Assembly: GCF_024748615.1 (NCBI RefSeq)
Contig: NZ_CP087168.1
Location: forward strand, 1,612,001-1,676,000
Source: Pseudomonas sp. B21-048
Lineage (GTDB): Bacteria; Pseudomonadota; Gammaproteobacteria; Pseudomonadales; Pseudomonadaceae
Direction of reading: 5' to 3'
Length of the DNA: 64,000 nt
The notes under the pieces were generated by a model. The model was not told the origin of the DNA. It did not search any database and worked only from the letters and a program-made list of their open reading frames with translations. A program made the translations under genes and the position numbers. Below, piece by piece: positions 1 to 64,000 of the stretch. The number at the start of each line of letters is the position of its first letter. Positions within the stretch are counted from its first letter, which is position 1.

Positions 1-798
1 CCGATCTACGACAAGCCGATGATCTTCTATCCGCTGTCGGTGCTGATGCTCGCCGGCATGCGCGAAATCCTGATTATCTCCACCCCTGAAGACCTGCCAT
101 GTTTTCAAAAATTGCTGGGTGATGGCAGCCTGTACGGCATCAAGCTGACCTACGCCGAGCAACCTAGCCCGGACGGCCTAGCACAAGCCTTCATCATCGG
201 CGAAGAATTCATCGGCCAAGACCCTTGCTGCCTGATCCTAGGCGACAATATCTTCTACGGTCAGCACTTCTCGGAAAACCTGCGTTCCGCCAGCACCCAA
301 GAGCACGGCGCGACTGTATTTGGTTATCACGTGTCCGACCCGGAGCGTTTTGGTGTCGTCGAGTTCGACGCGGCCGGCCGCGCCTTGAGCATCGAAGAGA
401 AGCCGCTTAAGCCGAAATCCAGCTACGCGGTGACGGGGCTGTACTTCTACGACAACCAGGTCGTCGAAATCGCCAAGAGCATCAAGCCGTCCGAGCGTGG
501 CGAGCTGGAAATCACCGACGTTAACCGCGTGTACCTCGAGCAGAACACCCTCAATGTAGAAATGCTCGGACGCGGTTTTGCCTGGCTGGACACGGGGACT
601 CACGACTCGTTGCTCGAGGCCAGTCATTTCGTGCACACGATCGAGCACCGTCAAGGCTTGAAAGTGGCCTGCCTGGAGGAGATCGCCTACCATAACGGTT
701 GGATTACCGCTGAACAGTTGGGCGCTCAGGCCGATAAGCTGAAGAAGACTGGCTATGGTCAGTACCTGCAAAAACTGCTGGATTTGGATTCCCTCTGA
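1..798 (+). CDS. rmlA: Glucose-1-phosphate thymidylyltransferase, 5' end cut by window
   Basis: RmlA joins dTTP and glucose-1-phosphate into dTDP-glucose, the first step to dTDP-L-rhamnose and other dTDP-6-deoxy sugars, in the cytoplasm. The reading frame is open from base 1 and gives 265 residues beginning [19 protein letters not shown], which matches the family about 27 residues in, so the N-terminal GGxGTRL nucleotide-binding loop lies outside the window. Visible family motifs are [27 protein letters not shown] and [13 protein letters not shown]. The ATG at base 19 is internal, not the true start. The rest of the rml operon is presumably upstream. The same dTDP-sugar pool could feed the amino-sugar cassette at 19-26 kb. 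Confidence 0.95.
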
Positions 799-852
799 GT
801 CGAGAGGGTTTACTTTCAAACCTAGCGTTTAATCCGAGCAAGCAGGAATAGC

Positions 853-1776
853 ATGCCAGTAAAACATCCCAAGGTTGCAGTTTTGCTGGCTGCGTACAAC
901 GGAATGCAGTGGATTGAGGAGCAATTGGTCTCGATTCTCGGCCAGTTATCGGTCGACGTTACCCTGTACATTAGCATCGACCCCTCTACTGACGGCACCG
1001 AGGCGTGGTGTAGAGCTTATGCGGCTGAGCATCCAGCAGTTGTAGTGCTTCCGGATGCCGACCGCTTCGGCGGAGCATCGCGCAACTTCTTTCGGTTGAT
1101 CCGGGACGTTGACTTCGATGGCTACGACTTCGTCGCCTTTGCCGACCAAGACGACATCTGGTATCCCGATAAGCTGCACAGAGCAACCCAGGTGTTGCAG
1201 GCACGAGGAGTAGATGCCTACTCCAGTAACGTGACGGCGTTCTGGCCAAACGGCAGAACCCTGCTGCTGGACAAGGCGCAGCCTCAGGTCGCCTGGGATT
1301 TTTTGTTCGAGGCAGCCGGGCCTGGCTGCACCTATGTTTTTAGAAAAAGCCTGATTGAAGCCTTGAAAGGCTCGATGCTCGCCAACTGGCAGCAACTGCA
1401 AGGTGTAACTTTGCATGATTGGTATTTCTACGCCTTTGCGCGCAGTTATGGTTACCGTTGGTATATCGACCCGTTACCCAGCATGGATTACCGGCAACAC
1501 GAGCGTAATCAGGTCGGTGCCAACACAGGCCTGAGTCCGTTGATCGCTCGTTACAAAACCATTCATGACGGTTGGTGGTTCGGTCAGGTTCACCTGATTG
1601 CAGATCTGGTGGGGCAGGGGACGAAGCCCTTTGAAGGCGTCTTGCTGCAATTACGGCGTACGGAACTGATGAAACTGTCCTTCAGTGCCTGGCAATGCAG
1701 GCGCCGGGTACGGGACAAGATTTTCTTCTTTTTTATCTGTTGGTTCACCGCGTTGATAGGAAACAAAGCTCAATGA
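853..1776 (+). CDS. GT2 glycosyltransferase, rhamnosyltransferase-like
   Basis: A GT-A fold family 2 glycosyltransferase of 307 residues. The N-terminus VAVLLAAYNGMQWIEEQL is the usual nucleotide-binding start, and FADQDDIWYPDKL (residues 96-108) carries the acidic metal-binding cluster seen in rhamnosyltransferase-like GT2 enzymes. A hydrophobic, aromatic stretch near the C-terminus (FFFFICWFTALIG) may contact the membrane. An AGGA sits just before the ATG. The stop overlaps the next start as ATGA, so the gene is translationally coupled to the epimerase that follows. Lying straight after rmlA, it probably adds rhamnose or a related deoxysugar to the O-chain; the donor and linkage cannot be read from the sequence. 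Confidence 0.85.
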   Translation: MPVKHPKVAVLLAAYNGMQWIEEQLVSILGQLSVDVTLYISIDPSTDGTEAWCRAYAAEHPAVVVLPDADRFGGASRNFFRLIRDVDFDGYDFVAFADQDDIWYPDKLHRATQVLQARGVDAYSSNVTAFWPNGRTLLLDKAQPQVAWDFLFEAAGPGCTYVFRKSLIEALKGSMLANWQQLQGVTLHDWYFYAFARSYGYRWYIDPLPSMDYRQHERNQVGANTGLSPLIARYKTIHDGWWFGQVHLIADLVGQGTKPFEGVLLQLRRTELMKLSFSAWQCRRRVRDKIFFFFICWFTALIGNKAQ

Positions 1777-2735
1777 CAGCCCCAAAGGTATTGGTCACGG
1801 GGGCAGGCGGTTTCGTGGGTGAGGCGCTGGTTTTCAGGATGTTGGTGGACAAACAGTTCGCTCCGATCGCAGCCGCTCGCAGTCCCACCCGGTTACAGGG
1901 TTTATGCCCGGTTGTACCCTTTGATCTGAATGATCCTGAAGCCTTGTCTGAGTTGAAGGAAGTAAGTGCGGTCGTCCACGCGGCGGCCAGAGTTCATGTG
2001 ATGAACGAAATCGCTTCTGATGCCTTGGCCGAGTTTCGCAAGGTCAATGTGGAGGGCACTCTTCGGTTGGCAAAGCGCGCCGCTGAATCGGGAGTCAAAC
2101 GCTTCATCTTCATCAGTTCGATCAAGGTCAATGGCGAAAGCACCCTGCCAGGCAAGCCGTTCAAGGCTGACGATACTCCGGCCCCGGCGGATCCTTATGG
2201 CGTGTCCAAGCACGAGGCTGAACAAGGCCTGAGACAACTTGCTCGTGAAACTGGAATGGAAGTGGTGATTATTCGCCCGCCATTGATCTATGGGGCAGGG
2301 GTTAAAGCCAATTTTCTGAGCATGCTGCGCTGGCTCAACAAAGGTATTCCGTTACCGTTGGGAGCGGTCCGGAATCAGCGTAGCCTTGTGGCGATCGGAA
2401 ACTTGGTGGACCTTGTAATCAGCTGTATCGATCATCCTGCCGCAGCGAACCAAACCTTTCTGGTCAGTGATGGCCAGGACTTGTCCACAACTGAAATACT
2501 ACGTCGCCTGGGCAATGCGCTCGGGACAAAAGCCTGGCTCTTGCCATTGCCAAAGTGGTTGCTGGTAGTGGCGGCTTCGGCATTGAGAAAGCAATCCGTT
2601 GCTCAACGGATCTGCGGGTCATTGCAGGTCGACATCAGCAAAAATCGTGAATTATTGGGGTGGACCCCCCCCATCAACATGGATGAAGCCATGCGCCAAA
2701 CCGCAGGTCACTATCTGGACGCGCAGACGAAATGA
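1773..2735 (+). CDS. NAD-dependent sugar epimerase/dehydratase (WbpV/Gne-like)
   Basis: An extended short-chain dehydrogenase of 320 residues acting on a nucleotide sugar. The Rossmann motif TGAGGFVG is at residues 9-16 and the catalytic YxxxK (YGVSK) at 142-146. The ATG at 1773 is chosen because it overlaps the previous stop as ATGA; the open frame extends upstream to 1695 but that part overlaps the GT2 gene. The stop again overlaps the next start (ATGA at 2732). A WbpV-type epimerase directly before a WbpL-type transferase is a familiar Pseudomonas arrangement, where it makes the 4-epimer of a UDP-N-acetylhexosamine derivative used for the first sugar. The exact substrate is inferred. Confidence 0.85.
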   Translation: MTAPKVLVTGAGGFVGEALVFRMLVDKQFAPIAAARSPTRLQGLCPVVPFDLNDPEALSELKEVSAVVHAAARVHVMNEIASDALAEFRKVNVEGTLRLAKRAAESGVKRFIFISSIKVNGESTLPGKPFKADDTPAPADPYGVSKHEAEQGLRQLARETGMEVVIIRPPLIYGAGVKANFLSMLRWLNKGIPLPLGAVRNQRSLVAIGNLVDLVISCIDHPAAANQTFLVSDGQDLSTTEILRRLGNALGTKAWLLPLPKWLLVVAASALRKQSVAQRICGSLQVDISKNRELLGWTPPINMDEAMRQTAGHYLDAQTK

Positions 2736-3751
2736 CTTTTTTGTGGCTGCTACTAGCAGTATTCGTTGTTTCCTGGGGGCTGACGCTTGTTTTACGTCGT
2801 TATGCTTTGGCCAATAGCTTGATGGATACACCAAACGAGCGCAGCTCTCACTCTGTGCCTACTCCTCGGGGTGGAGGTGTAGCTATTGTTGTCGCCTTTC
2901 TGTTGGCGCTTCTGATCCTTCGGGGGCTTGATTTGATGAGCCTGGCGACGCTCGTTGGTTTGCTGGGGAGCGGCTTGTTGGTCGCGCTTATCGGTTTTGC
3001 CGATGATCACGGGCATATCGCTGCAAGGTGGCGCCTACTAGGCCATTTTGCTGCCTCAATATGGGCGTTATATTGGCTGGGAGGCTCTCCTAGCGTCACG
3101 CTCTTTGGTGTCACCCTTGATCCAGGGTGGATTGGGAATATTTTGTTTGTGCTGTATTTGGTCTGGATGCTGAATCTTTACAACTTCATGGATGGCATTG
3201 ACGGCTTGGCAAGTGCTGAAGCGATCAGTGTCTGCCTCGGAATGTTGCTGGTCTATTGGTTTGGCGCAAACCTCGAACTGGCGTGGGGGCCTCTGGCTCT
3301 GGTGGCAGCGGTCGCGGGTTTTCTCTGTTGGAACTATCCGCCGGCGAAAATTTTCATGGGAGACGCAGGCAGTGGTTTTTTGGGGATTGTATTGGCAGGG
3401 ATGTCCATTGAGGCAGCCTCCAAGTCGCCCGAGTTGCTCTGGAGCTGGTTGATCATGCTTGGCGTTTTCATTGTTGATGCGACGTGGACCCTGATGCGCC
3501 GGCTTTTGCGAGGTGAAAAAGTATATGAAGCCCACCGCAGTCATGGTTACCAATATGCCTCTCGCAAGCACCGTAGCCATAAAACAGTAGTGCTGGCATC
3601 GATCACTATCAATTTTGTATGGCTCATGCCGTTATCGATCGCTGTAGCAAGTGGATGGATTTCCGGATTTTTTGGTATGGTCGTAGCTTATGCTCCACTG
3701 CTATTTATCGCATGCACCTACAAAGCTGGAGAGTCGGAGCAAGTAGTGTAA
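2732..3751 (+). CDS. wbpL: Initiating undecaprenyl-phosphate sugar-1-phosphate transferase, WbpL-like
   Basis: A polytopic inner-membrane transferase of the MraY/WecA family, 339 residues with about ten hydrophobic segments. It moves a HexNAc-1-phosphate from a UDP-sugar to undecaprenyl phosphate and so starts O-antigen synthesis. Family motifs visible are NERSSHSVPTPRGGG near residue 34, NFMDGIDGLA in the middle, FMGDAGSGFLG, and the basic HRSHGYQY loop towards the C-terminus. It overlaps the epimerase upstream by four bases. In P. aeruginosa WbpL uses UDP-FucNAc or QuiNAc type donors whose synthesis needs WbpM; a full wbpM is present 13 kb downstream. Confidence 0.9.
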   Translation: MTFLWLLLAVFVVSWGLTLVLRRYALANSLMDTPNERSSHSVPTPRGGGVAIVVAFLLALLILRGLDLMSLATLVGLLGSGLLVALIGFADDHGHIAARWRLLGHFAASIWALYWLGGSPSVTLFGVTLDPGWIGNILFVLYLVWMLNLYNFMDGIDGLASAEAISVCLGMLLVYWFGANLELAWGPLALVAAVAGFLCWNYPPAKIFMGDAGSGFLGIVLAGMSIEAASKSPELLWSWLIMLGVFIVDATWTLMRRLLRGEKVYEAHRSHGYQYASRKHRSHKTVVLASITINFVWLMPLSIAVASGWISGFFGMVVAYAPLLFIACTYKAGESEQVV

Positions 3752-3881
3752 TTAAAAAGCGTCAGAAACACATATCAACACAAGTTTGCATGGTCGCCTC
3801 TCTTGTAAAGAGAATGTACCTGCCGCTGATGTTGTGATATTTGCAGGTCGCTAAGTTGCATTGGTTAGGGGGTTCGATTTA

Positions 3882-5819
3882 ATGAGTGGTTTATTTAGTA
3901 TGGTTGCTTCAAAGATTTGGCAAGTCGTAATGCGTTTTTCTCGAGGGCTACGCTCTTTTTTGGCCAGGTCTAAAGCGTTTATTCGGCCCTTTTACCAAAA
4001 GTTTCCTTTCCTTGTGTGGATTCGTGTTCGTATACATCTGTTTTTCAAGCGTTTGCGCGAAAACATAATGTTAGTGATTTATTCGAGAAATAATACCAAG
4101 GCTATACAGGCTATATTGAATCGTCGTTTCTCACGGTTTCAGAACTCGTCGATCGCCCAGGCGCAACCAGTTATTGATGTGTCGGTGGTGACATTCAATA
4201 GTGGCAAGTGGGTTGATGGTTTTTTTGAATCGTTAAGGGCGCAAAGTTACCCGCTCAGCAAATTGAATATGTTCTTTGTTGATAATGGATCTTCGGACAG
4301 CACCCTCGAAGCATTGCAGCGTTGGCAGGCATTGCTTGATCAGGAAGTGGCTGGTTTCGACATTATGGAAGGCGACAATGTCGGGTTCGGTGCCGGGCAT
4401 GAAGAGGCAATCCGTAAAGGACACTCTGAGTATTTTCTTGTTAGTAATGTGGATATCGTTTTTGCCAAAGACTCTATAACCAGAGTGGTGGCCGCTGCTT
4501 TGGCTGATGCCAAGGCTGAGGTGGCATCCTGGGAGTTGAGGCAGGCACCTTATGAGCACCCTAAATATTATGATCCGGTAACGTTGGAAACCAACTGGTC
4601 GTCCCATGCTTGCGTACTTGTAAGAAGGTCGGCTTACGTTGAAGTCGGTGGCTACGAGCGCGAGATCTTCATGTATGGCGAAGACGTCGAGCTTTCCTAT
4701 CGCTTCAGGTCCTATGGATACCAACTCAAGTATTGCCCGTCCGCCGTCGTCTATCACTATACCTATGAGCATGAGCATCATATAAAACCGATTCAGTATA
4801 CCGGCAGCACGCTGGCCAATGCTTATATCAGGCTACGCTATGGGAATTTGAGCGATAGAGTGGGTGGCTTTATCTTGCAGTGTCTGCTTTTGCTCCGTCC
4901 AGAACCCTATGCTGGCGCCCGTCGGGATGTGTTCAGAAACTTCGGTGTGATATTCAAGAAGGCTCGGTATTTTATGCGGGGCAAGGGACCGAGTGAAAAC
5001 TGCTATTTCCCTTTCAGGGGCTTTGATTATGAAATGATCAGGGATGGGGCGTTCTGGGAGGTGGGTGAGCCATTAACCGATTACCCTCTTGTTACTGTGG
5101 TTACTCGAACTTACAAGAATCGAGGAGAGTTTCTCAGGCAGTCCATGATGTCAGTGCTTAATCAGACGTATCCGAATATCGAGTTAATAGTCGTTGAGGA
5201 TGGCGGTTCTACGATGAGCTCGGTTGTGGCTGATTTTGAATTTCCGGAGGGAATGAGTGTTAGTTACTACTCCCTCGATAAGGTCGGTCGTTCGGTGACC
5301 GGTAATTATGGTTTGGAAAAGGCAGCCGGAAAATATTGCATGTTTCTCGATGATGATGATTTGCTTTTTGCGGATCATGTCGAGGTGCTTGTTGGTGCGG
5401 TGGCGAAAAATTCTGATGCGGTAGCAGCCTACTCATTGGCGCTGGAAGTCGGTACTGTTGTCAGTGGCGTGGAAGAGCAATATTTTGAGGTTAGCCATGC
5501 TGTACCTCCGATTCTCAAGCAAGAATATGACTATGAGGTTCTGCTGGATCACAACTATATAGCGATCCAGTCTCTCCTTTTTCAAAAGGATCTCTACTTG
5601 CAACGAGGTGGATTTCAAACCGATATGAGCAGTCTCGAGGACTGGAACCTTTGGTTGCGGTATGGTTATGGCAATAAGTTCGTTTATGTGCCAAAAACAA
5701 CGTCTTTGTTTAGAACTCCTGGTGACCCCACTGTAAGGGTGGAACGGCATATGCAGTTGCATGAAGCTTATTATATTGCCAAGAATCATGCAGTGAAAAC
5801 GTGTAAGAGTTATACCTGA
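3882..5819 (+). CDS. Tandem GT2 glycosyltransferase (two catalytic domains)
   Basis: A 645-residue protein with two family 2 glycosyltransferase domains. The first starts near residue 99 (DVSVVTFNSGKWVDGFF, with VDNGSS and the DxD-like NVD) and has the acceptor-side motif MYGEDVELSYR. The second starts near residue 402 (PLVTVVTRTYKNRGEFL) with VVEDGG and FLDDDD. Residues 1-95 are basic and aromatic and may attach to the membrane. The ATG at 3882 is preferred over a TTG at 3861 and has an AGGGGG about ten bases upstream. Two domains suggest that one polypeptide makes two successive or alternating linkages. A rho-independent terminator follows the gene. Confidence 0.88.
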   Translation: MSGLFSMVASKIWQVVMRFSRGLRSFLARSKAFIRPFYQKFPFLVWIRVRIHLFFKRLRENIMLVIYSRNNTKAIQAILNRRFSRFQNSSIAQAQPVIDVSVVTFNSGKWVDGFFESLRAQSYPLSKLNMFFVDNGSSDSTLEALQRWQALLDQEVAGFDIMEGDNVGFGAGHEEAIRKGHSEYFLVSNVDIVFAKDSITRVVAAALADAKAEVASWELRQAPYEHPKYYDPVTLETNWSSHACVLVRRSAYVEVGGYEREIFMYGEDVELSYRFRSYGYQLKYCPSAVVYHYTYEHEHHIKPIQYTGSTLANAYIRLRYGNLSDRVGGFILQCLLLLRPEPYAGARRDVFRNFGVIFKKARYFMRGKGPSENCYFPFRGFDYEMIRDGAFWEVGEPLTDYPLVTVVTRTYKNRGEFLRQSMMSVLNQTYPNIELIVVEDGGSTMSSVVADFEFPEGMSVSYYSLDKVGRSVTGNYGLEKAAGKYCMFLDDDDLLFADHVEVLVGAVAKNSDAVAAYSLALEVGTVVSGVEEQYFEVSHAVPPILKQEYDYEVLLDHNYIAIQSLLFQKDLYLQRGGFQTDMSSLEDWNLWLRYGYGNKFVYVPKTTSLFRTPGDPTVRVERHMQLHEAYYIAKNHAVKTCKSYT

Positions 5820-5860
5820 GTTCGTGCTTTAGCGGTTTTGGGTATTGAGTTTTGTGAATT

Positions 5861-5890
5861 GAGTCATTCTGTGTGAGTGGCTCTTTTTTT
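5861..5890 (+). terminator. Rho-independent terminator after the tandem GT2 gene
   Basis: GAGTCATTC and GAGTGGCTC (5861-5869 and 5875-5883) form a nine-pair stem with two G-U pairs and a five-base loop. Seven T follow directly at 5884-5890. It ends the transcript of the rmlA-to-GT2 block. Confidence 0.85.
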
Positions 5891-6513
5891 GTATTTCTCT
5901 ACTGATGTAGCTCTGGCTTGTTAGTAAGTGGTTGGTTTTGTATACGGCTTGTTGACTCTTTATTGGTTTTTTGCTCCTCAATATTCTGGTTTTTTCCAGA
6001 CGGATGGGGCAGCCCTTTAAATAAGCAAATCAAGCTGTTTCGGGAGGGGCGCAGGCCTGGGCCAGGATGGTTTTGAGCGGTGCCCGTCCTGTGTCCGTCA
6101 ACGATTCAGTCCACCGTGTACGTGACTGGGTTTGAGGTGTTTTTCGCTCTTGGCGGTAGGGGCTTGAGCCTTTTTTGTTGGGCGCTGCGGCTAGGCCATA
6201 GGTAAGGAACCCGATATTTCGGAGCTATTTTGAATGTTAAGACCAAAAAATGTTATAAATCAGTTTTGGTTGGTTTCGCGCTTGTCTGCTCCGAGTCGGT
6301 GACCGCGTTTGTGGTTCACTCGGCCCAAGGGGGCTAACGTCGTCGACGTATAGTCGTCGCTGGAACCAGGGAGTGGTCATTTGCAAGTGTTACCCTTTTT
6401 TGTAGGGCTATGGTTGTAGCCGTCTTACAGGGTGTTCGTATTAGTGCAGATAATTTACTCGTTTGGAAGTGCGTTGCTGAGAGTCAGCATGCCCATAGGA
6501 TTTTTTGACGCAT
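5891..6513. other. Intergenic region before the giant glycosyltransferase gene
   Basis: About 620 bases with no credible coding frame. It lies between a clear terminator and the start of the 1,658-residue gene, so it probably holds that gene's promoter and a long leader. A GATAAT near 6450 could be a -10 box, but no good -35 is seen at the right distance. No repeat or RNA gene was recognised. Confidence 0.5.
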
Positions 6514-9500
6514 ATGCTAAATATTAGTGATTTGTCATCAGTGGACAAACAAAAAGTCTTCGACTATCTCAAGTGGAACAGTTTCCGTTCCGAGAAGTAC
6601 AAGGTTTTATACGTTAGTGCCCCCAAGGTTGCGAGTACTTCCCTGAAGTGGTGGTTTGCGTCACTGGAAGGTTGTTCGCAGGCCTTGCGTGGAGTCGGTG
6701 AGGCGGCGGGAAGCACTTCTGATCAAGTTGTTCACGAGTTTCACAAGGTTGCGCCTCATGTCAGCGGGCTGGAAATAGACGACCTTTTGGAATCCCTTCT
6801 CTCTGATACATATTTTCGATTTGCCGCCGTACGAAACCCATACAAGCGTATCTTCTCTGCATGGCAGTCGAAAATACTGTTGCAAGATCCACAGCAGGTC
6901 GCATCGTATCCAAAGTTTGAGTTGTTACAGCTGCCGGTAAAAAGCGTAGCGGATGTTGCTTCGGCTTTTGAGGCGTTTCTGGAGTATCTCGCAAGCAATC
7001 GCGCATCTTCACCTGAGAAGGATTTTTGGGCGCCTCAAGCCACGCTATTGCGTCCGGATTTGATCAATTATTCCTTGTTGGTCAAAATTGAAAATTCCTC
7101 TGGACTCCATAAAGCATTATCGGAGCACTTCGGTGAGCAGACCACCGATCCTTTTGCAGAACCTTCGCCAAGTGAAAATATCATTCCCTTCCTTCCTGAT
7201 TTTATAACGGAACGAAGTGCGAGCTTGATTAAAGAGTTGTATGCCGAAGATTTTGATGTTTTCGAATATGACGGGCAGGTACCAGAACGTACAGAAGCGT
7301 TTTCGGTAGAGCAGTTGGATCTCGCGTTTGACGCGGCCAGGCTGATTCGGGAAAGTCGTCAACAAATAGATGCGCGCGCCCTTAAAATCCAGGACTTGAC
7401 TCAACAGGTCGAGGATTTTAATCAGCGAATTGCGTCATTGAATCCGACCCTGTTTGAACGTGAATCGCAGTTAAAAGAGCTCATGGGTTCTTTGGTTAAG
7501 CGCGACCGACATATTGCCAGTCTTGAGCAATCTGTGGGTGTGCTCAACAGGCAGTTAGTCGACCTCAAAGCCGTCTTGGTTGATCACGAAAAAGAGGGTA
7601 TCAGTCTGAAGGCTGATCTGCTCAAGATGCAGCAGGAATTCCATGCATTACTCTTTTCGCATTCCTGGCGTTTAACCTCGCCTGTGCGAATAGTTTCAGG
7701 GTTTGTGCGAGAGTCCGTCCATAACGTCAGAACGCTGACATGGAGTAAAGTACTCGACTCGTTAAGGCGTCGTCGAGAGCTGTATAACGAAAACACTCTT
7801 CGTGAGATTCACGAAAGCGGGTTGTTTGATCCGGATTATTACCTTGCCAGTAATGCAGATGTGCGTGCAAAAGGCACTGATCCACTCAAGCACTACATGC
7901 TCAAGGGTTGGATAGAAAATCGCAATCCTTGCGCCGCTTTCAGTCCTTCGGATTATCTGTTGGCCAACCCTGATGTTGCCGAGGCTCAGGTACATCCGCT
8001 GCTTCACTACATTCAATGTGGCCAGCTCGAAGGTCGTCCAGTCAGATTGCCAGCTCGCATTTGCGAAATGACGGCGGTCAAGCGTCGTCCCGTCGGGCGT
8101 AATGCGGTTTTCAAGCCGTATGGTGAATATACACCGATACCGGTACTCAAGGCTGTGCTTGAGGCACAGATCGAAGTCGTCAAAAAGTCAGGATTGTTCG
8201 ACGAGAAGTACTACCTTGCAATGTACAGCGATGTACCACAGGTCTCGGTAGATCCGCTCAGGCACTACTCTGAACAGGGCTGGCGCGAAGGTAAAAATCC
8301 GTCCATGGACTTTGATACCCGCGCCTACCTCGCACTTTACAAAGACATTCAACACATTGGTCTCAACCCGCTTTGGCATTACATTGTCACTGGCGCGGCA
8401 GAGCATAGAATAGCGGTACCGGACGCGCTCATTAATCACGAAAACGACATCCGTTTTGGTGAAGTTAACAGCGACATCAAGTTGCTCGCGTTCTATGTAT
8501 CGCCTGACTGGGAGGCGTTGCGTAGTGCCAGATTCGCTTCCAAGGGCAATCCGCAGCGATCACGCCCTGATAAGATGCTTGGGTTGTATGATTCGTTGGA
8601 CGGGAGTGTGCTCACCCAGCAGGCACTCAGTGCCAAGAGTCATGGCTTTTTCGGCTTTTGTTTCAAGCTGAGTGCAGATTCGGTTGCGCAAGCGTCGCCA
8701 CAGCCTCTGGATACCTTTCTTGCCCATACGGAAATCGACTTTAATTTCTGCATTCAAATAGATTTGCATCAGGACGGTCTGTCGAACAACTTGATTACGC
8801 CTGTCGTTGCAGTTCTGGCTGATAAGCGATGTGTGCAGGTTGATGAGCGACCCGTCATCGTGGTTAAGCTCAATGAATACGACGAAGACATAGTTGATTC
8901 AATTCGCAAGCTCCGTGAGCGATTGGATGAACTGTGTGATGGCGTGTACCTGATTGCTCAGTTTGGTTTCGCGGGTTCGGAAGAGTTGGCGCAGGACCTG
9001 GATGGTTTGTGTGACGCCGCGCTTGATCTTTCTGCAGATCCTGTGCCGGGCGAAACTGGCGTATTTCCACCGCAAAACAAGAATGGAATAGATACCGTTC
9101 CGTATAATCTTGTTGCTTCGCAAGGGATCGTGCGAGCACAGAAAGCACATCTTCGTGCTACTCCGGTTTTCCACGCTATTTCATTAGGGCGTGATGAAAC
9201 TGCGCTTAAGCAATATTCTCCTCTGGTTTATTCGCGCTTTCACATTCGTGACTATGGGCGTTGGCTTGACGCGGCGATCAGGGGCGCGAGAAAGGCTCTC
9301 CCCGAGGATCGCCGTCTGCTGTTCGTGAATGCCTGGAACAATTGGCAGGAAGGACTTTACCTTGAGCCGGACAGTATCACTGGTTTTGGTCGATTGAACG
9401 AAACAACACGCGCTCTGCTGGATATTGATTCCAGTGTCGTTATGCCAAAAATTTCGGTAATTGTTCCAAATTATAATCATGAGAGCTATCTCGCTCGTCG

Positions 9501-11490
9501 GCTGGATAGTATTTATGGGCAGACTTACAAGAATATAGAAGTCATCCTGATGGATGACTGTTCGACTGATGATAGCCGTTCGGTGTTAACTGGTTATGCG
9601 GAAAAGTACCCAGATATAACGCGCTTGTTGTTCAATGAGACGAACTCGGGTGGCGTTTTTCATCAGTGGGCTAAGGGAATCAAGGCGGCCACAGGTGACC
9701 TGGTATGGGTCGCTGAAAGCGATGATTACTGTGATGAGCGTTTCCTGGCGGCGCTTGTTAGTTGTTTTGATGATGAAGCGGTCATGCTTGCGTACTCGAA
9801 ATGTGAGTTCGTAACCACGGACGAAGTGGTTATGCCGGACCAGTTCCTTAACTATGTAAGTGATCTGGATTGTGCGAATAAATGGGCGGGTTCCTATGTA
9901 AGCACGGCGCATAACGAAGTGCGCTCGGCGTTGGGTATTAAAAATACAATACCTAATGCCAGTGGCGTAATTTTCAAGCGTCCCGTTGATATGCCACTGT
10001 TGGATGACCAGTCGTGGCTGTCAATGAAAGTTGCCGGTGACTGGGTCTTCTATTTGCATATCCTGCGCGGCGGAAAGATTGCTTACTCCACTGAGGGTAC
10101 AAACTTTTTCCGTCGACATTATGCAAGTACTGCCAACACCACTTATCGCAAAGAGGTCTTTTATCGCGAACTCGGGGTGGCGAACAGAACGATCCAGTCC
10201 CTCTACAATGTTCCGATGTCGGTGCTTGAGGCTTGTGAGGAATCCAGCAAGAAGCTGTATGACCACTATGTCGGGGGTTCCGCAGAAGAGTTTTTACGCT
10301 GGTACGACCATGATTCGATTGTTCGTGCAAGGGCTGATCGACTGCCGAACGTGATGGTTTCGACCATCGGCTTCTATCCGGGCGGTGCCGAAATTCTTCC
10401 GATTCGACTGGCAAACGAGTTTAAGCGCCAAGGTATTTCCGTTTCCTTGTTTAGCGCCGGGATACCAAAACGCGAAGACGGGGTTCGCAAAATGCTGAGA
10501 AATGACGTGCCGGTGATCGAGACGTCGAATATCGAATCAGTGAAAGCGATCATTCATGATTTCGGAATTGAAGCACTTAATAGCCACCAGTGGTACGTTC
10601 AGAAGTACCCGGTCGATGTCCCGGATGTTTTTTCCGAGCTTGGCGCCCATGTGGCTGCTCTGCACGGGATGATTGAACATGGCAATGGAGTGACTGATGA
10701 ACAGTTGCGCATTGCTGACAAAGGTGTCAGTACATGGGTCTACACCGCTGAGAAGAATCTTGTTCCTTTCTCGGACATTTCACTGTACGACAAGTCTTCT
10801 CCCCGTTTCGTCAAGGTTCCTAACGGGTTGCAGCCACCGGAAATCGTTCCAATCTCGCGCGTGCAGATGGGTATACCGGAAGATGCTTTTGTATTGTGTT
10901 GTGTCAGTCGGGCAATTCCCGATAAAGGCTGGGGCGAAGCTATCCAGGCAGTAGAACTTGCGCGATCACTTTCCGGCCGGGACATCCGTATTATATTGGT
11001 TGGTAATGGCCTGGTGTACGATGAGTACTGTCAAGCAGGTGCGCCGGACTTCGTTTACCTGGCTGGCTTTAGTGATAACTCCGTAGGCCATTATGCTGCC
11101 GCGGACATGGGCATCATGTTATCGACCTTCAGGTCCGAGAGTTTCCCTCTGACCATTGTCGATTGTCTGTTTGCCGGCAAGCCATACATTGCCACAGACG
11201 TAGGCGACATCAAAAACATGTTGACGATCGAGAGCGGCGTTGCCGGGGAGATTATCGAGTTGGAAGATTGGGTCGTCCCAATCGAGAGCACGGCCCGCGT
11301 CATTGCAGCGTTCGCGACAGATGAACGGAAATACCAGGAAGCCGTCGGCTTGGTGAAAGACGTTTCCAGTCGATATCGAATTGACGCCGTTGCCTCTCAA
11401 TATCTTCGTTTGTTCGAGCGTGACATTCAGCAGCGCAGGGCGGAGTCGGCGAAGGCCGAAGGCTCTGGCATGACTGTCCAGGACCTGTAG
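6514..11490 (+). CDS. Giant multidomain protein: sulfotransferase-like, coiled coil, WbsX-like, GT2 and GT4
   Basis: A 1,658-residue protein with four apparent enzymatic parts. Residues ~30-265 look like a P-loop sulfotransferase: SAPKVASTSLKWW resembles the 5'-phosphosulfate loop and RNPYKRIFSAW the 3'-phosphate site. A coiled coil (~275-385) ends in the HSWRLTSPVR motif seen in modular glycosyltransferases. Four repeats of the type YYLxxxxDVxxxxxDPLxHY follow (~435-635). Residues ~655-975 resemble the WbsX/GH99-like domain, ending NAWNNWQEGLYLEPD; the usual NAWNEW glutamate is N here. A GT2 domain starts at ~978 (KISVIVPNYNHESYL) and a GT4 domain at ~1278, with FRSESFPLTIVD in place of the EX7E motif. 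The start is either ATG 6514 or TTG 6505. It probably builds or caps part of the O-chain. Confidence 0.85.
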   Translation: MLNISDLSSVDKQKVFDYLKWNSFRSEKYKVLYVSAPKVASTSLKWWFASLEGCSQALRGVGEAAGSTSDQVVHEFHKVAPHVSGLEIDDLLESLLSDTYFRFAAVRNPYKRIFSAWQSKILLQDPQQVASYPKFELLQLPVKSVADVASAFEAFLEYLASNRASSPEKDFWAPQATLLRPDLINYSLLVKIENSSGLHKALSEHFGEQTTDPFAEPSPSENIIPFLPDFITERSASLIKELYAEDFDVFEYDGQVPERTEAFSVEQLDLAFDAARLIRESRQQIDARALKIQDLTQQVEDFNQRIASLNPTLFERESQLKELMGSLVKRDRHIASLEQSVGVLNRQLVDLKAVLVDHEKEGISLKADLLKMQQEFHALLFSHSWRLTSPVRIVSGFVRESVHNVRTLTWSKVLDSLRRRRELYNENTLREIHESGLFDPDYYLASNADVRAKGTDPLKHYMLKGWIENRNPCAAFSPSDYLLANPDVAEAQVHPLLHYIQCGQLEGRPVRLPARICEMTAVKRRPVGRNAVFKPYGEYTPIPVLKAVLEAQIEVVKKSGLFDEKYYLAMYSDVPQVSVDPLRHYSEQGWREGKNPSMDFDTRAYLALYKDIQHIGLNPLWHYIVTGAAEHRIAVPDALINHENDIRFGEVNSDIKLLAFYVSPDWEALRSARFASKGNPQRSRPDKMLGLYDSLDGSVLTQQALSAKSHGFFGFCFKLSADSVAQASPQPLDTFLAHTEIDFNFCIQIDLHQDGLSNNLITPVVAVLADKRCVQVDERPVIVVKLNEYDEDIVDSIRKLRERLDELCDGVYLIAQFGFAGSEELAQDLDGLCDAALDLSADPVPGETGVFPPQNKNGIDTVPYNLVASQGIVRAQKAHLRATPVFHAISLGRDETALKQYSPLVYSRFHIRDYGRWLDAAIRGARKALPEDRRLLFVNAWNNWQEGLYLEPDSITGFGRLNETTRALLDIDSSVVMPKISVIVPNYNHESYLARRLDSIYGQTYKNIEVILMDDCSTDDSRSVLTGYAEKYPDITRLLFNETNSGGVFHQWAKGIKAATGDLVWVAESDDYCDERFLAALVSCFDDEAVMLAYSKCEFVTTDEVVMPDQFLNYVSDLDCANKWAGSYVSTAHNEVRSALGIKNTIPNASGVIFKRPVDMPLLDDQSWLSMKVAGDWVFYLHILRGGKIAYSTEGTNFFRRHYASTANTTYRKEVFYRELGVANRTIQSLYNVPMSVLEACEESSKKLYDHYVGGSAEEFLRWYDHDSIVRARADRLPNVMVSTIGFYPGGAEILPIRLANEFKRQGISVSLFSAGIPKREDGVRKMLRNDVPVIETSNIESVKAIIHDFGIEALNSHQWYVQKYPVDVPDVFSELGAHVAALHGMIEHGNGVTDEQLRIADKGVSTWVYTAEKNLVPFSDISLYDKSSPRFVKVPNGLQPPEIVPISRVQMGIPEDAFVLCCVSRAIPDKGWGEAIQAVELARSLSGRDIRIILVGNGLVYDEYCQAGAPDFVYLAGFSDNSVGHYAAADMGIMLSTFRSESFPLTIVDCLFAGKPYIATDVGDIKNMLTIESGVAGEIIELEDWVVPIESTARVIAAFATDERKYQEAVGLVKDVSSRYRIDAVASQYLRLFERDIQQRRAESAKAEGSGMTVQDL

Positions 11491-11765
11491 CCGGACTTGC
11501 TGTAAGCAGGACAGCTAGCGTTAAGGGGAGGGCTCACAGGGCCGGTCCGGCTGATTGCCAGGCCTGCACTGAGAGCGAGACGGTCGTCTCCGGCAATTTG
11601 GTAAGCCGCCTCTCTTGACGTATCATTAGCCGTCACAGTGTGTTCCTTTAAATAATAAAGTGTAGGTCGTTGCAATGGTTGCCAAGGATGGGGCAGGTCA
11701 CGCCCGCCTTGTCTGCTGCTGCACAAGGCGGCAGTTTCAACCATATCAAGCGCTGGAGGGCAACG

Positions 11766-12740
11766 TTGAATAATTCCGAGAACACTTCCCCTAATCCCGT
11801 TAAGCGATCCCTGGTTTTGGGGGGGCGTGGTTTCATAGGCACCCACTTGATAGACGCATTGCTTGATCAGGGGCATTTTGTGCGCTGTTTCGATCGTCCC
11901 AATGTGGTGCCGTTGGGTGAATCCCACTTCAGTCATCCTAATTTCGAGCTTTGCGAAGGAGACTTCACCAGTGAGGCCGAAGTCGCCAAGGCATTGGAAG
12001 GTTGCGATGTTTGCTATCACCTGGTGTCTACTACCCTCCCCAAGTCTTCAAATGCTGATCCCGTCTTCGATGTGGAGAGCAATGTCGTTGCGACCATCCG
12101 GCTGCTGAACCTCGCGGTGAAGTCCGGGCTGAGGAAGATTGTTTTTATCTCCTCCGGCGGCACGGTGTATGGAGACCCGACGCAAGTACCTATTCCAGAA
12201 ACCCATGCTACTGACCCGGCCTGTTCCTATGGAATTGCCAAGTTAGCGATCGAGAAGTATTTGGCGCTTTTCCATCGCTTATACGGCCTTGATTATACTG
12301 TTCTACGTCTTGCAAACCCCTTTGGTGAGGGGCAGCGCACCTATGCTAGCCAAGGCGCGGTTGCCGTATTCCTTGGCAAGGTCCTGCGTGGCGAGACGGT
12401 TGAGATTTGGGGCGATGGCACGGTTGTACGCGACTACATTCATGTCTCTGATGTGGTGAGAGCGTTGTTGGCATCGTCAGCGCAATCCGGTGAAGAGCAT
12501 GTGTTCAATATCGGTTCAGGGCGCGGACATAGTCTCAATGAGGTTCTTGACGCGATCGAGAGAGTCACGCGGCGAAATACCAGTCGTGAGTACTTGTCGG
12601 GTCGCGGATTTGACGTGCCTGTCAGTGTCCTGGATATCGAGCGCGCCAAACAATCTTTGGGTTTGGGGTGGGTCCCTTTCGTGAGTTTCGATCATGGATT
12701 GGAACGCTTTGCTGCTTGGTTATTGGATAATCCGGAATAA
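11766..12740 (+). CDS. NAD-dependent sugar epimerase (GalE/GDP-mannose dehydratase-like)
   Basis: An extended SDR of about 324 residues that acts on a nucleotide sugar. LVLGGRGFIGTHL is the NAD-binding loop, SSGGTVYG the serine region, and SYGIAKLAIEKY the YxxxK catalytic pair; LRLANPFGEGQ and VVRDYIHVSDVV are typical of the UDP-glucose 4-epimerase group. The TTG at 11766 is chosen because GGAGG ends seven bases before it and the Rossmann strand follows soon after; the frame stays open upstream to 11670 but that part has no family match. The substrate is not determined. Convergent with the acyltransferase that follows. Confidence 0.82.
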   Translation: MNNSENTSPNPVKRSLVLGGRGFIGTHLIDALLDQGHFVRCFDRPNVVPLGESHFSHPNFELCEGDFTSEAEVAKALEGCDVCYHLVSTTLPKSSNADPVFDVESNVVATIRLLNLAVKSGLRKIVFISSGGTVYGDPTQVPIPETHATDPACSYGIAKLAIEKYLALFHRLYGLDYTVLRLANPFGEGQRTYASQGAVAVFLGKVLRGETVEIWGDGTVVRDYIHVSDVVRALLASSAQSGEEHVFNIGSGRGHSLNEVLDAIERVTRRNTSREYLSGRGFDVPVSVLDIERAKQSLGLGWVPFVSFDHGLERFAAWLLDNPE

Positions 12741-12765
12741 GCACATTGATTTAACGATGTAAACA

Positions 12766-12803
12766 CTCCATAAGCCCACTTCTTGGAAGATGAGCTTATG
12801 GGG
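12766..12803. repeat. Bipartite hairpin, copy 1 (second copy at 28331)
   Basis: The outer stem CTCCATAAGC pairs with GCTTATGGGG (one G-U pair). Inside a 3/4-base internal loop is a small CTTC-TTG-GAAG hairpin. The same two-stem architecture with paired base changes recurs at 28331-28370. There is no T-run after this copy. Confidence 0.7.
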
Positions 12804-12814
12804 CGGTTACGATC

Positions 12815-12829
12815 TTTGGGGGGGGCTTC
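12815..12829. repeat. CTTTGGGGGGGGCTT direct repeat, left copy
   Basis: A 15-base sequence with eight G in a row, repeated exactly and in the same orientation at 14345-14359. The two copies bracket the acyltransferase gene. Confidence 0.7.
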
Positions 12830-12923
12830 AAAGGCGGGGGGATGAGGCGTCAAATCAATCTGTAGAGGGGCACCATCCGGCTGGGTTGTGACGAAAGAAA
12901 AGCCCTTCCGGAATATTACGTAT

Positions 12924-12986
12924 AAGAGCGCCGATTTGTTAGATATGTTTGCACCCGCGAACATTATCAATCAAATCGGCGTTCTT
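12924..12986. repeat. Long 26/27-base inverted repeat (stem-loop)
   Basis: The left arm 12924-12949 and right arm 12960-12986 are near-perfect inverted copies around the core CGCCGATTTG/CAAATCGGCG, with a ten-base loop TGCACCCGCG. It lies between convergent genes, and T-rich sequence follows on the plus strand. It could be a bidirectional terminator or the relic of a small palindromic element. Confidence 0.75.
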
Positions 12987-13062
12987 GTTTTGTGTTTCCT
13001 GTCATCCGTGAAAGATTATTTACGCGCCTGTACCTGATTTGTCGGTGATCGATAAGCGCGTC

Positions 13063-14259
13063 TTATAGGGTAGAGCTCAGGACTAATTTTTTCTCTTTCA
13101 AGAGTTTTAGTGTGGTTGCATTAACCTGTTTAACCCACCAGTCATCAAAACGAGAGAGTGGTATTGCTAGTGCTATTGAAGTGGTAGCCGTGACAATAAA
13201 TACGATAATTAAACTTGATGTATTGCTGACTCCGTGATTTGCAAGTTTTAGATATGCGTAGCTTGATAGCGAGCAGATCACAAGAGTATGGACAAGATAT
13301 AGTGGGAAACTAATTTTTCCGATGCCTCTTAAAAGTTTTCCATTCAGGTTTTTAAACACCTTTTGATTGGTCATGGTTGCGAATATTATGCAGGCGGAGC
13401 CAAGTGTGTGGAGTAGGGATTGGGTGTGTACTTTCATAATGATTGGGATGGCTGAAGCCCATGCGTATGATTTTTCCGGGATCATATAACCGAGCATGTA
13501 TAGTCCAAAAATAATTAGCGCAATGGAGACAGGGAAAGGGATTTCTTTTTTGTTTTTCGCTAGATAGGCAGAAAGAAATGTACCGGCAACAAAGGGGAAT
13601 ATGAAGTCGCTATAGAACAGTGCTGATATTGAAATAATTATAAAGGCGTAAATTAGATAGCGGTATCCGAGTATTACGGAAATAAAGCATGCAAGCATAA
13701 AGACAATCATGCTGCCGAAAAACTCGGCTTTCATAGTCCAAAGGTTTGTATTGTAGAAGGCTTCGCCTGTGAAAAAAGTTGTCATCCCCTGCGTTAGAGC
13801 TTCCCAAAAGCTCGGCTCAAACCCTGGCGTCCATCCATGAGCAAATGTCGCAAGCCATGGGCTCAAGCTAAGTTGCGAGGCGTCATGGAAGTAATAAAAA
13901 TCAAGCTCGTATAAGCAGTAACTTACGACAGTGGTAATTGTTACGATGGCGGCCAGTCTGGGAAATCTTTTAAGAAATGCAAGGAGAAGTTTTTGCGGGT
14001 TTTCATGATTAAAATAGGACCAGCACAAAACAAACCCGGAAAGTGTGAAGAAAAAACCAACAGCCGCTGTGCCGTTTAAAAGAGCAAAATATGGCTGCCC
14101 TATTAAGCTGTCTTTGTCTCGAGTTTGCTCTGATAATCCTGTTGTGTATGGAGAAAACGCTAAAAAAAAATGGTGAACAAGCACAATAAATGCAGCTATT
14201 CCTCTATAGGCTTCAAGAGGGAATAGTCTATTGCTTCCGTATTCCAATTTTGCTGACAT
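13063..14259 (-). CDS. Acyltransferase 3 family membrane O-acyltransferase
   Basis: A 398-residue integral membrane protein of the OafA/acyltransferase-3 family, which usually O-acetylates lipopolysaccharide sugars at the inner membrane. The N-terminus LEAYRGIAAFIVLVHHFF carries the conserved R and the HH-type catalytic site; FFFTLSGFVLCW is the next family motif and ISFPLYLVHTL the C-terminal one. About ten hydrophobic segments are visible. The coding strand is much richer in A and T than the neighbours, which together with the flanking CTTTGGGGGGGGCTT repeats points to separate acquisition. An AAGGT lies upstream of the ATG. The acceptor sugar is unknown. Confidence 0.88.
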   Translation of the reverse strand: MSAKLEYGSNRLFPLEAYRGIAAFIVLVHHFFLAFSPYTTGLSEQTRDKDSLIGQPYFALLNGTAAVGFFFTLSGFVLCWSYFNHENPQKLLLAFLKRFPRLAAIVTITTVVSYCLYELDFYYFHDASQLSLSPWLATFAHGWTPGFEPSFWEALTQGMTTFFTGEAFYNTNLWTMKAEFFGSMIVFMLACFISVILGYRYLIYAFIIISISALFYSDFIFPFVAGTFLSAYLAKNKKEIPFPVSIALIIFGLYMLGYMIPEKSYAWASAIPIIMKVHTQSLLHTLGSACIIFATMTNQKVFKNLNGKLLRGIGKISFPLYLVHTLVICSLSSYAYLKLANHGVSNTSSLIIVFIVTATTSIALAIPLSRFDDWWVKQVNATTLKLLKEKKLVLSSTL

Positions 14260-14720
14260 GTCAGACCTTGAATGTTTATCGTTTGAACTTTAGGTGCGGA
14301 ATGATAGGCATATTTATTTGTTTTGGCTAGCCTTGGCCGATAGCTTTGGGGGGGGCTTGCAGTGGCGTTGTCTCTCTCCGCACTGCGGAAATTTTCACAC
14401 GATTACCGGATTTGTTGACGAGCACGTAAAACTCAGGTGGGTGAATAACCTCACCACAATGAACGGTTCAACCGGGATTGCGAGGCTATCGATAGATTTT
14501 TTTTTGGGGGGGGTGGATACAGATAAGCCTTTTCCGCTTTTACGTCGGTCGCATCATAAGATGTAGCTGGCAAGAGGCTTTGTTGCTTTGGCTTTTACGC
14601 TGCAATGGCTATGCGGCTACTTTCATACAGAACCTACGTTTATCTTGACTTGATAAAGTAGATTCTTTATGAGTTCACCGGTTATTAGCTTAATGAGGGT
14701 TGCAGGCGCGAACGACAATA
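14260..14720. other. Intergenic region with homopolymer tracts
   Basis: About 460 bases with no supported gene. It contains the right CTTTGGGGGGGGCTT repeat (14345-14359) followed by a GCAGTG/CACTGC stem, and at 14497-14513 nine T then eight G in a row. The minus-strand promoter of the acyltransferase gene should lie near its start at 14259. Nothing else was recognised. Confidence 0.5.
14345..14359. repeat. CTTTGGGGGGGGCTT direct repeat, right copy
   Basis: Exact 15-base copy of 12815-12829, same orientation, on the other side of the acyltransferase gene. Confidence 0.7.
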
Positions 14721-15464
14721 TTAGTGGCCAAAATAAGCTCGGGTAACTGTTTCGGGGTCCGAATCCATTTTTATTTTGCCGTGCTCCAGCCAAATGACCC
14801 GATTGCATGTATGCAACACCAAATCACGGGAGTGGCTGGCTATCACCAAAATGCTGGTGGCTTGGACCAGTTCGTTCATCCGAGCTTCTGCTTTGTGCTT
14901 GAAGCCTTCGTCCCCTACCGACAGCCATTCGTCCATGATCAATATTTCAGGTCTGATGGTCGTCGATACCGCAAAGGCCAAGCGCAAGTGCATGCCGGAA
15001 GAGTACGTGCGTACCGGCATGTCAATGAAGTCACCCAGTTCTGAAAACTCAATAATTTCGTCGAGTTTTTCTGCGATATCACTTTTTGTCATCCCAAGCA
15101 GGATGCCGCGCATGAAGATGTTTTCCCTGCCGGATGCCTCCGGGTCTATCCCTAATGAAATATCAATGAGGGAAGCGACTTCGCCGCTGATACTAGCGGT
15201 GCCAGCGGAGGGGGCGTATACACCGCTCAGCAGTCTGAGTAATGTACTTTTGCCAGCGCCGTTATGACCGAGTAATCCAACCCGGTCTCCGTCATTGAGA
15301 GAAAAAGTAAGGTCCTCCAGTGCTCTGACGATCACTCGGCCTTGGTCGTTGGCACTGAGTTTGCCGCCTGTAGCGACTTGAATCAGTCGCTTTTTCAGAG
15401 AGCGAGCACTTGCGTTATAGATAGGGAAATCAACGCATGCGTTATGAAATTCAATACAAGCCAT
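14721..15464 (-). CDS. wzt: Polysaccharide ABC exporter, ATPase subunit (Wzt type, short form)
   Basis: The cytoplasmic ATPase of an ABC-2 polysaccharide exporter that moves undecaprenyl-linked O-chain across the inner membrane. It shows Walker A GHNGAGKSTLL, the signature YSSGMHLRLAFA and Walker B ILIMDEWLSVGD. The ATG at 15464 (MACIEFHNACVDFPIY) is preferred; the longer frame to 15515 would overlap the permease gene. At 247 residues it is the nucleotide-binding domain only, without the C-terminal carbohydrate-binding domain found in long Wzt proteins that recognise a modified chain end. It follows the permease gene by 13 bases in one operon. Confidence 0.92.
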   Translation of the reverse strand: MACIEFHNACVDFPIYNASARSLKKRLIQVATGGKLSANDQGRVIVRALEDLTFSLNDGDRVGLLGHNGAGKSTLLRLLSGVYAPSAGTASISGEVASLIDISLGIDPEASGRENIFMRGILLGMTKSDIAEKLDEIIEFSELGDFIDMPVRTYSSGMHLRLAFAVSTTIRPEILIMDEWLSVGDEGFKHKAEARMNELVQATSILVIASHSRDLVLHTCNRVIWLEHGKIKMDSDPETVTRAYFGH

Positions 15465-15477
15465 AATAGTTTTCTTC

Positions 15478-16287
15478 TTAGAGCCAATAAGCAATGCGAC
15501 GTTTATAGAGGCCATAGATGATGATCGCTATGCACCAGCCAAACAGAGCCATGCCCCCGGCCACGCACCAGCTAACAGTGCTCACATCCTGTCCGAGCAA
15601 GGGGGCCCTGACGATTTGTATGAGGTGATAGATGGGGTTCAAATCCAGTAAATAGGTGCCGGCTCGTCCTGGTAGCAGGCTTGGAAGCCACATGATTGGC
15701 GTCAAGTAAAAGGCAATTTGCAAGACGCTCGCAATGATCTGCGGGAGGTCGCGATATCGCGCGCATAAAAGGCTCAATATCAAGCTGATCCATGCCAGAT
15801 TGAGAACAAGCAGTGCAAAGCCCGGGACACTCAACAGTGCTCCAAGACCCAATGGTTTCTGAACAGCCAGCAGGACAAGCGGGAAGATGACGATATTGTG
15901 CGCGAGGATCAAAGTATTGCGCCATATTGTGCGTAAAATATGCACGAATAATGGGATGGGGAGTTGTTTGATAATACTTTCTGCGGCGATGAGGCTGGTG
16001 CAGCCCTCTAACACGCAGGTAGAAATAAAACTCCAGAGAATCATACCTGCTGCAAGAAATGGCAGAAAGTCTTTCATGGGGGAGTTAAATATTTGGCCAA
16101 ATACGAGGCCAATAGTACCAATCATAACCCCCATGCTGATGGTTAGCCAAAACGGTCCGACAGCAGAGCGCCTATACCGTTGACGTACATCCTGCCATCC
16201 GAGCATGCCTACCAGCGAATAGCGCTTTACAGCCGTCGCTATATCTGCCATGGCGACGGTAATTGAGTTGTTTAGCATTCGAAACAC
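15478..16287 (-). CDS. wzm: Polysaccharide ABC exporter, permease subunit (Wzm type)
   Basis: An ABC-2 family integral membrane protein of 269 residues with about six hydrophobic segments, partner of the ATPase encoded just downstream. GWQDVRQRYRRSAVGPFW is the typical cytoplasmic N-terminal motif of Wzm/KpsM proteins, and LNPIYHLIQIVRAPLLG the typical late motif. Together the pair shows that at least one polymer here is finished in the cytoplasm and exported by the ABC-dependent route; no Wzy polymerase or Wzx flippase was recognised. Divergent from wbpM, with 660 bases between them. Confidence 0.92.
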   Translation of the reverse strand: MFRMLNNSITVAMADIATAVKRYSLVGMLGWQDVRQRYRRSAVGPFWLTISMGVMIGTIGLVFGQIFNSPMKDFLPFLAAGMILWSFISTCVLEGCTSLIAAESIIKQLPIPLFVHILRTIWRNTLILAHNIVIFPLVLLAVQKPLGLGALLSVPGFALLVLNLAWISLILSLLCARYRDLPQIIASVLQIAFYLTPIMWLPSLLPGRAGTYLLDLNPIYHLIQIVRAPLLGQDVSTVSWCVAGGMALFGWCIAIIIYGLYKRRIAYWL

Positions 16288-16931
16288 CGGGTTGTCAAAA
16301 CAGTCAATGATTGTAATCTTGTAGGAGGGGGGAGTGTCACTTTTTCCATCCCGTCTAGTTTCCAGTTTTTCACGATCGCGGGATCTACTCCGCGTAGAGT
16401 GCCTCCCCCTGTTGCAAGGATGGAGAATAAAGTCTGCAGCTATTTCGTATGGCGCGCGCTCGCTATCATGCCAAGCTTGAGCTATTCGTTAAAAAAGAAG
16501 TGCTTGTGTCGAGTGGGTCGGGTGTGCTAGCGATCATGAATAAAATCTCTGTCAGATGATTCGCACTTTCTCTATCATCCCACGGTCAGAGGAGAACTCC
16601 CAAGAAATTTCCCTCACTCCAGAAGCGCATTTTGGGTTAAGTGACGGCGTCTGATCGTCAGCGCTCCAATAAATCGCCTGCTCGGAAGCGGGCGGAGCGA
16701 TTAGCTAATGGTTGCCGATGAACAGTTTCGCGGCAGCAACGTTTCGTGGTTTTCAAGCGAGTTTCGCCTCCGTGCGTTGTCTGTCGGGCAGGCCGGTCAG
16801 TGGGGCGAATTATAGCGGCGCTTTCAGTTAAATGCTCCTTCCTGGACCCTGCCATGTGCAAGTATTGGGCGATCTCGTCCTCGTTGAGGTTACAATGCTG
16901 ATCAACGACCGCGTAAAAAGGAGGGGGCTGC
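16288..16931. other. Divergent intergenic region between wzm and wbpM
   Basis: About 640 bases with no credible gene. It must hold the promoters for wzm-wzt (leftward) and wbpM (rightward). I could not define convincing -35/-10 pairs, and I do not see a JUMPstart element. The right end carries the strong Shine-Dalgarno AAGGAGGGGG at 16918-16927. Confidence 0.5.
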
Positions 16932-16955
16932 GTGCTCGAAAGTTTGAATGGATAA
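16932..16955 (+). CDS. Seven-codon leader frame overlapping the wbpM start
   Basis: GTG CTC GAA AGT TTG AAT GGA then TAA. AGGAGG (16919-16924) ends seven bases before this GTG, an ideal spacing, while it is 23 bases from the wbpM ATG at 16948, which lies inside the mini-frame in another phase. It may couple translation to wbpM, or be a shifted relic of an older N-terminus; the pseudogene copy at 46.3 kb has a GTG in phase with its ATG. Confidence 0.4.
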   Translation: MLESLNG

Positions 16956-18942
16956 AGTACGAAGAATTTTGCTGGGTTTGCCTCGTAGGCAAAAAAGACT
17001 GATACAGGTCGCCACCGATGTGGTTTTGGTGTGGGTCGCCTTGTGGCTGGCCTTTATCGTCCGCCTCGGCATCGACGACATGTACAATCCGCTAAAGTTG
17101 CATTTCTGGCTGTTCGTCAGTGCCTCGATTATTGCCATTCCCCTTTTCGTACGCTTTGGCATGTACCGCGCCGTCATGCGCTACTTCGGCAATGACGCGC
17201 TGATTGCCATCGTCAAGGCAGTCAGTCTGTCCTCGCTGATCCTCGCCGTGGTGGTCTACTGGTACAGCGGGCACGAAGTCGTGGTGCCGCGCTCCATCAT
17301 CTTCAATTATTGGTGGCTAAGCCTGGTAATCATTGGCGGCCTGCGTCTGTGCATGCGGCAGTATTTCATGGGCGATTGGTTCACCGCTGCGCAGCATGTA
17401 CCGTTTGTCAATCGAGACGATGGTTTGACCAAGGTCGCCATTTACGGCGCTGGCGTCGCGGGCAACCAGTTGGTTGCAGCGTTGCGCATGGGGCGCGTGA
17501 TGCGTCCTGTGGCGTTTATCGATGACGATTCCTCTATCGCGGATCGTTCGATTGCTGGGTTGCAGGTCTTTAAGCCCAAGCATATTCAGCAGATGATCGA
17601 CGTGACTGGCGCTCAGGAAATCCTTCTGGCGTTGCCGTCTTCGACTCGTGCGCGGCGTAGGGAGATTCTCAATTTTCTGGAGGACTTCCCGCTCCATGTG
17701 CGCAGTGTTCCGAATTTCACTGATTTGGCCAGTGGTCGGGTCAAGGTGGACGACATTCAGGAAGTCGACATTGCTGACCTGTTGGGGCGGGATTCGGTGC
17801 CAGCGCAGCCTGATTTGTTGGCTCGATGTGTCAAGGGCAAGACGGTTTTGGTGACGGGGGCGGGCGGTTCGATCGGTTCCGAGCTTTGTCGGCAGATTTT
17901 CTCCCTGGGACCGACCACGCTGTTGTTGTTCGATCATAGCGAATTCAATCTCTACAGCATTTTGTCCGAGCTCGAGCATCGTATTGCTCGTGAGTCGTTG
18001 CCTGTCCGGTTGTTGCCGATACTGGGGTCGATTCGTCATCCCCATAAACTTCTGGATGTGATGAAGACCTGGAATGTGGACACGGTTTACCACGCGGCGG
18101 CCTATAAGCACGTGCCGATGGTTGAGCACAACATTGCCGAAGGTGTGCTGAACAATGTGATCGGGACGCTCAATACCGCTCAGGCTGCATTGGAGGCGGG
18201 TGTTGCAAACTTTGTGCTGATCTCGACCGATAAGGCCGTACGCCCGACCAATGTCATGGGTAGCACCAAACGGCTGGCCGAGTTGACCTTGCAGGCCCTC
18301 AGTCGTGAGTTGGCGCCGGTGTTATTCGGGGACAAGTCCAATGTGTCCCGGGTCAACAAGACCCGTTTCACCATGGTCCGGTTCGGTAATGTGTTGGGCT
18401 CATCGGGATCGGTTATTCCGCTTTTCCACAGCCAGATCAAGTCGGGCGGGCCTTTGACGGTTACCCACCCGAAAATTACCCGTTACTTCATGACCATTCC
18501 CGAGGCGGCACAACTGGTAATACAGGCCGGCTCAATGGGGCAGGGTGGTGATGTGTTTGTGCTGGACATGGGCGAGCCGGTCAAGATCATTGAGCTGGCG
18601 GAGAAGATGATTCACCTGTCTGGCTTGAGCATTCGCTCGGAGAAAAATCCGCAAGGCGATATTGCCATCGAGTTCACTGGGCTGCGTCCCGGGGAAAAGC
18701 TTTACGAAGAGTTGCTGATCGGCGACAACGTGTCCGCTACCCGGCACCCGATGATCATGAGCGCCAAAGAGGATCATTTGCCTTGGGAAGTGCTCAAGCA
18801 CAACTTGATGGAGTTGCTGTCTGCCGTTGAGCGGGATGATTATTCGCGGGTTCGCCAACTTCTGCGTGACACTGTCAGTGGTTACGCCCCGGATGGTGAA
18901 ATCGTCGACTTGATTTACCAGCAGCGTCGCCTCGAACCTTGA
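16948..18942 (+). CDS. wbpM: WbpM/FlaA1-like UDP-HexNAc C4,C6-dehydratase
   Basis: A 664-residue membrane-anchored dehydratase that turns UDP-GlcNAc into its 4-keto-6-deoxy form, needed for QuiNAc, FucNAc and related first sugars of Pseudomonas O-antigens. Four hydrophobic segments fill residues ~20-140. A first nucleotide-binding region (IYGAGVAGNQL) lies near 170 and the catalytic Rossmann domain starts with TGAGGSIGSELCRQI near 305. STDKAVRPTNVMGSTKR holds the M-x3-K pair that replaces the usual Tyr-x3-Lys, and LRPGEKLYEELL is near the C-terminus. The length is full. A TGA immediately precedes the ATG in frame, which fixes the start. The decayed comEA stub follows directly. Confidence 0.95.
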   Translation: MDKVRRILLGLPRRQKRLIQVATDVVLVWVALWLAFIVRLGIDDMYNPLKLHFWLFVSASIIAIPLFVRFGMYRAVMRYFGNDALIAIVKAVSLSSLILAVVVYWYSGHEVVVPRSIIFNYWWLSLVIIGGLRLCMRQYFMGDWFTAAQHVPFVNRDDGLTKVAIYGAGVAGNQLVAALRMGRVMRPVAFIDDDSSIADRSIAGLQVFKPKHIQQMIDVTGAQEILLALPSSTRARRREILNFLEDFPLHVRSVPNFTDLASGRVKVDDIQEVDIADLLGRDSVPAQPDLLARCVKGKTVLVTGAGGSIGSELCRQIFSLGPTTLLLFDHSEFNLYSILSELEHRIARESLPVRLLPILGSIRHPHKLLDVMKTWNVDTVYHAAAYKHVPMVEHNIAEGVLNNVIGTLNTAQAALEAGVANFVLISTDKAVRPTNVMGSTKRLAELTLQALSRELAPVLFGDKSNVSRVNKTRFTMVRFGNVLGSSGSVIPLFHSQIKSGGPLTVTHPKITRYFMTIPEAAQLVIQAGSMGQGGDVFVLDMGEPVKIIELAEKMIHLSGLSIRSEKNPQGDIAIEFTGLRPGEKLYEELLIGDNVSATRHPMIMSAKEDHLPWEVLKHNLMELLSAVERDDYSRVRQLLRDTVSGYAPDGEIVDLIYQQRRLEP

Positions 18943-19094
18943 TTGTTACACGCTCTGTAACAGGCACATTTTCGGCCGAGTTGTCCCATGACTCAGGTTT
19001 GGGAGGCGGCTTCGGAAAAGCTGTTCTTCCTTATCAGTGTCATGGAACATCACTTATACGTACAGGCTGCTTCTGCTCTCTGATTTTTGCCCTG
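18943..19094 (+). pseudogene. 5' stub of comEA with its upstream region
   Basis: This stretch matches the sequence between the wbpM pseudogene and comEA at 47338-47495: TGTAAC, GGCAGCTTCGGAAAAGCTG-like and GTCATGGA blocks appear in the same order. The comEA start is changed to ATA (ATACGTACAGGC against ATGCGTACTGGC), and about 15 codons (RTGCFCSLIFAL) remain before homology stops near 19094 at an IS66 fragment. It is not expressible as a protein. Confidence 0.8.
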
Positions 19095-19185
19095 ATGCGA
19101 GATTCTCGACACGCTGCATCAGCTGCGCCGCCAGAGCGCGCAGTTGTTCAGGGTTAAAGTGGTCGAGATTAGGAAGCGAAGTCAT
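19095..19185 (-). pseudogene. IS66-family transposase (TnpC) N-terminal fragment
   Basis: Read leftward from an ATG at 19185 this encodes MTSLPNLDHFNPEQLRALAA followed by QLMQRVENLA, the typical start of Pseudomonas IS66 TnpC proteins. It ends abruptly where comEA homology begins. No tnpA, tnpB or terminal repeat is seen. Its C-terminal counterpart is a separate relic at 26264-26480. Confidence 0.75.
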
Positions 19186-19241
19186 GCCGCCGATTTTGCA
19201 AATAGCATGTGTCGATTCTATCGAAGCAAAGCAACTGAACT

Positions 19242-20798
19242 TTACTTAGCAAGTATCACGGCAGCGATCTTTCTGATCTTTCTTTTCCACGATCCTGGAG
19301 CGCCCTCATTCTGTCGTTGAGTCATGACTGATACTTCCAACGCAAGCTTCTCCTGTGTCAGCTGCTCTATCACCGCTTGTAGCCCTGCGATCGTCTCAGA
19401 GTGCTCTTCAGATATCAAACGCCCGATTTCTTGCACTCTCTGGCGTTTTATATCCAGGTGATTCTGCAGCTGGTTTCTGTGATACGCATGCAATGGCGGA
19501 ACAAGGGCAGCACTGTCCAGCCCGCTGGCAAAAGCTTTCAAAAAAGCTTCTTGCGAGTAGTAACGCTCAAAATGCTGCAGTGCGAATGCGGCGTGCTGTT
19601 TCAACAACGGCTGGTCCCACTGCTTGAAAATCCGACCGAGTTCTTCATATTGACTCCAGGTATAGCTATCAGGATAAGCAAGATCGGATCCGGCGTGATA
19701 ACGGGAGCGATATGATTCGTGAGTAAGGACAGGCACCCCGATCGACATCGCTTCGATTAACGATTTGCCACCTCCAAGCGGGAAAGAAGAAACATATACA
19801 TCCACCGCGTTTTCGATCAGCGCCCGAGAGAGTGAAGCGACCCACGGTATATGAATGAACCGGTCATGGCTTACGTTCTCAGCATCGAGTTCCTCGTGGA
19901 TTTTCTGCAGAAATTCATCGGACAATTCCCCTATATGCACATGGTATCCGCGCGAGGCTTTTAGGATGCAAGCCACTGCACGTTCATAGCGCACCGCGTA
20001 TGATCCCGATTCGAACTTGGACATTCGACCGCATGAGCAGGTCGTCAAGACCCCTCGGTCGAGGAATCGGGTTTTGATTTGGGATGTACGGACAGCGCTG
20101 ATCGGCCAATAAAGCTGTTGCACGACTCCAATCTCGTTTTTGCACAACTCATATGACATGTTGTGCAAGTCGACATGCTGAAACGCTTCGCAAGTCACAC
20201 CAAGAGACAGATGGTGATCGCCATGGTGAATGTAATAGCGGTTCCTGATGCCAGGGGCGTGGGCCGCCACGATGCACACGATGTCCTGATTGTGACCGAG
20301 GGTCAAAACGGTGGAAGGATTCCACTCGCCAAGCCGCGCGGTCAGGGCATCGAGTTTGCCATCGAGCCCGGTTTCGGTCACAACGAAGACTTCGCAGCCG
20401 AGCAGAGACTCCCACTCGTTAATCGAGGCGTGATCGATACGATTGAACAGATCGGTCATGGCGACGCGAACCGGACTCTCGAACAGTCCGAGAGCCAGAT
20501 AGTCCTTGATTAGTTCGGTATGCCCTCCGGCCCTGACCAGTTCGGACACCAGAATGACGGTGCCCTGGCCTTCCCTCTCGGGCACATGGCAACGATCGGC
20601 ATAGTAGTAGTAGGCATCGGCTAGCATTCGGCACAGCGCATCGAGCTCGCGGCTCGCGAACACAACACCAATCGACGCCGGATCGTTGATGACTTGCTCG
20701 GCAAATGACTTGATGCACGCCATCGCATCGCCGTATTGCGATCGGCAAATATATTCCACAACCGTTTCTTGCAAGCGGGCGAGATCGAAATCATTCAT
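19242..20798 (-). CDS. Glycosyltransferase (GT4/GT-B type) with C-terminal coiled coil
   Basis: A 518-residue soluble protein. Residues ~78-100 (GTVILVSELVRAGGHTELI) look like the first strand and glycine loop of a GT-B enzyme, and FPLGGGKSLIEAMSIGVPVL (~345-365) is the C-terminal donor-binding motif of GT4-like proteins, with SLIEAMS in place of the EX7E glutamates. Residues ~440-505 form a predicted coiled coil (QNHLDIKRQRVQEIGRLISE), and the last residues are basic. It is the last gene of the minus-strand cassette, adjoining the aminotransferase gene (ends at 20798, where that one stops). It probably adds the amino sugar made by its neighbours; this is inference from position. Confidence 0.75.
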   Translation of the reverse strand: MNDFDLARLQETVVEYICRSQYGDAMACIKSFAEQVINDPASIGVVFASRELDALCRMLADAYYYYADRCHVPEREGQGTVILVSELVRAGGHTELIKDYLALGLFESPVRVAMTDLFNRIDHASINEWESLLGCEVFVVTETGLDGKLDALTARLGEWNPSTVLTLGHNQDIVCIVAAHAPGIRNRYYIHHGDHHLSLGVTCEAFQHVDLHNMSYELCKNEIGVVQQLYWPISAVRTSQIKTRFLDRGVLTTCSCGRMSKFESGSYAVRYERAVACILKASRGYHVHIGELSDEFLQKIHEELDAENVSHDRFIHIPWVASLSRALIENAVDVYVSSFPLGGGKSLIEAMSIGVPVLTHESYRSRYHAGSDLAYPDSYTWSQYEELGRIFKQWDQPLLKQHAAFALQHFERYYSQEAFLKAFASGLDSAALVPPLHAYHRNQLQNHLDIKRQRVQEIGRLISEEHSETIAGLQAVIEQLTQEKLALEVSVMTQRQNEGAPGSWKRKIRKIAAVILAK

Positions 20799-21901
20799 TA
20801 CTGGAAACTCGCAATAGTTTCACAAACGTAAGCCGCGTGCTCGAGGGGCATGTGTGGCCCGATCGGTAGACTGAGCTCAGTCTCGGCCAGTGCCTCCGCA
20901 ATGGGGAAAGCGCCCTTTTCGAAACCAAGAAACTGGTAAGCCTGCTGCATATGAGGAGGAATCGGGTAATGAATCAGCGTTTCAATACCGGCCTCCTTCA
21001 GCCTCGCATGCAAAGCATCACGCCGCTGCGAAAAAACGGGGAACAGATGCCACGACGACGTGCAATCCGGTTGCGGAGTCGGCACCCTCACACCGGTGTT
21101 TTGCAAGTGCTTCCGGTAATAGGCGGCAATCTCCCCACGACGCGCGTTCCATTCGTCGAGGAGCGGCAGCTTGACGGCCAGTGCCGCGGCGTGGATCGGG
21201 TCGAGCCGGCTGTTTAGGCCACAAACCTCATTGACGTATTTAACTTTAGAACCATAGTTTGCAATCGTCCGAATTCGCTCTGCGAGTTCGGCGTCGTTGG
21301 TAGTGACACCGCCCCCGTCACCGAACGCGCCGAGATTCTTGCCGGGATAGAAGCTCCACGCCACGGCATCTCCGTGCCCGCCGATGCGCGTACCACGATA
21401 ACGTGCGCCGTGCGCCTGTGCGCCATCCTCGAGGACCTGAACCCCCTTGTGGCGGGCCAGTTCGAGGATCGGCCCCATTGCTGCAGGCTGCCCATACAGA
21501 TGAACGGGCAGAATGACCTTGGTCTTACTGGTCATGGCCTGCTCAATGCGTTGTGGATCGATATTGAGGGTGTCGACGTCGGGCTCGACAGGCACGGGTC
21601 GTGCTCCGCACTGTGTCACGGCGAGCCAGGTAGCAATATAGGTATTGGACGGCACGATGACTTCGTCCCCTTCGGACACGCCCATCGCCATCAAGGTGAT
21701 ACGCAAGGCGTCGAGCCCGTTGCCGAGCCCGATCGCAAAACGGGCGCCCGCATAGTCGGCAAAAGATTTCTCGAATTGGGTAACTTCTTCCCCGAAGATA
21801 TACCACCCAGAATTGAGAGCCCGCGCGACCGCCTCATCGAGTTCGGGCTTGAGCTCGAGATAGGCGTTGCGGACATCAAGAAATGGCACTTTCACAATCA
21901 T
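20798..21901 (-). CDS. DegT/DnrJ/EryC1 sugar aminotransferase (FdtB/QdtB-like)
   Basis: A PLP-dependent aminotransferase of about 367 residues that would convert a dTDP-3-keto-6-deoxyhexose to the 3-amino sugar. PFLDVRNAYLELKPELDEA is the usual N-terminus, GLGNGLDALRI and EDGAQAHGARY are cofactor-site motifs, and the PLP lysine is in SFYPGKNLGAFGDGG. The ATG at 21901 is only one base from AGGAG; a GTG two codons later (21895) has the better seven-base spacing and gives a normal N-terminus. The frame is open to 22150, but that part overlaps the ketoisomerase gene. FdtA-type ketoisomerase upstream supports the 3-amino assignment. Confidence 0.9.
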   Translation of the reverse strand: MIVKVPFLDVRNAYLELKPELDEAVARALNSGWYIFGEEVTQFEKSFADYAGARFAIGLGNGLDALRITLMAMGVSEGDEVIVPSNTYIATWLAVTQCGARPVPVEPDVDTLNIDPQRIEQAMTSKTKVILPVHLYGQPAAMGPILELARHKGVQVLEDGAQAHGARYRGTRIGGHGDAVAWSFYPGKNLGAFGDGGGVTTNDAELAERIRTIANYGSKVKYVNEVCGLNSRLDPIHAAALAVKLPLLDEWNARRGEIAAYYRKHLQNTGVRVPTPQPDCTSSWHLFPVFSQRRDALHARLKEAGIETLIHYPIPPHMQQAYQFLGFEKGAFPIAEALAETELSLPIGPHMPLEHAAYVCETIASFQ

Positions 21902-22073
21902 GCTCCTAACTCTCGAATGGAATTGCATTGGCCGCACATTCGTAACACCAGACGATAATTGGCGATGCGCGAACACATACTGGACGCCCGCCCCCCGAAC
22001 GACACATCGGTCGTATCGGCGGGGTGTCCCTGCTGAAGGTATGGCGATCGAGGCAGCCAGGTCTCGCAGAAAC

Positions 22074-22484
22074 TCAACGAGACCGGACGGCGGCGATAAA
22101 CTCGTCGTAGTCCCGATAATAATCGGACTCGTCGAATTCCATGGACACAAGGACCAGGCAGACAGACCCGGGATCGAAGTTGAGCTCGGCCGCCCAGATC
22201 ATGGGGGGAATATGCAAACCTTGCCACGGACGATTGAGGTGGATCGTCCTCTTCTCCATCCCGTCGTCAAGCGTGACATCGAAACTGCCGGACAGGCAGA
22301 TCAACAGCTGGTGCAGTTCCTTGTGCGCATGCGCGCCACGGCCTTCCCCGGTCGGGATATCGTACAGGTAAAATACGCGCCTGATATCGAAGGGAACGTG
22401 TCGTCCACTTTCCATGAAAGTCAGGTTTCCCCGCGGATCGGTGATCTTGGGTAAATTGATGATTTTGCAATCAGACACAGACAT
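22074..22484 (-). CDS. FdtA/QdtA-like dTDP-6-deoxyhexose 3,4-ketoisomerase
   Basis: A small cupin of 136 residues of the FdtA/QdtA/WxcM family. These enzymes move the keto group of dTDP-4-keto-6-deoxyglucose from C4 to C3, giving the substrate of the neighbouring aminotransferase. Typical features are the N-terminal ITDPRGNLTF, the VFYLYDIP strand, the histidine motif GRGAHAHKELHQLL (about residues 49-62), and WQGLHIPPMIW. Length is normal for the family. Whether the product has the gluco (Qui3N) or galacto (Fuc3N) form cannot be told by eye. The start overlaps the end of the acyltransferase gene upstream by 14 bases. Confidence 0.92.
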   Translation of the reverse strand: MSVSDCKIINLPKITDPRGNLTFMESGRHVPFDIRRVFYLYDIPTGEGRGAHAHKELHQLLICLSGSFDVTLDDGMEKRTIHLNRPWQGLHIPPMIWAAELNFDPGSVCLVLVSMEFDESDYYRDYDEFIAAVRSR

Positions 22485-23445
22485 GCTGAATACCTAGTAG
22501 ATCAATATCATAATATTCGTGCACAGCGCCTCCGCCTCCGTATTCATGCTTGTACTGGTAGAGGCCTTCATTGAGAACCGTGCCCTCGCACTCGTTGCTC
22601 GTACCGAAGTCGAAATACCGGACCCCGGCTGAAAGGGCCTCGGTCGTGGCGTGATCGAACACTGCATCGAGCGCGGAAACCGAATAGGCCACCTCACTCG
22701 CCGCAATGTATTGCGCATGCCATGCCGTGCGCGCTTTGAACACCACGACCCCCGCCTCGACTTGCCCATCGATCTTGGCGCAGAACAACTCGATCCCCTC
22801 AGGGAAAAGAGTGATCAACTGCTCCATCTCTTCCACGCTGTGTACTGGAGCCGCGCCGTGCTTGCGCTCCAGATTATCGTTCAGCACCTGCCACAATGCC
22901 CGCACCTGCTCGGTCCCCGTCACCACTGACACCGATTTAAGCGCCTTTTTCAGCCCGCGTCGGCGGCGTTCGGAAGGTTTTGCGCGATCGGCCAGATCAA
23001 TTGTGCACGACAAGTCGCAGCGCGATCGGCGTGCGCCGAGCCGGAACAAGGCATAAAGATCGTCCTGCGACGGTCGAGATTGGTAGATATGGGGGACGGC
23101 CTTATAGCGAAGACGGTCGTATCCGCTCCTCCGGTAGTGCTCGCCCAACCGCTCCAACGCGTCGATCATCTTGCCGCCGCACAGGTAGCCATTGTGGACG
23201 ATGCCACCATAGGTGATACCGGGGTGGCTGATGACCATGGAGCGATCTGCCGGGGACTGCGCCGCAGGGAAAACGCCGACTATGCTGTCGGCGTGCATGA
23301 GTACAACCGATACATCCAGAAACCGGTCGCCATGGTATTCGAGAAAACGGCGCGAGTGCAGGAACGTGGCGTTTGCCGCCTTGGCGCAGAATGCATTCCA
23401 CGCTTCACTCAGTGTTGGTTGATAGCGCACGATTTCGATGGTCAC
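22471..23445 (-). CDS. FemAB/GNAT-like N-acyltransferase
   Basis: A 324-residue protein of the GNAT superfamily, closest in look to the FemAB or Acetyltransf_6 group. FLHSRRFLEYHGDRF near residue 28 is the usual first motif, SHPGITYGGIV follows, and the second half has EAGVVVFKARTAWHAQYIAAS and RYFDFGTSNE, the typical acyl-donor half. Such enzymes pass an aminoacyl or acyl group to an amine. Set between the ketoisomerase and a glycosidase-like gene, it may acylate the 3-amino sugar with an unusual group. A PglD-like acetyltransferase is also present, so the cassette has two candidate N-acylating enzymes. Overlaps both neighbours by a few bases. Confidence 0.8.
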   Translation of the reverse strand: MTIEIVRYQPTLSEAWNAFCAKAANATFLHSRRFLEYHGDRFLDVSVVLMHADSIVGVFPAAQSPADRSMVISHPGITYGGIVHNGYLCGGKMIDALERLGEHYRRSGYDRLRYKAVPHIYQSRPSQDDLYALFRLGARRSRCDLSCTIDLADRAKPSERRRRGLKKALKSVSVVTGTEQVRALWQVLNDNLERKHGAAPVHSVEEMEQLITLFPEGIELFCAKIDGQVEAGVVVFKARTAWHAQYIAASEVAYSVSALDAVFDHATTEALSAGVRYFDFGTSNECEGTVLNEGLYQYKHEYGGGGAVHEYYDIDLLGIQHVCV

Positions 23446-24365
23446 TGGATCAGCTCCGCGACGCAGAAGCCCTGCTCACCAAAGTTATTGCCGTTATAGA
23501 AGCAGTACGTTTTGGCCCCGACCGATAGCACGGCGGAATACATGATTGCCTCTGCATCTACGCCCGTCGGCGATACATCGAGTCCCATTTCTTGATCCTG
23601 ACGTACCCATTGAACCCCATCGCTGGACTCGGCATAGCCGAGACGATAGGCGGCAAAAGAACAGCGTCTAATCGAATAGAACATCTGATAATCACCGTTG
23701 TCGCGTTTGACGATCCACGGGCGGCCGAAACCGTGCTCATCGTCACCGGTGAGCGCCATGGACAAGATACCGCGATCCGACCACGTCACTCCGTCGGTCG
23801 ACTCCTGATACCGCAAGTCGTATACAGGCATCAGTTTTCCCCGCAATTCGGTCCAGTCGCTGCCTGCGATGTACCACATCTTGAACACGTCATCTTCCTT
23901 GACGACAAAACTCCCACAGCGAAACATTCGCTCGCTATCGCTTCGATCCAGGATCGGGACCTTGCTGTAGCGCTCGAACGTCTCGCCGCCATCGTGACTG
24001 ATAGCGAGTCCCGTAAAGATCCGGTATCGCACATTCACGCAGAGCTCGAATCCCGCGTAGTACATATACACGGTTCGCGCATCGACAGGGACAAGACTCA
24101 GGGCCATCAAACCATTGTCATCAAACGCCCCCGGTTCGCCGATATCGAGCAATGGCGCTGTCGCGACTTTCAACACCCGGGTCGGATCCGAGCTTGATAC
24201 ATCGACATAACCCGGGCGACCGCGCCCCTTGTCATCCAAGCATGTCAGATAGACACGGATGACATCATCGTTAAGTCGGTAAGGTATGGGGCCCATCGCA
24301 TGTGTTCTGGCCCAATCGAGAGATCCATCAGGCTTCCAGACAACGCCCAGCTTATTCCACTTCAT
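23442..24365 (-). CDS. Five-bladed beta-propeller glycosidase-like protein (GH43/GH32 clan)
   Basis: A 307-residue protein with repeats typical of GH43/GH68/GH130-like five-bladed propellers: HAMGPIPYRLNDDVIRVYLT, LSLVPVDARTVYMYYAGFE, GLAISHDGGETFERYSKVP, RYQESTDGVTWSDRG, FGRPWIVKRDNGDYQMFYS and GYAESSDGVQW. No signal peptide is seen, so it should act in the cytoplasm. The ATG at 24365 overlaps the previous stop by four bases; the frame extends to 24434 without family match. In sugar cassettes these proteins are of unclear role; they may bind or transfer sugar rather than hydrolyse. Catalytic residues could not be assigned with confidence. Confidence 0.75.
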   Translation of the reverse strand: MKWNKLGVVWKPDGSLDWARTHAMGPIPYRLNDDVIRVYLTCLDDKGRGRPGYVDVSSSDPTRVLKVATAPLLDIGEPGAFDDNGLMALSLVPVDARTVYMYYAGFELCVNVRYRIFTGLAISHDGGETFERYSKVPILDRSDSERMFRCGSFVVKEDDVFKMWYIAGSDWTELRGKLMPVYDLRYQESTDGVTWSDRGILSMALTGDDEHGFGRPWIVKRDNGDYQMFYSIRRCSFAAYRLGYAESSDGVQWVRQDQEMGLDVSPTGVDAEAIMYSAVLSVGAKTYCFYNGNNFGEQGFCVAELIQ

Positions 24366-25039
24366 GTCCGGGCCTTGAAAAAACGCCGTGCGGATACTTT
24401 GGCTGGTTCCGGATGCTCGCTTTTGAAAATACAATCAGAATCCGTGTTCTTGAGGATATTGACCCCAACACCCAGCCAATTATCGGCACCGATGACAACG
24501 TTATTGGCAATTGCCGAATTAACGCCAATAAAAGTATTTTTTCCGACGGTGCAGAATCCGGAAATAACAGCATGGGAGGAGATAAAGCAATTGTCCTCGA
24601 TCACCGAATGATGGCCAACGTGGTTTCCGCTCCAAAGCACGACGTTATTGCCGATTTTGACGAATGGCTGGATCGTATTATCTTCAAAGATAAAGCAGTG
24701 TTCGCCCAAAACCGCATTAGGCCATACAAACGCCCGGCTACTGATGTAACTCGCTGGCCGATACCCCTTCGACTTCGCCTCCTCGTAAAACCGCGTCCTC
24801 AGCCGGTTGAGCTGGGAGTAAACAAGCGCCGCGTAGAACTCGACCTGGTCGGGATCGAAGAAGCGCTCAATCTCCTCGAGCGGCACGACAGGCAAACCAA
24901 ACAACTCATTGCGCTCAAGAAATGCAGAGTTGACAGAGAAGCCGACGACTTCGTATTCAGAGTCGCGAGTAAAGCATTCATAAGCGACCTCGGCGAAGGC
25001 ACTGTCGCCCAGAATGACAACCTTTTTCGTTTTTATCAT
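24362..25039 (-). CDS. PglD/NeuD-like sugar acetyltransferase (left-handed beta-helix)
   Basis: A 225-residue acetyltransferase. The N-terminal domain starts with KKVVILGDSAFAEVAYECF, a Rossmann-like sugar-nucleotide site, and the C-terminal half (from ~105) has hexapeptide repeats of the left-handed beta-helix: NAVLGEHCFIFEDNTIQPFV, IGNNVVLWSGNHVGHHSVIE, ISGFCTVGKNTFIGVNSAIA. The histidine pair in NHVGHHS matches the PglD/NeuD catalytic histidine region. It probably N-acetylates the 3-amino-3,6-dideoxyhexose from acetyl-CoA. It overlaps the propeller gene by four bases and follows the methyltransferase gene by nine. Confidence 0.88.
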   Translation of the reverse strand: MIKTKKVVILGDSAFAEVAYECFTRDSEYEVVGFSVNSAFLERNELFGLPVVPLEEIERFFDPDQVEFYAALVYSQLNRLRTRFYEEAKSKGYRPASYISSRAFVWPNAVLGEHCFIFEDNTIQPFVKIGNNVVLWSGNHVGHHSVIEDNCFISSHAVISGFCTVGKNTFIGVNSAIANNVVIGADNWLGVGVNILKNTDSDCIFKSEHPEPAKVSARRFFKART

Positions 25040-25048
25040 TTCCTGCTC

Positions 25049-25798
25049 TCAAGGTCTGATGATGAGGATATCTTCACGCCGGTTCGCCATCGGAAGTGCC
25101 TGGTCCTGCGGCAACAGATAGGCATCGAATCCCTGGAGCCGTGCCCGCTGGATGATCGACATCACGACGGCATCGTCAATCTGTTCGTGCTCGATCTGGT
25201 TGAACTCGACGACAGGCGCCTCATCCGTCTTCATATAGTCTTTATGAAAACTCACACCGGTTTCGCTGGAAAAAAAACGCTTGCGCTTGGAAATATTGGG
25301 TATGTCGCCTATCAACATCTGTCCGCCAGACGCCAACAAGGAAAGCGAAACATCGAGAAATCGAAAGAACCCCACATCGACAAAGACATATTGCAGCACG
25401 CTATAGCACAGGATCGCGTCGACCTTTCCTGCGTTTCCCGCAACCCAATCCGGGCATTGCGGATACATCGCTGGCACCTTTTCGATGAAGGGAGCGTTCT
25501 CAAGCAGATCCAGCATTTCCTGGCTATCGATCAGCGTCAAGGCATGACCATTCGATGCGCACTGGTCGATCAACATCTTGGGCAGATCGCTACAGCCCGG
25601 ACCGATATCGACAACTTGCTGGCCAGCTTTCTTCAGGTTGGTCAGCTTTGTGCAAATATCTGCGAAGATAACTGCTTCATAACCTTGACGATATGAGTCG
25701 GGAAACCCGATGCGCTCATATTTGGACAGCGACTCATCCTGTGCAAAGCGTCGGAAATCATCGAAGCCAACATGCTCAATTCGGTTAGGTGGCGCCAT
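25049..25798 (-). CDS. SAM-dependent methyltransferase
   Basis: A class I methyltransferase of 249 residues. GQQVVDIGPGCSDLP is motif I (SAM-binding glycine loop), ALTLIDSQEMLDLL the acidic strand, and VDAILCYSVLQYVFVD motif IV; GGQMLIGDIPN follows. The N-terminal IGFPDSYRQGYEAVIFADIC resembles methyltransferases in sugar or surface-glycan loci. It is the first gene of the minus-strand cassette. A likely role is O- or N-methylation of the sugar or of its acyl group. The substrate is not known. Confidence 0.8.
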   Translation of the reverse strand: MAPPNRIEHVGFDDFRRFAQDESLSKYERIGFPDSYRQGYEAVIFADICTKLTNLKKAGQQVVDIGPGCSDLPKMLIDQCASNGHALTLIDSQEMLDLLENAPFIEKVPAMYPQCPDWVAGNAGKVDAILCYSVLQYVFVDVGFFRFLDVSLSLLASGGQMLIGDIPNISKRKRFFSSETGVSFHKDYMKTDEAPVVEFNQIEHEQIDDAVVMSIIQRARLQGFDAYLLPQDQALPMANRREDILIIRP

Positions 25799-25992
25799 GT
25801 TAAATCCTCTAGAACAACACTTTCCCTTTACGCTGCAACGCTCGGGCCCATCTCTTTAATGTCGAAAGCGACAACCTGTGTCGGATCTCAGAAAAGCTGA
25901 TCCCTGCCTCCCGCCAATTCAGGGGGGAGTCCATCACTTCCGGGATCGCAGAAGCCCATCATCCCAGAAAAGATGAAACAATCCGAGGCGGC

Positions 25993-26184
25993 TCACAGAA
26001 AAAATGTCATCCGTCCCACCTGGACGGTAGCCGCCTGAGTGTTTTTCAGATACCAGACGAGTCGATCCAGAAAGTATTCGGCCTCGACGCGAGAGGCAAA
26101 AATGCCTCGGTCGATTTCGCTTTCGATCATGCGCACCCAAGCTTGGGCATCAGCTTTTGTTTCGAAGGAACTTCTGTCATCCAT
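25993..26184 (-). pseudogene. Phage-type integrase, N-terminal remnant
   Basis: SSFETKADAQAWVRMIESEI followed by DRGIFASRVEAE matches the N-terminal arm-binding region of tyrosine integrases (FxTKxEAxxWA...E.DRG.F). No catalytic domain follows; the frame ends after 63 residues. It lies between the cassette and the IS66 C-terminal relic. Confidence 0.55.
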
Positions 26185-26263
26185 TGATCGGTGACTTCGA
26201 AAAGGAAATTCGGGTTTTTCGCGGCATCTTCCAGCTTGGGCACACCAATGGCGACAATCACCG

Positions 26264-26480
26264 CCTTAGCCTTGCTTCGAAGTCTTCTACTGCGGCGGGT
26301 TGCAGCAACCGTTCAAGTGCGTGGCGCAGCCACGCGCGTAGGGCTCTTGGCCGTTGGCTTTAGTCGTCTCGACCAAACTGTAAAGTTGAGCACTGGCCGT
26401 CGCACCTTAGGGCGTGTCGCTGAACAGCCAGTTTTTGCGCCCGATCACGAAGGGCCTGATCGAACGCTCTGCTGCCGTGC
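26264..26480 (-). pseudogene. IS66-family transposase (TnpC) C-terminal fragment
   Basis: Read leftward this gives AAERSIRPFVIGRKNWLFSD then TP, a stop where the family has K, and then GATASAQLYSLVETTKANGQ EPYA, a frameshift, WLRHALERLL and VEDFEA. This is the IS66 TnpC C-terminus with at least one nonsense change and one shift. It has the same orientation as the N-terminal fragment at 19095-19185. Confidence 0.8.
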
Positions 26481-26725
26481 CGCCAGGGATGCGGACGATA
26501 CCGCAACCTTCAAGGCTTTCGCAGCTTAACAATTGGCGCTGAACAAGATCGATACTCAGTCGGGCTATCCGACCGCCATGGACCGGCCTATAGCCCCCGA
26601 CAAACTGAGTCTCGGATACAGGCGAGATAGCACTTGCGTGCGATGATCTGTAAATCCTTACGGAGCGGATGAAGATAAGGTAGCATTCCGGCCCCCAACA
26701 AGTTATCGCTAGGATATTAGCTTTC

Positions 26726-27868
26726 ATGGACAGTAAGGGCATGATCGACAGCCTGACTTCGCTCCGTTTTTTCGCGGCGTTCGCCATCGTCTTGCATCAC
26801 GCAAAAGGATTGGTTTTTTCCAGCGAGTTCATGAAGGGGGTTCCTCTTCCTTCTGGGGTGAGTTTTTTCTTTGTGTTGTCAGGATTCATACTGAGTTATG
26901 TATACTCGGGGCGAATGGGGTCTATCGGTCTTTATAAGTTCTATACTTCGCGATTCTCAAAAGTATGGCCTCCGCATATTTTGACGTTTGTGCTGGTTAT
27001 GGTGCTTATCTCTGCAAATGAAGGGTGGTTTATAGCGTTGCTTAACGCATCGCTTCTTCAATCTGCCGTGCCTATTCCGGCGTATTATTTTTCATTCAAT
27101 AGCGTCTCTTGGAGTATTTCCGCCGAGCTGTTCTTCTATGCGGCGTTTCCATTGCTACTGGCAGGCCTGAATAAAAATTGGCACTTTAAACTGGTGGCTT
27201 TGCTTTTGCTGGGCGGTGTGTCCGCTTATATTATCGACCTATCCGGTGTGAATTATTATTCTCCAGATAAATGGACGGAATTTTCCGCGCATGGCCTCGC
27301 ATATATCAATCCGCTATTCAGGATTCAAGAGTTTTTTATGGGGATGCTGCTATTTAAGGTGTTTGACTATATTAAAGGGTGGAGGGGGTTCGGATTTGCC
27401 CTGTGTACTGTGCTTGAGGTTTTTTGCGTAGCGAGTGTTGTATTTTTGACGCAAGGCATTGCGGAGACTATTTCAATTTCGCTCATTGGCGTTGAGAATA
27501 ATGCTTCCGGTGAATTCTGGGTGCACTGCGCCCTGGGTTTGTTTTTTGGTTTGGTGGTGGTGTGTTTTGCCATCAACAAAGGCTTGATATCCCAAATCCT
27601 AAGGCGGCGACTTTTTGTGGTTTTAGGTGAAATAAGTTTTTCCATGTATCTAATTCATCAGCTTGTGTTCAGGTTTTATGATGTGCACAGGGGTATGTTT
27701 GAATCTGTACCGAAAGAAATGATATTTCCTTTGCTTTTAATTGCTATTTTTGTTTTTGCATATGGTATCTGGCGATTTGTTGAACTGCCAGCCCAAGCCC
27801 AACTAAAGAATATATTTTCTAAGCTGGGCCGAAAAAAAGAGAGTCAAAATTCAACTGCATTAACCTGA
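26726..27868 (+). CDS. Acyltransferase 3 family membrane O-acyltransferase
   Basis: A 380-residue membrane protein of the OafA/acyltransferase-3 family. LTSLRFFAAFAIVLHHAKG holds the R and HH-type site, GVSFFFVLSGFILSYVY is the second family motif, SWSISAELFFYAAFP the third, and ISFSMYLIHQLVF the C-terminal one. It likely O-acylates a polysaccharide sugar at the inner membrane. It is rich in A and T compared with the cassette before it. It stands alone, read rightward, and ends at a strong terminator. The sequence does not tell which polymer it modifies. Confidence 0.88.
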   Translation: MDSKGMIDSLTSLRFFAAFAIVLHHAKGLVFSSEFMKGVPLPSGVSFFFVLSGFILSYVYSGRMGSIGLYKFYTSRFSKVWPPHILTFVLVMVLISANEGWFIALLNASLLQSAVPIPAYYFSFNSVSWSISAELFFYAAFPLLLAGLNKNWHFKLVALLLLGGVSAYIIDLSGVNYYSPDKWTEFSAHGLAYINPLFRIQEFFMGMLLFKVFDYIKGWRGFGFALCTVLEVFCVASVVFLTQGIAETISISLIGVENNASGEFWVHCALGLFFGLVVVCFAINKGLISQILRRRLFVVLGEISFSMYLIHQLVFRFYDVHRGMFESVPKEMIFPLLLIAIFVFAYGIWRFVELPAQAQLKNIFSKLGRKKESQNSTALT

Positions 27869-27883
27869 TCAAATAATTAAAAC

Positions 27884-27906
27884 AAACCCGCTCCGGCGGG
27901 TTTTTT
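27884..27906 (+). terminator. Rho-independent terminator
   Basis: AACCCGC (27885-27891), loop TCCG, GCGGGTT, then six T at 27901-27906. It lies 17 bases after the acyltransferase stop and just before the endolysin relic. Confidence 0.88.
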
Positions 27907-27922
27907 ACGCCCGGAGAAAAAT

Positions 27923-28248
27923 ATGCCCATCACCGAGCAGCTGCTGCAGATTCTCCCGAACGCCGGTAAACGAGCCGGCGTTTTTGTACCGTTCTCAATA
28001 CAGCAATGCGGCGCTACCAGATCGTTGGCACTAAACGTGTCGCCGCGTTCATTGCGCAGATCGGCCATGAATCAGGCCAGCTGATCTACATCCGCGAGCT
28101 TTGGGGGTCTACACCGGCTCAGGCGAGCGATGAAGGCCGTAAGGACTTGGGCAATACCGAGGTTCGCGAAGGGTTCCAAATCACGGAGCGCTTACGTTCG
28201 ACATTGTCAGTAAGCGCACAACAATTAGATGTCACCGGTAGAATTTGA
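27923..28248 (+). pseudogene. GH19-type phage endolysin, frameshifted and truncated
   Basis: From ATG 27923 the frame reads MPITEQLLQILPNAGKRAGV FVP. A shift near 27990 then continues it as VLNTAMRRYQIVGTKRVAAF, IAQIGHESGQLIYIREL and STPAQASDEGRKDLGNTEV. This is the N-terminal part of a GH19 (chitinase-like) phage lysozyme; GHESG includes a catalytic glutamate. The rest of the domain is absent. It is a cargo relic of a prophage or tailocin lysis gene. Confidence 0.8.
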
Positions 28249-28330
28249 AAAGTATTACGCAATGAGCTTGGGGGAAAGAAAATCCGGGACGATTCAGCCA
28301 TTCTCAGGCCCGCTCCTCGGAGCGTATCCG

Positions 28331-28370
28331 CTCCATAAACCCTGCTTCTTGGAAGGTGAGGTTTATGGAG
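28331..28370. repeat. Bipartite hairpin, copy 2
   Basis: CTCCATAAACC pairs perfectly with GGTTTATGGAG and encloses the same CTTC-TTG-GAAG inner hairpin as 12766-12803. Relative to copy 1 the stem bases differ on both arms so that pairing is kept. Eight T occur just after it (28378-28385), so on the plus strand it could terminate transcription. Confidence 0.75.
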
Positions 28371-28405
28371 CATTTACTTTTTTTTAGCGGTGCCCTGCAC
28401 GTGTG

Positions 28406-31400
28406 TTAATAGGTGATGCCCGGAACCACGGTGGTGACAATGTGTTTGCCATCGTTGCGGCAGGCTTGAACCAACAGACGGGCAAGGATCCGTTCCTGCT
28501 CAGCTGGGGTAAGCTTCAGGTTCTTTAACGTCGACATCCAACAGTCGGCATCGGCGAGCAACCTGCTCAAAATTGTTGGTGCCCCCCAGAATGATCCATT
28601 CACCGGGTACTGAAGGTGGTGTGAAGCGGGCGCGTCGAATCCAAGAGACTGACAAAGGCTTGAAATGATGACCGAGTCGGCGGTAGCGTCATGAATGTTA
28701 GGATCTTCCGGGAAAACCAGCCCCGGAGCCATATCGGATGAATCGCCGCTCAGGCGACCCGTGATGACTTCCAATGCATCATATTTGCCGCCTATCATGT
28801 TTTCAATCAGGTACTGCTGATAGGTTTCCCGGTCGCTGAAATCGATGTCGATCGGGTCGGTGCTCAGATTGATATGCGCGATCGCTGTGTAATCCAGGTA
28901 AGGAACGCTCGCCAGGTATTTGAGGATCGCAAGTAATGGCTGATCTTCACTCACCAGTATACTCAGTACAGAGTATTGCTCTTTCTGAAGACATTCCTTC
29001 ATGGTAAGAGCGGCCAGCTCGTCCGGGACAAGAATGACAACATCAATCTGAGCTGGCTTTTTCACGAGAAGCTTGGCGATTTGCCCGATAAAGTCGGCAG
29101 AGCGCAGGCTGATAAATATCAGCGATTTACTATCGGCGGAGAGGGTGGAATGACCTTCCCACGAAAGGTTCTGCCAGTTCCATGGCCCCTCGGGGCGGCC
29201 GGCACTCAGAAAGTGCGCCAACGGATCCTGAGCTCCGATCGCCGAGGCATTCATATCCTGGTAAACGCAGGGATCAAAGCCAGGGAACAACTTGCGTCGC
29301 AACATGCCGCGCGTCCACGAGCGTACGTATCGACGAATGGCTTCAGTAGCCCCTGAAAGCTGCACACTTGCCGGTGGGTAGTAGCCTAAATCAACAACCT
29401 CGGCCTGTTGTATCGTGGCTGCATCAACCTGCTCCTGACGGGACAGGGCTGCATTACCCTCTGTAAGGGCGAGTAATTGTTTGACGTAACGGGACATATT
29501 GAATTCGCGTGCGGCCAGAGATTGGACCTGCTCTCCGACCTTATCCCGAGCTTCTTGCGACGAAGCCAGTCGAATGATTTTGTCGGCCATCTTATGGGTG
29601 TCTAGATAGGGCGCGACGCACTCTTCCTGGAGGCCATTGCGTTTAAGAATGTCTGCAACACCCGTTGTCTTATCGAAACAGAGAACTGGCAGGCCCAGTA
29701 CCATGGCGTCAATAGCAACATTGGGCAATGGGTCCAAACGGGCGGTCAACAGCATCATGTCGCTCAGAGCGTAGACATGCTCAATGGCGGCCGTTTCGGA
29801 AATGATCTTGAATCGCTCCGAGATTCCAGCGCGCTGAATCTGGTCCTCAAGGTAAATAGAGTAATTAGTGTCTTGCTCCGGATCGTAGTTATTACCGATC
29901 CATGCAAATCGGCACTTGTGACCTATAGGTGAATTGATTACCCGCGTCGCGCACTCGATAAACAGGTCCACACCCTTGCGGATGTGTACCCAGCCGGCCC
30001 CTAATATAACGATCGTGTCATCTTCAGGTCCATCTGGGCGCATAAGCTTTTGCAATATCGCCTTCTCTGCTTCGATATGAGCTGGATCATGTGCCTCGCT
30101 AGGGACAATGCTTTTTCCTTGCGCCCACACAGGAAGTTTACACGAAGTTACTTCTGGCAGTACCTGTATTGCGCTGTCGAGTGTAATGTCGGCAGAAAAA
30201 ACGGTTTGACTTGCCCATAACAATGCATTTTGGATTTTTGTACGGGGTCGAATATATACAGCGAACTCGTGGATTAAACTGATTGTCGGGATATAGCGAT
30301 CAGCCAAGGGCTTGAGTGCTATATGGGATTCCACACTGTTCACAATCGCAAATTGAAATGAGTAGGTATCGAGGAACTTGCCTAATACCCAATTGGCGAA
30401 TGTCTCTTGGTGGTAAAGATCCACAGGGCCGGCAACTATCGCTCCAGCCTCGATAAAAGACTCTTCCAACGGGCCGCCACGAAGCAGCAGTGTCACTACA
30501 TTGAACTGCGAGGTGAGTTGCTGGACGATATTCAGGCTAAGAATAGGGGCGCCGGTCCTCGACGCTTCATGACTGACTAGCAGAATGGTGGGCTTATCAA
30601 TAGGCAGCGACTCGATGGGTCGACTCAAAGCGATAAGCGGAATACGGCCAAGCAGGCCTTCGGCCCGCCCGTGATCCAGGAAGTGTCGTTCCGGATCAGC
30701 GAGCGAGGCGAGAACTGGATACATGGCCCGGTAGAAATCGGCATTGAATGGCTCCGTCGGTTCATGGAGCAGTCCGCCAGCGAGAACCTGCTTTTCGCCT
30801 GTGAAGGCGCGAGGAACCTGTATCGACTTTGGAGCACCTAGGCGGCCTTCTTGGATGCCGTGGCACAGATAGTGTATAACTGCAGGGATGCCGGTGGCTT
30901 TCACATCGGGATAAGTTTCGAAGTAGTATTTTTCGTCAAACGCTTCTCCATTTGGAAGAATTATCGACGGAAGCCTTTTTTTTATGTCTGGTAAACTGAT
31001 CAGGCGCCAGAATCGTGAGTTAAAGAAGCGCTCCCACGAGTTGGACAGTGTTTGAATAAGCTCTTGTTTTAGCCCGACTTCACGTTGTGTCTGCTCTTCA
31101 AGAAGACGATACTTTTTCAAGTCGGCTTCGGCCGCTACTTTGTACTCTGTTAAAGAGTCTACCAGCTTTCTGAGATGACTCACGAAACGGACTTCAGAGG
31201 CTTTCCATTCTTCCAGATTTATTTCCAGTTTTTTGCGCTGGGAGCTTAGATCCGCCAGTTCAGATTTGAGGCGGGCATTGTCATCGGAAAGTTTAACGAT
31301 GACGGATTGTTCTTGATCTGCTTGTTCGTTATTTTTCATAGTCGTCTTCGACGGTAAGTTACTGTTGGATGTTGTGGCGTGGTGCGCCACTTCAGTCTCG

Positions 31401-31789
31401 GTCATTAACGCTTCGATCTGCGCTTTTAAAGAAATATTTTCCAGCTTGGCATCGGCAAGTATTTTTGGTTCAGTCTGGCCGTTGAACCATTCGCTTTCGA
31501 GGTGCTGAGCGTGACGCACCCCAGGGTTTAGAAACTCATTGATGTATTTCGATATCTCATCTTCGGTCGGCGCTGATAGATCAAGCGCCGAGGCAGAATC
31601 TAGCCGGCTTAACAGCTTGTTATTGACAGCAATGACGTCTCTGTCTTCCCAAAAACTGGCCGTATGGTCCATACCCATCGGATGGAGGGGGTCACCAAGC
31701 TCAACGCCCATGGTACTGAGTGCACGCGCAAGTGTGATGGTTCCGCTGCGGTGTATGCTCAGAATTATGATTGTTTTCTTGGCAGTCAA
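28406..31789 (-). CDS. Giant modular GT4 glycosyltransferase with truncated sulfotransferase head
   Basis: A 1,127-residue protein. IIILSIHRSGTITLARAL at residues 7-22 is the phosphosulfate-binding start of a sulfotransferase, and FWEDRDVIAVNN follows, but the sequence then jumps near residue 90 into a coiled coil (~110-255), so most of the sulfotransferase is missing. Repeats of the FDxxYYxxxxPDVxxxGxPxxHY type occur at ~284-320, ~348-385 and once more near 845. A GT4 domain spans ~399-770, with GAGWVHIRKGVDLFIE and RLDPLPNVAIDAMVLGLPVL. The last ~280 residues are unassigned. The start is a TTG; an in-frame stop lies eight codons upstream and AAGGA precedes it. It shares its layout with the protein at 6514-11490. 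Confidence 0.82.
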   Translation of the reverse strand: MTAKKTIIILSIHRSGTITLARALSTMGVELGDPLHPMGMDHTASFWEDRDVIAVNNKLLSRLDSASALDLSAPTEDEISKYINEFLNPGVRHAQHLESEWFNGQTEPKILADAKLENISLKAQIEALMTETEVAHHATTSNSNLPSKTTMKNNEQADQEQSVIVKLSDDNARLKSELADLSSQRKKLEINLEEWKASEVRFVSHLRKLVDSLTEYKVAAEADLKKYRLLEEQTQREVGLKQELIQTLSNSWERFFNSRFWRLISLPDIKKRLPSIILPNGEAFDEKYYFETYPDVKATGIPAVIHYLCHGIQEGRLGAPKSIQVPRAFTGEKQVLAGGLLHEPTEPFNADFYRAMYPVLASLADPERHFLDHGRAEGLLGRIPLIALSRPIESLPIDKPTILLVSHEASRTGAPILSLNIVQQLTSQFNVVTLLLRGGPLEESFIEAGAIVAGPVDLYHQETFANWVLGKFLDTYSFQFAIVNSVESHIALKPLADRYIPTISLIHEFAVYIRPRTKIQNALLWASQTVFSADITLDSAIQVLPEVTSCKLPVWAQGKSIVPSEAHDPAHIEAEKAILQKLMRPDGPEDDTIVILGAGWVHIRKGVDLFIECATRVINSPIGHKCRFAWIGNNYDPEQDTNYSIYLEDQIQRAGISERFKIISETAAIEHVYALSDMMLLTARLDPLPNVAIDAMVLGLPVLCFDKTTGVADILKRNGLQEECVAPYLDTHKMADKIIRLASSQEARDKVGEQVQSLAAREFNMSRYVKQLLALTEGNAALSRQEQVDAATIQQAEVVDLGYYPPASVQLSGATEAIRRYVRSWTRGMLRRKLFPGFDPCVYQDMNASAIGAQDPLAHFLSAGRPEGPWNWQNLSWEGHSTLSADSKSLIFISLRSADFIGQIAKLLVKKPAQIDVVILVPDELAALTMKECLQKEQYSVLSILVSEDQPLLAILKYLASVPYLDYTAIAHINLSTDPIDIDFSDRETYQQYLIENMIGGKYDALEVITGRLSGDSSDMAPGLVFPEDPNIHDATADSVIISSLCQSLGFDAPASHHLQYPVNGSFWGAPTILSRLLADADCWMSTLKNLKLTPAEQERILARLLVQACRNDGKHIVTTVVPGITY

Positions 31790-32103
31790 ATGGTTATCGT
31801 CCTTGGAAAAAATTCAGCGCTGGTAAACAGGGCGAATGCAGGAACTGAGTGCAACACGGTCATTGAATGGATGTAGGCGGCATTATGCTGCATGGCATGA
31901 CGCCTTGCATCACTCACCCATGACCTGAGCGGGCATTTGAAGCCGAAGCGTTTGAGTGGCGCCCTGGTTCATTGCTAGGCAATGTCGTTCGTGTCTCCCC
32001 GGTTGCGAACCGACAAGTGCGTGCCTTTGGGCCGGTACTGGTGGATGAGAGCGTTGATACCCCTAAGCATTCGGCGGCTGGAGCAAAGTCTACAAACAAA
32101 CGG

Positions 32104-32500
32104 CTCAATGTGTTTCAAATGCTTGTGACTGATCCTGATATGGAGTGGGTTTAAATCGATGGCAGCTATGTCAAAGCCCACCAGCATAGTGCAGGGGCTG
32201 AAAGCGGTATGGATCAGCAATCGGGAAAAGTCGAGCAGGCAGCACCAGCAAGATTCACCCGGCTGTAGATGCCTGCGGGCTGCCCGTCGTGTTTGAGATC
32301 ACGGGAGGCCAGATCAACGACTGCACGCAGGTGCCTGCCTTGATTGCCAAGGTTCACGCCGCTCAAATGATCATTGCGGGCAAGGGCTATGACAGTGAGG
32401 ACATACGGGAACAGGTTGAAGGTGCCAATGCCGTGATACCCAGAAAACGCAACTCAGTGAAAGATAACGCGGATCCCTGGAGCGGTCTGAAGAGGTTGAT
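32104..32500 (+). pseudogene. IS5-family transposase, internal and C-terminal relic
   Basis: The frame reads LNVFQMLVTDPDMEWV, a TAA at 32152, IDGSYVKAHQHSAGA, a shift near 32213, then IGKSRAGSTSKIHPAVDACG and LPVVFEITGGQINDC, ending IPRKRNSVKDNAD. This is the DDE core of an IS5-group transposase with a stop and a frameshift. No terminal repeats were found. Confidence 0.82.
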
Positions 32501-32523
32501 ACGAACCGTATTACCCGAAGGCT

Positions 32524-32600
32524 GGCGGTGGTCGCAAACGCTATCCGTTGGAGACCATGCTGCGTATTCATCTGTTGCAGAACGGGTTCTCGATCAGCGA
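32524..32600 (+). pseudogene. Second IS5-family transposase fragment (N-terminal)
   Basis: [24 protein letters not shown] sequence, the usual N-terminal DNA-binding region of another IS5 subgroup, read in the same direction and directly after the first relic. It breaks off after the asparagine. Confidence 0.65.
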
Positions 32601-32769
32601 GCTGCGCGGTATCGTGGGGCGTCAAGCGCAACTCTAACGCCCCATAGACCAATTCACGTTGAAATTGCCCGCTTATGCGCATGCATTGTTGAAGGTGCTG
32701 TGGGCGCCGCCCAAGGCGGCTAATTGACGGAGTCCGGGCCATGTGGTCCGGGCGCCTCTGCGCGCGATT

Positions 32770-33168
32770 TCAGCGAAATGACCAGCGCTTGTGGCCGAAG
32801 TAGCTGGTAAACACCGGCACAGCCACGCCGAATGCGTGCGCTATTTCATGCTTGAAGAACTCCATGCCCATTGCAGGCAGAATGTACGATGCCAGGCCAA
32901 TACTGATGATCCATGTCTGTACGACCGCAACCAGGTTGACCAGTACAAAGAACATTGCCGAGTGATGGATGGGCTGTTGGCTTTCGGTAAAGACAAACAT
33001 TCGTGCCAGTACAAAGGCGGTGATCATGCCGGTCAGGTAGGCGAGCCCGATTGAGACTGAAAAGCTCAGCCACTGGTTATAAAGGATCCTCGAGAAGAAG
33101 TTGACAGTAGCGGCGCTACCCCCCGTCACCAGAAAGGCAAGGAACTGTCGATTGAGCAGTTGTTTCAC
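32770..33168 (-). CDS. GtrA-family small membrane protein (polyprenyl-sugar flippase-like)
   Basis: A 132-residue protein with four hydrophobic segments, typical of Gtr[21 protein letters not shown] is the conserved first segment and [13 protein letters not shown] the conserved end. GtrA proteins are thought to turn polyprenyl-phosphate-linked sugars across the inner membrane. The start is a GTG overlapping the previous stop (GTGA). It is the last gene of the arabinose-type operon, where it would deliver the lipid-linked sugar to the periplasmic GT-C transferase. Confidence 0.88.
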
Positions 33169-34457
33169 TTAACTGCATCCCTTGCCATGTTTCTGCCGAA
33201 ATCGATGCTCTCGGAAATACCGCGATCCTCGGGATAGTAGTAGGAGGTATCGGCTACCCACAAGCCTTGCACGGGCAGCGAAACCGGCGGCAGCCGGTCC
33301 AGATAGCCCGGGTCGCAAATGGGCTGGGCATGCCGATAGCGGCTGGCGCGGATATCGATGAAGTCCTCATCGTTCAGCGTCGGGTTGATCTTCTTTAAGT
33401 AGCGACGCACCTTCTCGAGGAAAGCCTGGTCCGGTTCGGCGAACTTAGGATGTTCACCGGGCATGTAGAACGGCACATAGACAATGTGTTCGTTCATTGG
33501 CCGCAGGTTGGTGTATTCGACAAGTCCGGGGATATCCATCTCGGGGTCGTTGGTGTTGAGCCAGAAGTTCTCGGTCAGAGGCTTGCGCAGCTTGGCGATC
33601 ACGCAGACTACCGCGACGTTCTTGAGGGCTGCGAAGCGCGCGAGAATATCCTGTGGCAGGTCCGGCATCAGGGAGGGCACGTAGGGCAGCGGCACGGTGC
33701 TGATGACCTTGTCGAAGCGCTGGATTTGTTCCCCGCAGACCACACCCTGAACCTTGCCGTGTTCGATGATCACGCGGTTTACCGGCGACTTCAGGCAAAT
33801 GATGCCGCCGTGTTTTTCGATGTCGGCCTTCAGCGCTTGCAGCAGGGTGTCAGAACCGCCATCCAGGTAGCCGAGTTTTTCGCGGAACAGGCTATAGCGC
33901 GAGCGGCCGATGCGGCGAATGCGGCTCCAGATCCAGGCTGCCGACAGGTTATCGGTGTAATGGTAGAACTTGTAGTCGAACAGGCGCCTCCATAGCACTT
34001 CCCAGGCCTCGGCCCCGACCCAGCGCTTGATCCAGCCCGTGGCTTCGACGTTGTCCAGGGGCTTCCAGTCATTTCTCTTGGTGGACAGGAATGCGTGCAG
34101 GCCATAACGGAACTTGGCTGTCAGGCTCAGGCCCTTGAATTTGAGTAGAGCAATGGGGTTGCCCCAGGGTTGCAAGCGGTTCTGATACCAATAGCCCATC
34201 TTGGTTTCAACCCAGCGCATTTTCGACGCCAAGCCCAATTCGTCCAGTACCTTCAGGAAGGCATGGTCAGAAATGCAGTGGAAGTGGTAGTAGCGCTCGA
34301 TGGTGGTGCCCGAGAAATCGAACGCAGCGGTCATTCCACCCACACGGTCATCCGCCTCGAATACCACGGGTTTATGCCCGTCCCTGGCCAACTGGTAGGC
34401 CACTGCCAGGCCCATGGGGCCGGCACCAAGCACGGCAACTCTTTGTCCCATCGTCAA
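33165..34457 (-). CDS. FAD-dependent oxidoreductase (amine oxidase/UDP-galactopyranose mutase-like)
   Basis: A 430-residue flavoprotein. [19 protein letters not shown] is the dinucleotide-binding loop, [14 protein letters not shown] the second strand, and [20 protein letters not shown] the C-terminal FAD contact. It resembles NAD(P)/FAD-dependent oxidoreductases of the protoporphyrinogen oxidase and UDP-galactopyranose mutase group found in polysaccharide loci. The start is TTG 34457 (overlap TTGA), or an ATG two codons later. A role in ring contraction or oxidation of a sugar is possible but not shown. Confidence 0.75.
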
Positions 34458-35404
34458 AACTCCAGAACCACTTTGCCGTAAGTGGGGTCGTTGAAGGTTT
34501 CGTGTATCGCCTTGGCAAACGGCGTGTAGGTCACGCCGAAGGTGCCGGGCCAGTCATTGACCTCGAATTCGTCCTTGGCACTGAGTGCCGCCAGTTGCTG
34601 GGTGGTGAAGGGTGGGTTCTTGTCGAACAGGCTCCACGTCCAGATCAGGCTGTAGAACAGGCCGTAGGGGATGCGCGCGATCATGGCCTTGGCGCCGGTG
34701 GCACGCTTGATTTCGCGAATGATATCGATGTAGTCGACTTTTTCGTGCCCCGATACGTTATAGATACCGTCGCGCACACGGTTTTGTATGCAGCTGATGA
34801 TGACATTGCAGAAATCGCCCACGTACAACGGCTGGCGCATGTAGCGGCCATGACCAGGAATCGGGAAGACCGGAACCTTCTTCATGAAGCGCGACAGCCA
34901 GCCCAGGTGTTTGCGGTCAAACCAGCCAAACATGAGAGTCGGGCGCAGCACCGGGCAGGGGATGCCGCTTTCCAGCACCATTTTTTCCTGGTCTATTTTG
35001 CTGTTGGTGTAGAAGTCGTCGGCCACCGATTCGACCACCGAAGAGCTGATGTGCACCAGATAGTCGATGCTGTGCAGCTTGATCTGTTCAAGAATCAGGC
35101 GGGTGGCATCAACGTTGTTCTTGACGAATTCCTGATAGTCAATACCACCGATCTGTGCCTGCAGCATTACGACCACATTGGCATCCGCGAAGGCCTGTTG
35201 CCATTCGCCGGGCATGGACAGGTCACCAAAAATGGTGGTCACTTCAGGCTGCACGCGCTTGAGGATCGCCAGGTTTTCGCGGTGCTTGTCGATGACCACA
35301 ATATTGCTGTAGCCCTTGGCCTTGAGGCGCGCAACCAGATTCTGCCCGACCAACCCGGCACCGCCGGGCAGGATGATACGTTCATTAAGATTAATAGCGG
35401 TCAT
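34454..35404 (-). CDS. NAD-dependent sugar epimerase/reductase
   Basis: An extended SDR of 316 residues. [17 protein letters not shown] is the NAD-binding loop and [20 protein letters not shown] the catalytic region, where the position of the usual YxxxK reads YTNSK. The ATG overlaps the previous stop as ATGA. A 70-residue fragment of a paralogue is found at 43306-43515, in the same place after another GT-C gene, so the pairing of this gene with a membrane glycosyltransferase is old. The substrate is unknown. Confidence 0.8.
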
Positions 35405-37332
35405 TGCGGGTCAACCTGGATGTCTTTGCGAAATTGGCACAACTGCAGTTCCTTGCCTACAACGCGGGCCACGCCAACGGCGTAGCTGCCCTTGAGGTCG
35501 CGGGTGTCGATAACGCGGCCGAAGCCGGCGTTGCCGAGGTCGGATTTTTTGAAGAAGTCGTTTACATCAGGGCGTGCGTACTGGACCGCATCATAGTAAC
35601 GCACGTTCTGGTGGGCATCGGTGAGGATGATGTAGACCTGTGATGGCAGCTGGTTGTGGGCCACATCCACGACGGTCCAGCCCTTGACTTCAATGGCGCC
35701 TGCGAGCGTCTGCGTGGTCGGGTTCGCGAAGTCGAGGCTGCCAATGCATTGTGCTGAGGCCTTCGGTAGGTCCTGGCCTGCGTTTGTCTGTGGCAGGCTG
35801 ATGTAGCAGCCTGATACTTCGGCGACCTTCCACTGACCGTCTTTGTGTTGCTGGTTAACCAATTGGCCAAGGCTGGGCTTCTCAACCGGCGGGCACGCGA
35901 CTACCGCGCCCAGGGGCGCGCCACCCAGGAATGTCTCGGGGGATTCGATGGTCTTGTCCAGATCCTTGAAGCTGTTGGCAATGGTGAATGACTTGTGTTG
36001 TGCGTAGTAGACGATCGACGAACTCCAGTCGTTGCCGTACAGGGTAAATGCCTCGCCGTCCTTCATGTTGTGCTTCAGCGTGTCAGCCACCAGCAGATCT
36101 CTGGAGTTGCTCAGGTCAATCTTCTGTCGCAGGTTTTCGCCATACCCTTGTGCAAAGGTACTGTAGTTGTTGGCCAGCAAAGCAACGAACAGCCCCAATA
36201 TCCACAGGCGAGACTGCGGATGAGCGAGGCCTTGGGACAGCGCCACGGCCAGTGCGAAAATGATGAAAATGACGCTGGCCGACTGGTAGTAGCTATGGAC
36301 TAGATGAAGGTTGGTGAATATGAGCAGGGGCAGCAATGCCAGGACGCAGCTCGTCAGCACCACCAGGCGAGTTCTGGTGTCGCGAGCCATCAACAGGGCG
36401 CAAAGGATGATTGCGATACCGAAGACGCCCGACAGGTTGCCCTTGACGATGCGTGACCAGATGACTTCGCCATACAACAGCTTGGAAAAGCGTTGAGGCA
36501 AAGTACCCCAGTTCCATGTCGAGAGCGCGCTGGACGTCAGGGCGCTGCCGAATTCATTCTGGTTCTTGAGCATGTCAGTGTAGTGGGTCCAGGCAACCCC
36601 GAGCACGATGGGCAGCGCGAACAGCTGAATGCCCAAGGTGATGTTGCGTGCACTGATGGCCTTGAACAGACCCCCATTGCGCTGGATTTCGTGGACCAGG
36701 AATACCAGTGCCATCACCGCCAGCACCGGCAGGCCGGTGGTGGCTTTTTGCAGGATCGAAAGCGAAATCAGAGCGGTGAAATAAATCGCGTCCCGGTGGC
36801 GACCTGCGGCCAGGAAATCGAGGAAATACTTAATCGCGGCAACGGCGAAGAATACCGCCACCGTCTCGATCATGAAGGTGCGACCCCAGAACAGGTAAAG
36901 AGGGCTGGAGAACAGCAGACCGGCGAAAATGTAGAAGGTGCGCGGGGCTAGTTTCAACGACAGGCAAATGGAGCGAGCCGGCAGCAGGCACAGCACCAAG
37001 AACACGAAAGAAACGATCCTGCCGACCTTGTCCAGGTCGATGCCGGTGACCTTGGTGATCAGCGCCACCAGCGCCTGATAGAACGGGAATTCGAACGGGA
37101 TTGACCAGGGGGCGCCAGAGACGGGTGTTTCGTAGGCGAACTTGAAGCCCTCCTTGATGAACCAGAAGGAGGTCAGCGCTGTTTGGGTCTGGCGAAAGCC
37201 GAACAATTCGAGCAATGGCTGCCCCGAAAAGCGAAACGCCAGATAGGTCGCATAAAGCACCGTCAATACGGCAATGCATTTGATACTGCGTTCGATCAGC
37301 AGCTCATTATCTACCAACTTGAATAGCTTCAA
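35401..37332 (-). CDS. GT-C membrane glycosyltransferase (ArnT/PMT-like)
   Basis: A 643-residue protein with about ten to twelve transmembrane segments in residues 15-400 and a soluble C-terminal domain. FRQTQTALTSFWFIKEG in the first periplasmic loop is typical of lipid-linked-sugar dependent GT-C enzymes of the ArnT/PMT type. It would use a polyprenyl-phospho-sugar made by the downstream-coordinate genes and transfer the sugar in the periplasm to O-chain, lipid A core or a protein. The start is TTG (37332), with a stop two codons upstream and GGGG seven bases before it. Confidence 0.82.
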   Translation of the reverse strand: MKLFKLVDNELLIERSIKCIAVLTVLYATYLAFRFSGQPLLELFGFRQTQTALTSFWFIKEGFKFAYETPVSGAPWSIPFEFPFYQALVALITKVTGIDLDKVGRIVSFVFLVLCLLPARSICLSLKLAPRTFYIFAGLLFSSPLYLFWGRTFMIETVAVFFAVAAIKYFLDFLAAGRHRDAIYFTALISLSILQKATTGLPVLAVMALVFLVHEIQRNGGLFKAISARNITLGIQLFALPIVLGVAWTHYTDMLKNQNEFGSALTSSALSTWNWGTLPQRFSKLLYGEVIWSRIVKGNLSGVFGIAIILCALLMARDTRTRLVVLTSCVLALLPLLIFTNLHLVHSYYQSASVIFIIFALAVALSQGLAHPQSRLWILGLFVALLANNYSTFAQGYGENLRQKIDLSNSRDLLVADTLKHNMKDGEAFTLYGNDWSSSIVYYAQHKSFTIANSFKDLDKTIESPETFLGGAPLGAVVACPPVEKPSLGQLVNQQHKDGQWKVAEVSGCYISLPQTNAGQDLPKASAQCIGSLDFANPTTQTLAGAIEVKGWTVVDVAHNQLPSQVYIILTDAHQNVRYYDAVQYARPDVNDFFKKSDLGNAGFGRVIDTRDLKGSYAVGVARVVGKELQLCQFRKDIQVDPQ

Positions 37333-37484
37333 GGGTCAACCCCAGTCCGTGCAAAAGTTCGAATATCAGAGATTTATTTTTTTTGAACAAAAATAAAGAC
37401 TATTGTAACTAACAGGTTATTGTTGTTTTGCGCTATGTTAACGTTGCTCACGTGATTGTTCACTCGTCTGGAAGTGGGGTGATT

Positions 37485-38225
37485 TTAAATATTCATTTTT
37501 TTGAAGAGTACGCCAGGAATTAACTTAATTATCATCATAATTAATACCCAAAATCCCGGGGCGTAGAGGACGTCAACTTTGCGATCAGTACCTTTTACAA
37601 TGCGTAGGGCCACCTGGGCAGGCTTGGCCAGCAGAACAGCAGGTAATGGTAGACCTAGAGTCATCGGTGTATCGACAAAGCCCGGCCTGATGTCGATGAC
37701 ATGTACACCGACCTTGAACAGACGTGCTCGTAGACCTTCGCAAAAGGTGGAAACCGCAGCCTTGGCGGTACCATATAAATAGTTGGACGGACGACCACGG
37801 TCACCAGCTACCGAGGAAATTACCGCCAAAGTGCCGCAGCGTTGGGTTTCAAATTGGTTGGCCAGCAGCGTTAGCAGGGCGATCACCGACGTACCATTGT
37901 TAGCAAATTCCTGGAGCGCTACGCCAACGTCCTGCTCGCAGACTTTTTGAACGGGCAATGTGCCATGCGCAATGAGCGCAATATCGATTTGCTGTAAGGT
38001 CGCTAGGCAACTTTCGAGCATTGCGCCGTGTGCAACAAAGTCGGTGGCATCCATGCAGTGAAGCGTTACTGATTTAGCGCCTCGACCTTTTAGGTCGGCT
38101 GCGGTTTGCTCTAGTTTTTCGAGGTTACGGGCCACGAGGAAAAACTCGCTGCCTTGTTCGGCCCAAAGACGTGCACAGGCAGCGGCAATGGCCGATGTGG
38201 CACCAATAATTAGAACTCGTTTCAT
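37485..38225 (-). CDS. DprE2-like short-chain dehydrogenase
   Basis: A classical SDR of 246 residues. VLIIGATSAIAAACARLWA is the NAD(P)-binding loop, AVISSVAGDRGRPSNYLYGT AKAAV holds the Ser and YxxxK catalytic set, and DIRPGFVDTPM follows. Similar proteins (DprE2) reduce the 2-keto intermediate made by DprE1, giving polyprenyl-phospho-D-arabinose. It overlaps the DprE1-like gene by four bases (ATGA). About 150 bases separate it from the GT-C gene downstream, the only real gap in the operon. The C-terminus has a hydrophobic stretch. Confidence 0.88.
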   Translation of the reverse strand: MKRVLIIGATSAIAAACARLWAEQGSEFFLVARNLEKLEQTAADLKGRGAKSVTLHCMDATDFVAHGAMLESCLATLQQIDIALIAHGTLPVQKVCEQDVGVALQEFANNGTSVIALLTLLANQFETQRCGTLAVISSVAGDRGRPSNYLYGTAKAAVSTFCEGLRARLFKVGVHVIDIRPGFVDTPMTLGLPLPAVLLAKPAQVALRIVKGTDRKVDVLYAPGFWVLIMMIIKLIPGVLFKKMNI

Positions 38226-39535
38226 GCGGTAACTCGTTTCCAGAAGTGGGAATTCAGAGAAGGATCACGCAGTGCTTCCAGTTGTTCCCAAGCGGGGTAG
38301 GCTTGGCGGAAATCGCTGCCGGTCATGTGGGCATCCTTGGCCGGATACAGGCGGCCACCACCCTCGCGAACGATGGCATCCAGCCTTGCAAATAATCGCA
38401 CCAGATCAGCCTTCTGCGGGAAGTCCAAGGCTAGAGACGTGCCGGGGAGAGGGAAGGACAGCAGGCCTGGCGAGGCGATGTTGCCACAGCGTTTGAGCAC
38501 GGCGAGAAACGAGCCTTGGCCAGAGTCTGCAATGGCTTCCAGCAACTCGCGCATGACTACCTCGGCCACTGCGTCGGGTATCACGCACTGGTATTGCTGG
38601 AAACCTCGGCGCCCGTAGATACGGTTCCAATGCAGTATGCGATCCAGCGGATAAAAGAAGGGCTCGTAGTCACCGCGTTTGCATGTGCTCTGGGCAGGAT
38701 GCACTCTCCAATACATATCATTGAAAGCTCGCAATGACAGATTGTTGATTAGAGACACTGGCGGTGTCAGCGGCATGCTCAACTTCGCTCGCTCGTCCAC
38801 TTCCAGTGAACCATAACGTGCGTGGTCACCCACGATGAATACGCCCCGCCCGGTCTGAGTGCCTTTTGCCAGGCAGTCGATCCAGGCGACACTGTATTCA
38901 TGCTGGTGATCAAGTTCGGCGGACAGGCTGAAGAATTCGCCCAGGTTGCCGAAACGCACTATGGTGCTGTCGATCTGGCTGGTGCGAATGGGGATAAGCT
39001 GAATTTCTGCCCACACGATAATCCCAGTCAGACCTAAACCTCCAATAGTAGAAGTATAAAATTCTGGATGCTCGGTAGGGGAGCAGGTCAGCATTCCTTC
39101 ATTATGGCGCAATAAACCCAAGCGCCGCACATGGTTGCCAAAGGTGCCGCGCAGATGATGGTTCTTGCCATGGACATCGTTAGCGATGGCCCCGCCGAGG
39201 GTGGCAAACTGGGTGCCCGGTGTGACGGATAGGAACCAGCCCTGCGGGATGGAAACCGCCAGGATCTCTGCGAGGGTTACACCTGCCTCTGCTTGCACGG
39301 TTCCCTGCTGCCAATCAACCTGGATGAAGCGATTTAGGGCCCGCATGTGCAACACTTGATCGCTCGCGGCTAGGCAGCTGTCTCCATAACTACGTCCGTT
39401 GCCATAGGGCAGGGTGCTTCCGTGCGTGGCGACCACTGCATCGCGCAGAGCCTCGACTTCGCTACGCCAGCTACAAGCGTGTGCAGTCTGCGGGGCATAG
39501 GGATAGCATCCCCAAGAGTAAAGCTGACGACTCAT
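38222..39535 (-). CDS. DprE1-like FAD-binding oxidase
   Basis: A 437-residue oxidoreductase with a vanillyl-alcohol-oxidase type FAD domain. TLPYGNGRSYGDSCLA is the FAD pyrophosphate loop, SVTPGTQFATLGGAIANDVH and GKNHHLRGTFGNHV are further FAD contacts, and the C-terminal YPAKDAHMTGSDFRQAYP matches the lysine-bearing active-site strand of DprE1. DprE1 oxidises C2 of decaprenyl-phospho-ribose, and DprE2 then reduces it with inverted configuration. Overlaps both neighbours by four bases. Confidence 0.9.
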   Translation of the reverse strand: MSRQLYSWGCYPYAPQTAHACSWRSEVEALRDAVVATHGSTLPYGNGRSYGDSCLAASDQVLHMRALNRFIQVDWQQGTVQAEAGVTLAEILAVSIPQGWFLSVTPGTQFATLGGAIANDVHGKNHHLRGTFGNHVRRLGLLRHNEGMLTCSPTEHPEFYTSTIGGLGLTGIIVWAEIQLIPIRTSQIDSTIVRFGNLGEFFSLSAELDHQHEYSVAWIDCLAKGTQTGRGVFIVGDHARYGSLEVDERAKLSMPLTPPVSLINNLSLRAFNDMYWRVHPAQSTCKRGDYEPFFYPLDRILHWNRIYGRRGFQQYQCVIPDAVAEVVMRELLEAIADSGQGSFLAVLKRCGNIASPGLLSFPLPGTSLALDFPQKADLVRLFARLDAIVREGGGRLYPAKDAHMTGSDFRQAYPAWEQLEALRDPSLNSHFWKRVTA

Positions 39536-40974
39536 GTTGCTACCCAGAACACCAACCCAAACAAAGCGCCAACGACTAGACTGCTGCGGTCGCGGATGGC
39601 GAACACTACAGGGTCATCATGCATTTGCCCGCGATGAGTGAGCATCCACACTCGAGTGATCCAGAACAAGAGCAGCGGGCAGGCTAGCCAGATCACTTGT
39701 GGATGGGCATAAAGCCCGGTTGTAGCCTGATCATGGATGTACAGAGCCAAGACCATTACCGCTAGATAACCGGAAGACGCGCCCAGCGAGGAAATCATTT
39801 CCAGGTCGGCGGGATAGTAGCCTCGCCCACGGGTTTTCCCGGTATCGCCCTTGCGCCTTGCTTCGCGCAGTTCTGCGTAGCGCTTAACTAGTGCGAGGCT
39901 GAGGAACATGAACATCGAGAACGCCAGAATCCAGAATGTCAGTTCCAAACCGAATGCTGCCGCGCCAGCTATGATGCGCAGGGTATAAAGCGCAGCCAGG
40001 GTGATCACATCGATAGCCATCTGTCGTTTCAATGACAGCGAATAGGCGAGAGTTAATATGTAATATGCAATGAGGGTTCCGGAAAACTCCCAAGGCATAA
40101 GCCATGCAGCCCCGGAAAAAGCGCCAACCAATAATACGGGAAAGAGCTGTAGCCCGGACTTGATCGACAATCGCCCAGCGGCAAAAGGACGATGCCGCTT
40201 GGAGTGATGATGCCGGTCATCGGCGAGGTCCAACAAGTCATTAAGCACATAGACGCTAGAGGCACATAACCCAAAAAAGAGAAAGGCCAATACTCCCTGC
40301 CATAGGAGCATGGGGTTGGTCAATTGATGCGCCGCCATTAGAGGCACAAAAATCAGCGCATTCTTCATCCACTGATGCAGCCGCAACGCCTTCAACCAGT
40401 CCTTCAGCCTGGAAGGATTGGAGTGAATCACCTGTTCGACATTGCCCTGTGCCCGAGCGTCACGCTCAACACCGGATTCCGGATTGACCACATAAGCCTT
40501 CCGGGCAACCGCCCAAACTGGGACGTCGTCATGAGAGTTGCCCGCGTAATCAAAGCCCTGCTCACCATAGTGCTCGACCAACAGATCGCGTTTACGGTGG
40601 GCCGACAGGTTTCGCTTGCTATCAGAGGCTAGCACCTGGTCAAACAATTGAAGATGTTCAGCAATACGTTCGGCCAGGCTGTAATGGCTGGCTGTCGCCA
40701 GCACTACGGTCCGACCGTTACGCCGCTCGACTTCAATTAGTTCAATGACCGCAGGATCGAAAGGCAGGACACTGACATCAATATGGGTGGCATGGGCGAG
40801 ACCTTCCTTTAAAGCTACCTTGCCTTTGGTTAACCAAATAAAGGGTTTAAACAGGCTCAATGGCTTATGCCGAACAAAAGCCATACCTGTTTCCAGCAGC
40901 AGATCGGAGCGCAGCAGGGTACCGTCGAGATCGACAACAAGCGGAATAGTGGGAGGTGTTATATGGACAGTCAC
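39532..40974 (-). CDS. UbiA-family prenyltransferase fused to HAD phosphatase (DPPR synthase-like)
   Basis: A 480-residue two-domain protein. Residues 1-190 are a HAD phosphatase: LVVDLDGTLLRSDLL has the DxDGT nucleophile, ATASHYS the second motif and YAGNSHDDVPVW the acidic third. Residues ~195-480 are a polytopic UbiA prenyltransferase with NDLLDLADDRHH (first acidic motif). This pair makes polyprenyl-phospho-ribose from PRPP and polyprenyl phosphate and removes the 5-phosphate, the entry to lipid-linked D-arabinose. The start is GTG at 40974 with AGGAAAGAG upstream. It is the first gene of the operon. Confidence 0.9.
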   Translation of the reverse strand: MTVHITPPTIPLVVDLDGTLLRSDLLLETGMAFVRHKPLSLFKPFIWLTKGKVALKEGLAHATHIDVSVLPFDPAVIELIEVERRNGRTVVLATASHYSLAERIAEHLQLFDQVLASDSKRNLSAHRKRDLLVEHYGEQGFDYAGNSHDDVPVWAVARKAYVVNPESGVERDARAQGNVEQVIHSNPSRLKDWLKALRLHQWMKNALIFVPLMAAHQLTNPMLLWQGVLAFLFFGLCASSVYVLNDLLDLADDRHHHSKRHRPFAAGRLSIKSGLQLFPVLLVGAFSGAAWLMPWEFSGTLIAYYILTLAYSLSLKRQMAIDVITLAALYTLRIIAGAAAFGLELTFWILAFSMFMFLSLALVKRYAELREARRKGDTGKTRGRGYYPADLEMISSLGASSGYLAVMVLALYIHDQATTGLYAHPQVIWLACPLLLFWITRVWMLTHRGQMHDDPVVFAIRDRSSLVVGALFGLVFWVAT

Positions 40975-41478
40975 AAGAGCTCTTTCCTGAATATTGGCTA
41001 CTCAAACAAAAACGAAATAAGATCAGGAAACCAATGGAGATCTTAGTAAGGGCTACTAAAAGGCCGGCAGGCTCTCATTTGCGCGCAACAATACCACGGA
41101 TGGCACATGGTTTCACGGGAAGTGGCTACTAAATTGACTGACAGGGCATGCGGTGATCCGGGTGATCACAGAATATAAACGCGGCCCATACCTCACCTGG
41201 TCAACCTGATTGGATCTCGCACAAAAAGTGAGGTACGTCAGAATCATCCATTTTTCACCGTTCTATCCGTAGACCACTCCGCTCGCCTTGGCGTCGATCT
41301 GGGCACAGATCCGCTTCTCGCGAGTGCTGAATTGATCCTTCCGCTCTGCCGTTCCAGGTCAGTGGCATTCGCTCGGGAGGTAGGAGCCGGAAGATCCGAG
41401 GGCCGGTCTGGGTGCTTAGATACCGCAGGCGAAACATCAACGGAACCAAGCTCGCTGACGTTGTTTGTCAGTAGGCAG
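40975..41478. other. Intergenic region upstream of the arabinose-type operon
   Basis: About 500 bases with no supported gene. The leftward promoter of the operon should be here. The part from roughly 41250 may belong to the group II intron relic that ends at 41552, but no reverse-transcriptase motif was recognised. Confidence 0.4.
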
Positions 41479-41552
41479 GAACCGCCGTATACGGAACCGT
41501 ACGTACGATGGTGTGAGAGGACGGCGGGGGCAACCCTGCCTCCTACTCGAAT
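41479..41552 (+). ncRNA. Group II intron 3' end (domains V and VI), relic
   Basis: GAACCGCCGTATACGGAACC followed by GTACGTACGATGGTGTGAGAG has the form of intron domain V (ACCGCC pairs with GGTG-type bases around a tetraloop region). GGCGGGGGCAACCCTGCC then CTCCTACTCGAAT fits domain VI, with the expected bulged A near the end. No intact intron-encoded reverse transcriptase is found, so this is a remnant. Confidence 0.65.
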
Positions 41553-42087
41553 CCTGGAGAAAAGTACGCCCACCAGTCACGGTAAACGGGAAGCACATCT
41601 GGTGGTAGGTGTACTTCGTGGATTGCATACGAATAAACGACGGCGCCTCTTAGCAGCGTCGGGCGCGATCTACGCCACGATAGTGTGAGCTCCTCGAAAC
41701 TCGCAATACCGAGACCTGCCGGATCCGAAACGACAGGTAACGAGCGGTCCAAGGCTCAGGAACGCCTACGCTTCTGACCTCCCCCGACACGCTTTATCGC
41801 AACGACGTCTTGGCAGAGCAGCAGCACAAGCGCCTTCAGAGGAGCAGCGCGCTCCAGCTCGCAGTTGGACGGTGCATAGTCTGATTGAGCTGCAAGAGGA
41901 CCAAGTGGCGTTGTATGATCCTCACCGCGTCATCAATGACCGCACGCGAATACGTGTGATCGAGGTCTGCAGCGAAGACATCGGCTCCGCCCTGACGAAG
42001 CGCCGGGCAATTGCCCTGCGCGGGCAATGAGCTGTTGGAAGAATAGAAATTTCTTATTATTTTTAATTAAAATCAGGGCGGAAATAC
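41553..42087. other. Unassigned sequence between intron relic and acyltransferase
   Basis: No gene supported. A plus-strand stretch at about 41840-42030 translates to SLIELQEDQVALYDPHRVIN and on to a stop near 42028 and could be the tail of a lost gene, but no family was recognised. Confidence 0.35.
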
Positions 42088-43176
42088 ATGCTGCACAAAG
42101 ATAATAACTTGAACTTGTTACGGTTGGTTGCCGCGCTGATGGTGCTATATGCTCATTCATTCGATGTTTACGGTAATTCCCCGGAGATCTTTATTGGTCT
42201 TGATTCCTATGGCGGGCTCGGGATTGCGATATTTTTTGTCATTAGTGGTTATTTGATTGCAAAAAGTTGGAGTTTTGATCCTTCGGTCATTAGTTTTTTA
42301 GTTAAGCGATCGCTGCGAATATTTCCAGCCCTGATTGTTGTTACCGTGGTAACCTCGTTTTTGCTTGGTCCCATTTTTTCCACTTTGACAGTCAAGCAGT
42401 ATTTCTCAGATCTGGCATTTGTTATGTATTTAAAGAATATAATTTTAAATCCAGTATTCTATTTGCCGGGCGTGCTGGAGCACGCCAGGGTTGCCAATGT
42501 GATCAATGGTCCTCTATGGAGTTTGCCTATCGAGTTTTTCATGTATTTGGTAGTCGTGGCGCTTGGGCTTCTATTCAATGGCGGTCGTCTTGTATACACA
42601 ATTACCACCGCATTGTTTGCGCTGATTGTGGTTTTTTGGTGCTGGCGAGATGCGCCTTTGCTGGTGGTTTATGGTACTGATGTAAGAAACATTCCGTTGA
42701 TAGGCATTTATTTCATGATTGGGGCATGTTATGCGAAGTGGGGGCTCGAACGGTGGTTCAGTCTCTCCGGCGTAACTGTCATGGTGATGATGACCCTTCT
42801 TCTGGCGCCGTATTCATCGATTTCCAAGCCCCTGCTATGGCTTACGTTGCCGTATGTCGTCTTAGCATATGGACTTTCCAGAAGTTGGTTGGGAAGCTTG
42901 GTTAATAAAGTGGGTGACTGCTCTTACGGTGTTTATATCTATGCTTTTCCGGTTCAGCAGTTTGTTTTGCTAAAATTCCCCGGTATTGCCTATTCAACCT
43001 ACCTTGTTGTTACAGTGGTCATTACTCTGGTTTTGGGATACGGCTCTTGGCATTTGATAGAGAAAAGGGTTCTCAAATTCAAGCCAAAAAATAAAGTCAG
43101 GTTTGTATCGAATGGTGTTGATGCCGATTCGGCGTTAAATCCTGTTGTGGGTGAGAAGCTCAATTCAGGGGCTTGA
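42088..43176 (+). CDS. Acyltransferase 3 family membrane O-acyltransferase
   Basis: A 362-residue member of the OafA/acyltransferase-3 family, the third in this window. NLNLLRLVAALMVLYAHSFD holds the family's R and the H of the active site (YAHS in place of HH), GGLGIAIFFVISGYLIAKSW the second motif, LWSLPIEFFMYLV the third, and CSYGVYIYAFPVQQ the C-terminal one. GGCGGA precedes the ATG. It has the AT-rich composition of the other two acyltransferase genes. It would O-acylate a surface sugar; target unknown. Confidence 0.88.
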   Translation: MLHKDNNLNLLRLVAALMVLYAHSFDVYGNSPEIFIGLDSYGGLGIAIFFVISGYLIAKSWSFDPSVISFLVKRSLRIFPALIVVTVVTSFLLGPIFSTLTVKQYFSDLAFVMYLKNIILNPVFYLPGVLEHARVANVINGPLWSLPIEFFMYLVVVALGLLFNGGRLVYTITTALFALIVVFWCWRDAPLLVVYGTDVRNIPLIGIYFMIGACYAKWGLERWFSLSGVTVMVMMTLLLAPYSSISKPLLWLTLPYVVLAYGLSRSWLGSLVNKVGDCSYGVYIYAFPVQQFVLLKFPGIAYSTYLVVTVVITLVLGYGSWHLIEKRVLKFKPKNKVRFVSNGVDADSALNPVVGEKLNSGA

Positions 43177-43305
43177 GCAAGTGTATGTATTTATGATGTA
43201 ACAGTCACTCAGGTCACCCATGAAGAGCTACAGGGTCTGCCGCGACAGCGCAGACGCCTGACGATCCTAAAACCCACCAGGGATTCATAATGCCCGGTTT
43301 ATGGA

Positions 43306-43515
43306 TCAGCTTCTTCCAACAAAGTGTTCGCTCCAACTACCTTTTTTTGAAAGGTCCGTATACTCAATGGTCAGTTCTGGGTGAACAGACTTTAATATGG
43401 CGAGGTTCGTTCGGTGTTTGTCGAGCCCCACGATGTCAGTGTGTCCGCGGCTTTTTAAACATGCCACCAAATCTTGCCCGACCAAACCTGCTCCGTCTGG
43501 AGGGATTGTTTTCAT
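43306..43515 (-). pseudogene. N-terminal fragment of a sugar epimerase (paralogue of 34454-35404)
   Basis: The 69-residue frame contains DGAGLVGQDLVACLKSRGHT and LDKHRTNLAILKSVHPELT, which align with [18 protein letters not shown] and [19 protein letters not shown] of the intact epimerase. It stops after SWSEHF where the intact protein continues for 240 residues. It overlaps the GT-C gene by four bases, as the intact pair does. Confidence 0.82.
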
Positions 43516-45134
43516 TTTGGCTCTCCATTTAAGCCCAGCATACTTAAGTTGGATCTTCGTTTCAGGCAGTAATTGATGCAGCTGGAAAAACCAAAACTGA
43601 GAAAGATACTTGCTATGGGCAACACTGCAAGCATTTCCTTGGATCGAACACTCAGTAGCATCAACGAAGAACTAACCAATAATGCTGTAGACAAGACTAA
43701 CAAGCTTGCCTGGAAGGCTTTTCTGATGTTTTGTGTTTTAGATATAGCGATACATGAGACGAACGCCAGCAAGGCATAGACCCAAGGTGGCGGAGTCAGA
43801 AAATTCATCCAACCAAAAAACGCCATGCCTTGGTGTTGTGCTTTTTCGGCAGGATTCCAGTACAGCATATGTTGAGGTATACGGCCCGGAGGAGGGGTCA
43901 GTTTAACGCTGCCATCTGCTTGAATAGTGTCACCAATAAGCAGATACAAGCTATTTGATTTTAAAGGTGTGAGTTGGAATGGTTTTTCGATGAAAAAAGC
44001 TAACCACCCCGTGATCAATTTCGCGATGTAGGCGGCGGGTATCGCCAGCACCGATTCTTTATACACGGCTATACCGAGGGCGTCTGTTTGCGGAAGCCCG
44101 ATATAGTAATAGCCGGGAATGGCCGAAATATGAATGTTAAATGTTTCAGGCAGGGGATGCTGGGTCGTGAAATCAATCAACTCCGAGCGCGATGCGTTCA
44201 TCAGATAATTATATTGTGCGAGGTAGGGGGCTCTTACTTCTTTTGGTGCGCCCCAATCAACGTCTTGATAGGCGGCAGCCCTGAAATATTCCGGTGGTAA
44301 AATTGCGCCAAGGGCCCGCCACCTCAAACTGTTGATTCCCAGCTTGTTTGGTTCCTGAGTGATGTAGTTGTCGGGTATTGCGTCAATTAGAACCCAGGCA
44401 TGATCGTAACTCAGTTGCCGTGAATTGGTCGTCGGGTAGTGAAAGGTTTCGACAAATACAAATATAAGTGTGGTGCTCGCCGATAGGGCAACGATGGCTG
44501 TCGCGATTTTCCAAGTCCAGTCCTTGCTGTCAAAAATTACTAACATCGCAATGACAGGGGCGATTACCAAAGAATTGAACTTTACAAGGTAGGCAGCCGT
44601 AAGAATAACTGCGGATAGTATATACAAAATTATTTTTGCATCATTTTTTACATCGAACGCCCAGAGAGCGGTCAGCAGTGCGATGGCAAGAAAGTCTCCT
44701 TGTAGCCAGTCCGGTCCGATGGAATTGACCCCGCCCATGAAAAACAGACTGCCACCCCAGGCTAGGCACATAAGTGTGGCTGAGATTTTACCAAATATTT
44801 TATTGCATATGAATGTGCTAATTGCGATGGCGAGCAAATGGAAGTAAAAGTGAATGTGCTGTAAGTGTCGCAACCACTTAAAATTATAGATGTCTACTCC
44901 ATTAGGTACGCCAGCAAAGTCCAGTGCGAAGCGTGCGGCCAAAGTATATCCACTGGCGTGGATAAGATTGGATACTCTAGAGAAAATCATCTGAGCATAA
45001 TTTGGATAGTCAAAGGCAGCAATATTGATAGGGTACGTGTTCAGGTAGTACAGATTCAACAGAATGACAATGGCTAGGGCAATTAGTAATAAATGCCTTT
45101 GAAGCAGATTGCCTAGGGTATTTAAAGCTGACAT
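43512..45134 (-). CDS. Polytopic membrane protein, probable GT-C glycosyltransferase
   Basis: A 540-residue integral membrane protein with about ten hydrophobic segments. The first is near residues 12-30, followed by an extracytoplasmic loop containing AAFDYPNYAQMIF with an acidic residue where GT-C enzymes bind metal, and later NSIGPDWLQGDFLA. It does not resemble the GT-C of the intact arabinose operon closely by eye, but occupies the same position between the DprE2-like and epimerase segments. The frame is intact although both neighbours are decayed. Function is inferred from position and topology only. Confidence 0.6.
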   Translation of the reverse strand: MSALNTLGNLLQRHLLLIALAIVILLNLYYLNTYPINIAAFDYPNYAQMIFSRVSNLIHASGYTLAARFALDFAGVPNGVDIYNFKWLRHLQHIHFYFHLLAIAISTFICNKIFGKISATLMCLAWGGSLFFMGGVNSIGPDWLQGDFLAIALLTALWAFDVKNDAKIILYILSAVILTAAYLVKFNSLVIAPVIAMLVIFDSKDWTWKIATAIVALSASTTLIFVFVETFHYPTTNSRQLSYDHAWVLIDAIPDNYITQEPNKLGINSLRWRALGAILPPEYFRAAAYQDVDWGAPKEVRAPYLAQYNYLMNASRSELIDFTTQHPLPETFNIHISAIPGYYYIGLPQTDALGIAVYKESVLAIPAAYIAKLITGWLAFFIEKPFQLTPLKSNSLYLLIGDTIQADGSVKLTPPPGRIPQHMLYWNPAEKAQHQGMAFFGWMNFLTPPPWVYALLAFVSCIAISKTQNIRKAFQASLLVLSTALLVSSSLMLLSVRSKEMLAVLPIASIFLSFGFSSCINYCLKRRSNLSMLGLNGEPK

Positions 45135-45146
45135 TGAAGAGCCCTG

Positions 45147-45857
45147 TTATCGATGAGGCTGGATGTATAGAGTTTTATCACTTGCAGTAAATCTGACTAT
45201 AGATTTATCCGCTTGAATATAAAGTTTGGTAAATGTTTGATAATAAGCATTATCAGTGCCCAGAGTTGGAGTGTACAGCGTGTTGGTTTTATTTTGCACC
45301 GCTTTGACAATGCTAAGTGCTACCTTTTCAGGTTGTGCTATCAGCAGGGGAGGCAGGTTGAGCTCCTTGGTCATAGGTGTTTGAACAAAACCGGGTTTGA
45401 TGGTAGTCACCGAAACGCCGACTTTGAACAGTCTTGCGCGCAAACCCTCGCAGAATGTGGAAACGGCAGCTTTTGCTGTGCCGTATAAATGCCGCTTGGA
45501 CTCTGCTGTCAGATTGCGTTCTTCATTGGTCGCCAGTACAAGATCAAAAAGTTGCAGGTACTCTGCAATTTTCTCGGCCAGAGTGTAATGGCTGGCGGTG
45601 GCAAGTACGATGAGTCGATTTTCGTTTTTTGCAATTTTTATCAACTCCAGCACGGCTGGGTTGTAAGGTAAAACATTAACATCTATATCGGTTGCAGAAG
45701 CCAGTTGCGACTTCAGCACCGTTTTACCTTGCGCCAGCCAGCCTACCGTTTTATAGAGCTGAAATGGATGGCGACGGATAAATGCCATGCCGGTTTCTAC
45801 CAATAAGTCCGAACGCAACAACGTTCCGTCGAGGTCAACCACGAGGGGGAGGGTCAC
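45147..45857 (-). CDS. In-frame chimera: HAD phosphatase head fused to DprE2-like SDR tail
   Basis: A 236-residue open frame. Residues 1-~125 match the HAD domain of the UbiA-HAD protein (LVVDLDGTLLRSDLLVETGM, ATASHYTLAEKIAEYLQLFD). At KR-HLYGTAKAAVSTF it switches to the C-terminal half of the DprE2-like SDR (LYGTAKAAVSTFCEGLRARL, KPGFVQTPM). The UbiA domain, the whole DprE1 gene and the Rossmann loop of DprE2 are gone. It is best explained by one large deletion in a second copy of the arabinose operon. GTG 45857 is chosen because AGGACAGTTCTT precedes it as in the intact gene. It keeps neither complete enzyme, so it is probably non-functional. Confidence 0.85.
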   Translation of the reverse strand: MTLPLVVDLDGTLLRSDLLVETGMAFIRRHPFQLYKTVGWLAQGKTVLKSQLASATDIDVNVLPYNPAVLELIKIAKNENRLIVLATASHYTLAEKIAEYLQLFDLVLATNEERNLTAESKRHLYGTAKAAVSTFCEGLRARLFKVGVSVTTIKPGFVQTPMTKELNLPPLLIAQPEKVALSIVKAVQNKTNTLYTPTLGTDNAYYQTFTKLYIQADKSIVRFTASDKTLYIQPHR

Positions 45858-46273
45858 AAGAACTGTCCTTGAATGCTGGACTAACAAATCAGTTTGTTAG
45901 GTCGATGGAGGCCGCCGGAGGCGATATATTTGCTCCTGTGATGGCTAGCCAACCATCCACACTAAGTTTTGCGGGGCACGTTACCATAGAGAGCGCTTGT
46001 CGTCATGGATCCAGTGCCAATGAGACGCACCCGGATAGACCTTATGGCATAACCATAGACGGTGAGTATTTTTCATTGCAAAGCCCTTTATTCCTCAGGT
46101 GTGCCTCAGGAGCATCAGCTGTAGGGAGGGCCTGTGTTTGTTCGGACCGCTGATGACCCCACTGCCGGAATGTCTGGTCCATAAATAGATCCAAGCGTGA
46201 TTGATGTAATTCAGGTTTATAGTGTCGGGGCTTTTTTTAGCCCGCTGAATGGAGTTAGGTGCTTGATAGGAGT
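45858..46273. other. Intergenic region between the chimera and the wbpM pseudogene
   Basis: About 415 bases without a supported gene. A GGGGCT-T7-AGCCC element is at 46227-46243. Similarity to the sequence before intact wbpM begins only in the last 20 bases. Confidence 0.45.
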
Positions 46274-47337
46274 ATGGACAGAATGAGACTGTTTTTGTTG
46301 GCGCTACCGCGTCGATAGAAAAGACTGCTACAAGTCGTCACAGATGTGGTTCTGGTATGGGTTGCGCTGTGGATCGCTTACGTGGTGCGCTTGGGTGTTG
46401 ACGAGATGGTCAATCCTTTCAAGTGCATCTCTGGTTATTCCTTTTCGCGGCTGTGGTTGCGATTCCACTTTTTGTCCGCTTCGGCATGTACCGAGCTGTC
46501 ATGCGTTATTTTGGTAATGACGCATTGATTGCCATCATAAAGGCCGTCAGCCTTTCATCTCTGATCCTGCGGTCGTGGTTTATTGGTACAGCAATCACGA
46601 AACGGTCGTGCCTTGCTCAATAGTCTTTAACTACTGGTGGCTAAGCCTCGTTATCATCGGCGGTCTGCGCCTGTACATGCGTCATATTTCATGGGCGACT
46701 GGTTCACCGCCGCGCAGCATGTACCGTTCGCCAACCGGGATGATGGCCTCACCAAAGTCGCTATCTACGGTGCAGGTGTAGCCGGCAATCAGCTGGTTGC
46801 AGCACTTCGCATGGGCCGAGTCTTGCGTCCCGTGGCTTTTATCGATGATGATCCGAGCATCGCGGATCGTTCGATTGCCGGGTTGCAAGTCTACAAACCC
46901 AAACACATCCAACAGTTGATAGACGTAACCGGCGGTCAGGAAATCCTCCTAACACTGCCGTCATCAACCCGCGCACGACGTCAGGAAATTCTCACTATTC
47001 TGGAGCGTTTTCCGCTTCACATCTGAAGCGTACCCAACTTCCAATCTAGCCAGTGGCCGGGTAAAGGTCGAAGACATCCAGGAAGTTGATATCGCCGACC
47101 TTCTGGGACGCGATTCGGTGCCTGCACAACCCACCAGGACAAACTTCTGGATGTGATGAAGACCTGGGGGTGGACACCGTCTACCACGCTGCCTTGGGAT
47201 GTGCTCAAGGGCCGTTTGAGGGAGTTGCTGATTGCCGTTGATCATGACGATTACGCTCGCGTGAAACCGTCAGCGGCTACACCCCTGATGGCGATATCGT
47301 TGACTGGATCTACCAGCGACGTCGCCTCGAACCCTGA
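46274..47337 (+). pseudogene. wbpM: wbpM pseudogene with internal deletions
   Basis: It begins MDRMRLFLLALPRR then a TAG where wbpM has CAG, and continues with VVTDVVLVWVALWIAYVVRL. Several frameshifts break the N-terminal half, which runs to DIADLLGRDSVPAQP. It then jumps to HQDKLLDVMKTW, jumps again to WDVLKGRLRELLIAVDHDDY, and ends with RRRLEP-like codons and TGA 47335-47337. Most of the catalytic dehydratase domain is deleted. It is followed by an intact comEA, the reverse of the situation at 18.9 kb. Confidence 0.92.
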
Positions 47338-47449
47338 TTGTTTCACATCCTGTAACGGACACATTTTTGACAGTCTCCAGACATCGCCTAAGTTTGGAAG
47401 GCAGCTTCGGAAAAGCTGCTTTCTCAATCGATGTCATGGAGCTTCATTT

Positions 47450-47785
47450 ATGCGTACTGGCTATTTCTACTCTCTGGTTTTTGCCCTGCTCACCAGCGCC
47501 TCCATTGCGGCCATTGCCGCGCCGACAGCGGCGCCGGAGGCTGCCAAGGCACCGTTGATGCTGGACGTTACTACCAAGGCTAAAACCGGAAAAGTCGATC
47601 TCAATGGGGCTGATGCGCCGACTCTGCAGCGTGAGCTGTCCGGCATTGGTGAGGCGAAGGCCAAGGCGATTGTTGCGTATCGTGAGAGTAATGGGCCATT
47701 TTCGTCCGTCGACGAATTGCTGGAAGTGAAAGGGATCGGCAAAGCCATTCTGGACAAGAATCGCGAGAAGCTGGAAGTGAACTAA
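47450..47785 (+). CDS. comEA: ComEA-like helix-hairpin-helix DNA-binding protein
   Basis: A 111-residue exported protein. Residues 1-~22 are a signal peptide (FALLTSASIAAIA before APT). The rest has two helix-hairpin-helix motifs: LSGIGEAKAKAIVAYRES and LLEVKGIGKAILDKNREK, with KVDLNGADAPTLQRELSGIG the typical ComEA lead-in. Such proteins bind DNA in the periplasm and may serve DNA uptake. GGAG lies eight bases before the ATG. The longer frame to 47153 belongs to the pseudogene before it. A terminator follows. Confidence 0.9.
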   Translation: MRTGYFYSLVFALLTSASIAAIAAPTAAPEAAKAPLMLDVTTKAKTGKVDLNGADAPTLQRELSGIGEAKAKAIVAYRESNGPFSSVDELLEVKGIGKAILDKNREKLEVN

Positions 47786-47805
47786 GCTTGTAAATCCACG
47801 CCAAG

Positions 47806-47829
47806 AGGCCGGTCATTGACCGGCCTTTT
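47806..47829 (+). terminator. Rho-independent terminator after comEA
   Basis: AGGCCGGTC, loop ATT, GACCGGCCT, then TTT. A perfect nine-pair GC-rich stem 20 bases after the comEA stop. Confidence 0.85.
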
Positions 47830-47888
47830 GCATATTGGCGCAGAGGATGACCTGGCACCTTTCATCGGGGTGGAGAAAATTACGGCTA

Positions 47889-47917
47889 TCATATGGCATT
47901 AAGATTATGCCTATAAT
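47889..47917 (+). promoter_or_regulatory. Possible promoter with operator-like palindrome
   Basis: ATATGGCAT and ATGCCTATA flank TAAGATT as an inverted repeat, and the right arm overlaps TATAAT (47912-47917), a consensus -10 box. No good -35 is seen, which would suit an activated or repressed promoter for the SDR-ketosynthase pair. Confidence 0.35.
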
Positions 47918-47990
47918 AAATCCGTCATTCACTGAGGCGCCCTGACGCTCAGGCGCTCGCCTTCCTCAAGCATCCTCCAGGAGCATTGTC

Positions 47991-48785
47991 ATGAATTCTG
48001 TCCAGACCCAAGGTACGGCCCTAGTCACCGGCGCTTCTTCTGGTATCGGCGCGGTTTACGCAGAGCGGTTGGCGGCGCGTGGCTTTGATTTGTTGCTGGT
48101 GGCCCGTGATCAAGAACGGCTGGAGGCTGCGGCGAGCACGTTGCGCGCGGCGCATGGCGTTCAGGTGGAGGTGCTCAAGGCGGATCTGACGCTAAAGGAT
48201 GATGTGTTGAAGCTTGAGCAGCGTCTGCGCAGTGATTCGAGTATCAGTCTTTTGCTGAACAACGCCGGCGTCGCGGCGGATGGTTTGCTCGCCAACGCGG
48301 ACATGGATCAGCTGGAGCGGTTGATTCAGCTGAACGTCACTACAGTGACGCGGCTGGCCTCGGCGGCGGCGGCCAGTTTTACCAAGGCCGGTCGCGGGAC
48401 GATCATCAACATTGCATCGGTGGTGGCGTTGTTTCCGGAGCGGTTCAACGCGACGTACAGCGCGAGCAAGGCTTATGTGTTGAGCCTGACTCAGTCATTG
48501 GGCGCGGAGCTCGCGGGCACTGGGGTCCAGGTTCAAGCGGTATTGCCGGGCGTAACACGCACCGAGATGTGGGAGCGCTCCGGTATCGATGCGACCCAGA
48601 TTCCGGCGGACATGATCATGGAAGCGGGGGAGATGGTTGACGCGGCGTTGTCGGGTCTGGATCAGGGTGAGTTAACCACCATTCCTTCCTTGCCGAATCT
48701 CTCTGAGTGGGAATCGTATGTAGCGGCGCGTCATGCGATGGCGCCGAATCTGTCCAGAAGCAAGGCCGCCACACGTTACAAGTGA
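47991..48785 (+). CDS. Short-chain dehydrogenase/reductase
   Basis: A classical SDR of 264 residues. ALVTGASSGIGAVYAERLAA is the NADP-binding loop, LLLNNAGVAADGLL the NNAG motif, and IINIASVVALF with YSASKAYVLSL the Ser and YxxxK catalytic set; VLPGVTRTEMWERSG follows. It resembles the DltE/YqjQ-type SDRs. A ketosynthase gene follows 32 bases later in the same direction, so a role in fatty-acid or related ketoacyl reduction is possible. Confidence 0.9.
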   Translation: MNSVQTQGTALVTGASSGIGAVYAERLAARGFDLLLVARDQERLEAAASTLRAAHGVQVEVLKADLTLKDDVLKLEQRLRSDSSISLLLNNAGVAADGLLANADMDQLERLIQLNVTTVTRLASAAAASFTKAGRGTIINIASVVALFPERFNATYSASKAYVLSLTQSLGAELAGTGVQVQAVLPGVTRTEMWERSGIDATQIPADMIMEAGEMVDAALSGLDQGELTTIPSLPNLSEWESYVAARHAMAPNLSRSKAATRYK

Positions 48786-48817
48786 GGCATCATGAATCGG
48801 CTTGAGGTATTCGCGTT

Positions 48818-50092
48818 ATGAGTAATCGTCGAGTGGTGGTCACGGGCATGGGCCTGGTGTCGCCGTTGGGTAGTGGCGTCGAAGCAGTTTGGGCGCGTTT
48901 GCTGGCCGGGTGTTCGGGGTTGCGGGCGTTGCCGGACGATGTGGTTGCTGATCTGTCCACCAAGGTCGGTGGCGCGGTGCAAACCCTGGCGGAAGATCCC
49001 GAGGCGGGTTTTGATCCGGACCGGGCGACGCCGCCCAAAGAGCAGAAGAAGATGGACCGCTTCATTCTGTTTGCCATGGAGGCGGCGCGTCAGGCACTGG
49101 AGCAGGCCGGTTGGCAACCGCAGGACGCCAACGCCCAGGAACGCACTGCAACCATTATCGGCTCTGGCGTGGGTGGTTTCGGCGCGATTGCCGATGCGGT
49201 GCGCACCACCGACAGCCGTGGCCCGCGACGTTTGTCGCCCTTCACCATTCCTTCGTTTCTGGTCAACCTAGCGGCGGGTCATGTGTCGATCGAGCACGGT
49301 TTCAAGGGGCCTTTGGGGGCTCCGGTAACGGCGTGCGCGGCCGGGGTTCAGGCGATTGGTGACGCGGCGCGGTTGATTCGATGTGGCGAGGCGGATATTG
49401 CGGTGTGTGGCGGCGCGGAGGCGGCAATCGATCGTGTCAGCCTCGCCGGGTTCGCGGCGGCTCGGGCCTTGTCCAGCGGTTACAACGATACGCCGGAGCG
49501 CGCTTCGCGGCCGTTCGACAGTGGTCGCGATGGCTTTGTGATGGGCGAGGGCTCGGGCCTTTTGGTGATCGAATCCCTGGAGCATGCTTTGGCGCGCGGT
49601 GCTCAACCATTGGCTGAGCTGGTCGGTTATGGCACCAGCGCTGACGCCTATCACCTGACCGCGGGGCCTGAAGATGGCAGTGGTGCGCGTCGGGCGATGT
49701 CGCTGGCATTGGCTCAGGCGGGCATTTCGCCGGCGCAGGTGCAGCATCTCAATGCTCACGCGACCTCGACTCCGGTTGGTGATTTGGGGGAGTTGGCGGC
49801 CATCAAGTCGTTGTTCGGCTCGGACAACAAGATAGCCGTGACGTCGACCAAGTCCGCGACCGGGCATTTGCTCGGCGCCGCAGGCGGCATCGAGGCGATC
49901 TTTACGCTGTTGGCGCTTCGCGATCAGGTGGTGCCCGCCACGCTCAATTTCGATAACCCGGATCCGGCCGCCCAAGGCGTGGACATCGTTCACGGTCAGG
50001 CGCGCCCAATGACTATCGAGTACGCGATGTCCAACGGCTTCGGATTTGGCGGCGTGAACGCCAGCGTGTTGTTCAAATACTGGGAGGACTAG
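48818..50092 (+). CDS. FabF-like beta-ketoacyl-ACP synthase II
   Basis: A condensing enzyme of 424 residues that extends acyl-ACP with malonyl-ACP. RRVVVTGMGLVSPLGSGVE is the standard start, VTACAAGVQAIGDAARLI holds the nucleophile Cys, and LNAHATSTPVGDLGE and KSATGHLLGAAGG carry the two active-site His; NGFGFGGVNASVLF is the end motif. The thiolase-fold family length is normal. It is probably co-transcribed with the SDR gene upstream. It may be a paralogue of the housekeeping FabF, which normally lies beside acpP. Confidence 0.92.
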   Translation: MSNRRVVVTGMGLVSPLGSGVEAVWARLLAGCSGLRALPDDVVADLSTKVGGAVQTLAEDPEAGFDPDRATPPKEQKKMDRFILFAMEAARQALEQAGWQPQDANAQERTATIIGSGVGGFGAIADAVRTTDSRGPRRLSPFTIPSFLVNLAAGHVSIEHGFKGPLGAPVTACAAGVQAIGDAARLIRCGEADIAVCGGAEAAIDRVSLAGFAAARALSSGYNDTPERASRPFDSGRDGFVMGEGSGLLVIESLEHALARGAQPLAELVGYGTSADAYHLTAGPEDGSGARRAMSLALAQAGISPAQVQHLNAHATSTPVGDLGELAAIKSLFGSDNKIAVTSTKSATGHLLGAAGGIEAIFTLLALRDQVVPATLNFDNPDPAAQGVDIVHGQARPMTIEYAMSNGFGFGGVNASVLFKYWED

Positions 50093-50173
50093 TTCACGGC
50101 CGATGATGGCAAGCGTTGGCCCGCAGTCGGGGACTTCAATGTCTGGAATGCCCGACTGAAATAGAACCGTTTC

Positions 50174-50203
50174 TGTGGCAACGGGGCTAGCCCCCTCGCC
50201 ACC
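50174..50203. repeat. REP-like palindrome
   Basis: TGGC, ACGGGGCTAGCCCC and GCCA form an imperfect palindrome of the Pseudomonas REP kind, between the ketosynthase gene and the convergent small gene. It may also end transcripts. Confidence 0.6.
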
Positions 50204-50211
50204 ATTTTCGG

Positions 50212-50379
50212 TTAGCGGTCCCGCGCATCCTTGGCATCCGCTTCCGCGTTGCGTTCGGCGACGCGTTTGCGTTGCTCTTCAGTCAATTCGACCTTGTTGG
50301 CGGTGTCGCGCAACAGCAGCAATCCGCCAACGATCGAGCCGATGGCAACGATCAGAATCAACCAGGCATACCAGGGCAT
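50212..50379 (-). CDS. Small single-pass membrane protein (DUF2897-like)
   Basis: A 55-residue protein: MPWYAWLILIVAIGSIVGGL begins with one membrane helix, followed by a basic and acidic tail (VELTEEQRKRVAERNAEADA). It fits the small DUF2897 family of gamma-proteobacteria. The ATG at 50379 has AGGAG close upstream; the longer frame to 50472 lacks support. Function unknown. Confidence 0.7.
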   Translation of the reverse strand: MPWYAWLILIVAIGSIVGGLLLLRDTANKVELTEEQRKRVAERNAEADAKDARDR

Positions 50380-50800
50380 AACGGCTCTCCTTAAAAGCAG
50401 GTCGGTGGGCGAGGGTTCGCCGATCGATCCTGCATACCACGTTTGAGCGATGGCATTTCGCAGTGGTTCCATTCTAGGCCTGTTATGTCCCGTTCATCTG
50501 CGCCACGTCTTCGAAACTTGCACATTCCCCCGTAGACGCGGTGTGTGAAGTCAGAGCCCGGTCAACATCGCATCGGCCGGCGCATCGGGACGCAACTGCG
50601 TCGTCAGCATGAAGGACGGACGTTGGCGCCCGTTCTAGCCCTATTGCGAGCAAGCATCCTGACACCGCTGTAACCCCGCCATAAACTCACTCTTTACACA
50701 TTTTTTATGCCCCGCCACACCCCTCGATCTCGCGCCTTTACAGCCTCCCTGCAGACAATCACTCCACACGCGGCAATACGCCGTAACACGGAGAACTTCC
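50380..50800. promoter_or_regulatory. Region upstream of kdpFABC, with possible KdpE site
   Basis: About 420 bases without a supported gene. TTTACACATTTTTTATG at 50693-50709 is the most AT-rich stretch before kdpF and resembles the T-rich sites bound by KdpE. Placement of the promoter there is inferred from position. Confidence 0.35.
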
Positions 50801-50890
50801 ATGAGCGTTCTGGACGGAGTGTCACTGCTATTGGCAGTGGGGTTGTTCATTTATCTGTTGGTTGCGCTGTTGCGCGCGGACCGGAACTAG
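50801..50890 (+). CDS. kdpF: Potassium-transporting ATPase small subunit KdpF
   Basis: A 29-residue single-helix membrane peptide, MSVLDGVSLLLAVGLFIYLL then VALLRADRN. It stabilises the KdpABC complex in the inner membrane. It starts eight bases before kdpA in the usual kdpFABC order and is too short for most gene callers. Confidence 0.93.
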   Translation: MSVLDGVSLLLAVGLFIYLLVALLRADRN

Positions 50891-50898
50891 GAGCGGCT

Positions 50899-52608
50899 AT
50901 GCACAGTTATGACTATTGGCTGATCATCGCCTTCTTCGCCGTGGTGCTGATCCCGGCACCGTTTCTGGGGCGCTTCTACTACAAGGTGATGGAAGGGCAG
51001 CGCACTTGGCTTTCGCCGATCCTCGGGCCGGTGGAGCGTGGTTGCTATCGGGTAGCCGGCGTCGATCCACAGGCTGAGCAGAGCTGGCAGAAATACACCC
51101 TGGCCTTGCTCGCCTTTAACCTTGCGGGTTTTTTGCTGTTGTTTGCGATCCTGCTGTTTCAGGATTATTTGCCGCTGAATCCGCAAAACCTGCCGGGTCA
51201 GGAGTGGACGCAAGCGTTCAACACCGCCGTCAGCTTCATGACCAATACCAACTGGCAGTCCTACAGCGGCGAAGCAACCCTCAGCTACCTGAGTCAAATG
51301 GTCGGCCTCACCGTGCAAAACTTCGTCAGCGCTGCCACCGGGCTTGCGGTGTTGGTTGCGCTGTGTCGCGGCATCGGTCGCAAATCCACCAAGACCCTCG
51401 GCAATTTCTGGGTCGACATGACCCGCGCCACCCTCTATGGCCTGTTGCCGTTGTGCCTGTTGCTGGCGCTGTTTCTGGTCTGGCAGGGCGTGCCCCAAAC
51501 CTTCGCCCACTACGTGAACGCCGTGACCCTGCAAGGCGTCGATCAGGTGATTCCGCTTGGCCCGGCCGCCAGCCAAATTGCGATCAAGCAATTGGGCACT
51601 AACGGCGGTGGTTTCTTCGGCGTCAACTCGGCGCATCCGTTCGAGAACCCGACCGCGTGGAGCAACCTGTTCGAAGTCGCTTCGATCATTCTGATTCCGG
51701 TGGCACTGGTGTTCACCTTCGGCCACTACGTGAAAGACCTGCGCCAGAGCCGCGCGATCATCGCCTGCATGCTGGCGCTGTTTTTGATCGGCGGCGCGAC
51801 CTCGTTGTGGGCTGAATACCAACCCAATCCAACCCTGGTCAACGTCGCCGTCGAACAGACCGCGCCGCTGGAAGGCAAGGAAGCGCGGTTCGGCACCACC
51901 GCCACGGTGCTGTGGTCGGTGACCACCACTGCGGCGTCGAACGGTTCGGTCAACGGCATGCACGACAGCCTCAACCCGCTGAGCGGGATGGTCGCGATGA
52001 TCAACATGATGGTCGGCGAAGTGATCTTTGGCGGCGTCGGAGCCGGGCTCTACGGCATGTTGCTCAACGTGCTGATCGCGGTGTTCCTCGCCGGGTTGAT
52101 GATCGGCCGCACCCCGGAATACCTCGGCAAGAAACTGCAAGCCCGGGAAGTTCAGTTGCTGGTGGTGACCTTGCTGGTGATGCCGGTCGGGGTGCTGGTG
52201 CTCGGCGCAATTGCCGCCAGCCTGCCCGGCCCGGTCGCGGCGGTGAGTAACCCCGGTGCTCACGGTTTCAGTCAGTTGCTTTATGCCTACACCTCGGCCA
52301 GTGCCAACAACGGTTCGGCGTTTGCTGGATTTGGGGCGAACACCGCGTTCCACAACCTGATGCTGGGGCTGGGCATGTTGATCGGGCGCTTCGGTTACAT
52401 CCTTCCGGTTCTGGCGTTGGCTGGCAGCCTGGCGATGAAGAAAACCGCACCGATTGGGCAGAACAGCTTCCCGACCCATGGCCCGCTGTTCGTGACCCTG
52501 TTGACCGTGACCATTTTGCTGGTGGGTGGCCTGACCTTTCTGCCGTCATTGGCGCTGGGTCCTATTGCAGAACACCTGAGTTTGGCTGCTTTTGGACTAA
52601 AGAGCTGA
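50899..52608 (+). CDS. kdpA: Potassium-transporting ATPase, K+-binding channel subunit KdpA
   Basis: KdpA is the channel-like subunit of the high-affinity K+ pump, about 569 residues and ten or more membrane segments. [39 protein letters not shown] and [15 protein letters not shown] are selectivity-loop motifs. The start is the ATG at 50899 with AGGAG just before it; an upstream in-frame extension to 50707 crosses kdpF and is not real. Induced by low K+ through KdpDE encoded downstream. Confidence 0.96.
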
Positions 52609-52615
52609 GGAGTCA

Positions 52616-54676
52616 ATGATGAATATGCCCGCAACTAAAGCCGCCGTCGTCACGGCGCCGGAACAACCGAAAACCGCGATCTCGGCCCTCTGGCGCCCGG
52701 CGCTGGTGCAAGCCTTCGTCAAGCTCGACCCACGGCAATTGCAGCGTGCGCCGGTGATGCTGGTGGTCGAACTGACCGCTGTCCTGACCACTGTGCTGTG
52801 CTTCATTCCCGACAACGCCGTGCCGACCTTCGTCGCCGCGCAAATCGCATTGTGGTTGTGGTTCACTGTGCTGTTCGCCAACTTTGCCGAAGCGCTGGCC
52901 GAAGGTCGCGGCAAGGCCCGCGCCGACAGCCTCAAGGCCGGCAGCGAAGGCTTGAGTGCTCGTCGCAAAACTGCCAATGGCAGTTTTCAAGTGGTGCCCG
53001 CCACCAGCCTGCGCAAAGACGATGTGGTGCGTGTCGAAGCCGGGGAGATGATTCCCGGTGACGGCGAAGTGATCGAAGGTATCGCCGCGGTCAACGAAGC
53101 GGCGATTACCGGTGAATCCGCGCCGGTGATTCGCGAGTCCGGCGGCGACCGTTCGGCCGTCACCGGCAACACCCGACTGGTGTCCGACTGGCTGTTGGTG
53201 CGCATCACCGCCAACCCGGGTGAGTCGACACTCGATCGCATGATCGCCCTGGTCGAAGGCGCCAAACGCCAGAAAACCCCGAACGAAGTGGCGCTCGACA
53301 TCCTGCTGATCGGCCTGACCCTGATCTTCCTGCTGGTGGTCGTCACCCTGCAACCGTTCGCCCACTTCGCCAACGGCAGCCTGCCGCTGGTGTTCCTGGT
53401 GGCGTTATTGGTCACGCTGATTCCGACCACCATTGGCGGTCTGTTGTCGGCCATTGGTATCGCCGGGATGGACCGTCTGGTGCGCCTGAACGTGATCGCC
53501 AAATCCGGTCGCGCCGTGGAAGCGGCGGGGGACGTTCACGTCCTGTTGCTGGACAAGACCGGCACCATCACCTTCGGCAACCGTCGTTGCTCCGCGGTCT
53601 ATGCCGCGCCTGGCGTCAGCGCCAAGGAACTGGCCGAAGGCGCGTTGTTCGCCTCCCTGGCCGATGACACCGCTGAAGGCAAATCCATCGTCGAGTACCT
53701 GCGCGGTCTTCACCCGCAACCTGAGCCATCCGCTGACGTATTGACCGCTGTTCCGTTCAGCGCTGAAACCCGCCTGTCCGGCGTCGACTATCAGGGCCGG
53801 GTCTATCGCAAAGGCGCGGTGGATTCGCTGCTGACCTTCGTCGGCCTGAAACGCACCGATCTGGCCGCGCCTCTTTCGCGGGAAATCGACAAGATCGCTC
53901 AGAGTGGCGGCACGCCGTTGCTGGTTTGCGCTGACGGAAAATTACTCGGTGTTATCCATCTCAAGGACGTGGTCAAGCCTGGCATCCGCGAGCGTTTCGC
54001 CGAGTTGCGCAAGCTGGGGATTCGCACGGTCATGGTCACCGGCGACAACCCGCTGACCGCTGCGGCGATTGCTGCCGAAGCCGGTGTGGATGACGTGCTG
54101 GCCGAAGCCACGCCGGAAAAGAAACTGGCGCGCATTCGTCACGAGCAGAACGACGGTCGCCTGGTCGCCATGTGCGGCGACGGCGCCAACGACGCCCCGG
54201 CCTTGGCTCAGGCGGACGTCGGCATGGCGATGAACGACGGAACACAAGCGGCGCGGGAAGCGGCGAACATGGTCGATCTCGACAGTGATCCGACCAAGCT
54301 GTTGGACGTGGTGCAGATCGGCAAGGAGTTATTGGTGACCCGCGGTGCGCTGACAACCTTTTCCATCGCCAACGACGTGGCCAAGTACTTCGCGATTCTG
54401 CCGGCGCTGTTCGCCTCGATCTATCCGCAACTGGGTGTGCTCAACGTCATGCACCTGAGCAGTCCGCAGAGCGCGATTCTGTCGGCGATTGTGTTCAACG
54501 CCCTGATCATTGTGGTGCTGATTCCGTTGGCGCTGCGCGGTGTGCGGGTGCAGGCGGTGAGTGCGGCGGCGTTGCTGCGGCGCAATCTGCTGATCTATGG
54601 ATTGGGCGGGATTCTGGTGCCGTTTGTGGGCATCAAGGCGATCGACATGCTGTTGACGGCGTTGCATCTGGTTTAG
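52616..54676 (+). CDS. kdpB: Potassium-transporting ATPase, catalytic subunit KdpB
   Basis: A P-type ATPase subunit of 686 residues that drives K+ uptake by ATP hydrolysis. [10 protein letters not shown] is the actuator TGE loop, [14 protein letters not shown] has the phosphorylated Asp, [20 protein letters not shown] and [20 protein letters not shown] are the nucleotide and hinge motifs. GAGGAG precedes the ATG, eight bases after kdpA. A REP pair separates it from kdpC. Confidence 0.97.
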
Positions 54677-54702
54677 CGGTTGTTGCTGAGCGCAGAGATT
54701 TT

Positions 54703-54847
54703 TGTGGTGAGGGAGCTTGCTCCCGCTGGGCTGCGAAGCAGCCCCACCTCAGTCCACCATGTTTATTCAGGTACACCGCATTCACCAGGTTTACGACTGC
54801 TACGCCCGGGCGCGGATCGGCCGGCGGGAGCAAGCTCCCTCGCCACA
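54703..54847. repeat. Inverted REP pair (REPIN) between kdpB and kdpC
   Basis: TGTGGTGAGGGAGCTTGCTC (from 54703) and its inverted copy ending GAGCAAGCTCCCTCGCCACA (to 54847) match at 23 of 24 bases around GGGAGC-TTGCTCCC. This is the common Pseudomonas REP arranged head to head. Confidence 0.85.
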
Positions 54848-54902
54848 GGTGATGTTGTGTGCCTTCCGAGTGATGAATATTCTTCGAACCGAGGATTTTG
54901 AA

Positions 54903-55448
54903 ATGTCCACACTGATACGTCCGGCCCTGAGCCTGCTGATGCTGATGACCCTGATCACCGGCGTCGCTTACCCCTTGGTGGTCACCGGCGTGGCCCAGGT
55001 CGCCTTCCCGGATCAGGCCAACGGCAGCCTGGTGCGCGACGCCGACGGCAAGGTCCGTGGTTCGTCACTGATCGCCCAGGATTTCGTCGGCGACGCCTGG
55101 TTCCACCCACGGCCATCGGCCGGTGCCTTTGCCACCGTGTCGAGCAGCGCCAGCAACTTCTCGCCCAGTAATCCGGCGCTGGCCACTCGGGTTATCGACG
55201 ATGCCAACAAGCTGCTGGTGCCGGGGCAGGGGCCAGTGCCATTGGCGATGGTTACCACCTCCGGCAGCGGCCTCGATCCGCACTTGCCACCGGCGGCGAT
55301 TGCCTATCAACTGGCGCGAATCGCGGCGGCGCGCAATCTGCCCGTGTCTACGCTTGAACAACTGCTGGACGCGCACATCGAGCAACCGTTTGTGGGGCCG
55401 CCGGTGGTGAATGTGTTGGCGCTGAATATGGCGCTGGAAAAGTTGTAA
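54903..55448 (+). CDS. kdpC: Potassium-transporting ATPase subunit KdpC
   Basis: KdpC, 181 residues, anchors to the membrane by one N-terminal helix ([20 protein letters not shown]) and supports ATP binding by Kdp[43 protein letters not shown] and NVLALNMAL are family motifs. The ATG at 54903 is chosen from these; an upstream extension in frame runs through the REP pair and is spurious. The gap from kdpB is unusually wide, about 225 bases, because of the REP insertion. Confidence 0.96.
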
Positions 55449-55474
55449 AGGTTAAAAGGTTGGAAGGTTGGAAG

Positions 55475-55584
55475 GATCGTTCCCATGCTCTGCGTGGGAA
55501 TGCATCTATGGACGCTCTGCGTCCGCTTCGGCTGGGACGCGGAGCGTCCCGGGCTGCATTCCCACGCAGAGCGTGGGAACGATC
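55475..55584. repeat. Large REP-type palindrome between kdpC and kdpD
   Basis: GATCGTTCCCATGCTCTGCG at 55475 and its inverted copy ending CGCAGAGCGTGGGAACGATC at 55584 enclose a second inverted pair (GACGCTCTGCGTC and GACGCGGAGCGTC). The same family recurs at 58993-59156. Confidence 0.85.
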
Positions 55585-55604
55585 AATTAGAGAGAACTTC
55601 AAGC

Positions 55605-58256
55605 ATGAGCAACTCCGGCCGCGCCGACGCGCTATTAGCAGACCTGCCCCGCGATGGCCGTGGCCGCCTCAAGGTATTCCTCGGCGCCGCACCGGGAGTG
55701 GGCAAGACCTACGCCATGCTGCAAGCCGCCCACACTCAATTGCGCCAAGGCGTGAAAGTCATGGCCGGGGTGGTTGAAACCCACGGTCGCGCCGAAACCG
55801 AAGCGCTGCTGGCTGGCTTGCCGCAGCAGCCGTTGGTGCGCTCGGAATACCGCGGCGTGATGCTCGAAGAAATGGACCTCGACGGCCTGATCAAAGCCAA
55901 GCCGAAACTGGTGCTGGTGGACGAACTCGCTCACAGCAATGCCCCCGGCAGTCGTCACGCCAAACGCTGGCAAGACATCCAGGAATTGCTGGCCGCCGGC
56001 ATCGACGTGTTCACCACGGTCAACGTCCAGCATCTGGAAAGTCTCAACGATCAGGTGCGCGGCATCACCGGTGTACAGGTGCGCGAAACCCTGCCGGACT
56101 GGGTGTTGCAAGAAGCCTATGAATTGCTGCTGATCGACCTGCCGCCGCGTGAGTTGCTGGAGCGTCTGCGCGACGGCAAAGTCTACGTGCCGGAGCAGGC
56201 GCGTGCGGCGATCGATGCGTTTTTCACCCAGACCAACCTCACAGCCCTGCGCGAACTGGCGATGCAAACCGCAGCCGCTCAGGTCGATAACGATCTGGCC
56301 CAGGGTTATCGCCAGTTGGGGCACACCGCGCCTGCCGTGCGCGGTCGTTTACTGGTGGGCGTCGATGGCGATGCTCAAGCCGAGCGTCTGGTGCGTCACG
56401 CCAGTCGCGTGGCTCAGCGGCGACATCTGCCGTGGAGCCTGGTGCATGTGGACAACGGCCGTGTGCGCGACGAGCAATCGCGACTGCGCTTGCAAAGCGC
56501 CCAGCAACTGGCCGAGCGTCTCGGTGGCGAAGTGGTGTTGCTCCGCGCCGGCGAGGTGGCGAGAACGTTGATCCAGCACGCCGCCGAACGTCGTGCCAGC
56601 CTGGTGCTGGTGGGGCAGTCGCGTCAGCGTTTGCGTCGACGGCTATTCGGCGGCGGTCTGGCGTCTCGTTTACTGCGCGATGCCCGCGGGCTGGAAATCA
56701 ACGTACTCGACAGTGACGAAGAGCAGCATCAGCCGCGCCAACGCACGGCGCAGTCGCTGGTCTGGTTCGACTACGCGCTGGCGCTGGTGGCGACGGTGCT
56801 TGCCAGTGCCCTGGCCTGGGCGGTGTCGAGCCTCTTGCCGCTGCCCAACATTTCGCTGGTGTTCCTCGCGGCGGTGTTGCTGGTGGCGGTGCGCAGCAGC
56901 CTCGGCCCGGCACTGGCCTGCGCGGCGCTGTCATTTCTGACCTATGACTTTCTGTTCATTCCGCCGAATTTCTCTTTCAGTATTCAGCGTGAAGAAGACG
57001 TGCTGACCTTGCTGTTCTTTCTGCTGATGGCGGCTCTTACCGGCAACCTGGCGGCGCGACAACGGCGGCAATTGCAGGCGTTGCGTGACACCCAGGAAGA
57101 AACCAGCGAACTGCTCGACCTGTCGCGCAAACTCACCGCCGCCACCGACCGTCAGGCAGTGGTCAGCGCTGCGGCGCAGCACCTCAATGGCTGGACCGAC
57201 CTGAAACTGTGCCTGCTCAACCGCGATGGCCAGAGTGGCTGGAAAGTCGAAACCGGCGGGCCGCTGGAGTTCTCCGAAGCCGAGCGCGCCGCCGCCGATT
57301 GGGCCTGGCAACACGACCAACCGGCCGGCGCGGGCACCGGCACCTTGCCGTTCGGGCGCTGGTGGTGGTGGCCGTTGTCGGTGGACGACGGGCCGCTGGC
57401 GCTGCTCGGCGTGTGTGCCAAAGAAGGTCAGACCCTGAGCGGCCAGCGTCGACGCTTGCTGACCGCACTGAGCCAACCACTGGCCCAGGCGTTGGCCCGG
57501 GCGCAACTGGCCGATGACCTTGAGGCGGCACGCTTGCATGGCGAAACCGAGCAACTGCGCAGCGCGCTGCTGGCCTCGGTGTCCCACGATTTGCGCACGC
57601 CGCTGACGTCCATGCGTGGCAGCATCGACAGCCTGTTGGCGCTTGGCGAGGCGATTCCCTTGGAGGACCGCCGCGAACTGCTCGAAGGCACCCGCGATGA
57701 AGCCGAACGGCTGGATCGCTATATTCAAAACCTGCTGGACATGACTCGCCTCGGCCACGGCGCCCTGAAGCTGGCGCGGGATTGGGTGTCGCCGGCAGAC
57801 ATCGTCGGCAGTTCGCTCAATCGCCTGCGCGCGGTGCTGGCGTCGTTGCAAGTCATTACCGAAGTGCCGGTCGAACTGCCGCTGCTCTATGTGCATGCCG
57901 CGTTGATCGAGCAAGCGCTGGTCAACGTATTGGAAAACGCCGCGCGTTTTTCACCGCCCCGCGGTCGTCTTGAATTGCGTGCAGGGACCACTGACAGCGA
58001 GCTGTTTTTTTCGGTGAGCGATGAAGGGCCGGGGATTCCGGAGGAGGAGCGGGCGAAGATTTTCGATATGTTTTACACCGCCGCTCGCGGTGATCGCGGA
58101 GGACAGGGTACCGGGCTGGGGCTGGCGATTTGTCAGGGCATGGTCGGTGCCCATGGCGGGCGGATCAGCGTCGCCGATGGCATCGAAGGGCGTGGCACCT
58201 GCATCACACTGCATTTGCCATTGCAGACTCAGCCGGGATTGGACAGTGAAGCCTGA
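55605..58256 (+). CDS. kdpD: K+-responsive sensor histidine kinase KdpD
   Basis: An 883-residue inner-membrane kinase that phosphorylates KdpE when K+ is low. The N-terminal KdpD domain has GAAPGVGKTYAML (Walker A) and VLVDELAHSNAPG (Walker B), followed by a universal-stress-like domain (~230-360), four membrane helices (~385-480), a GAF-like part, the H-box SVSHDLRTPLTSM and the ATPase motifs NVLENAARFSP, DEGPGIPEEE and GTGLGLAICQ. The ATG at 55605 follows AGAGAG; the upstream extension lies in the REP element. Confidence 0.96.
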   Translation: MSNSGRADALLADLPRDGRGRLKVFLGAAPGVGKTYAMLQAAHTQLRQGVKVMAGVVETHGRAETEALLAGLPQQPLVRSEYRGVMLEEMDLDGLIKAKPKLVLVDELAHSNAPGSRHAKRWQDIQELLAAGIDVFTTVNVQHLESLNDQVRGITGVQVRETLPDWVLQEAYELLLIDLPPRELLERLRDGKVYVPEQARAAIDAFFTQTNLTALRELAMQTAAAQVDNDLAQGYRQLGHTAPAVRGRLLVGVDGDAQAERLVRHASRVAQRRHLPWSLVHVDNGRVRDEQSRLRLQSAQQLAERLGGEVVLLRAGEVARTLIQHAAERRASLVLVGQSRQRLRRRLFGGGLASRLLRDARGLEINVLDSDEEQHQPRQRTAQSLVWFDYALALVATVLASALAWAVSSLLPLPNISLVFLAAVLLVAVRSSLGPALACAALSFLTYDFLFIPPNFSFSIQREEDVLTLLFFLLMAALTGNLAARQRRQLQALRDTQEETSELLDLSRKLTAATDRQAVVSAAAQHLNGWTDLKLCLLNRDGQSGWKVETGGPLEFSEAERAAADWAWQHDQPAGAGTGTLPFGRWWWWPLSVDDGPLALLGVCAKEGQTLSGQRRRLLTALSQPLAQALARAQLADDLEAARLHGETEQLRSALLASVSHDLRTPLTSMRGSIDSLLALGEAIPLEDRRELLEGTRDEAERLDRYIQNLLDMTRLGHGALKLARDWVSPADIVGSSLNRLRAVLASLQVITEVPVELPLLYVHAALIEQALVNVLENAARFSPPRGRLELRAGTTDSELFFSVSDEGPGIPEEERAKIFDMFYTAARGDRGGQGTGLGLAICQGMVGAHGGRISVADGIEGRGTCITLHLPLQTQPGLDSEA

Positions 58257-58304
58257 GCTCGCCTGCGCTACTCTCTTGCCACTTCTTTGTGTTGATGTGA
58301 ATTC

Positions 58305-58994
58305 ATGAGCCAGACCGCGACCATTTTGGTCATCGATGATGAACCGCAGATCCGCAAATTCCTGCGCATCAGCCTCGCTTCCCAAGGCTACAAAGTGCTG
58401 GAGGCCGGCACCGGCACGGAAGGCCTGGCCCAGGCCGCATTGAACAAACCCGACCTGCTGGTGCTCGACCTCGGCCTGCCGGATATGGACGGTCAGCAAG
58501 TGCTGCAAGAGTTTCGCGAGTGGTCGACGGTGCCGATATTGGTGCTCTCGGTGCGCGCCAGCGAAGGACAGAAAGTCCAAGCCCTGGATGGCGGTGCCAA
58601 CGACTACGTGACCAAGCCGTTCGGCATCCAGGAGTTTCTCGCCAGGGTGCGCGCGTTGCTGCGTCAGGCACCGACCGGTGAAGCTCAGGAAGCGGCGCTC
58701 AGCTTCGGTTCGCTCACCGTGGACCTGGCGTATCGCCGGGTGCTATTGGACGGCGCCGAAGTGGCGTTGACGCGCAAGGAATATGCGGTACTGGCGCAAC
58801 TGGCGCGGCATCCGGGGCGGGTCATCACTCAGCAGCAATTGCTCAAGGACATCTGGGGCCCGACCCACACCGAAGACAGCCACTATTTGCGGATAGTGAT
58901 CGGGCACCTGCGGCAGAAACTGGCGGATGATCCGACTCAGCCACGGTTTATCGTCACCGAGGCGGGGGTGGGGTATCGGTTGCTTGATGCCTGA
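58305..58994 (+). CDS. kdpE: Response regulator KdpE
   Basis: An OmpR-type regulator of 229 residues that activates kdpFABC. The receiver domain has [14 protein letters not shown] (acidic pocket), [13 protein letters not shown] (phosphoacceptor Asp near 52) and [13 protein letters not shown] (conserved Lys). The C-terminal winged helix runs from ~130, with [34 protein letters not shown] and TEAGVGYRL. Starts 48 bases after kdpD. REP palindromes follow immediately. Confidence 0.96.
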
Positions 58995-59156
58995 TCGTTC
59001 CCACGCTCTGCGTAGCTGATCGTTCCCACGCTCTGCGTGGGAATGCCGCCATGGACGCTCTGCGTCCGCTTCTGAAGTCATGCCGCGGAGCGTCACAGGA
59101 TGCATTCCCACGCAGAGCGTGGGAACGATCGTCACGCAAAGCGTGGAACGATCGTC
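58993..59156. repeat. REP-type palindromes after kdpE
   Basis: GATCGTTCCCACGCTCTGCG occurs at 58993 and again at 59018, and inverted copies end at 59130 and near 59151. They enclose GACGCTCTGCGTC and GCGGAGCGTC. It overlaps the last bases of kdpE and lies between it and the convergent patatin gene. Confidence 0.85.
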
Positions 59157-59161
59157 AGGCC

Positions 59162-60202
59162 TCAAGACTCCCGCTCATTCTCATACCGATCCAGCGTATC
59201 CCGCGCAATCTCGCGTCCCAACGCGATCAACTCCGGCGCCTTGTAGAACTCGAAAAACCGACACACCCGCTTGGGCACGTTGATCAGGATATCCGGCGGA
59301 TACCCGGCAATCTTGTACTGCGCCAAGGACGTCTGCATCACCTCGAAACTCTGGTTGATCAAATCCAGCAAGGACGCCGGCCCGACGTTGTCGATGATGA
59401 ACGACCCGGTGGCGGACTTCGGTGCGCCGTTGCTTTCCGGGGCCGCCGCCGGTTGCTGGCCTTCGGGCTCGGCGGATTCGATCCAGGGGTTGATGTCCGC
59501 TGCTTCTGCCATCAACGCTTCCTTCTCCAGCATCAGCAATTGTTCGGCCTGTGTGCGGCGGAAGGGCAATTTCGAGCCCAGCGAGTTGATCAGGTTGTCG
59601 AAGCGGGTCTTGAACGCGGCCGGGCGCTGGATCACCGGCAGTTGATAGTGACGCTGGTTGGTGGAGTTGAGGTTGACCGCGATGATCAGGTCGCAATGGC
59701 TCGACACCACCGGCACGATCGGCAACGGGTTGAGGATACCGCCGTCCACCAGCATTCGATTGCCCTGCATCACCGGCGTGAACAGGCTGGGGATCGCCGC
59801 CGAGGCGCGCATGGCCTGGTGCAGGCAGCCTTCCTGGAACCAGATTTCCTGCTGGTTGGTCAGGTCCGTGGCCACGGCCGTGTAGGGAATGCGCAGGTCT
59901 TCGATGTTGATTTCGCCGACGATCTTGCGGATCTGCCCGAAGACCTTTTCCCCGCGAATCGCGCCCAGGCGAAAACTGACGTCCACCAGGCGCAACACAT
60001 CGAGGTAATCCAGGCTCTCGATCCAGTCGCGATAATCCTTGAGTTTACCGGCGGCATAGATCCCGCCGACCACCGCGCCCATGGAACAACCGGCGATGCA
60101 GGCGATGTCGTAGCCGCGCCGTTCGATCTCTTCAATGACGCCGATATGGGCGTAGCCCCGGGCGCCCCCCGAGCCCAACACCAGTGCGACACGCTTTTTC
60201 AT
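59162..60202 (-). CDS. Patatin-like phospholipase (RssA-type)
   Basis: A 346-residue serine hydrolase. LVLGSGGARGYAHIGVIEEI is the oxyanion-hole glycine loop, IAGCSMGAVVGGIYA carries the GxSxG nucleophile, and LVDGGILNPLPI the catalytic Asp (DGG). The ATG at 60202 follows GAGAGG; the extension to 60250 is unsupported. The C-terminal ~130 residues, with MQTSLAQYKIAGYPPDILIN, are typical of the RssA/NTE-like bacterial group. Probably cytoplasmic or membrane-associated lysophospholipase. Confidence 0.9.
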   Translation of the reverse strand: MKKRVALVLGSGGARGYAHIGVIEEIERRGYDIACIAGCSMGAVVGGIYAAGKLKDYRDWIESLDYLDVLRLVDVSFRLGAIRGEKVFGQIRKIVGEINIEDLRIPYTAVATDLTNQQEIWFQEGCLHQAMRASAAIPSLFTPVMQGNRMLVDGGILNPLPIVPVVSSHCDLIIAVNLNSTNQRHYQLPVIQRPAAFKTRFDNLINSLGSKLPFRRTQAEQLLMLEKEALMAEAADINPWIESAEPEGQQPAAAPESNGAPKSATGSFIIDNVGPASLLDLINQSFEVMQTSLAQYKIAGYPPDILINVPKRVCRFFEFYKAPELIALGREIARDTLDRYENERES

Positions 60203-60434
60203 GAATCGACCTCTCTGACAAGGTTCAACAATGCACCTATCGAGGGGCAAGCTTCAATCGCTGTGGTCGTTCGGCGTGGCCAGTGCGTCGTTTTTTGACA
60301 CTCCGGGAAGGCGAATGGGTGTTCTCGCGGGCGCTGTGATTTCCACGGCGGGTTTCCACTGCGGCCCAAGGCACTTTTCACGCGCCAGACCGTCTTACGT
60401 GCATGCATGTTTAGCTATCTTTGAGGTGTGAGTG

Positions 60435-60713
60435 ATGAAAGTCTGGATCTGTGTGCCGTTGATTGCCCTGGCACTCGCCGGTTGTGCCGGTAAAACCGCT
60501 TACCGTGACAGCTGCGGTAGCCAGCTCGACGCCGCCTGGCACGAACTGGACCTGGCCAAGGTCGAAGGTTTTGCCGGAACCGTCAGCTACTCCAAGGCGC
60601 TGTCGTTGCTGACCGGTGCCAAGACCCAGCAGCAGTTCGAAGCCTACGAGGGTTGTACCAAGAAGGCCGAGAAGGCGCGCTTCTACATTCGTGAATCCCG
60701 CGCGGGCCGATAG
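60435..60713 (+). CDS. Small predicted lipoprotein
   Basis: A 92-residue protein with a lipoprotein signal: a basic start (MKVW), hydrophobic CVPLIALALA and lipobox LAGC, giving a mature lipid-anchored protein of about 75 residues. The mature part contains three further Cys and no recognised domain. GAGG lies eight bases before the ATG. Homologues are common in Pseudomonas; function unknown. Confidence 0.75.
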   Translation: MKVWICVPLIALALAGCAGKTAYRDSCGSQLDAAWHELDLAKVEGFAGTVSYSKALSLLTGAKTQQQFEAYEGCTKKAEKARFYIRESRAGR

Positions 60714-60806
60714 AAGCAGCTACAGTCTGTAAGCAGCAAGCGACAAATGCGTCGTGCCGGTTTTTGGCTTACTGCCTGAAGCTTGGCGTTGTTTACGGAG
60801 AAAACC

Positions 60807-61565
60807 ATGGTTGATCGGTTGGTGGCTCATATTCTGGGCCTGGACGTGCGCCTGCTCGCCTGTCAGGCACGCTTGAGTGCCCGCACCGATTCTGAAGCGC
60901 TGCACGATCTGCGCACCACCGTGCGCCGTTTGCGCAGCCTGCTCCGACCCTTGCGCGGTTTGCCTGGGGTCGAGCAACTGGAAGCGGCGGCATCCCGGGT
61001 CGGTGACCTGACCACACCGTTGCGTGATCGCGAAGTGCTGGCGGCGTACCTGCTCCAGCACGATCAACCCGAGGCCGCACACCGGCGGATGGCGCGGATG
61101 GACGAGGCTTATCCCATCGTGGCGGCGAGCCCGGAAGTGGCGCAGATGCTGATGATCCTCGACGCCTTTCCGCGTTTCCTGCGGGCTTCCCAGCGTCAGG
61201 GCTTGCTCAAGGGCTTGCGCAAGCGCATCGAAAAACGCCTGGGCAAACAATGGAAGAAACTCGACCAGGCCCTGCATGATCCCGCCCATGACCGCCATCG
61301 TCTGCGCCTGCTGATCAAGCGCGTGCGCTATGGCATCGAAGCCTACCCCGAACTGGATCGTTTGCCGGAAGCGGCGCTGCCCAGACTGAAGTCGGCGCAG
61401 GTGGCGTTGGGCGATTGGCACGACAGCTGGCAATGGCTGGAACGCGCCAAAGAAGAGCCCGATTTGCAGCCCTGTGTCGCGGTCTGGAAAACCACCTTGG
61501 CCAAGGCCGAAGAAAACGCCGACCGCGTCCTCGACAAACTCAGCGCCGCCTGCTTCAAATCCTGA
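60807..61565 (+). CDS. CHAD domain protein
   Basis: A 252-residue all-helical CHAD protein. DSEALHDLRTTVRRLRSLLR is the conserved first helix with His and Arg residues, DREVLAAYLL the next, and DRHRLRLLIKRVRYGIEAYP the repeat of the signature in the second half. CHAD proteins bind polyphosphate and often pair with CYTH phosphatases; no CYTH gene is adjacent. The ATG at 60807 follows ACGGAG. Confidence 0.9.
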   Translation: MVDRLVAHILGLDVRLLACQARLSARTDSEALHDLRTTVRRLRSLLRPLRGLPGVEQLEAAASRVGDLTTPLRDREVLAAYLLQHDQPEAAHRRMARMDEAYPIVAASPEVAQMLMILDAFPRFLRASQRQGLLKGLRKRIEKRLGKQWKKLDQALHDPAHDRHRLRLLIKRVRYGIEAYPELDRLPEAALPRLKSAQVALGDWHDSWQWLERAKEEPDLQPCVAVWKTTLAKAEENADRVLDKLSAACFKS

Positions 61566-61715
61566 ACACCTCACAGATCAAATGTGGGCGCCGGGAAATG
61601 AATGTTTGAACCAGACGCGGCTCATCTGTCAGTGATTTTGGCCGGAATAAGCGCTGTGTCGGCTCTGCGGGCTGGTTAAGATCGTTCCAACCCTTTTCCT
61701 GTCTCCGAGGTTCCC

Positions 61716-62513
61716 ATGCGCTTTTCCGATCTGCTCGACGCTGTTCGCAATCAGCCGCAGGGGCTGTCTATTCCGCCCGAATGGGGCCAGGGGCGGGCGA
61801 GTTTTGGTGGTTTGATAGCCGCTTTGCAATACGAAGCCATGCGCGCAAAAGTCCCGGCGGATCGTCCGGTGCGTTCACTGGCAATCACCTTCGTCGGCCC
61901 GGTCGAGCCTGATGTGCCGGTCAGTTTTGAAGTCGATGTGTTGCGTGAAGGCAAAGCCGTCAGCCAGGTGCTGGGCCGGGCGATGCAAAAGGGGCAAGTG
62001 GTGACGTTGGTCCAAGGCAGCTTCGGTGCCTCGCGACCGTCCGAGTTGGCGGTCAAGGCCAACGCTGCTCCTGAAATGAAACATTGGGACGGCTGCCAGG
62101 AACTGCCGTACATCAAAGGCGTGACCCCGGAGTTCATGCGTCACATGGCAATGCGCTGGAGCGTTGGTGGGCCGCCGTTCACGGGTAACACCTCTCGGGA
62201 AATGGGCGGTTGGGTGCGTTTGCGTGGGGAGGTGAAGGGCGAGGCCGTCAGCGAGGCGCATATTCTGGCGCTGGTCGACGCCTGGCCACCGTCCTTGCTG
62301 TCGCATCTGAAGAAACCGGCGGCCGGCAGCACGCTGACCTGGACCATCGAATTCGTTCAGCCGTTGCTTGCGTTGAGCACGCTGGACTGGTGCAAGTACC
62401 TGGTGGACATCGAGTATGCCGCTGATGGCTACGGGCACGCCGCTGCAAAATTGTGGAGCGAAGACGGTCAGTTGATCGCCATGAGCCGGCAGACTGTCAC
62501 GATTTTCGCCTGA
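61716..62513 (+). CDS. Acyl-CoA thioesterase (TesB-like double hotdog)
   Basis: A 265-residue thioesterase. QGRASFGGLIAALQYEAM is the first hotdog's conserved helix region and RSLAITFVGPVEPDVPVSFE with VLREGKAVSQVLGRAMQ is the following sheet; the second half (ALVDAWPPSLLSHLKKPAAG, DWCKYLVDIEYAADGYGHAA) is the second hotdog, with the acidic residue of DAWPP at the usual catalytic place. Hydrolyses acyl-CoA; physiological substrate unknown. CGAGG precedes the ATG. Confidence 0.88.
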   Translation: MRFSDLLDAVRNQPQGLSIPPEWGQGRASFGGLIAALQYEAMRAKVPADRPVRSLAITFVGPVEPDVPVSFEVDVLREGKAVSQVLGRAMQKGQVVTLVQGSFGASRPSELAVKANAAPEMKHWDGCQELPYIKGVTPEFMRHMAMRWSVGGPPFTGNTSREMGGWVRLRGEVKGEAVSEAHILALVDAWPPSLLSHLKKPAAGSTLTWTIEFVQPLLALSTLDWCKYLVDIEYAADGYGHAAAKLWSEDGQLIAMSRQTVTIFA

Positions 62514-62735
62514 TCAATGACGATGACCGTGACGCTGCAGGCCCAAGGCAGCGAGCAGACCGATAACGCCGATCGCGAAGCTCGCCAGATCCAGGCTGAA
62601 CACCCCCGAAACCATTAGCAAAAACGCCACGATGAACAGCGGCACGGCAATCAGGTGCAACACCCGATGGGTCGGGTGCTGGTGATTATTCGGGGACGTT
62701 CGCCATTGCCAGGCGGGAGGGTGACGTTTGCCCAT
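62514..62735 (-). CDS. Small membrane protein (Mpo1/DUF962-like)
   Basis: A 73-residue protein. NNHQHPTHRVLHLIAVPLFI resembles the HHPxNRxxHxxGxP start of the DUF962/Mpo1 family, followed by two membrane helices. It is shorter than typical members. It ends back to back with the thioesterase gene. Function unknown. Confidence 0.6.
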   Translation of the reverse strand: MGKRHPPAWQWRTSPNNHQHPTHRVLHLIAVPLFIVAFLLMVSGVFSLDLASFAIGVIGLLAALGLQRHGHRH

Positions 62736-62889
62736 GATGTTTATCCTTTATTCGTGAGGCGCTTGAATAAAGAATAGGCCTGGTAAAAGCCGTGGGCGAA
62801 TCAAGGCTGGCTATCGAAGTGATAGGGGGCATGGGCAATATTGATGTTGACTGGACTGACGCTTTCACGAGCAGGTCGCGATAGGGCCC

Positions 62890-64000
62890 TCAAAGCTTGA
62901 GCTGCCCGATGGCCTTGCTCAATTCCCCCGCCAACATCGCCAACTCATTGCTGGTAATCGCCGAATTCACGGTCTGCTGCACGGTGTTTTCGGTTACGTC
63001 GCGAATGCTCACCACCGCCCGATTCATGTCTTGCGCCACATGGCTCTGCTGCTCGGCCGCCACCGCGATTTGCGTATTGCTTTCACGCATCTGCGCCACC
63101 GCACTGGTGATTTCTGCCAGGGCCACACTGGCTTCCTGCGCCTGCAGCATGCAGTCGTCCGCCTTGAACGAGCTTTCCTGCATGAAGTCCACCGCATCCC
63201 GAGTGCCGGCCTGCAGCGCTGAAACCATGGTGGTGATCTCATCGGTGGACGCCTGGACGCGTTTGGCCAGGTTACGCACTTCATCGGCGACCACCGCAAA
63301 CCCGCGACCCATTTCGCCGGCCCGGGCCGCTTCGATGGCGGCGTTAAGGGCCAGCAAATTGGTCTGTTCGGCGATGCTATGGATCACGCTGACCACGCCG
63401 TTGATCTTCTGGCTGTCTTCGGCCAGACGCTGAATCATCTCGGCCGTTTGCTGCACGCCAGTGGACAACCCGCCAATCGATTTCTGCACCCTACTGACCA
63501 CTTCCTGGCCGCTGCCGGCCAGGGTGTCGGCGGTTTGCGAGAGGTCGCGGGTGGCGCCGGCGTGTTGGGCGATGTGATGGACCGTGGCCGTCATTTCGTT
63601 GATCGCCGTGGCGGCCTGATCGGTTTCACTTTGCTGCCCGAGCATGCCGTGACGCACCTCGTTCATGCTCGAGGCCAGCCGCGCGGCGCCGACATCCAGT
63701 TGTCGTGCGGTGCTGGCGACGGTGTTGACCACTCGCTGGTAACCGGCCTGCATGGCGTTGAAGGCATTGGCCATCTGCCCGACTTCATCCTTGCAGGCCA
63801 GTGGCACACGGGCCGACAAATCGCCGGTTTTCTCGACATGAAGCATCACGTCTTTCAGGGTGTTGAGCTGGCTGAGCAGGAAGCGGATCAACAGTTGCGA
63901 CGCGCCGAGCATTACCAGCATCAGGATGAACACCGCTACGGCGTAGTGAGTGAAGCGTTCGCCGAACACTTGGCTCAGGCTCGGGCCATAAGCAATCACC
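62890..64000 (-). CDS. Methyl-accepting chemotaxis protein, N-terminus beyond window
   Basis: The C-terminal ~370 residues of a chemoreceptor. A membrane helix ([20 protein letters not shown]) is followed by a HAMP domain (~35-90), then the long helical signalling domain with the kinase-binding tip [35 protein letters not shown]. The periplasmic sensor domain and start codon lie past base 64000. The sensed ligand cannot be inferred. Confidence 0.93.

Follow-up and report, generated by a model that had tools for sequence, protein, structure and literature searches.

The window, a 64-kb stretch of Pseudomonas DNA, contains a predicted O-antigen (OSA) locus. The left end of this locus is of the OSA type, with a Bac_DNA_binding (IHF/HU-type) gene (L058:17154-17450) that follows cytidylate-kinase and S1 domain genes and precedes rmlB-, rmlD-, and rmlA-type genes. 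The rmlA gene (19–798, + strand), whose 5′ end lies beyond the left edge of the window and whose product scores above the NCBIfam cut-off for RmlA, is followed by an O-antigen cluster (853–16287, mixed strands) in which Pfam matches identify glycosyltransferases, epimerases, a WbpL-like GT4 protein, an acyltransferase, and an ABC exporter. When compared in 750-bp bins with related genomes (designated by G numbers), this left cluster is 88 to 98% identical in G199 and G156 and 81 to 97% identical in G249, and the same identity profile reveals that glycan cluster content differs among relatives. Next to it lies an intact wbpM gene (16948–18942, + strand) of 664 codons that encodes a Polysacc_synt_2 protein (E 1e-122) and is 97% identical in G199, G156, and G249. 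This gene does not close the locus: it is followed by a further 28 kb that consists largely of glycan genes, and by another copy of wbpM, which is broken.

The left wbpM–comEA spacer (18943–19055) leads directly into a comEA stub of 13 codons with an altered start codon (19056–19094), and the two together (18943–19094, + strand) fall inside a 74% match to 47190–47488 and score 200 bits with the border model described below. The DNA that follows begins with a five-gene module (19242–25798, − strand; 94% identical in G199) that includes a DegT aminotransferase and a GNAT gene. An IS66 transposase remnant (26267–26484, − strand), detected by tblastn with the IS66 transposase from G067 (E 3e-20) and by a Pfam search of the window's own genome (E 3e-6), is succeeded by genes for an acyltransferase (26726–27868, + strand) and for an 1127-aa glycosyltransferase (28406–31789, − strand) that has an inverted counterpart in G199, both assigned by Pfam. 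Pfam and NCBIfam matches at 32770–40974 (− strand) correspond to GtrA, amine-oxidase-like, epimerase, DprE2-like, DprE1-like, and phosphoribosyltransferase-like genes, which are accompanied by a gene for a 643-aa protein that has no Pfam match. By its family matches this set resembles the arabinofuranose-donor type, with NCBIfam matches to DprE1 (E 2e-105) and DprE2 (E 7e-50) that are both under the curated cut-off and a UbiA match (PRK08238) above it; the counterpart of 33165–40974 sits in the left cluster of G249. Farther right are an IS66 end remnant (41578–41636, + strand; blastn 79.7% over 59 bp, E 1e-8) in the opposite orientation to the first remnant, an acyltransferase gene (42088–43176, + strand), and a gene for a 540-aa protein without a Pfam match (43512–45134, − strand), the last two examined by Pfam and by frame comparison with relatives. 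The inserted genes end with a collapsed second DPA-type set (45147–45887, − strand; Pfam), wherein an N-terminal HAD part is fused to a C-terminal SDR part. Junction sequences place a 2.8-kb deletion with a 6-base overlap at this fusion, and the same genes are uncollapsed in G156. Among the 30 frames from 19 to 47785 scanned with Pfam, some of which match no Pfam family at all, no integrase family was found.

The second border opens with a gutted wbpM (46274–47337, + strand), recognized by self-blastn, by alignment, and by its match to G156. Its lesions are a stop at codon 15, 1-base deletions at 46423, 46568, and 46684, a TGA near 47025, a 2-base deletion at 47040, and the loss of most of codons 289 to 610; in its 5′ half, 216 bp are 97.7% identical to the wbpM remnant of G156. 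The right spacer (47338–47449, + strand) carries a TTTTTGACA block and a hairpin of ~14 bp (fold z −2.78). A sigma-70 promoter for comEA was suspected from the TTTTTGACA block, and a consensus scan of the spacer found none. The intact comEA gene (47450–47785, + strand; 111 codons) scores above the cut-off of the ComEA model TIGR00426 and below that of TIGR01259, and its product shares 96% amino acid identity with those of G241 and G254.

By self-blastn of the window, the two borders pair at 74 to 89% identity in the same order and orientation. Positions 16967–17810 match 46293–47131 (76.1% over 844 bp, E 3e-171), 18779–19094 match 47190–47488 (74.3% over 319 bp, E 3e-51), and 18046–18098 match 47141–47192 (88.7% over 53 bp), and the 844-bp and 319-bp pairings are the top self-matches within the 64 kb. 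The alignment of the right with the left border scored 375, compared with 0 to 4 when the right border was shuffled (five replicates). Self-blastn thus reveals a flanking block that is doubled around glycan genes, with the redundant genes reduced in one copy each, comEA to a stub on the left and wbpM to its gutted form on the right. Both spacers share the same order of elements, namely the hairpin block GGCAGCTTCGGAAAAGCTG, then GTCATGGA, then the comEA signal peptide. An earlier note on this DNA had described an intact wbpM before a dead comEA stub, a gutted wbpM before an intact comEA, and spacer elements in matching order at homologous borders; all of these are present, at border coordinates that prove correct within a few bases, and in relatives both copies again consist of wbpM and comEA rather than unrelated genes.

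A relative-by-relative comparison, which used blastn pieces of 150 bits or more, found the 28 kb between the borders as pieces carried separately by three other species, and by this measure the region is a mosaic, not a single insertion. With the collapsed frame excluded, 16 inter-border frames were compared: 14 are matched by a close counterpart in some other species, without stops and with dN/dS values of 0.08 to 0.46, and the remaining two have none. Judged in this way, most of the inter-border genes appear functional. The same comparison speaks against the idea that the 28 kb is a decaying, superseded cluster.

Relatives carry both plain and multi-copy or occupied forms of the wbpM–comEA interval. 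We surveyed 148 same-genus genomes (own included), which are those among the comEA matches listed from 298 sampled genomes and which lean to relatives of the window's comEA, and we read locus classes by eye from coordinates, counting a gap of up to about 200 bp as adjacent. In 93 of the 148, wbpM adjoins comEA, and in 49 the interval is occupied, the border is doubled, or a remnant is present, as expected if the junction is used repeatedly, as the earlier note proposed. Four more genomes are unresolved at contig ends, and two lack wbpM at this position. Counted among the 49 are G156 and G249, each with its two borders on different contigs, and G092 and G197, which represent remnant states. All of these except G092, which has a single border, were examined with a border model built from 12 plain genomes (wbpM stop at model position ~103, comEA start at ~218). 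In the resulting 48 loci, left matches end at model positions 87 to 333 and right matches start at 1 to 131; the left copy retains the wbpM end and the right copy retains comEA, a polarity that is partly built in, as loci were found by full wbpM and by comEA and this sampling favors such a pattern. The borders overlap, and are classed as duplicated, in 23 of the 48 loci (22 without G197), and the other 25 are split, with left and right matches that overlap by fewer than 20 bases and both end near the wbpM stop codon.

The left-border comEA forms a decay series, from a near-full pseudogene in G249 through ~40 codons in G199 and 13 codons here to a partial spacer only in G156, and wbpM decay is also graded among right borders. 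This gradation supports the proposal that each border copy lost a different gene. In G006, the right border consists of spacer and comEA preceded by DNA that elsewhere lies just upstream of wbpM, which indicates that wbpM was cleanly lost. One 5.7-kb insert (92.8%) is carried both by G006, which has two comEA genes, and by G152, which has a split border, so a doubled border can end up as a split one. Local duplication also occurs, since the two comEA copies of G190 are sisters and the double border of G197 is a short, nearly exact direct repeat; that repeat led us to reject G197 as a collapsed double border. The neighboring comEA–SDR interval takes DNA as well: of 80 genomes searched, 59 carry the SDR gene, and 6 of these show a gap exceeding 1 kb. 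The wbpM–comEA site is therefore favored, not unique. Glycan genes make up much of the inserted DNA, according to a Pfam tally (first 25 of 74 families) of 96 proteins of at least 190 aa from 20 inserted stretches at 18 loci, with G000 (the window's genome), G181, G220, and G011 left out. No second border on the + strand was found in the 12 plain loci when 17 to 57 kb upstream were scanned with the border model, and one of these loci (G135) has a single 34-codon wbpM fragment upstream. Inverted polarity was sought in the same 12 loci and through wbpM fragments at E 1e-40 in the genome surveys. Separate tblastn runs with wbpM dropped rows under 55% or, in others, 48% identity, and several of them dropped minus-strand rows as well.

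Phylogenetic trees were informative about the origin of the two copies. The left border copies from G000, G199, G156, and G249 group as a single clade (support 100/99), and right border copies group with relatives of each host, away from that clade. Trees that make the two copies of a genome sisters, which is a strict demand given that the left copies are common to four species, were rejected for comEA (p 0.003 for G000, 0.00009 for G199, and 0.0002 for G249) and for the 5′ part of wbpM (p 2e-22 for G000). When the four left copies were instead held with one right copy, p was 0.08 (G000), 0.15 (G199), and 0.008 (G249) for comEA and 0.043 for wbpM. At the level of sequence, these trees show that the two copies differ in immediate origin, and they refute a recent tandem duplication in this species. 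Within the left border, wbpM and the comEA stub differ in their closest relatives; this border is thus mosaic in its own right, and a donor cannot be assigned.

The identity profile across the window has two switches when viewed in 750-bp bins. The left switch lies in rmlA, where diagnostic sites go from mostly native to mostly donor type across 459–489, with single exceptions on either side. At the right switch, 19 of 19 clear diagnostic sites from 47200 to 47378 are of donor type, and 25 of 26 from 47531 on are native; judged by these sites, the right crossover is at 47378–47531, in the spacer or the start of comEA. A position inside the gutted wbpM, which the coarse profile had suggested, was rejected by the finer sites. 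The crossover points are thereby located to within ~30 (left) and ~150 (right) bases. As delimited by these sites, the exchanged block is ~46.9 kb long (about 0.47 to 47.4 kb) and includes both borders, both wbpM copies are foreign, and comEA past the crossover (from 47531 at the latest) is native. The 28-kb inserted unit of the earlier note is thus replaced by a larger block that encloses both borders and a mosaic interior. The wbpM–comEA junction is the right-hand crossover zone here and a site of extra glycan gene build-up across the genus.

These observations are best explained, with a probability that we place near 0.78 for the stepwise history as a whole, by a predicted O-antigen locus to which a cluster was added rather than swapped, hence the two wbpM–comEA borders. 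In a donor lineage, DNA ending in wbpM, spacer, and comEA would have been joined upstream of a resident cluster with its own end of the same kind, probably by homology on one side and by an irregular join on the other. Each border would then have shed redundancy, a process visible as the graded series, with the upstream copy losing comEA and the copy on the comEA side losing wbpM. The double-border allele would have spread between species by homologous recombination; the exchange itself is evident from the crossovers, and we infer that it brought the ~46.9 kb into this genome. The DNA between the borders appears to be reshuffled on a continuing basis.

The earlier note had left a choice between tandem duplication and import of a second wbpM-ended cluster. 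The relatives favor import, which fits the sequences better, and duplication in this species falls with the sister-pair trees. More broadly, the resident border, with or without its cluster, might have been duplicated in tandem, after which the copies diverged and lost different genes. The shared order and orientation of the borders and the local cases G190 and G197 agree with this view, and the p values of 0.04 to 0.15 in three of four tree tests only weakly disfavor an older duplication in the donor lineage. However, the copies differ at about one-quarter of their bases, three further species carry the left copy, and in its 5′ part the gutted wbpM clusters with G156 rather than with the left copy, and we therefore regard tandem duplication as unlikely. 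Simple insertion, in which the 28-kb block would have entered at a preferred position right behind the wbpM stop codon and thereby separated wbpM from comEA, is very unlikely in our estimation. Although the 25 split loci may have arisen in this manner, such an event cannot yield the two spacers and two wbpM ends present in the window, and 22 other loci also have overlapping borders (one of them, G197, by local repeat). Furthermore, the insert common to G006 and G152 means that a split border can derive from a doubled one, and the sharp limits of split borders match what selection should presumably keep.

It is highly improbable that IS66 elements brought the glycan pieces in with a border copy as passenger. 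The two remnants bracket 15 kb in opposite orientation, the segment at 28.4 to 31.9 kb within them is inverted in G199, 9 of 23 loci have remnants between their borders, and one in G199 touches the truncated wbpM. Nevertheless, 4 of 12 plain loci contain similar IS66 pieces and only 2 of 24 further loci have any, so these pieces do not distinguish doubled borders. In a search for the IS66 family alone, 14 of the 23 and 22 of the 24 loci were without such a piece, and neither crossover of the exchanged block coincides with an IS66 match in the window. Returning to the addition of a cluster, a bolder extension of it seems doubtful to us, namely that the conserved wbpM–comEA spacer is a genus-wide standing exchange platform, with clusters stacked behind wbpM and dead border copies kept partly as homology arms. 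If it were true, new surface glycans could be added, tried alongside old ones, and later dropped, not only swapped.

Published accounts, as represented by the parts of the papers considered here, describe an OSA variant bounded by ihfB and wbpM in 43 of 43 strains compared, cite OSA replacement by recombination for pathogenic Pseudomonas (both PMC13101481), and delimit OSA clusters by ihfB and wbpM (PMC8319346). The window resembles this known locus, with an IHF/HU-type gene and rmlB-, rmlD-, and rmlA-type genes on the left, wbpM on the right, and a species-variable cluster between, but its glycan genes run 28 kb past wbpM and its border gene pair is doubled. The portions of the OSA literature examined make no mention of DNA between wbpM and comEA, and a literature search for wbpM together with comEA, with subscription journals mostly outside its coverage, returned no relevant paper. 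An extraction rule of the type "ihfB to wbpM" (e.g., PMC8319346, in the portion seen) would miss DNA or a border remnant past or around wbpM in the 49 of 148 genomes (~1/3) noted above. The doubled borders resemble a serotype change seen in progress, with addition first and loss of redundancy later, and this order of steps is testable by strain comparison.

In P. protegens and relatives, the OBC3-type island, as portrayed in the sections consulted (PMC10715155, PMC13101481), likewise provides a second O-antigen cluster per genome through mosaic gain, but it lies elsewhere on the chromosome, flanked by genes for an aerotaxis receptor and a protease, rather than behind wbpM. By analogy, the nearest known precedent is region D/D′ of the meningococcal capsule locus (rfbABC, galE; truncated galE2), where a flanking block also occurs twice with one gene copy truncated. 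In the passages available to us (PMC6619384), the second copy was inferred to be foreign, clearly so in 23 of 39 isolates, and the authors discussed duplication as an alternative. That case concerns a Neisseria capsule at one locus in one species, whereas here the border is that of wbpM and comEA, its doubling occurs in many species of one genus, and its decay states are graded.

Sequence comparison confirmed the earlier claim that the window carries two homologous wbpM–comEA borders, each of which has lost a different gene. At the left border, wbpM (16948–18942) is intact and comEA is reduced to a 13-codon stub, ending at 19094, whose start codon is changed; at the right border, comEA (47450–47785) is intact and wbpM (46274–47337) carries an early stop and several frameshifts and lacks most of codons 289–610. 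The spacer elements occur in the same order in both copies, as previously noted, and these include a hairpin of ~14 bp (window 47390–47430) between the TTTTTGACA block and the comEA start, which is also present in the plain, single-pair borders looked at. Its fold z values are −2.8 for the right copy and −1.2 for the left, and it may terminate wbpM operon transcription or belong to the comEA leader.

In the five genomes closest by comEA (G241, G254, G204, G135, and G104), wbpM adjoins comEA at a distance of ~113 bp, and the plain arrangement is therefore the state of the nearest relatives. No second border was found in 39 to 59 kb of DNA of these genomes, the exception being a 34-codon wbpM fragment in G135, located ~900 bp upstream of wbpM. 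The left wbpM of the window is found in three other species (G199, G156, and G249) at 97% protein identity, and all three have a second, broken wbpM beside an intact comEA. The break points differ, with codons 371–664 kept in G199, 115–186 and 481–664 in G156, and about 13–45 and 106–241 in G249; the two borders of G156 and of G249 sit on different contigs. The left comEA copies form a decay series that runs from a near full-length pseudogene in G249 through ~40 codons in G199 and 13 in the window to part of the spacer only in G156.

An identity profile in 750-bp bins was computed along the window against native relatives (the G241 group) and against the donor-type genomes G199, G156, and G249. 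On both sides the flanks are native-like, with 86 to 99% identity to G241 and its group, above G199 in nearly all bins. The block between them has a poor match or none in native relatives and is matched in different parts by G199, G156, or G249, mostly at 88 to 99%, with the exceptions of 1.5 kb around position 38 kb (77 to 78%) and of 26.5–28.3 kb and about 32–33 kb, which have no close match in these three genomes. Within rmlA, between 459 and 489, the diagnostic sites go from a native to a donor majority; the change back to native falls between 47378 and 47531, either in the spacer or within the opening 80 bases of comEA. The gutted wbpM is donor type down to its last 149 bases (88.5% identity to G156 and 87.3% to G199 versus 72 to 76% to natives). 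From these switch points and the type of the gutted wbpM, the exchanged block spans ~46.9 kb and includes both borders; it was probably transferred into this species.

The earlier note offered tandem duplication or import of a second wbpM-ended cluster, with reciprocal loss thereafter; import and reciprocal loss are supported, and duplication within this species is not. A tree built from the spacer and comEA unites the left copies of four genomes (G000, the genome of the window, and G199, G156, and G249) in a single clade (100/99) and places each right copy with relatives of its host. Trees forcing a genome's own left and right copies to be sisters were rejected for G000, G199, G249, and G006. 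Such sisters do occur in G190 (L189), where the left comEA carries a stop codon and the right one is intact. A weaker constraint, joining the four left copies with one right copy, was rejected only for G249 (p 0.008), with p 0.08 for G000 and p 0.15 for G199; a joint clade of left and right wbpM gave p 0.043. Duplication in this species is therefore out, and a duplication long ago in a donor lineage appears unlikely. The nearest relatives of the left wbpM and the left comEA differ, and so the left border is of composite origin.

Between the borders, the DNA is a mosaic of pieces found in G199, G156, and G249. G199 has counterparts of 19.1–26.1 kb and, inverted, of 28.4–31.9 kb; the left cluster of G249 matches 33.2–41.0 kb; both G199 (inverted) and G156 match 41.6–43.3 kb; and G156 matches 43.3–46.1 kb together with some of the gutted wbpM. 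Leaving aside one collapsed frame, 16 frames were compared; 14 of them have a close, stop-free counterpart at dN/dS of 0.08 to 0.46, and this DNA is therefore living rather than a graveyard; the other two have no close copy. Pfam matches comprise an aminotransferase, acetyl- and acyltransferases, a glycosyltransferase, and a decaprenyl-phosphoryl-arabinose (DPA)-like set, a naming that is a lead since the DprE1 and DprE2 matches fall below NCBI cut-offs. The collapsed frame (45147–45887, minus strand) fuses an N-terminal HAD part to a C-terminal SDR part from a second DPA-type set through a 2.8-kb deletion with a 6-base overlap at the join, and the genes are uncollapsed in G156. With wbpM, comEA, and the DPA-type set all redundant, the locus thus holds three sets with one intact and one broken member each.

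IS66 remnants at 26267–26484 and 41578–41636, in opposite orientation, bracket 26.5–41.6 kb; G199 carries some of this stretch in inverted orientation. Such remnants lie between the borders at 9 of 23 loci, within the cluster at 4 of the 12 plain loci, and at 2 of 24 further loci. They do not mark the ends of the locus, and the elements may drive rearrangement inside it. Among 96 proteins of at least 190 aa from inserts at 18 other loci, where one protein may match several families, there are 10 DegT aminotransferases, 9 GT2 and 6 GT1 glycosyltransferases, 8 acyltransferases, 7 hexapeptide transferases, and 2 IS66 transposases.

Comparison of the wbpM–comEA interval across 148 genomes, as had been proposed, revealed both single- and multi-copy arrangements. 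Among the 80 genomes near the window by comEA (its own included), 54 have a single adjacent pair, 16 a filled interval, 4 two full wbpM genes in tandem, 2 two borders on separate contigs, and 2 no wbpM at the site, with 2 at contig ends; 68 further genomes include 39 plain and 23 filled loci, 2 with wbpM in tandem, 2 remnant states, and 2 unassigned at contig ends. The interval between comEA and the SDR gene beyond it served as a control: this gene is found at E 1e-75 in 59 of these 80 genomes, and 6 of them (G177, G263, G070, G235, G295, and G095) have an interval enlarged to more than 1 kb. Named strains with additions at the wbpM–comEA site are Pseudomonas sp. K18 (L102), with two wbpM genes; Pseudomonas sp. 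ICMP 561 (L110), with two wbpM genes and comEA separated by 6 kb; P. putida 17522, with 2.5 kb beyond the wbpM stop; and P. juntendi BML3, with 6.6 kb. G231, G301, G310, G226, L102, and L110 carry two full-length wbpM genes, either in tandem or separated by a few kilobases. In the wbpM tree, the left copies of G231, G301, and G310 make up a separate clade on a long branch, and possibly represent a distinct type of wbpM with a function of its own rather than a decaying border.

A border model built from 12 plain genomes was run on occupied, doubled, and remnant loci. Left and right borders overlap at 23 of the 48 modelled loci and are split near the wbpM stop codon at 25. The overlapping loci include G197 (L201) by virtue of a short local repeat, a near-exact direct repeat at 11820–12040 that spans the end of wbpM and the start of the spacer, beside a wbpM without its first 324 codons; G242 (L182) has three separate border pieces. 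A 5.7-kb insert (92.8%) common to G006, which has two intact comEA genes, and G152, which has a split border, links the two classes. The left match keeps the wbpM end and the right match the block before comEA, a picture favored by the finding of loci through wbpM and comEA; it fits an erosion that would proceed up to what each side must keep.

The window belongs to a single-contig genome of 5.71 Mb, in which it occupies 1612001–1676000; the relatives that bear names are Pseudomonas. To its left lie prephenate-dehydratase, aminotransferase, EPSP-synthase, cytidylate-kinase, and S1 domain genes and an IHF/HU gene, followed by rmlB-, rmlD-, and rmlA-type genes, which is the usual left edge of the O-specific antigen (OSA) locus. 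Outside the locus, palindromic stretches of ~110 bp, 79 to 87% alike, are repeated in both orientations at 55475–55585 and 58983–59166.

The overall arrangement is made of ordinary ingredients and is instructive and recurrent. A literature search, with most subscription journals outside its range, found no report of insertions between wbpM and comEA. It is established that OSA clusters lie between ihfB and wbpM and that they undergo replacement (PMC13101481, PMC8319346). For the capsule locus of meningococci, a flanking block present twice, one copy being of foreign origin, has been described (PMC6619384), and the likeness to the borders reported here lies in that doubling and in the truncation of one gene copy.
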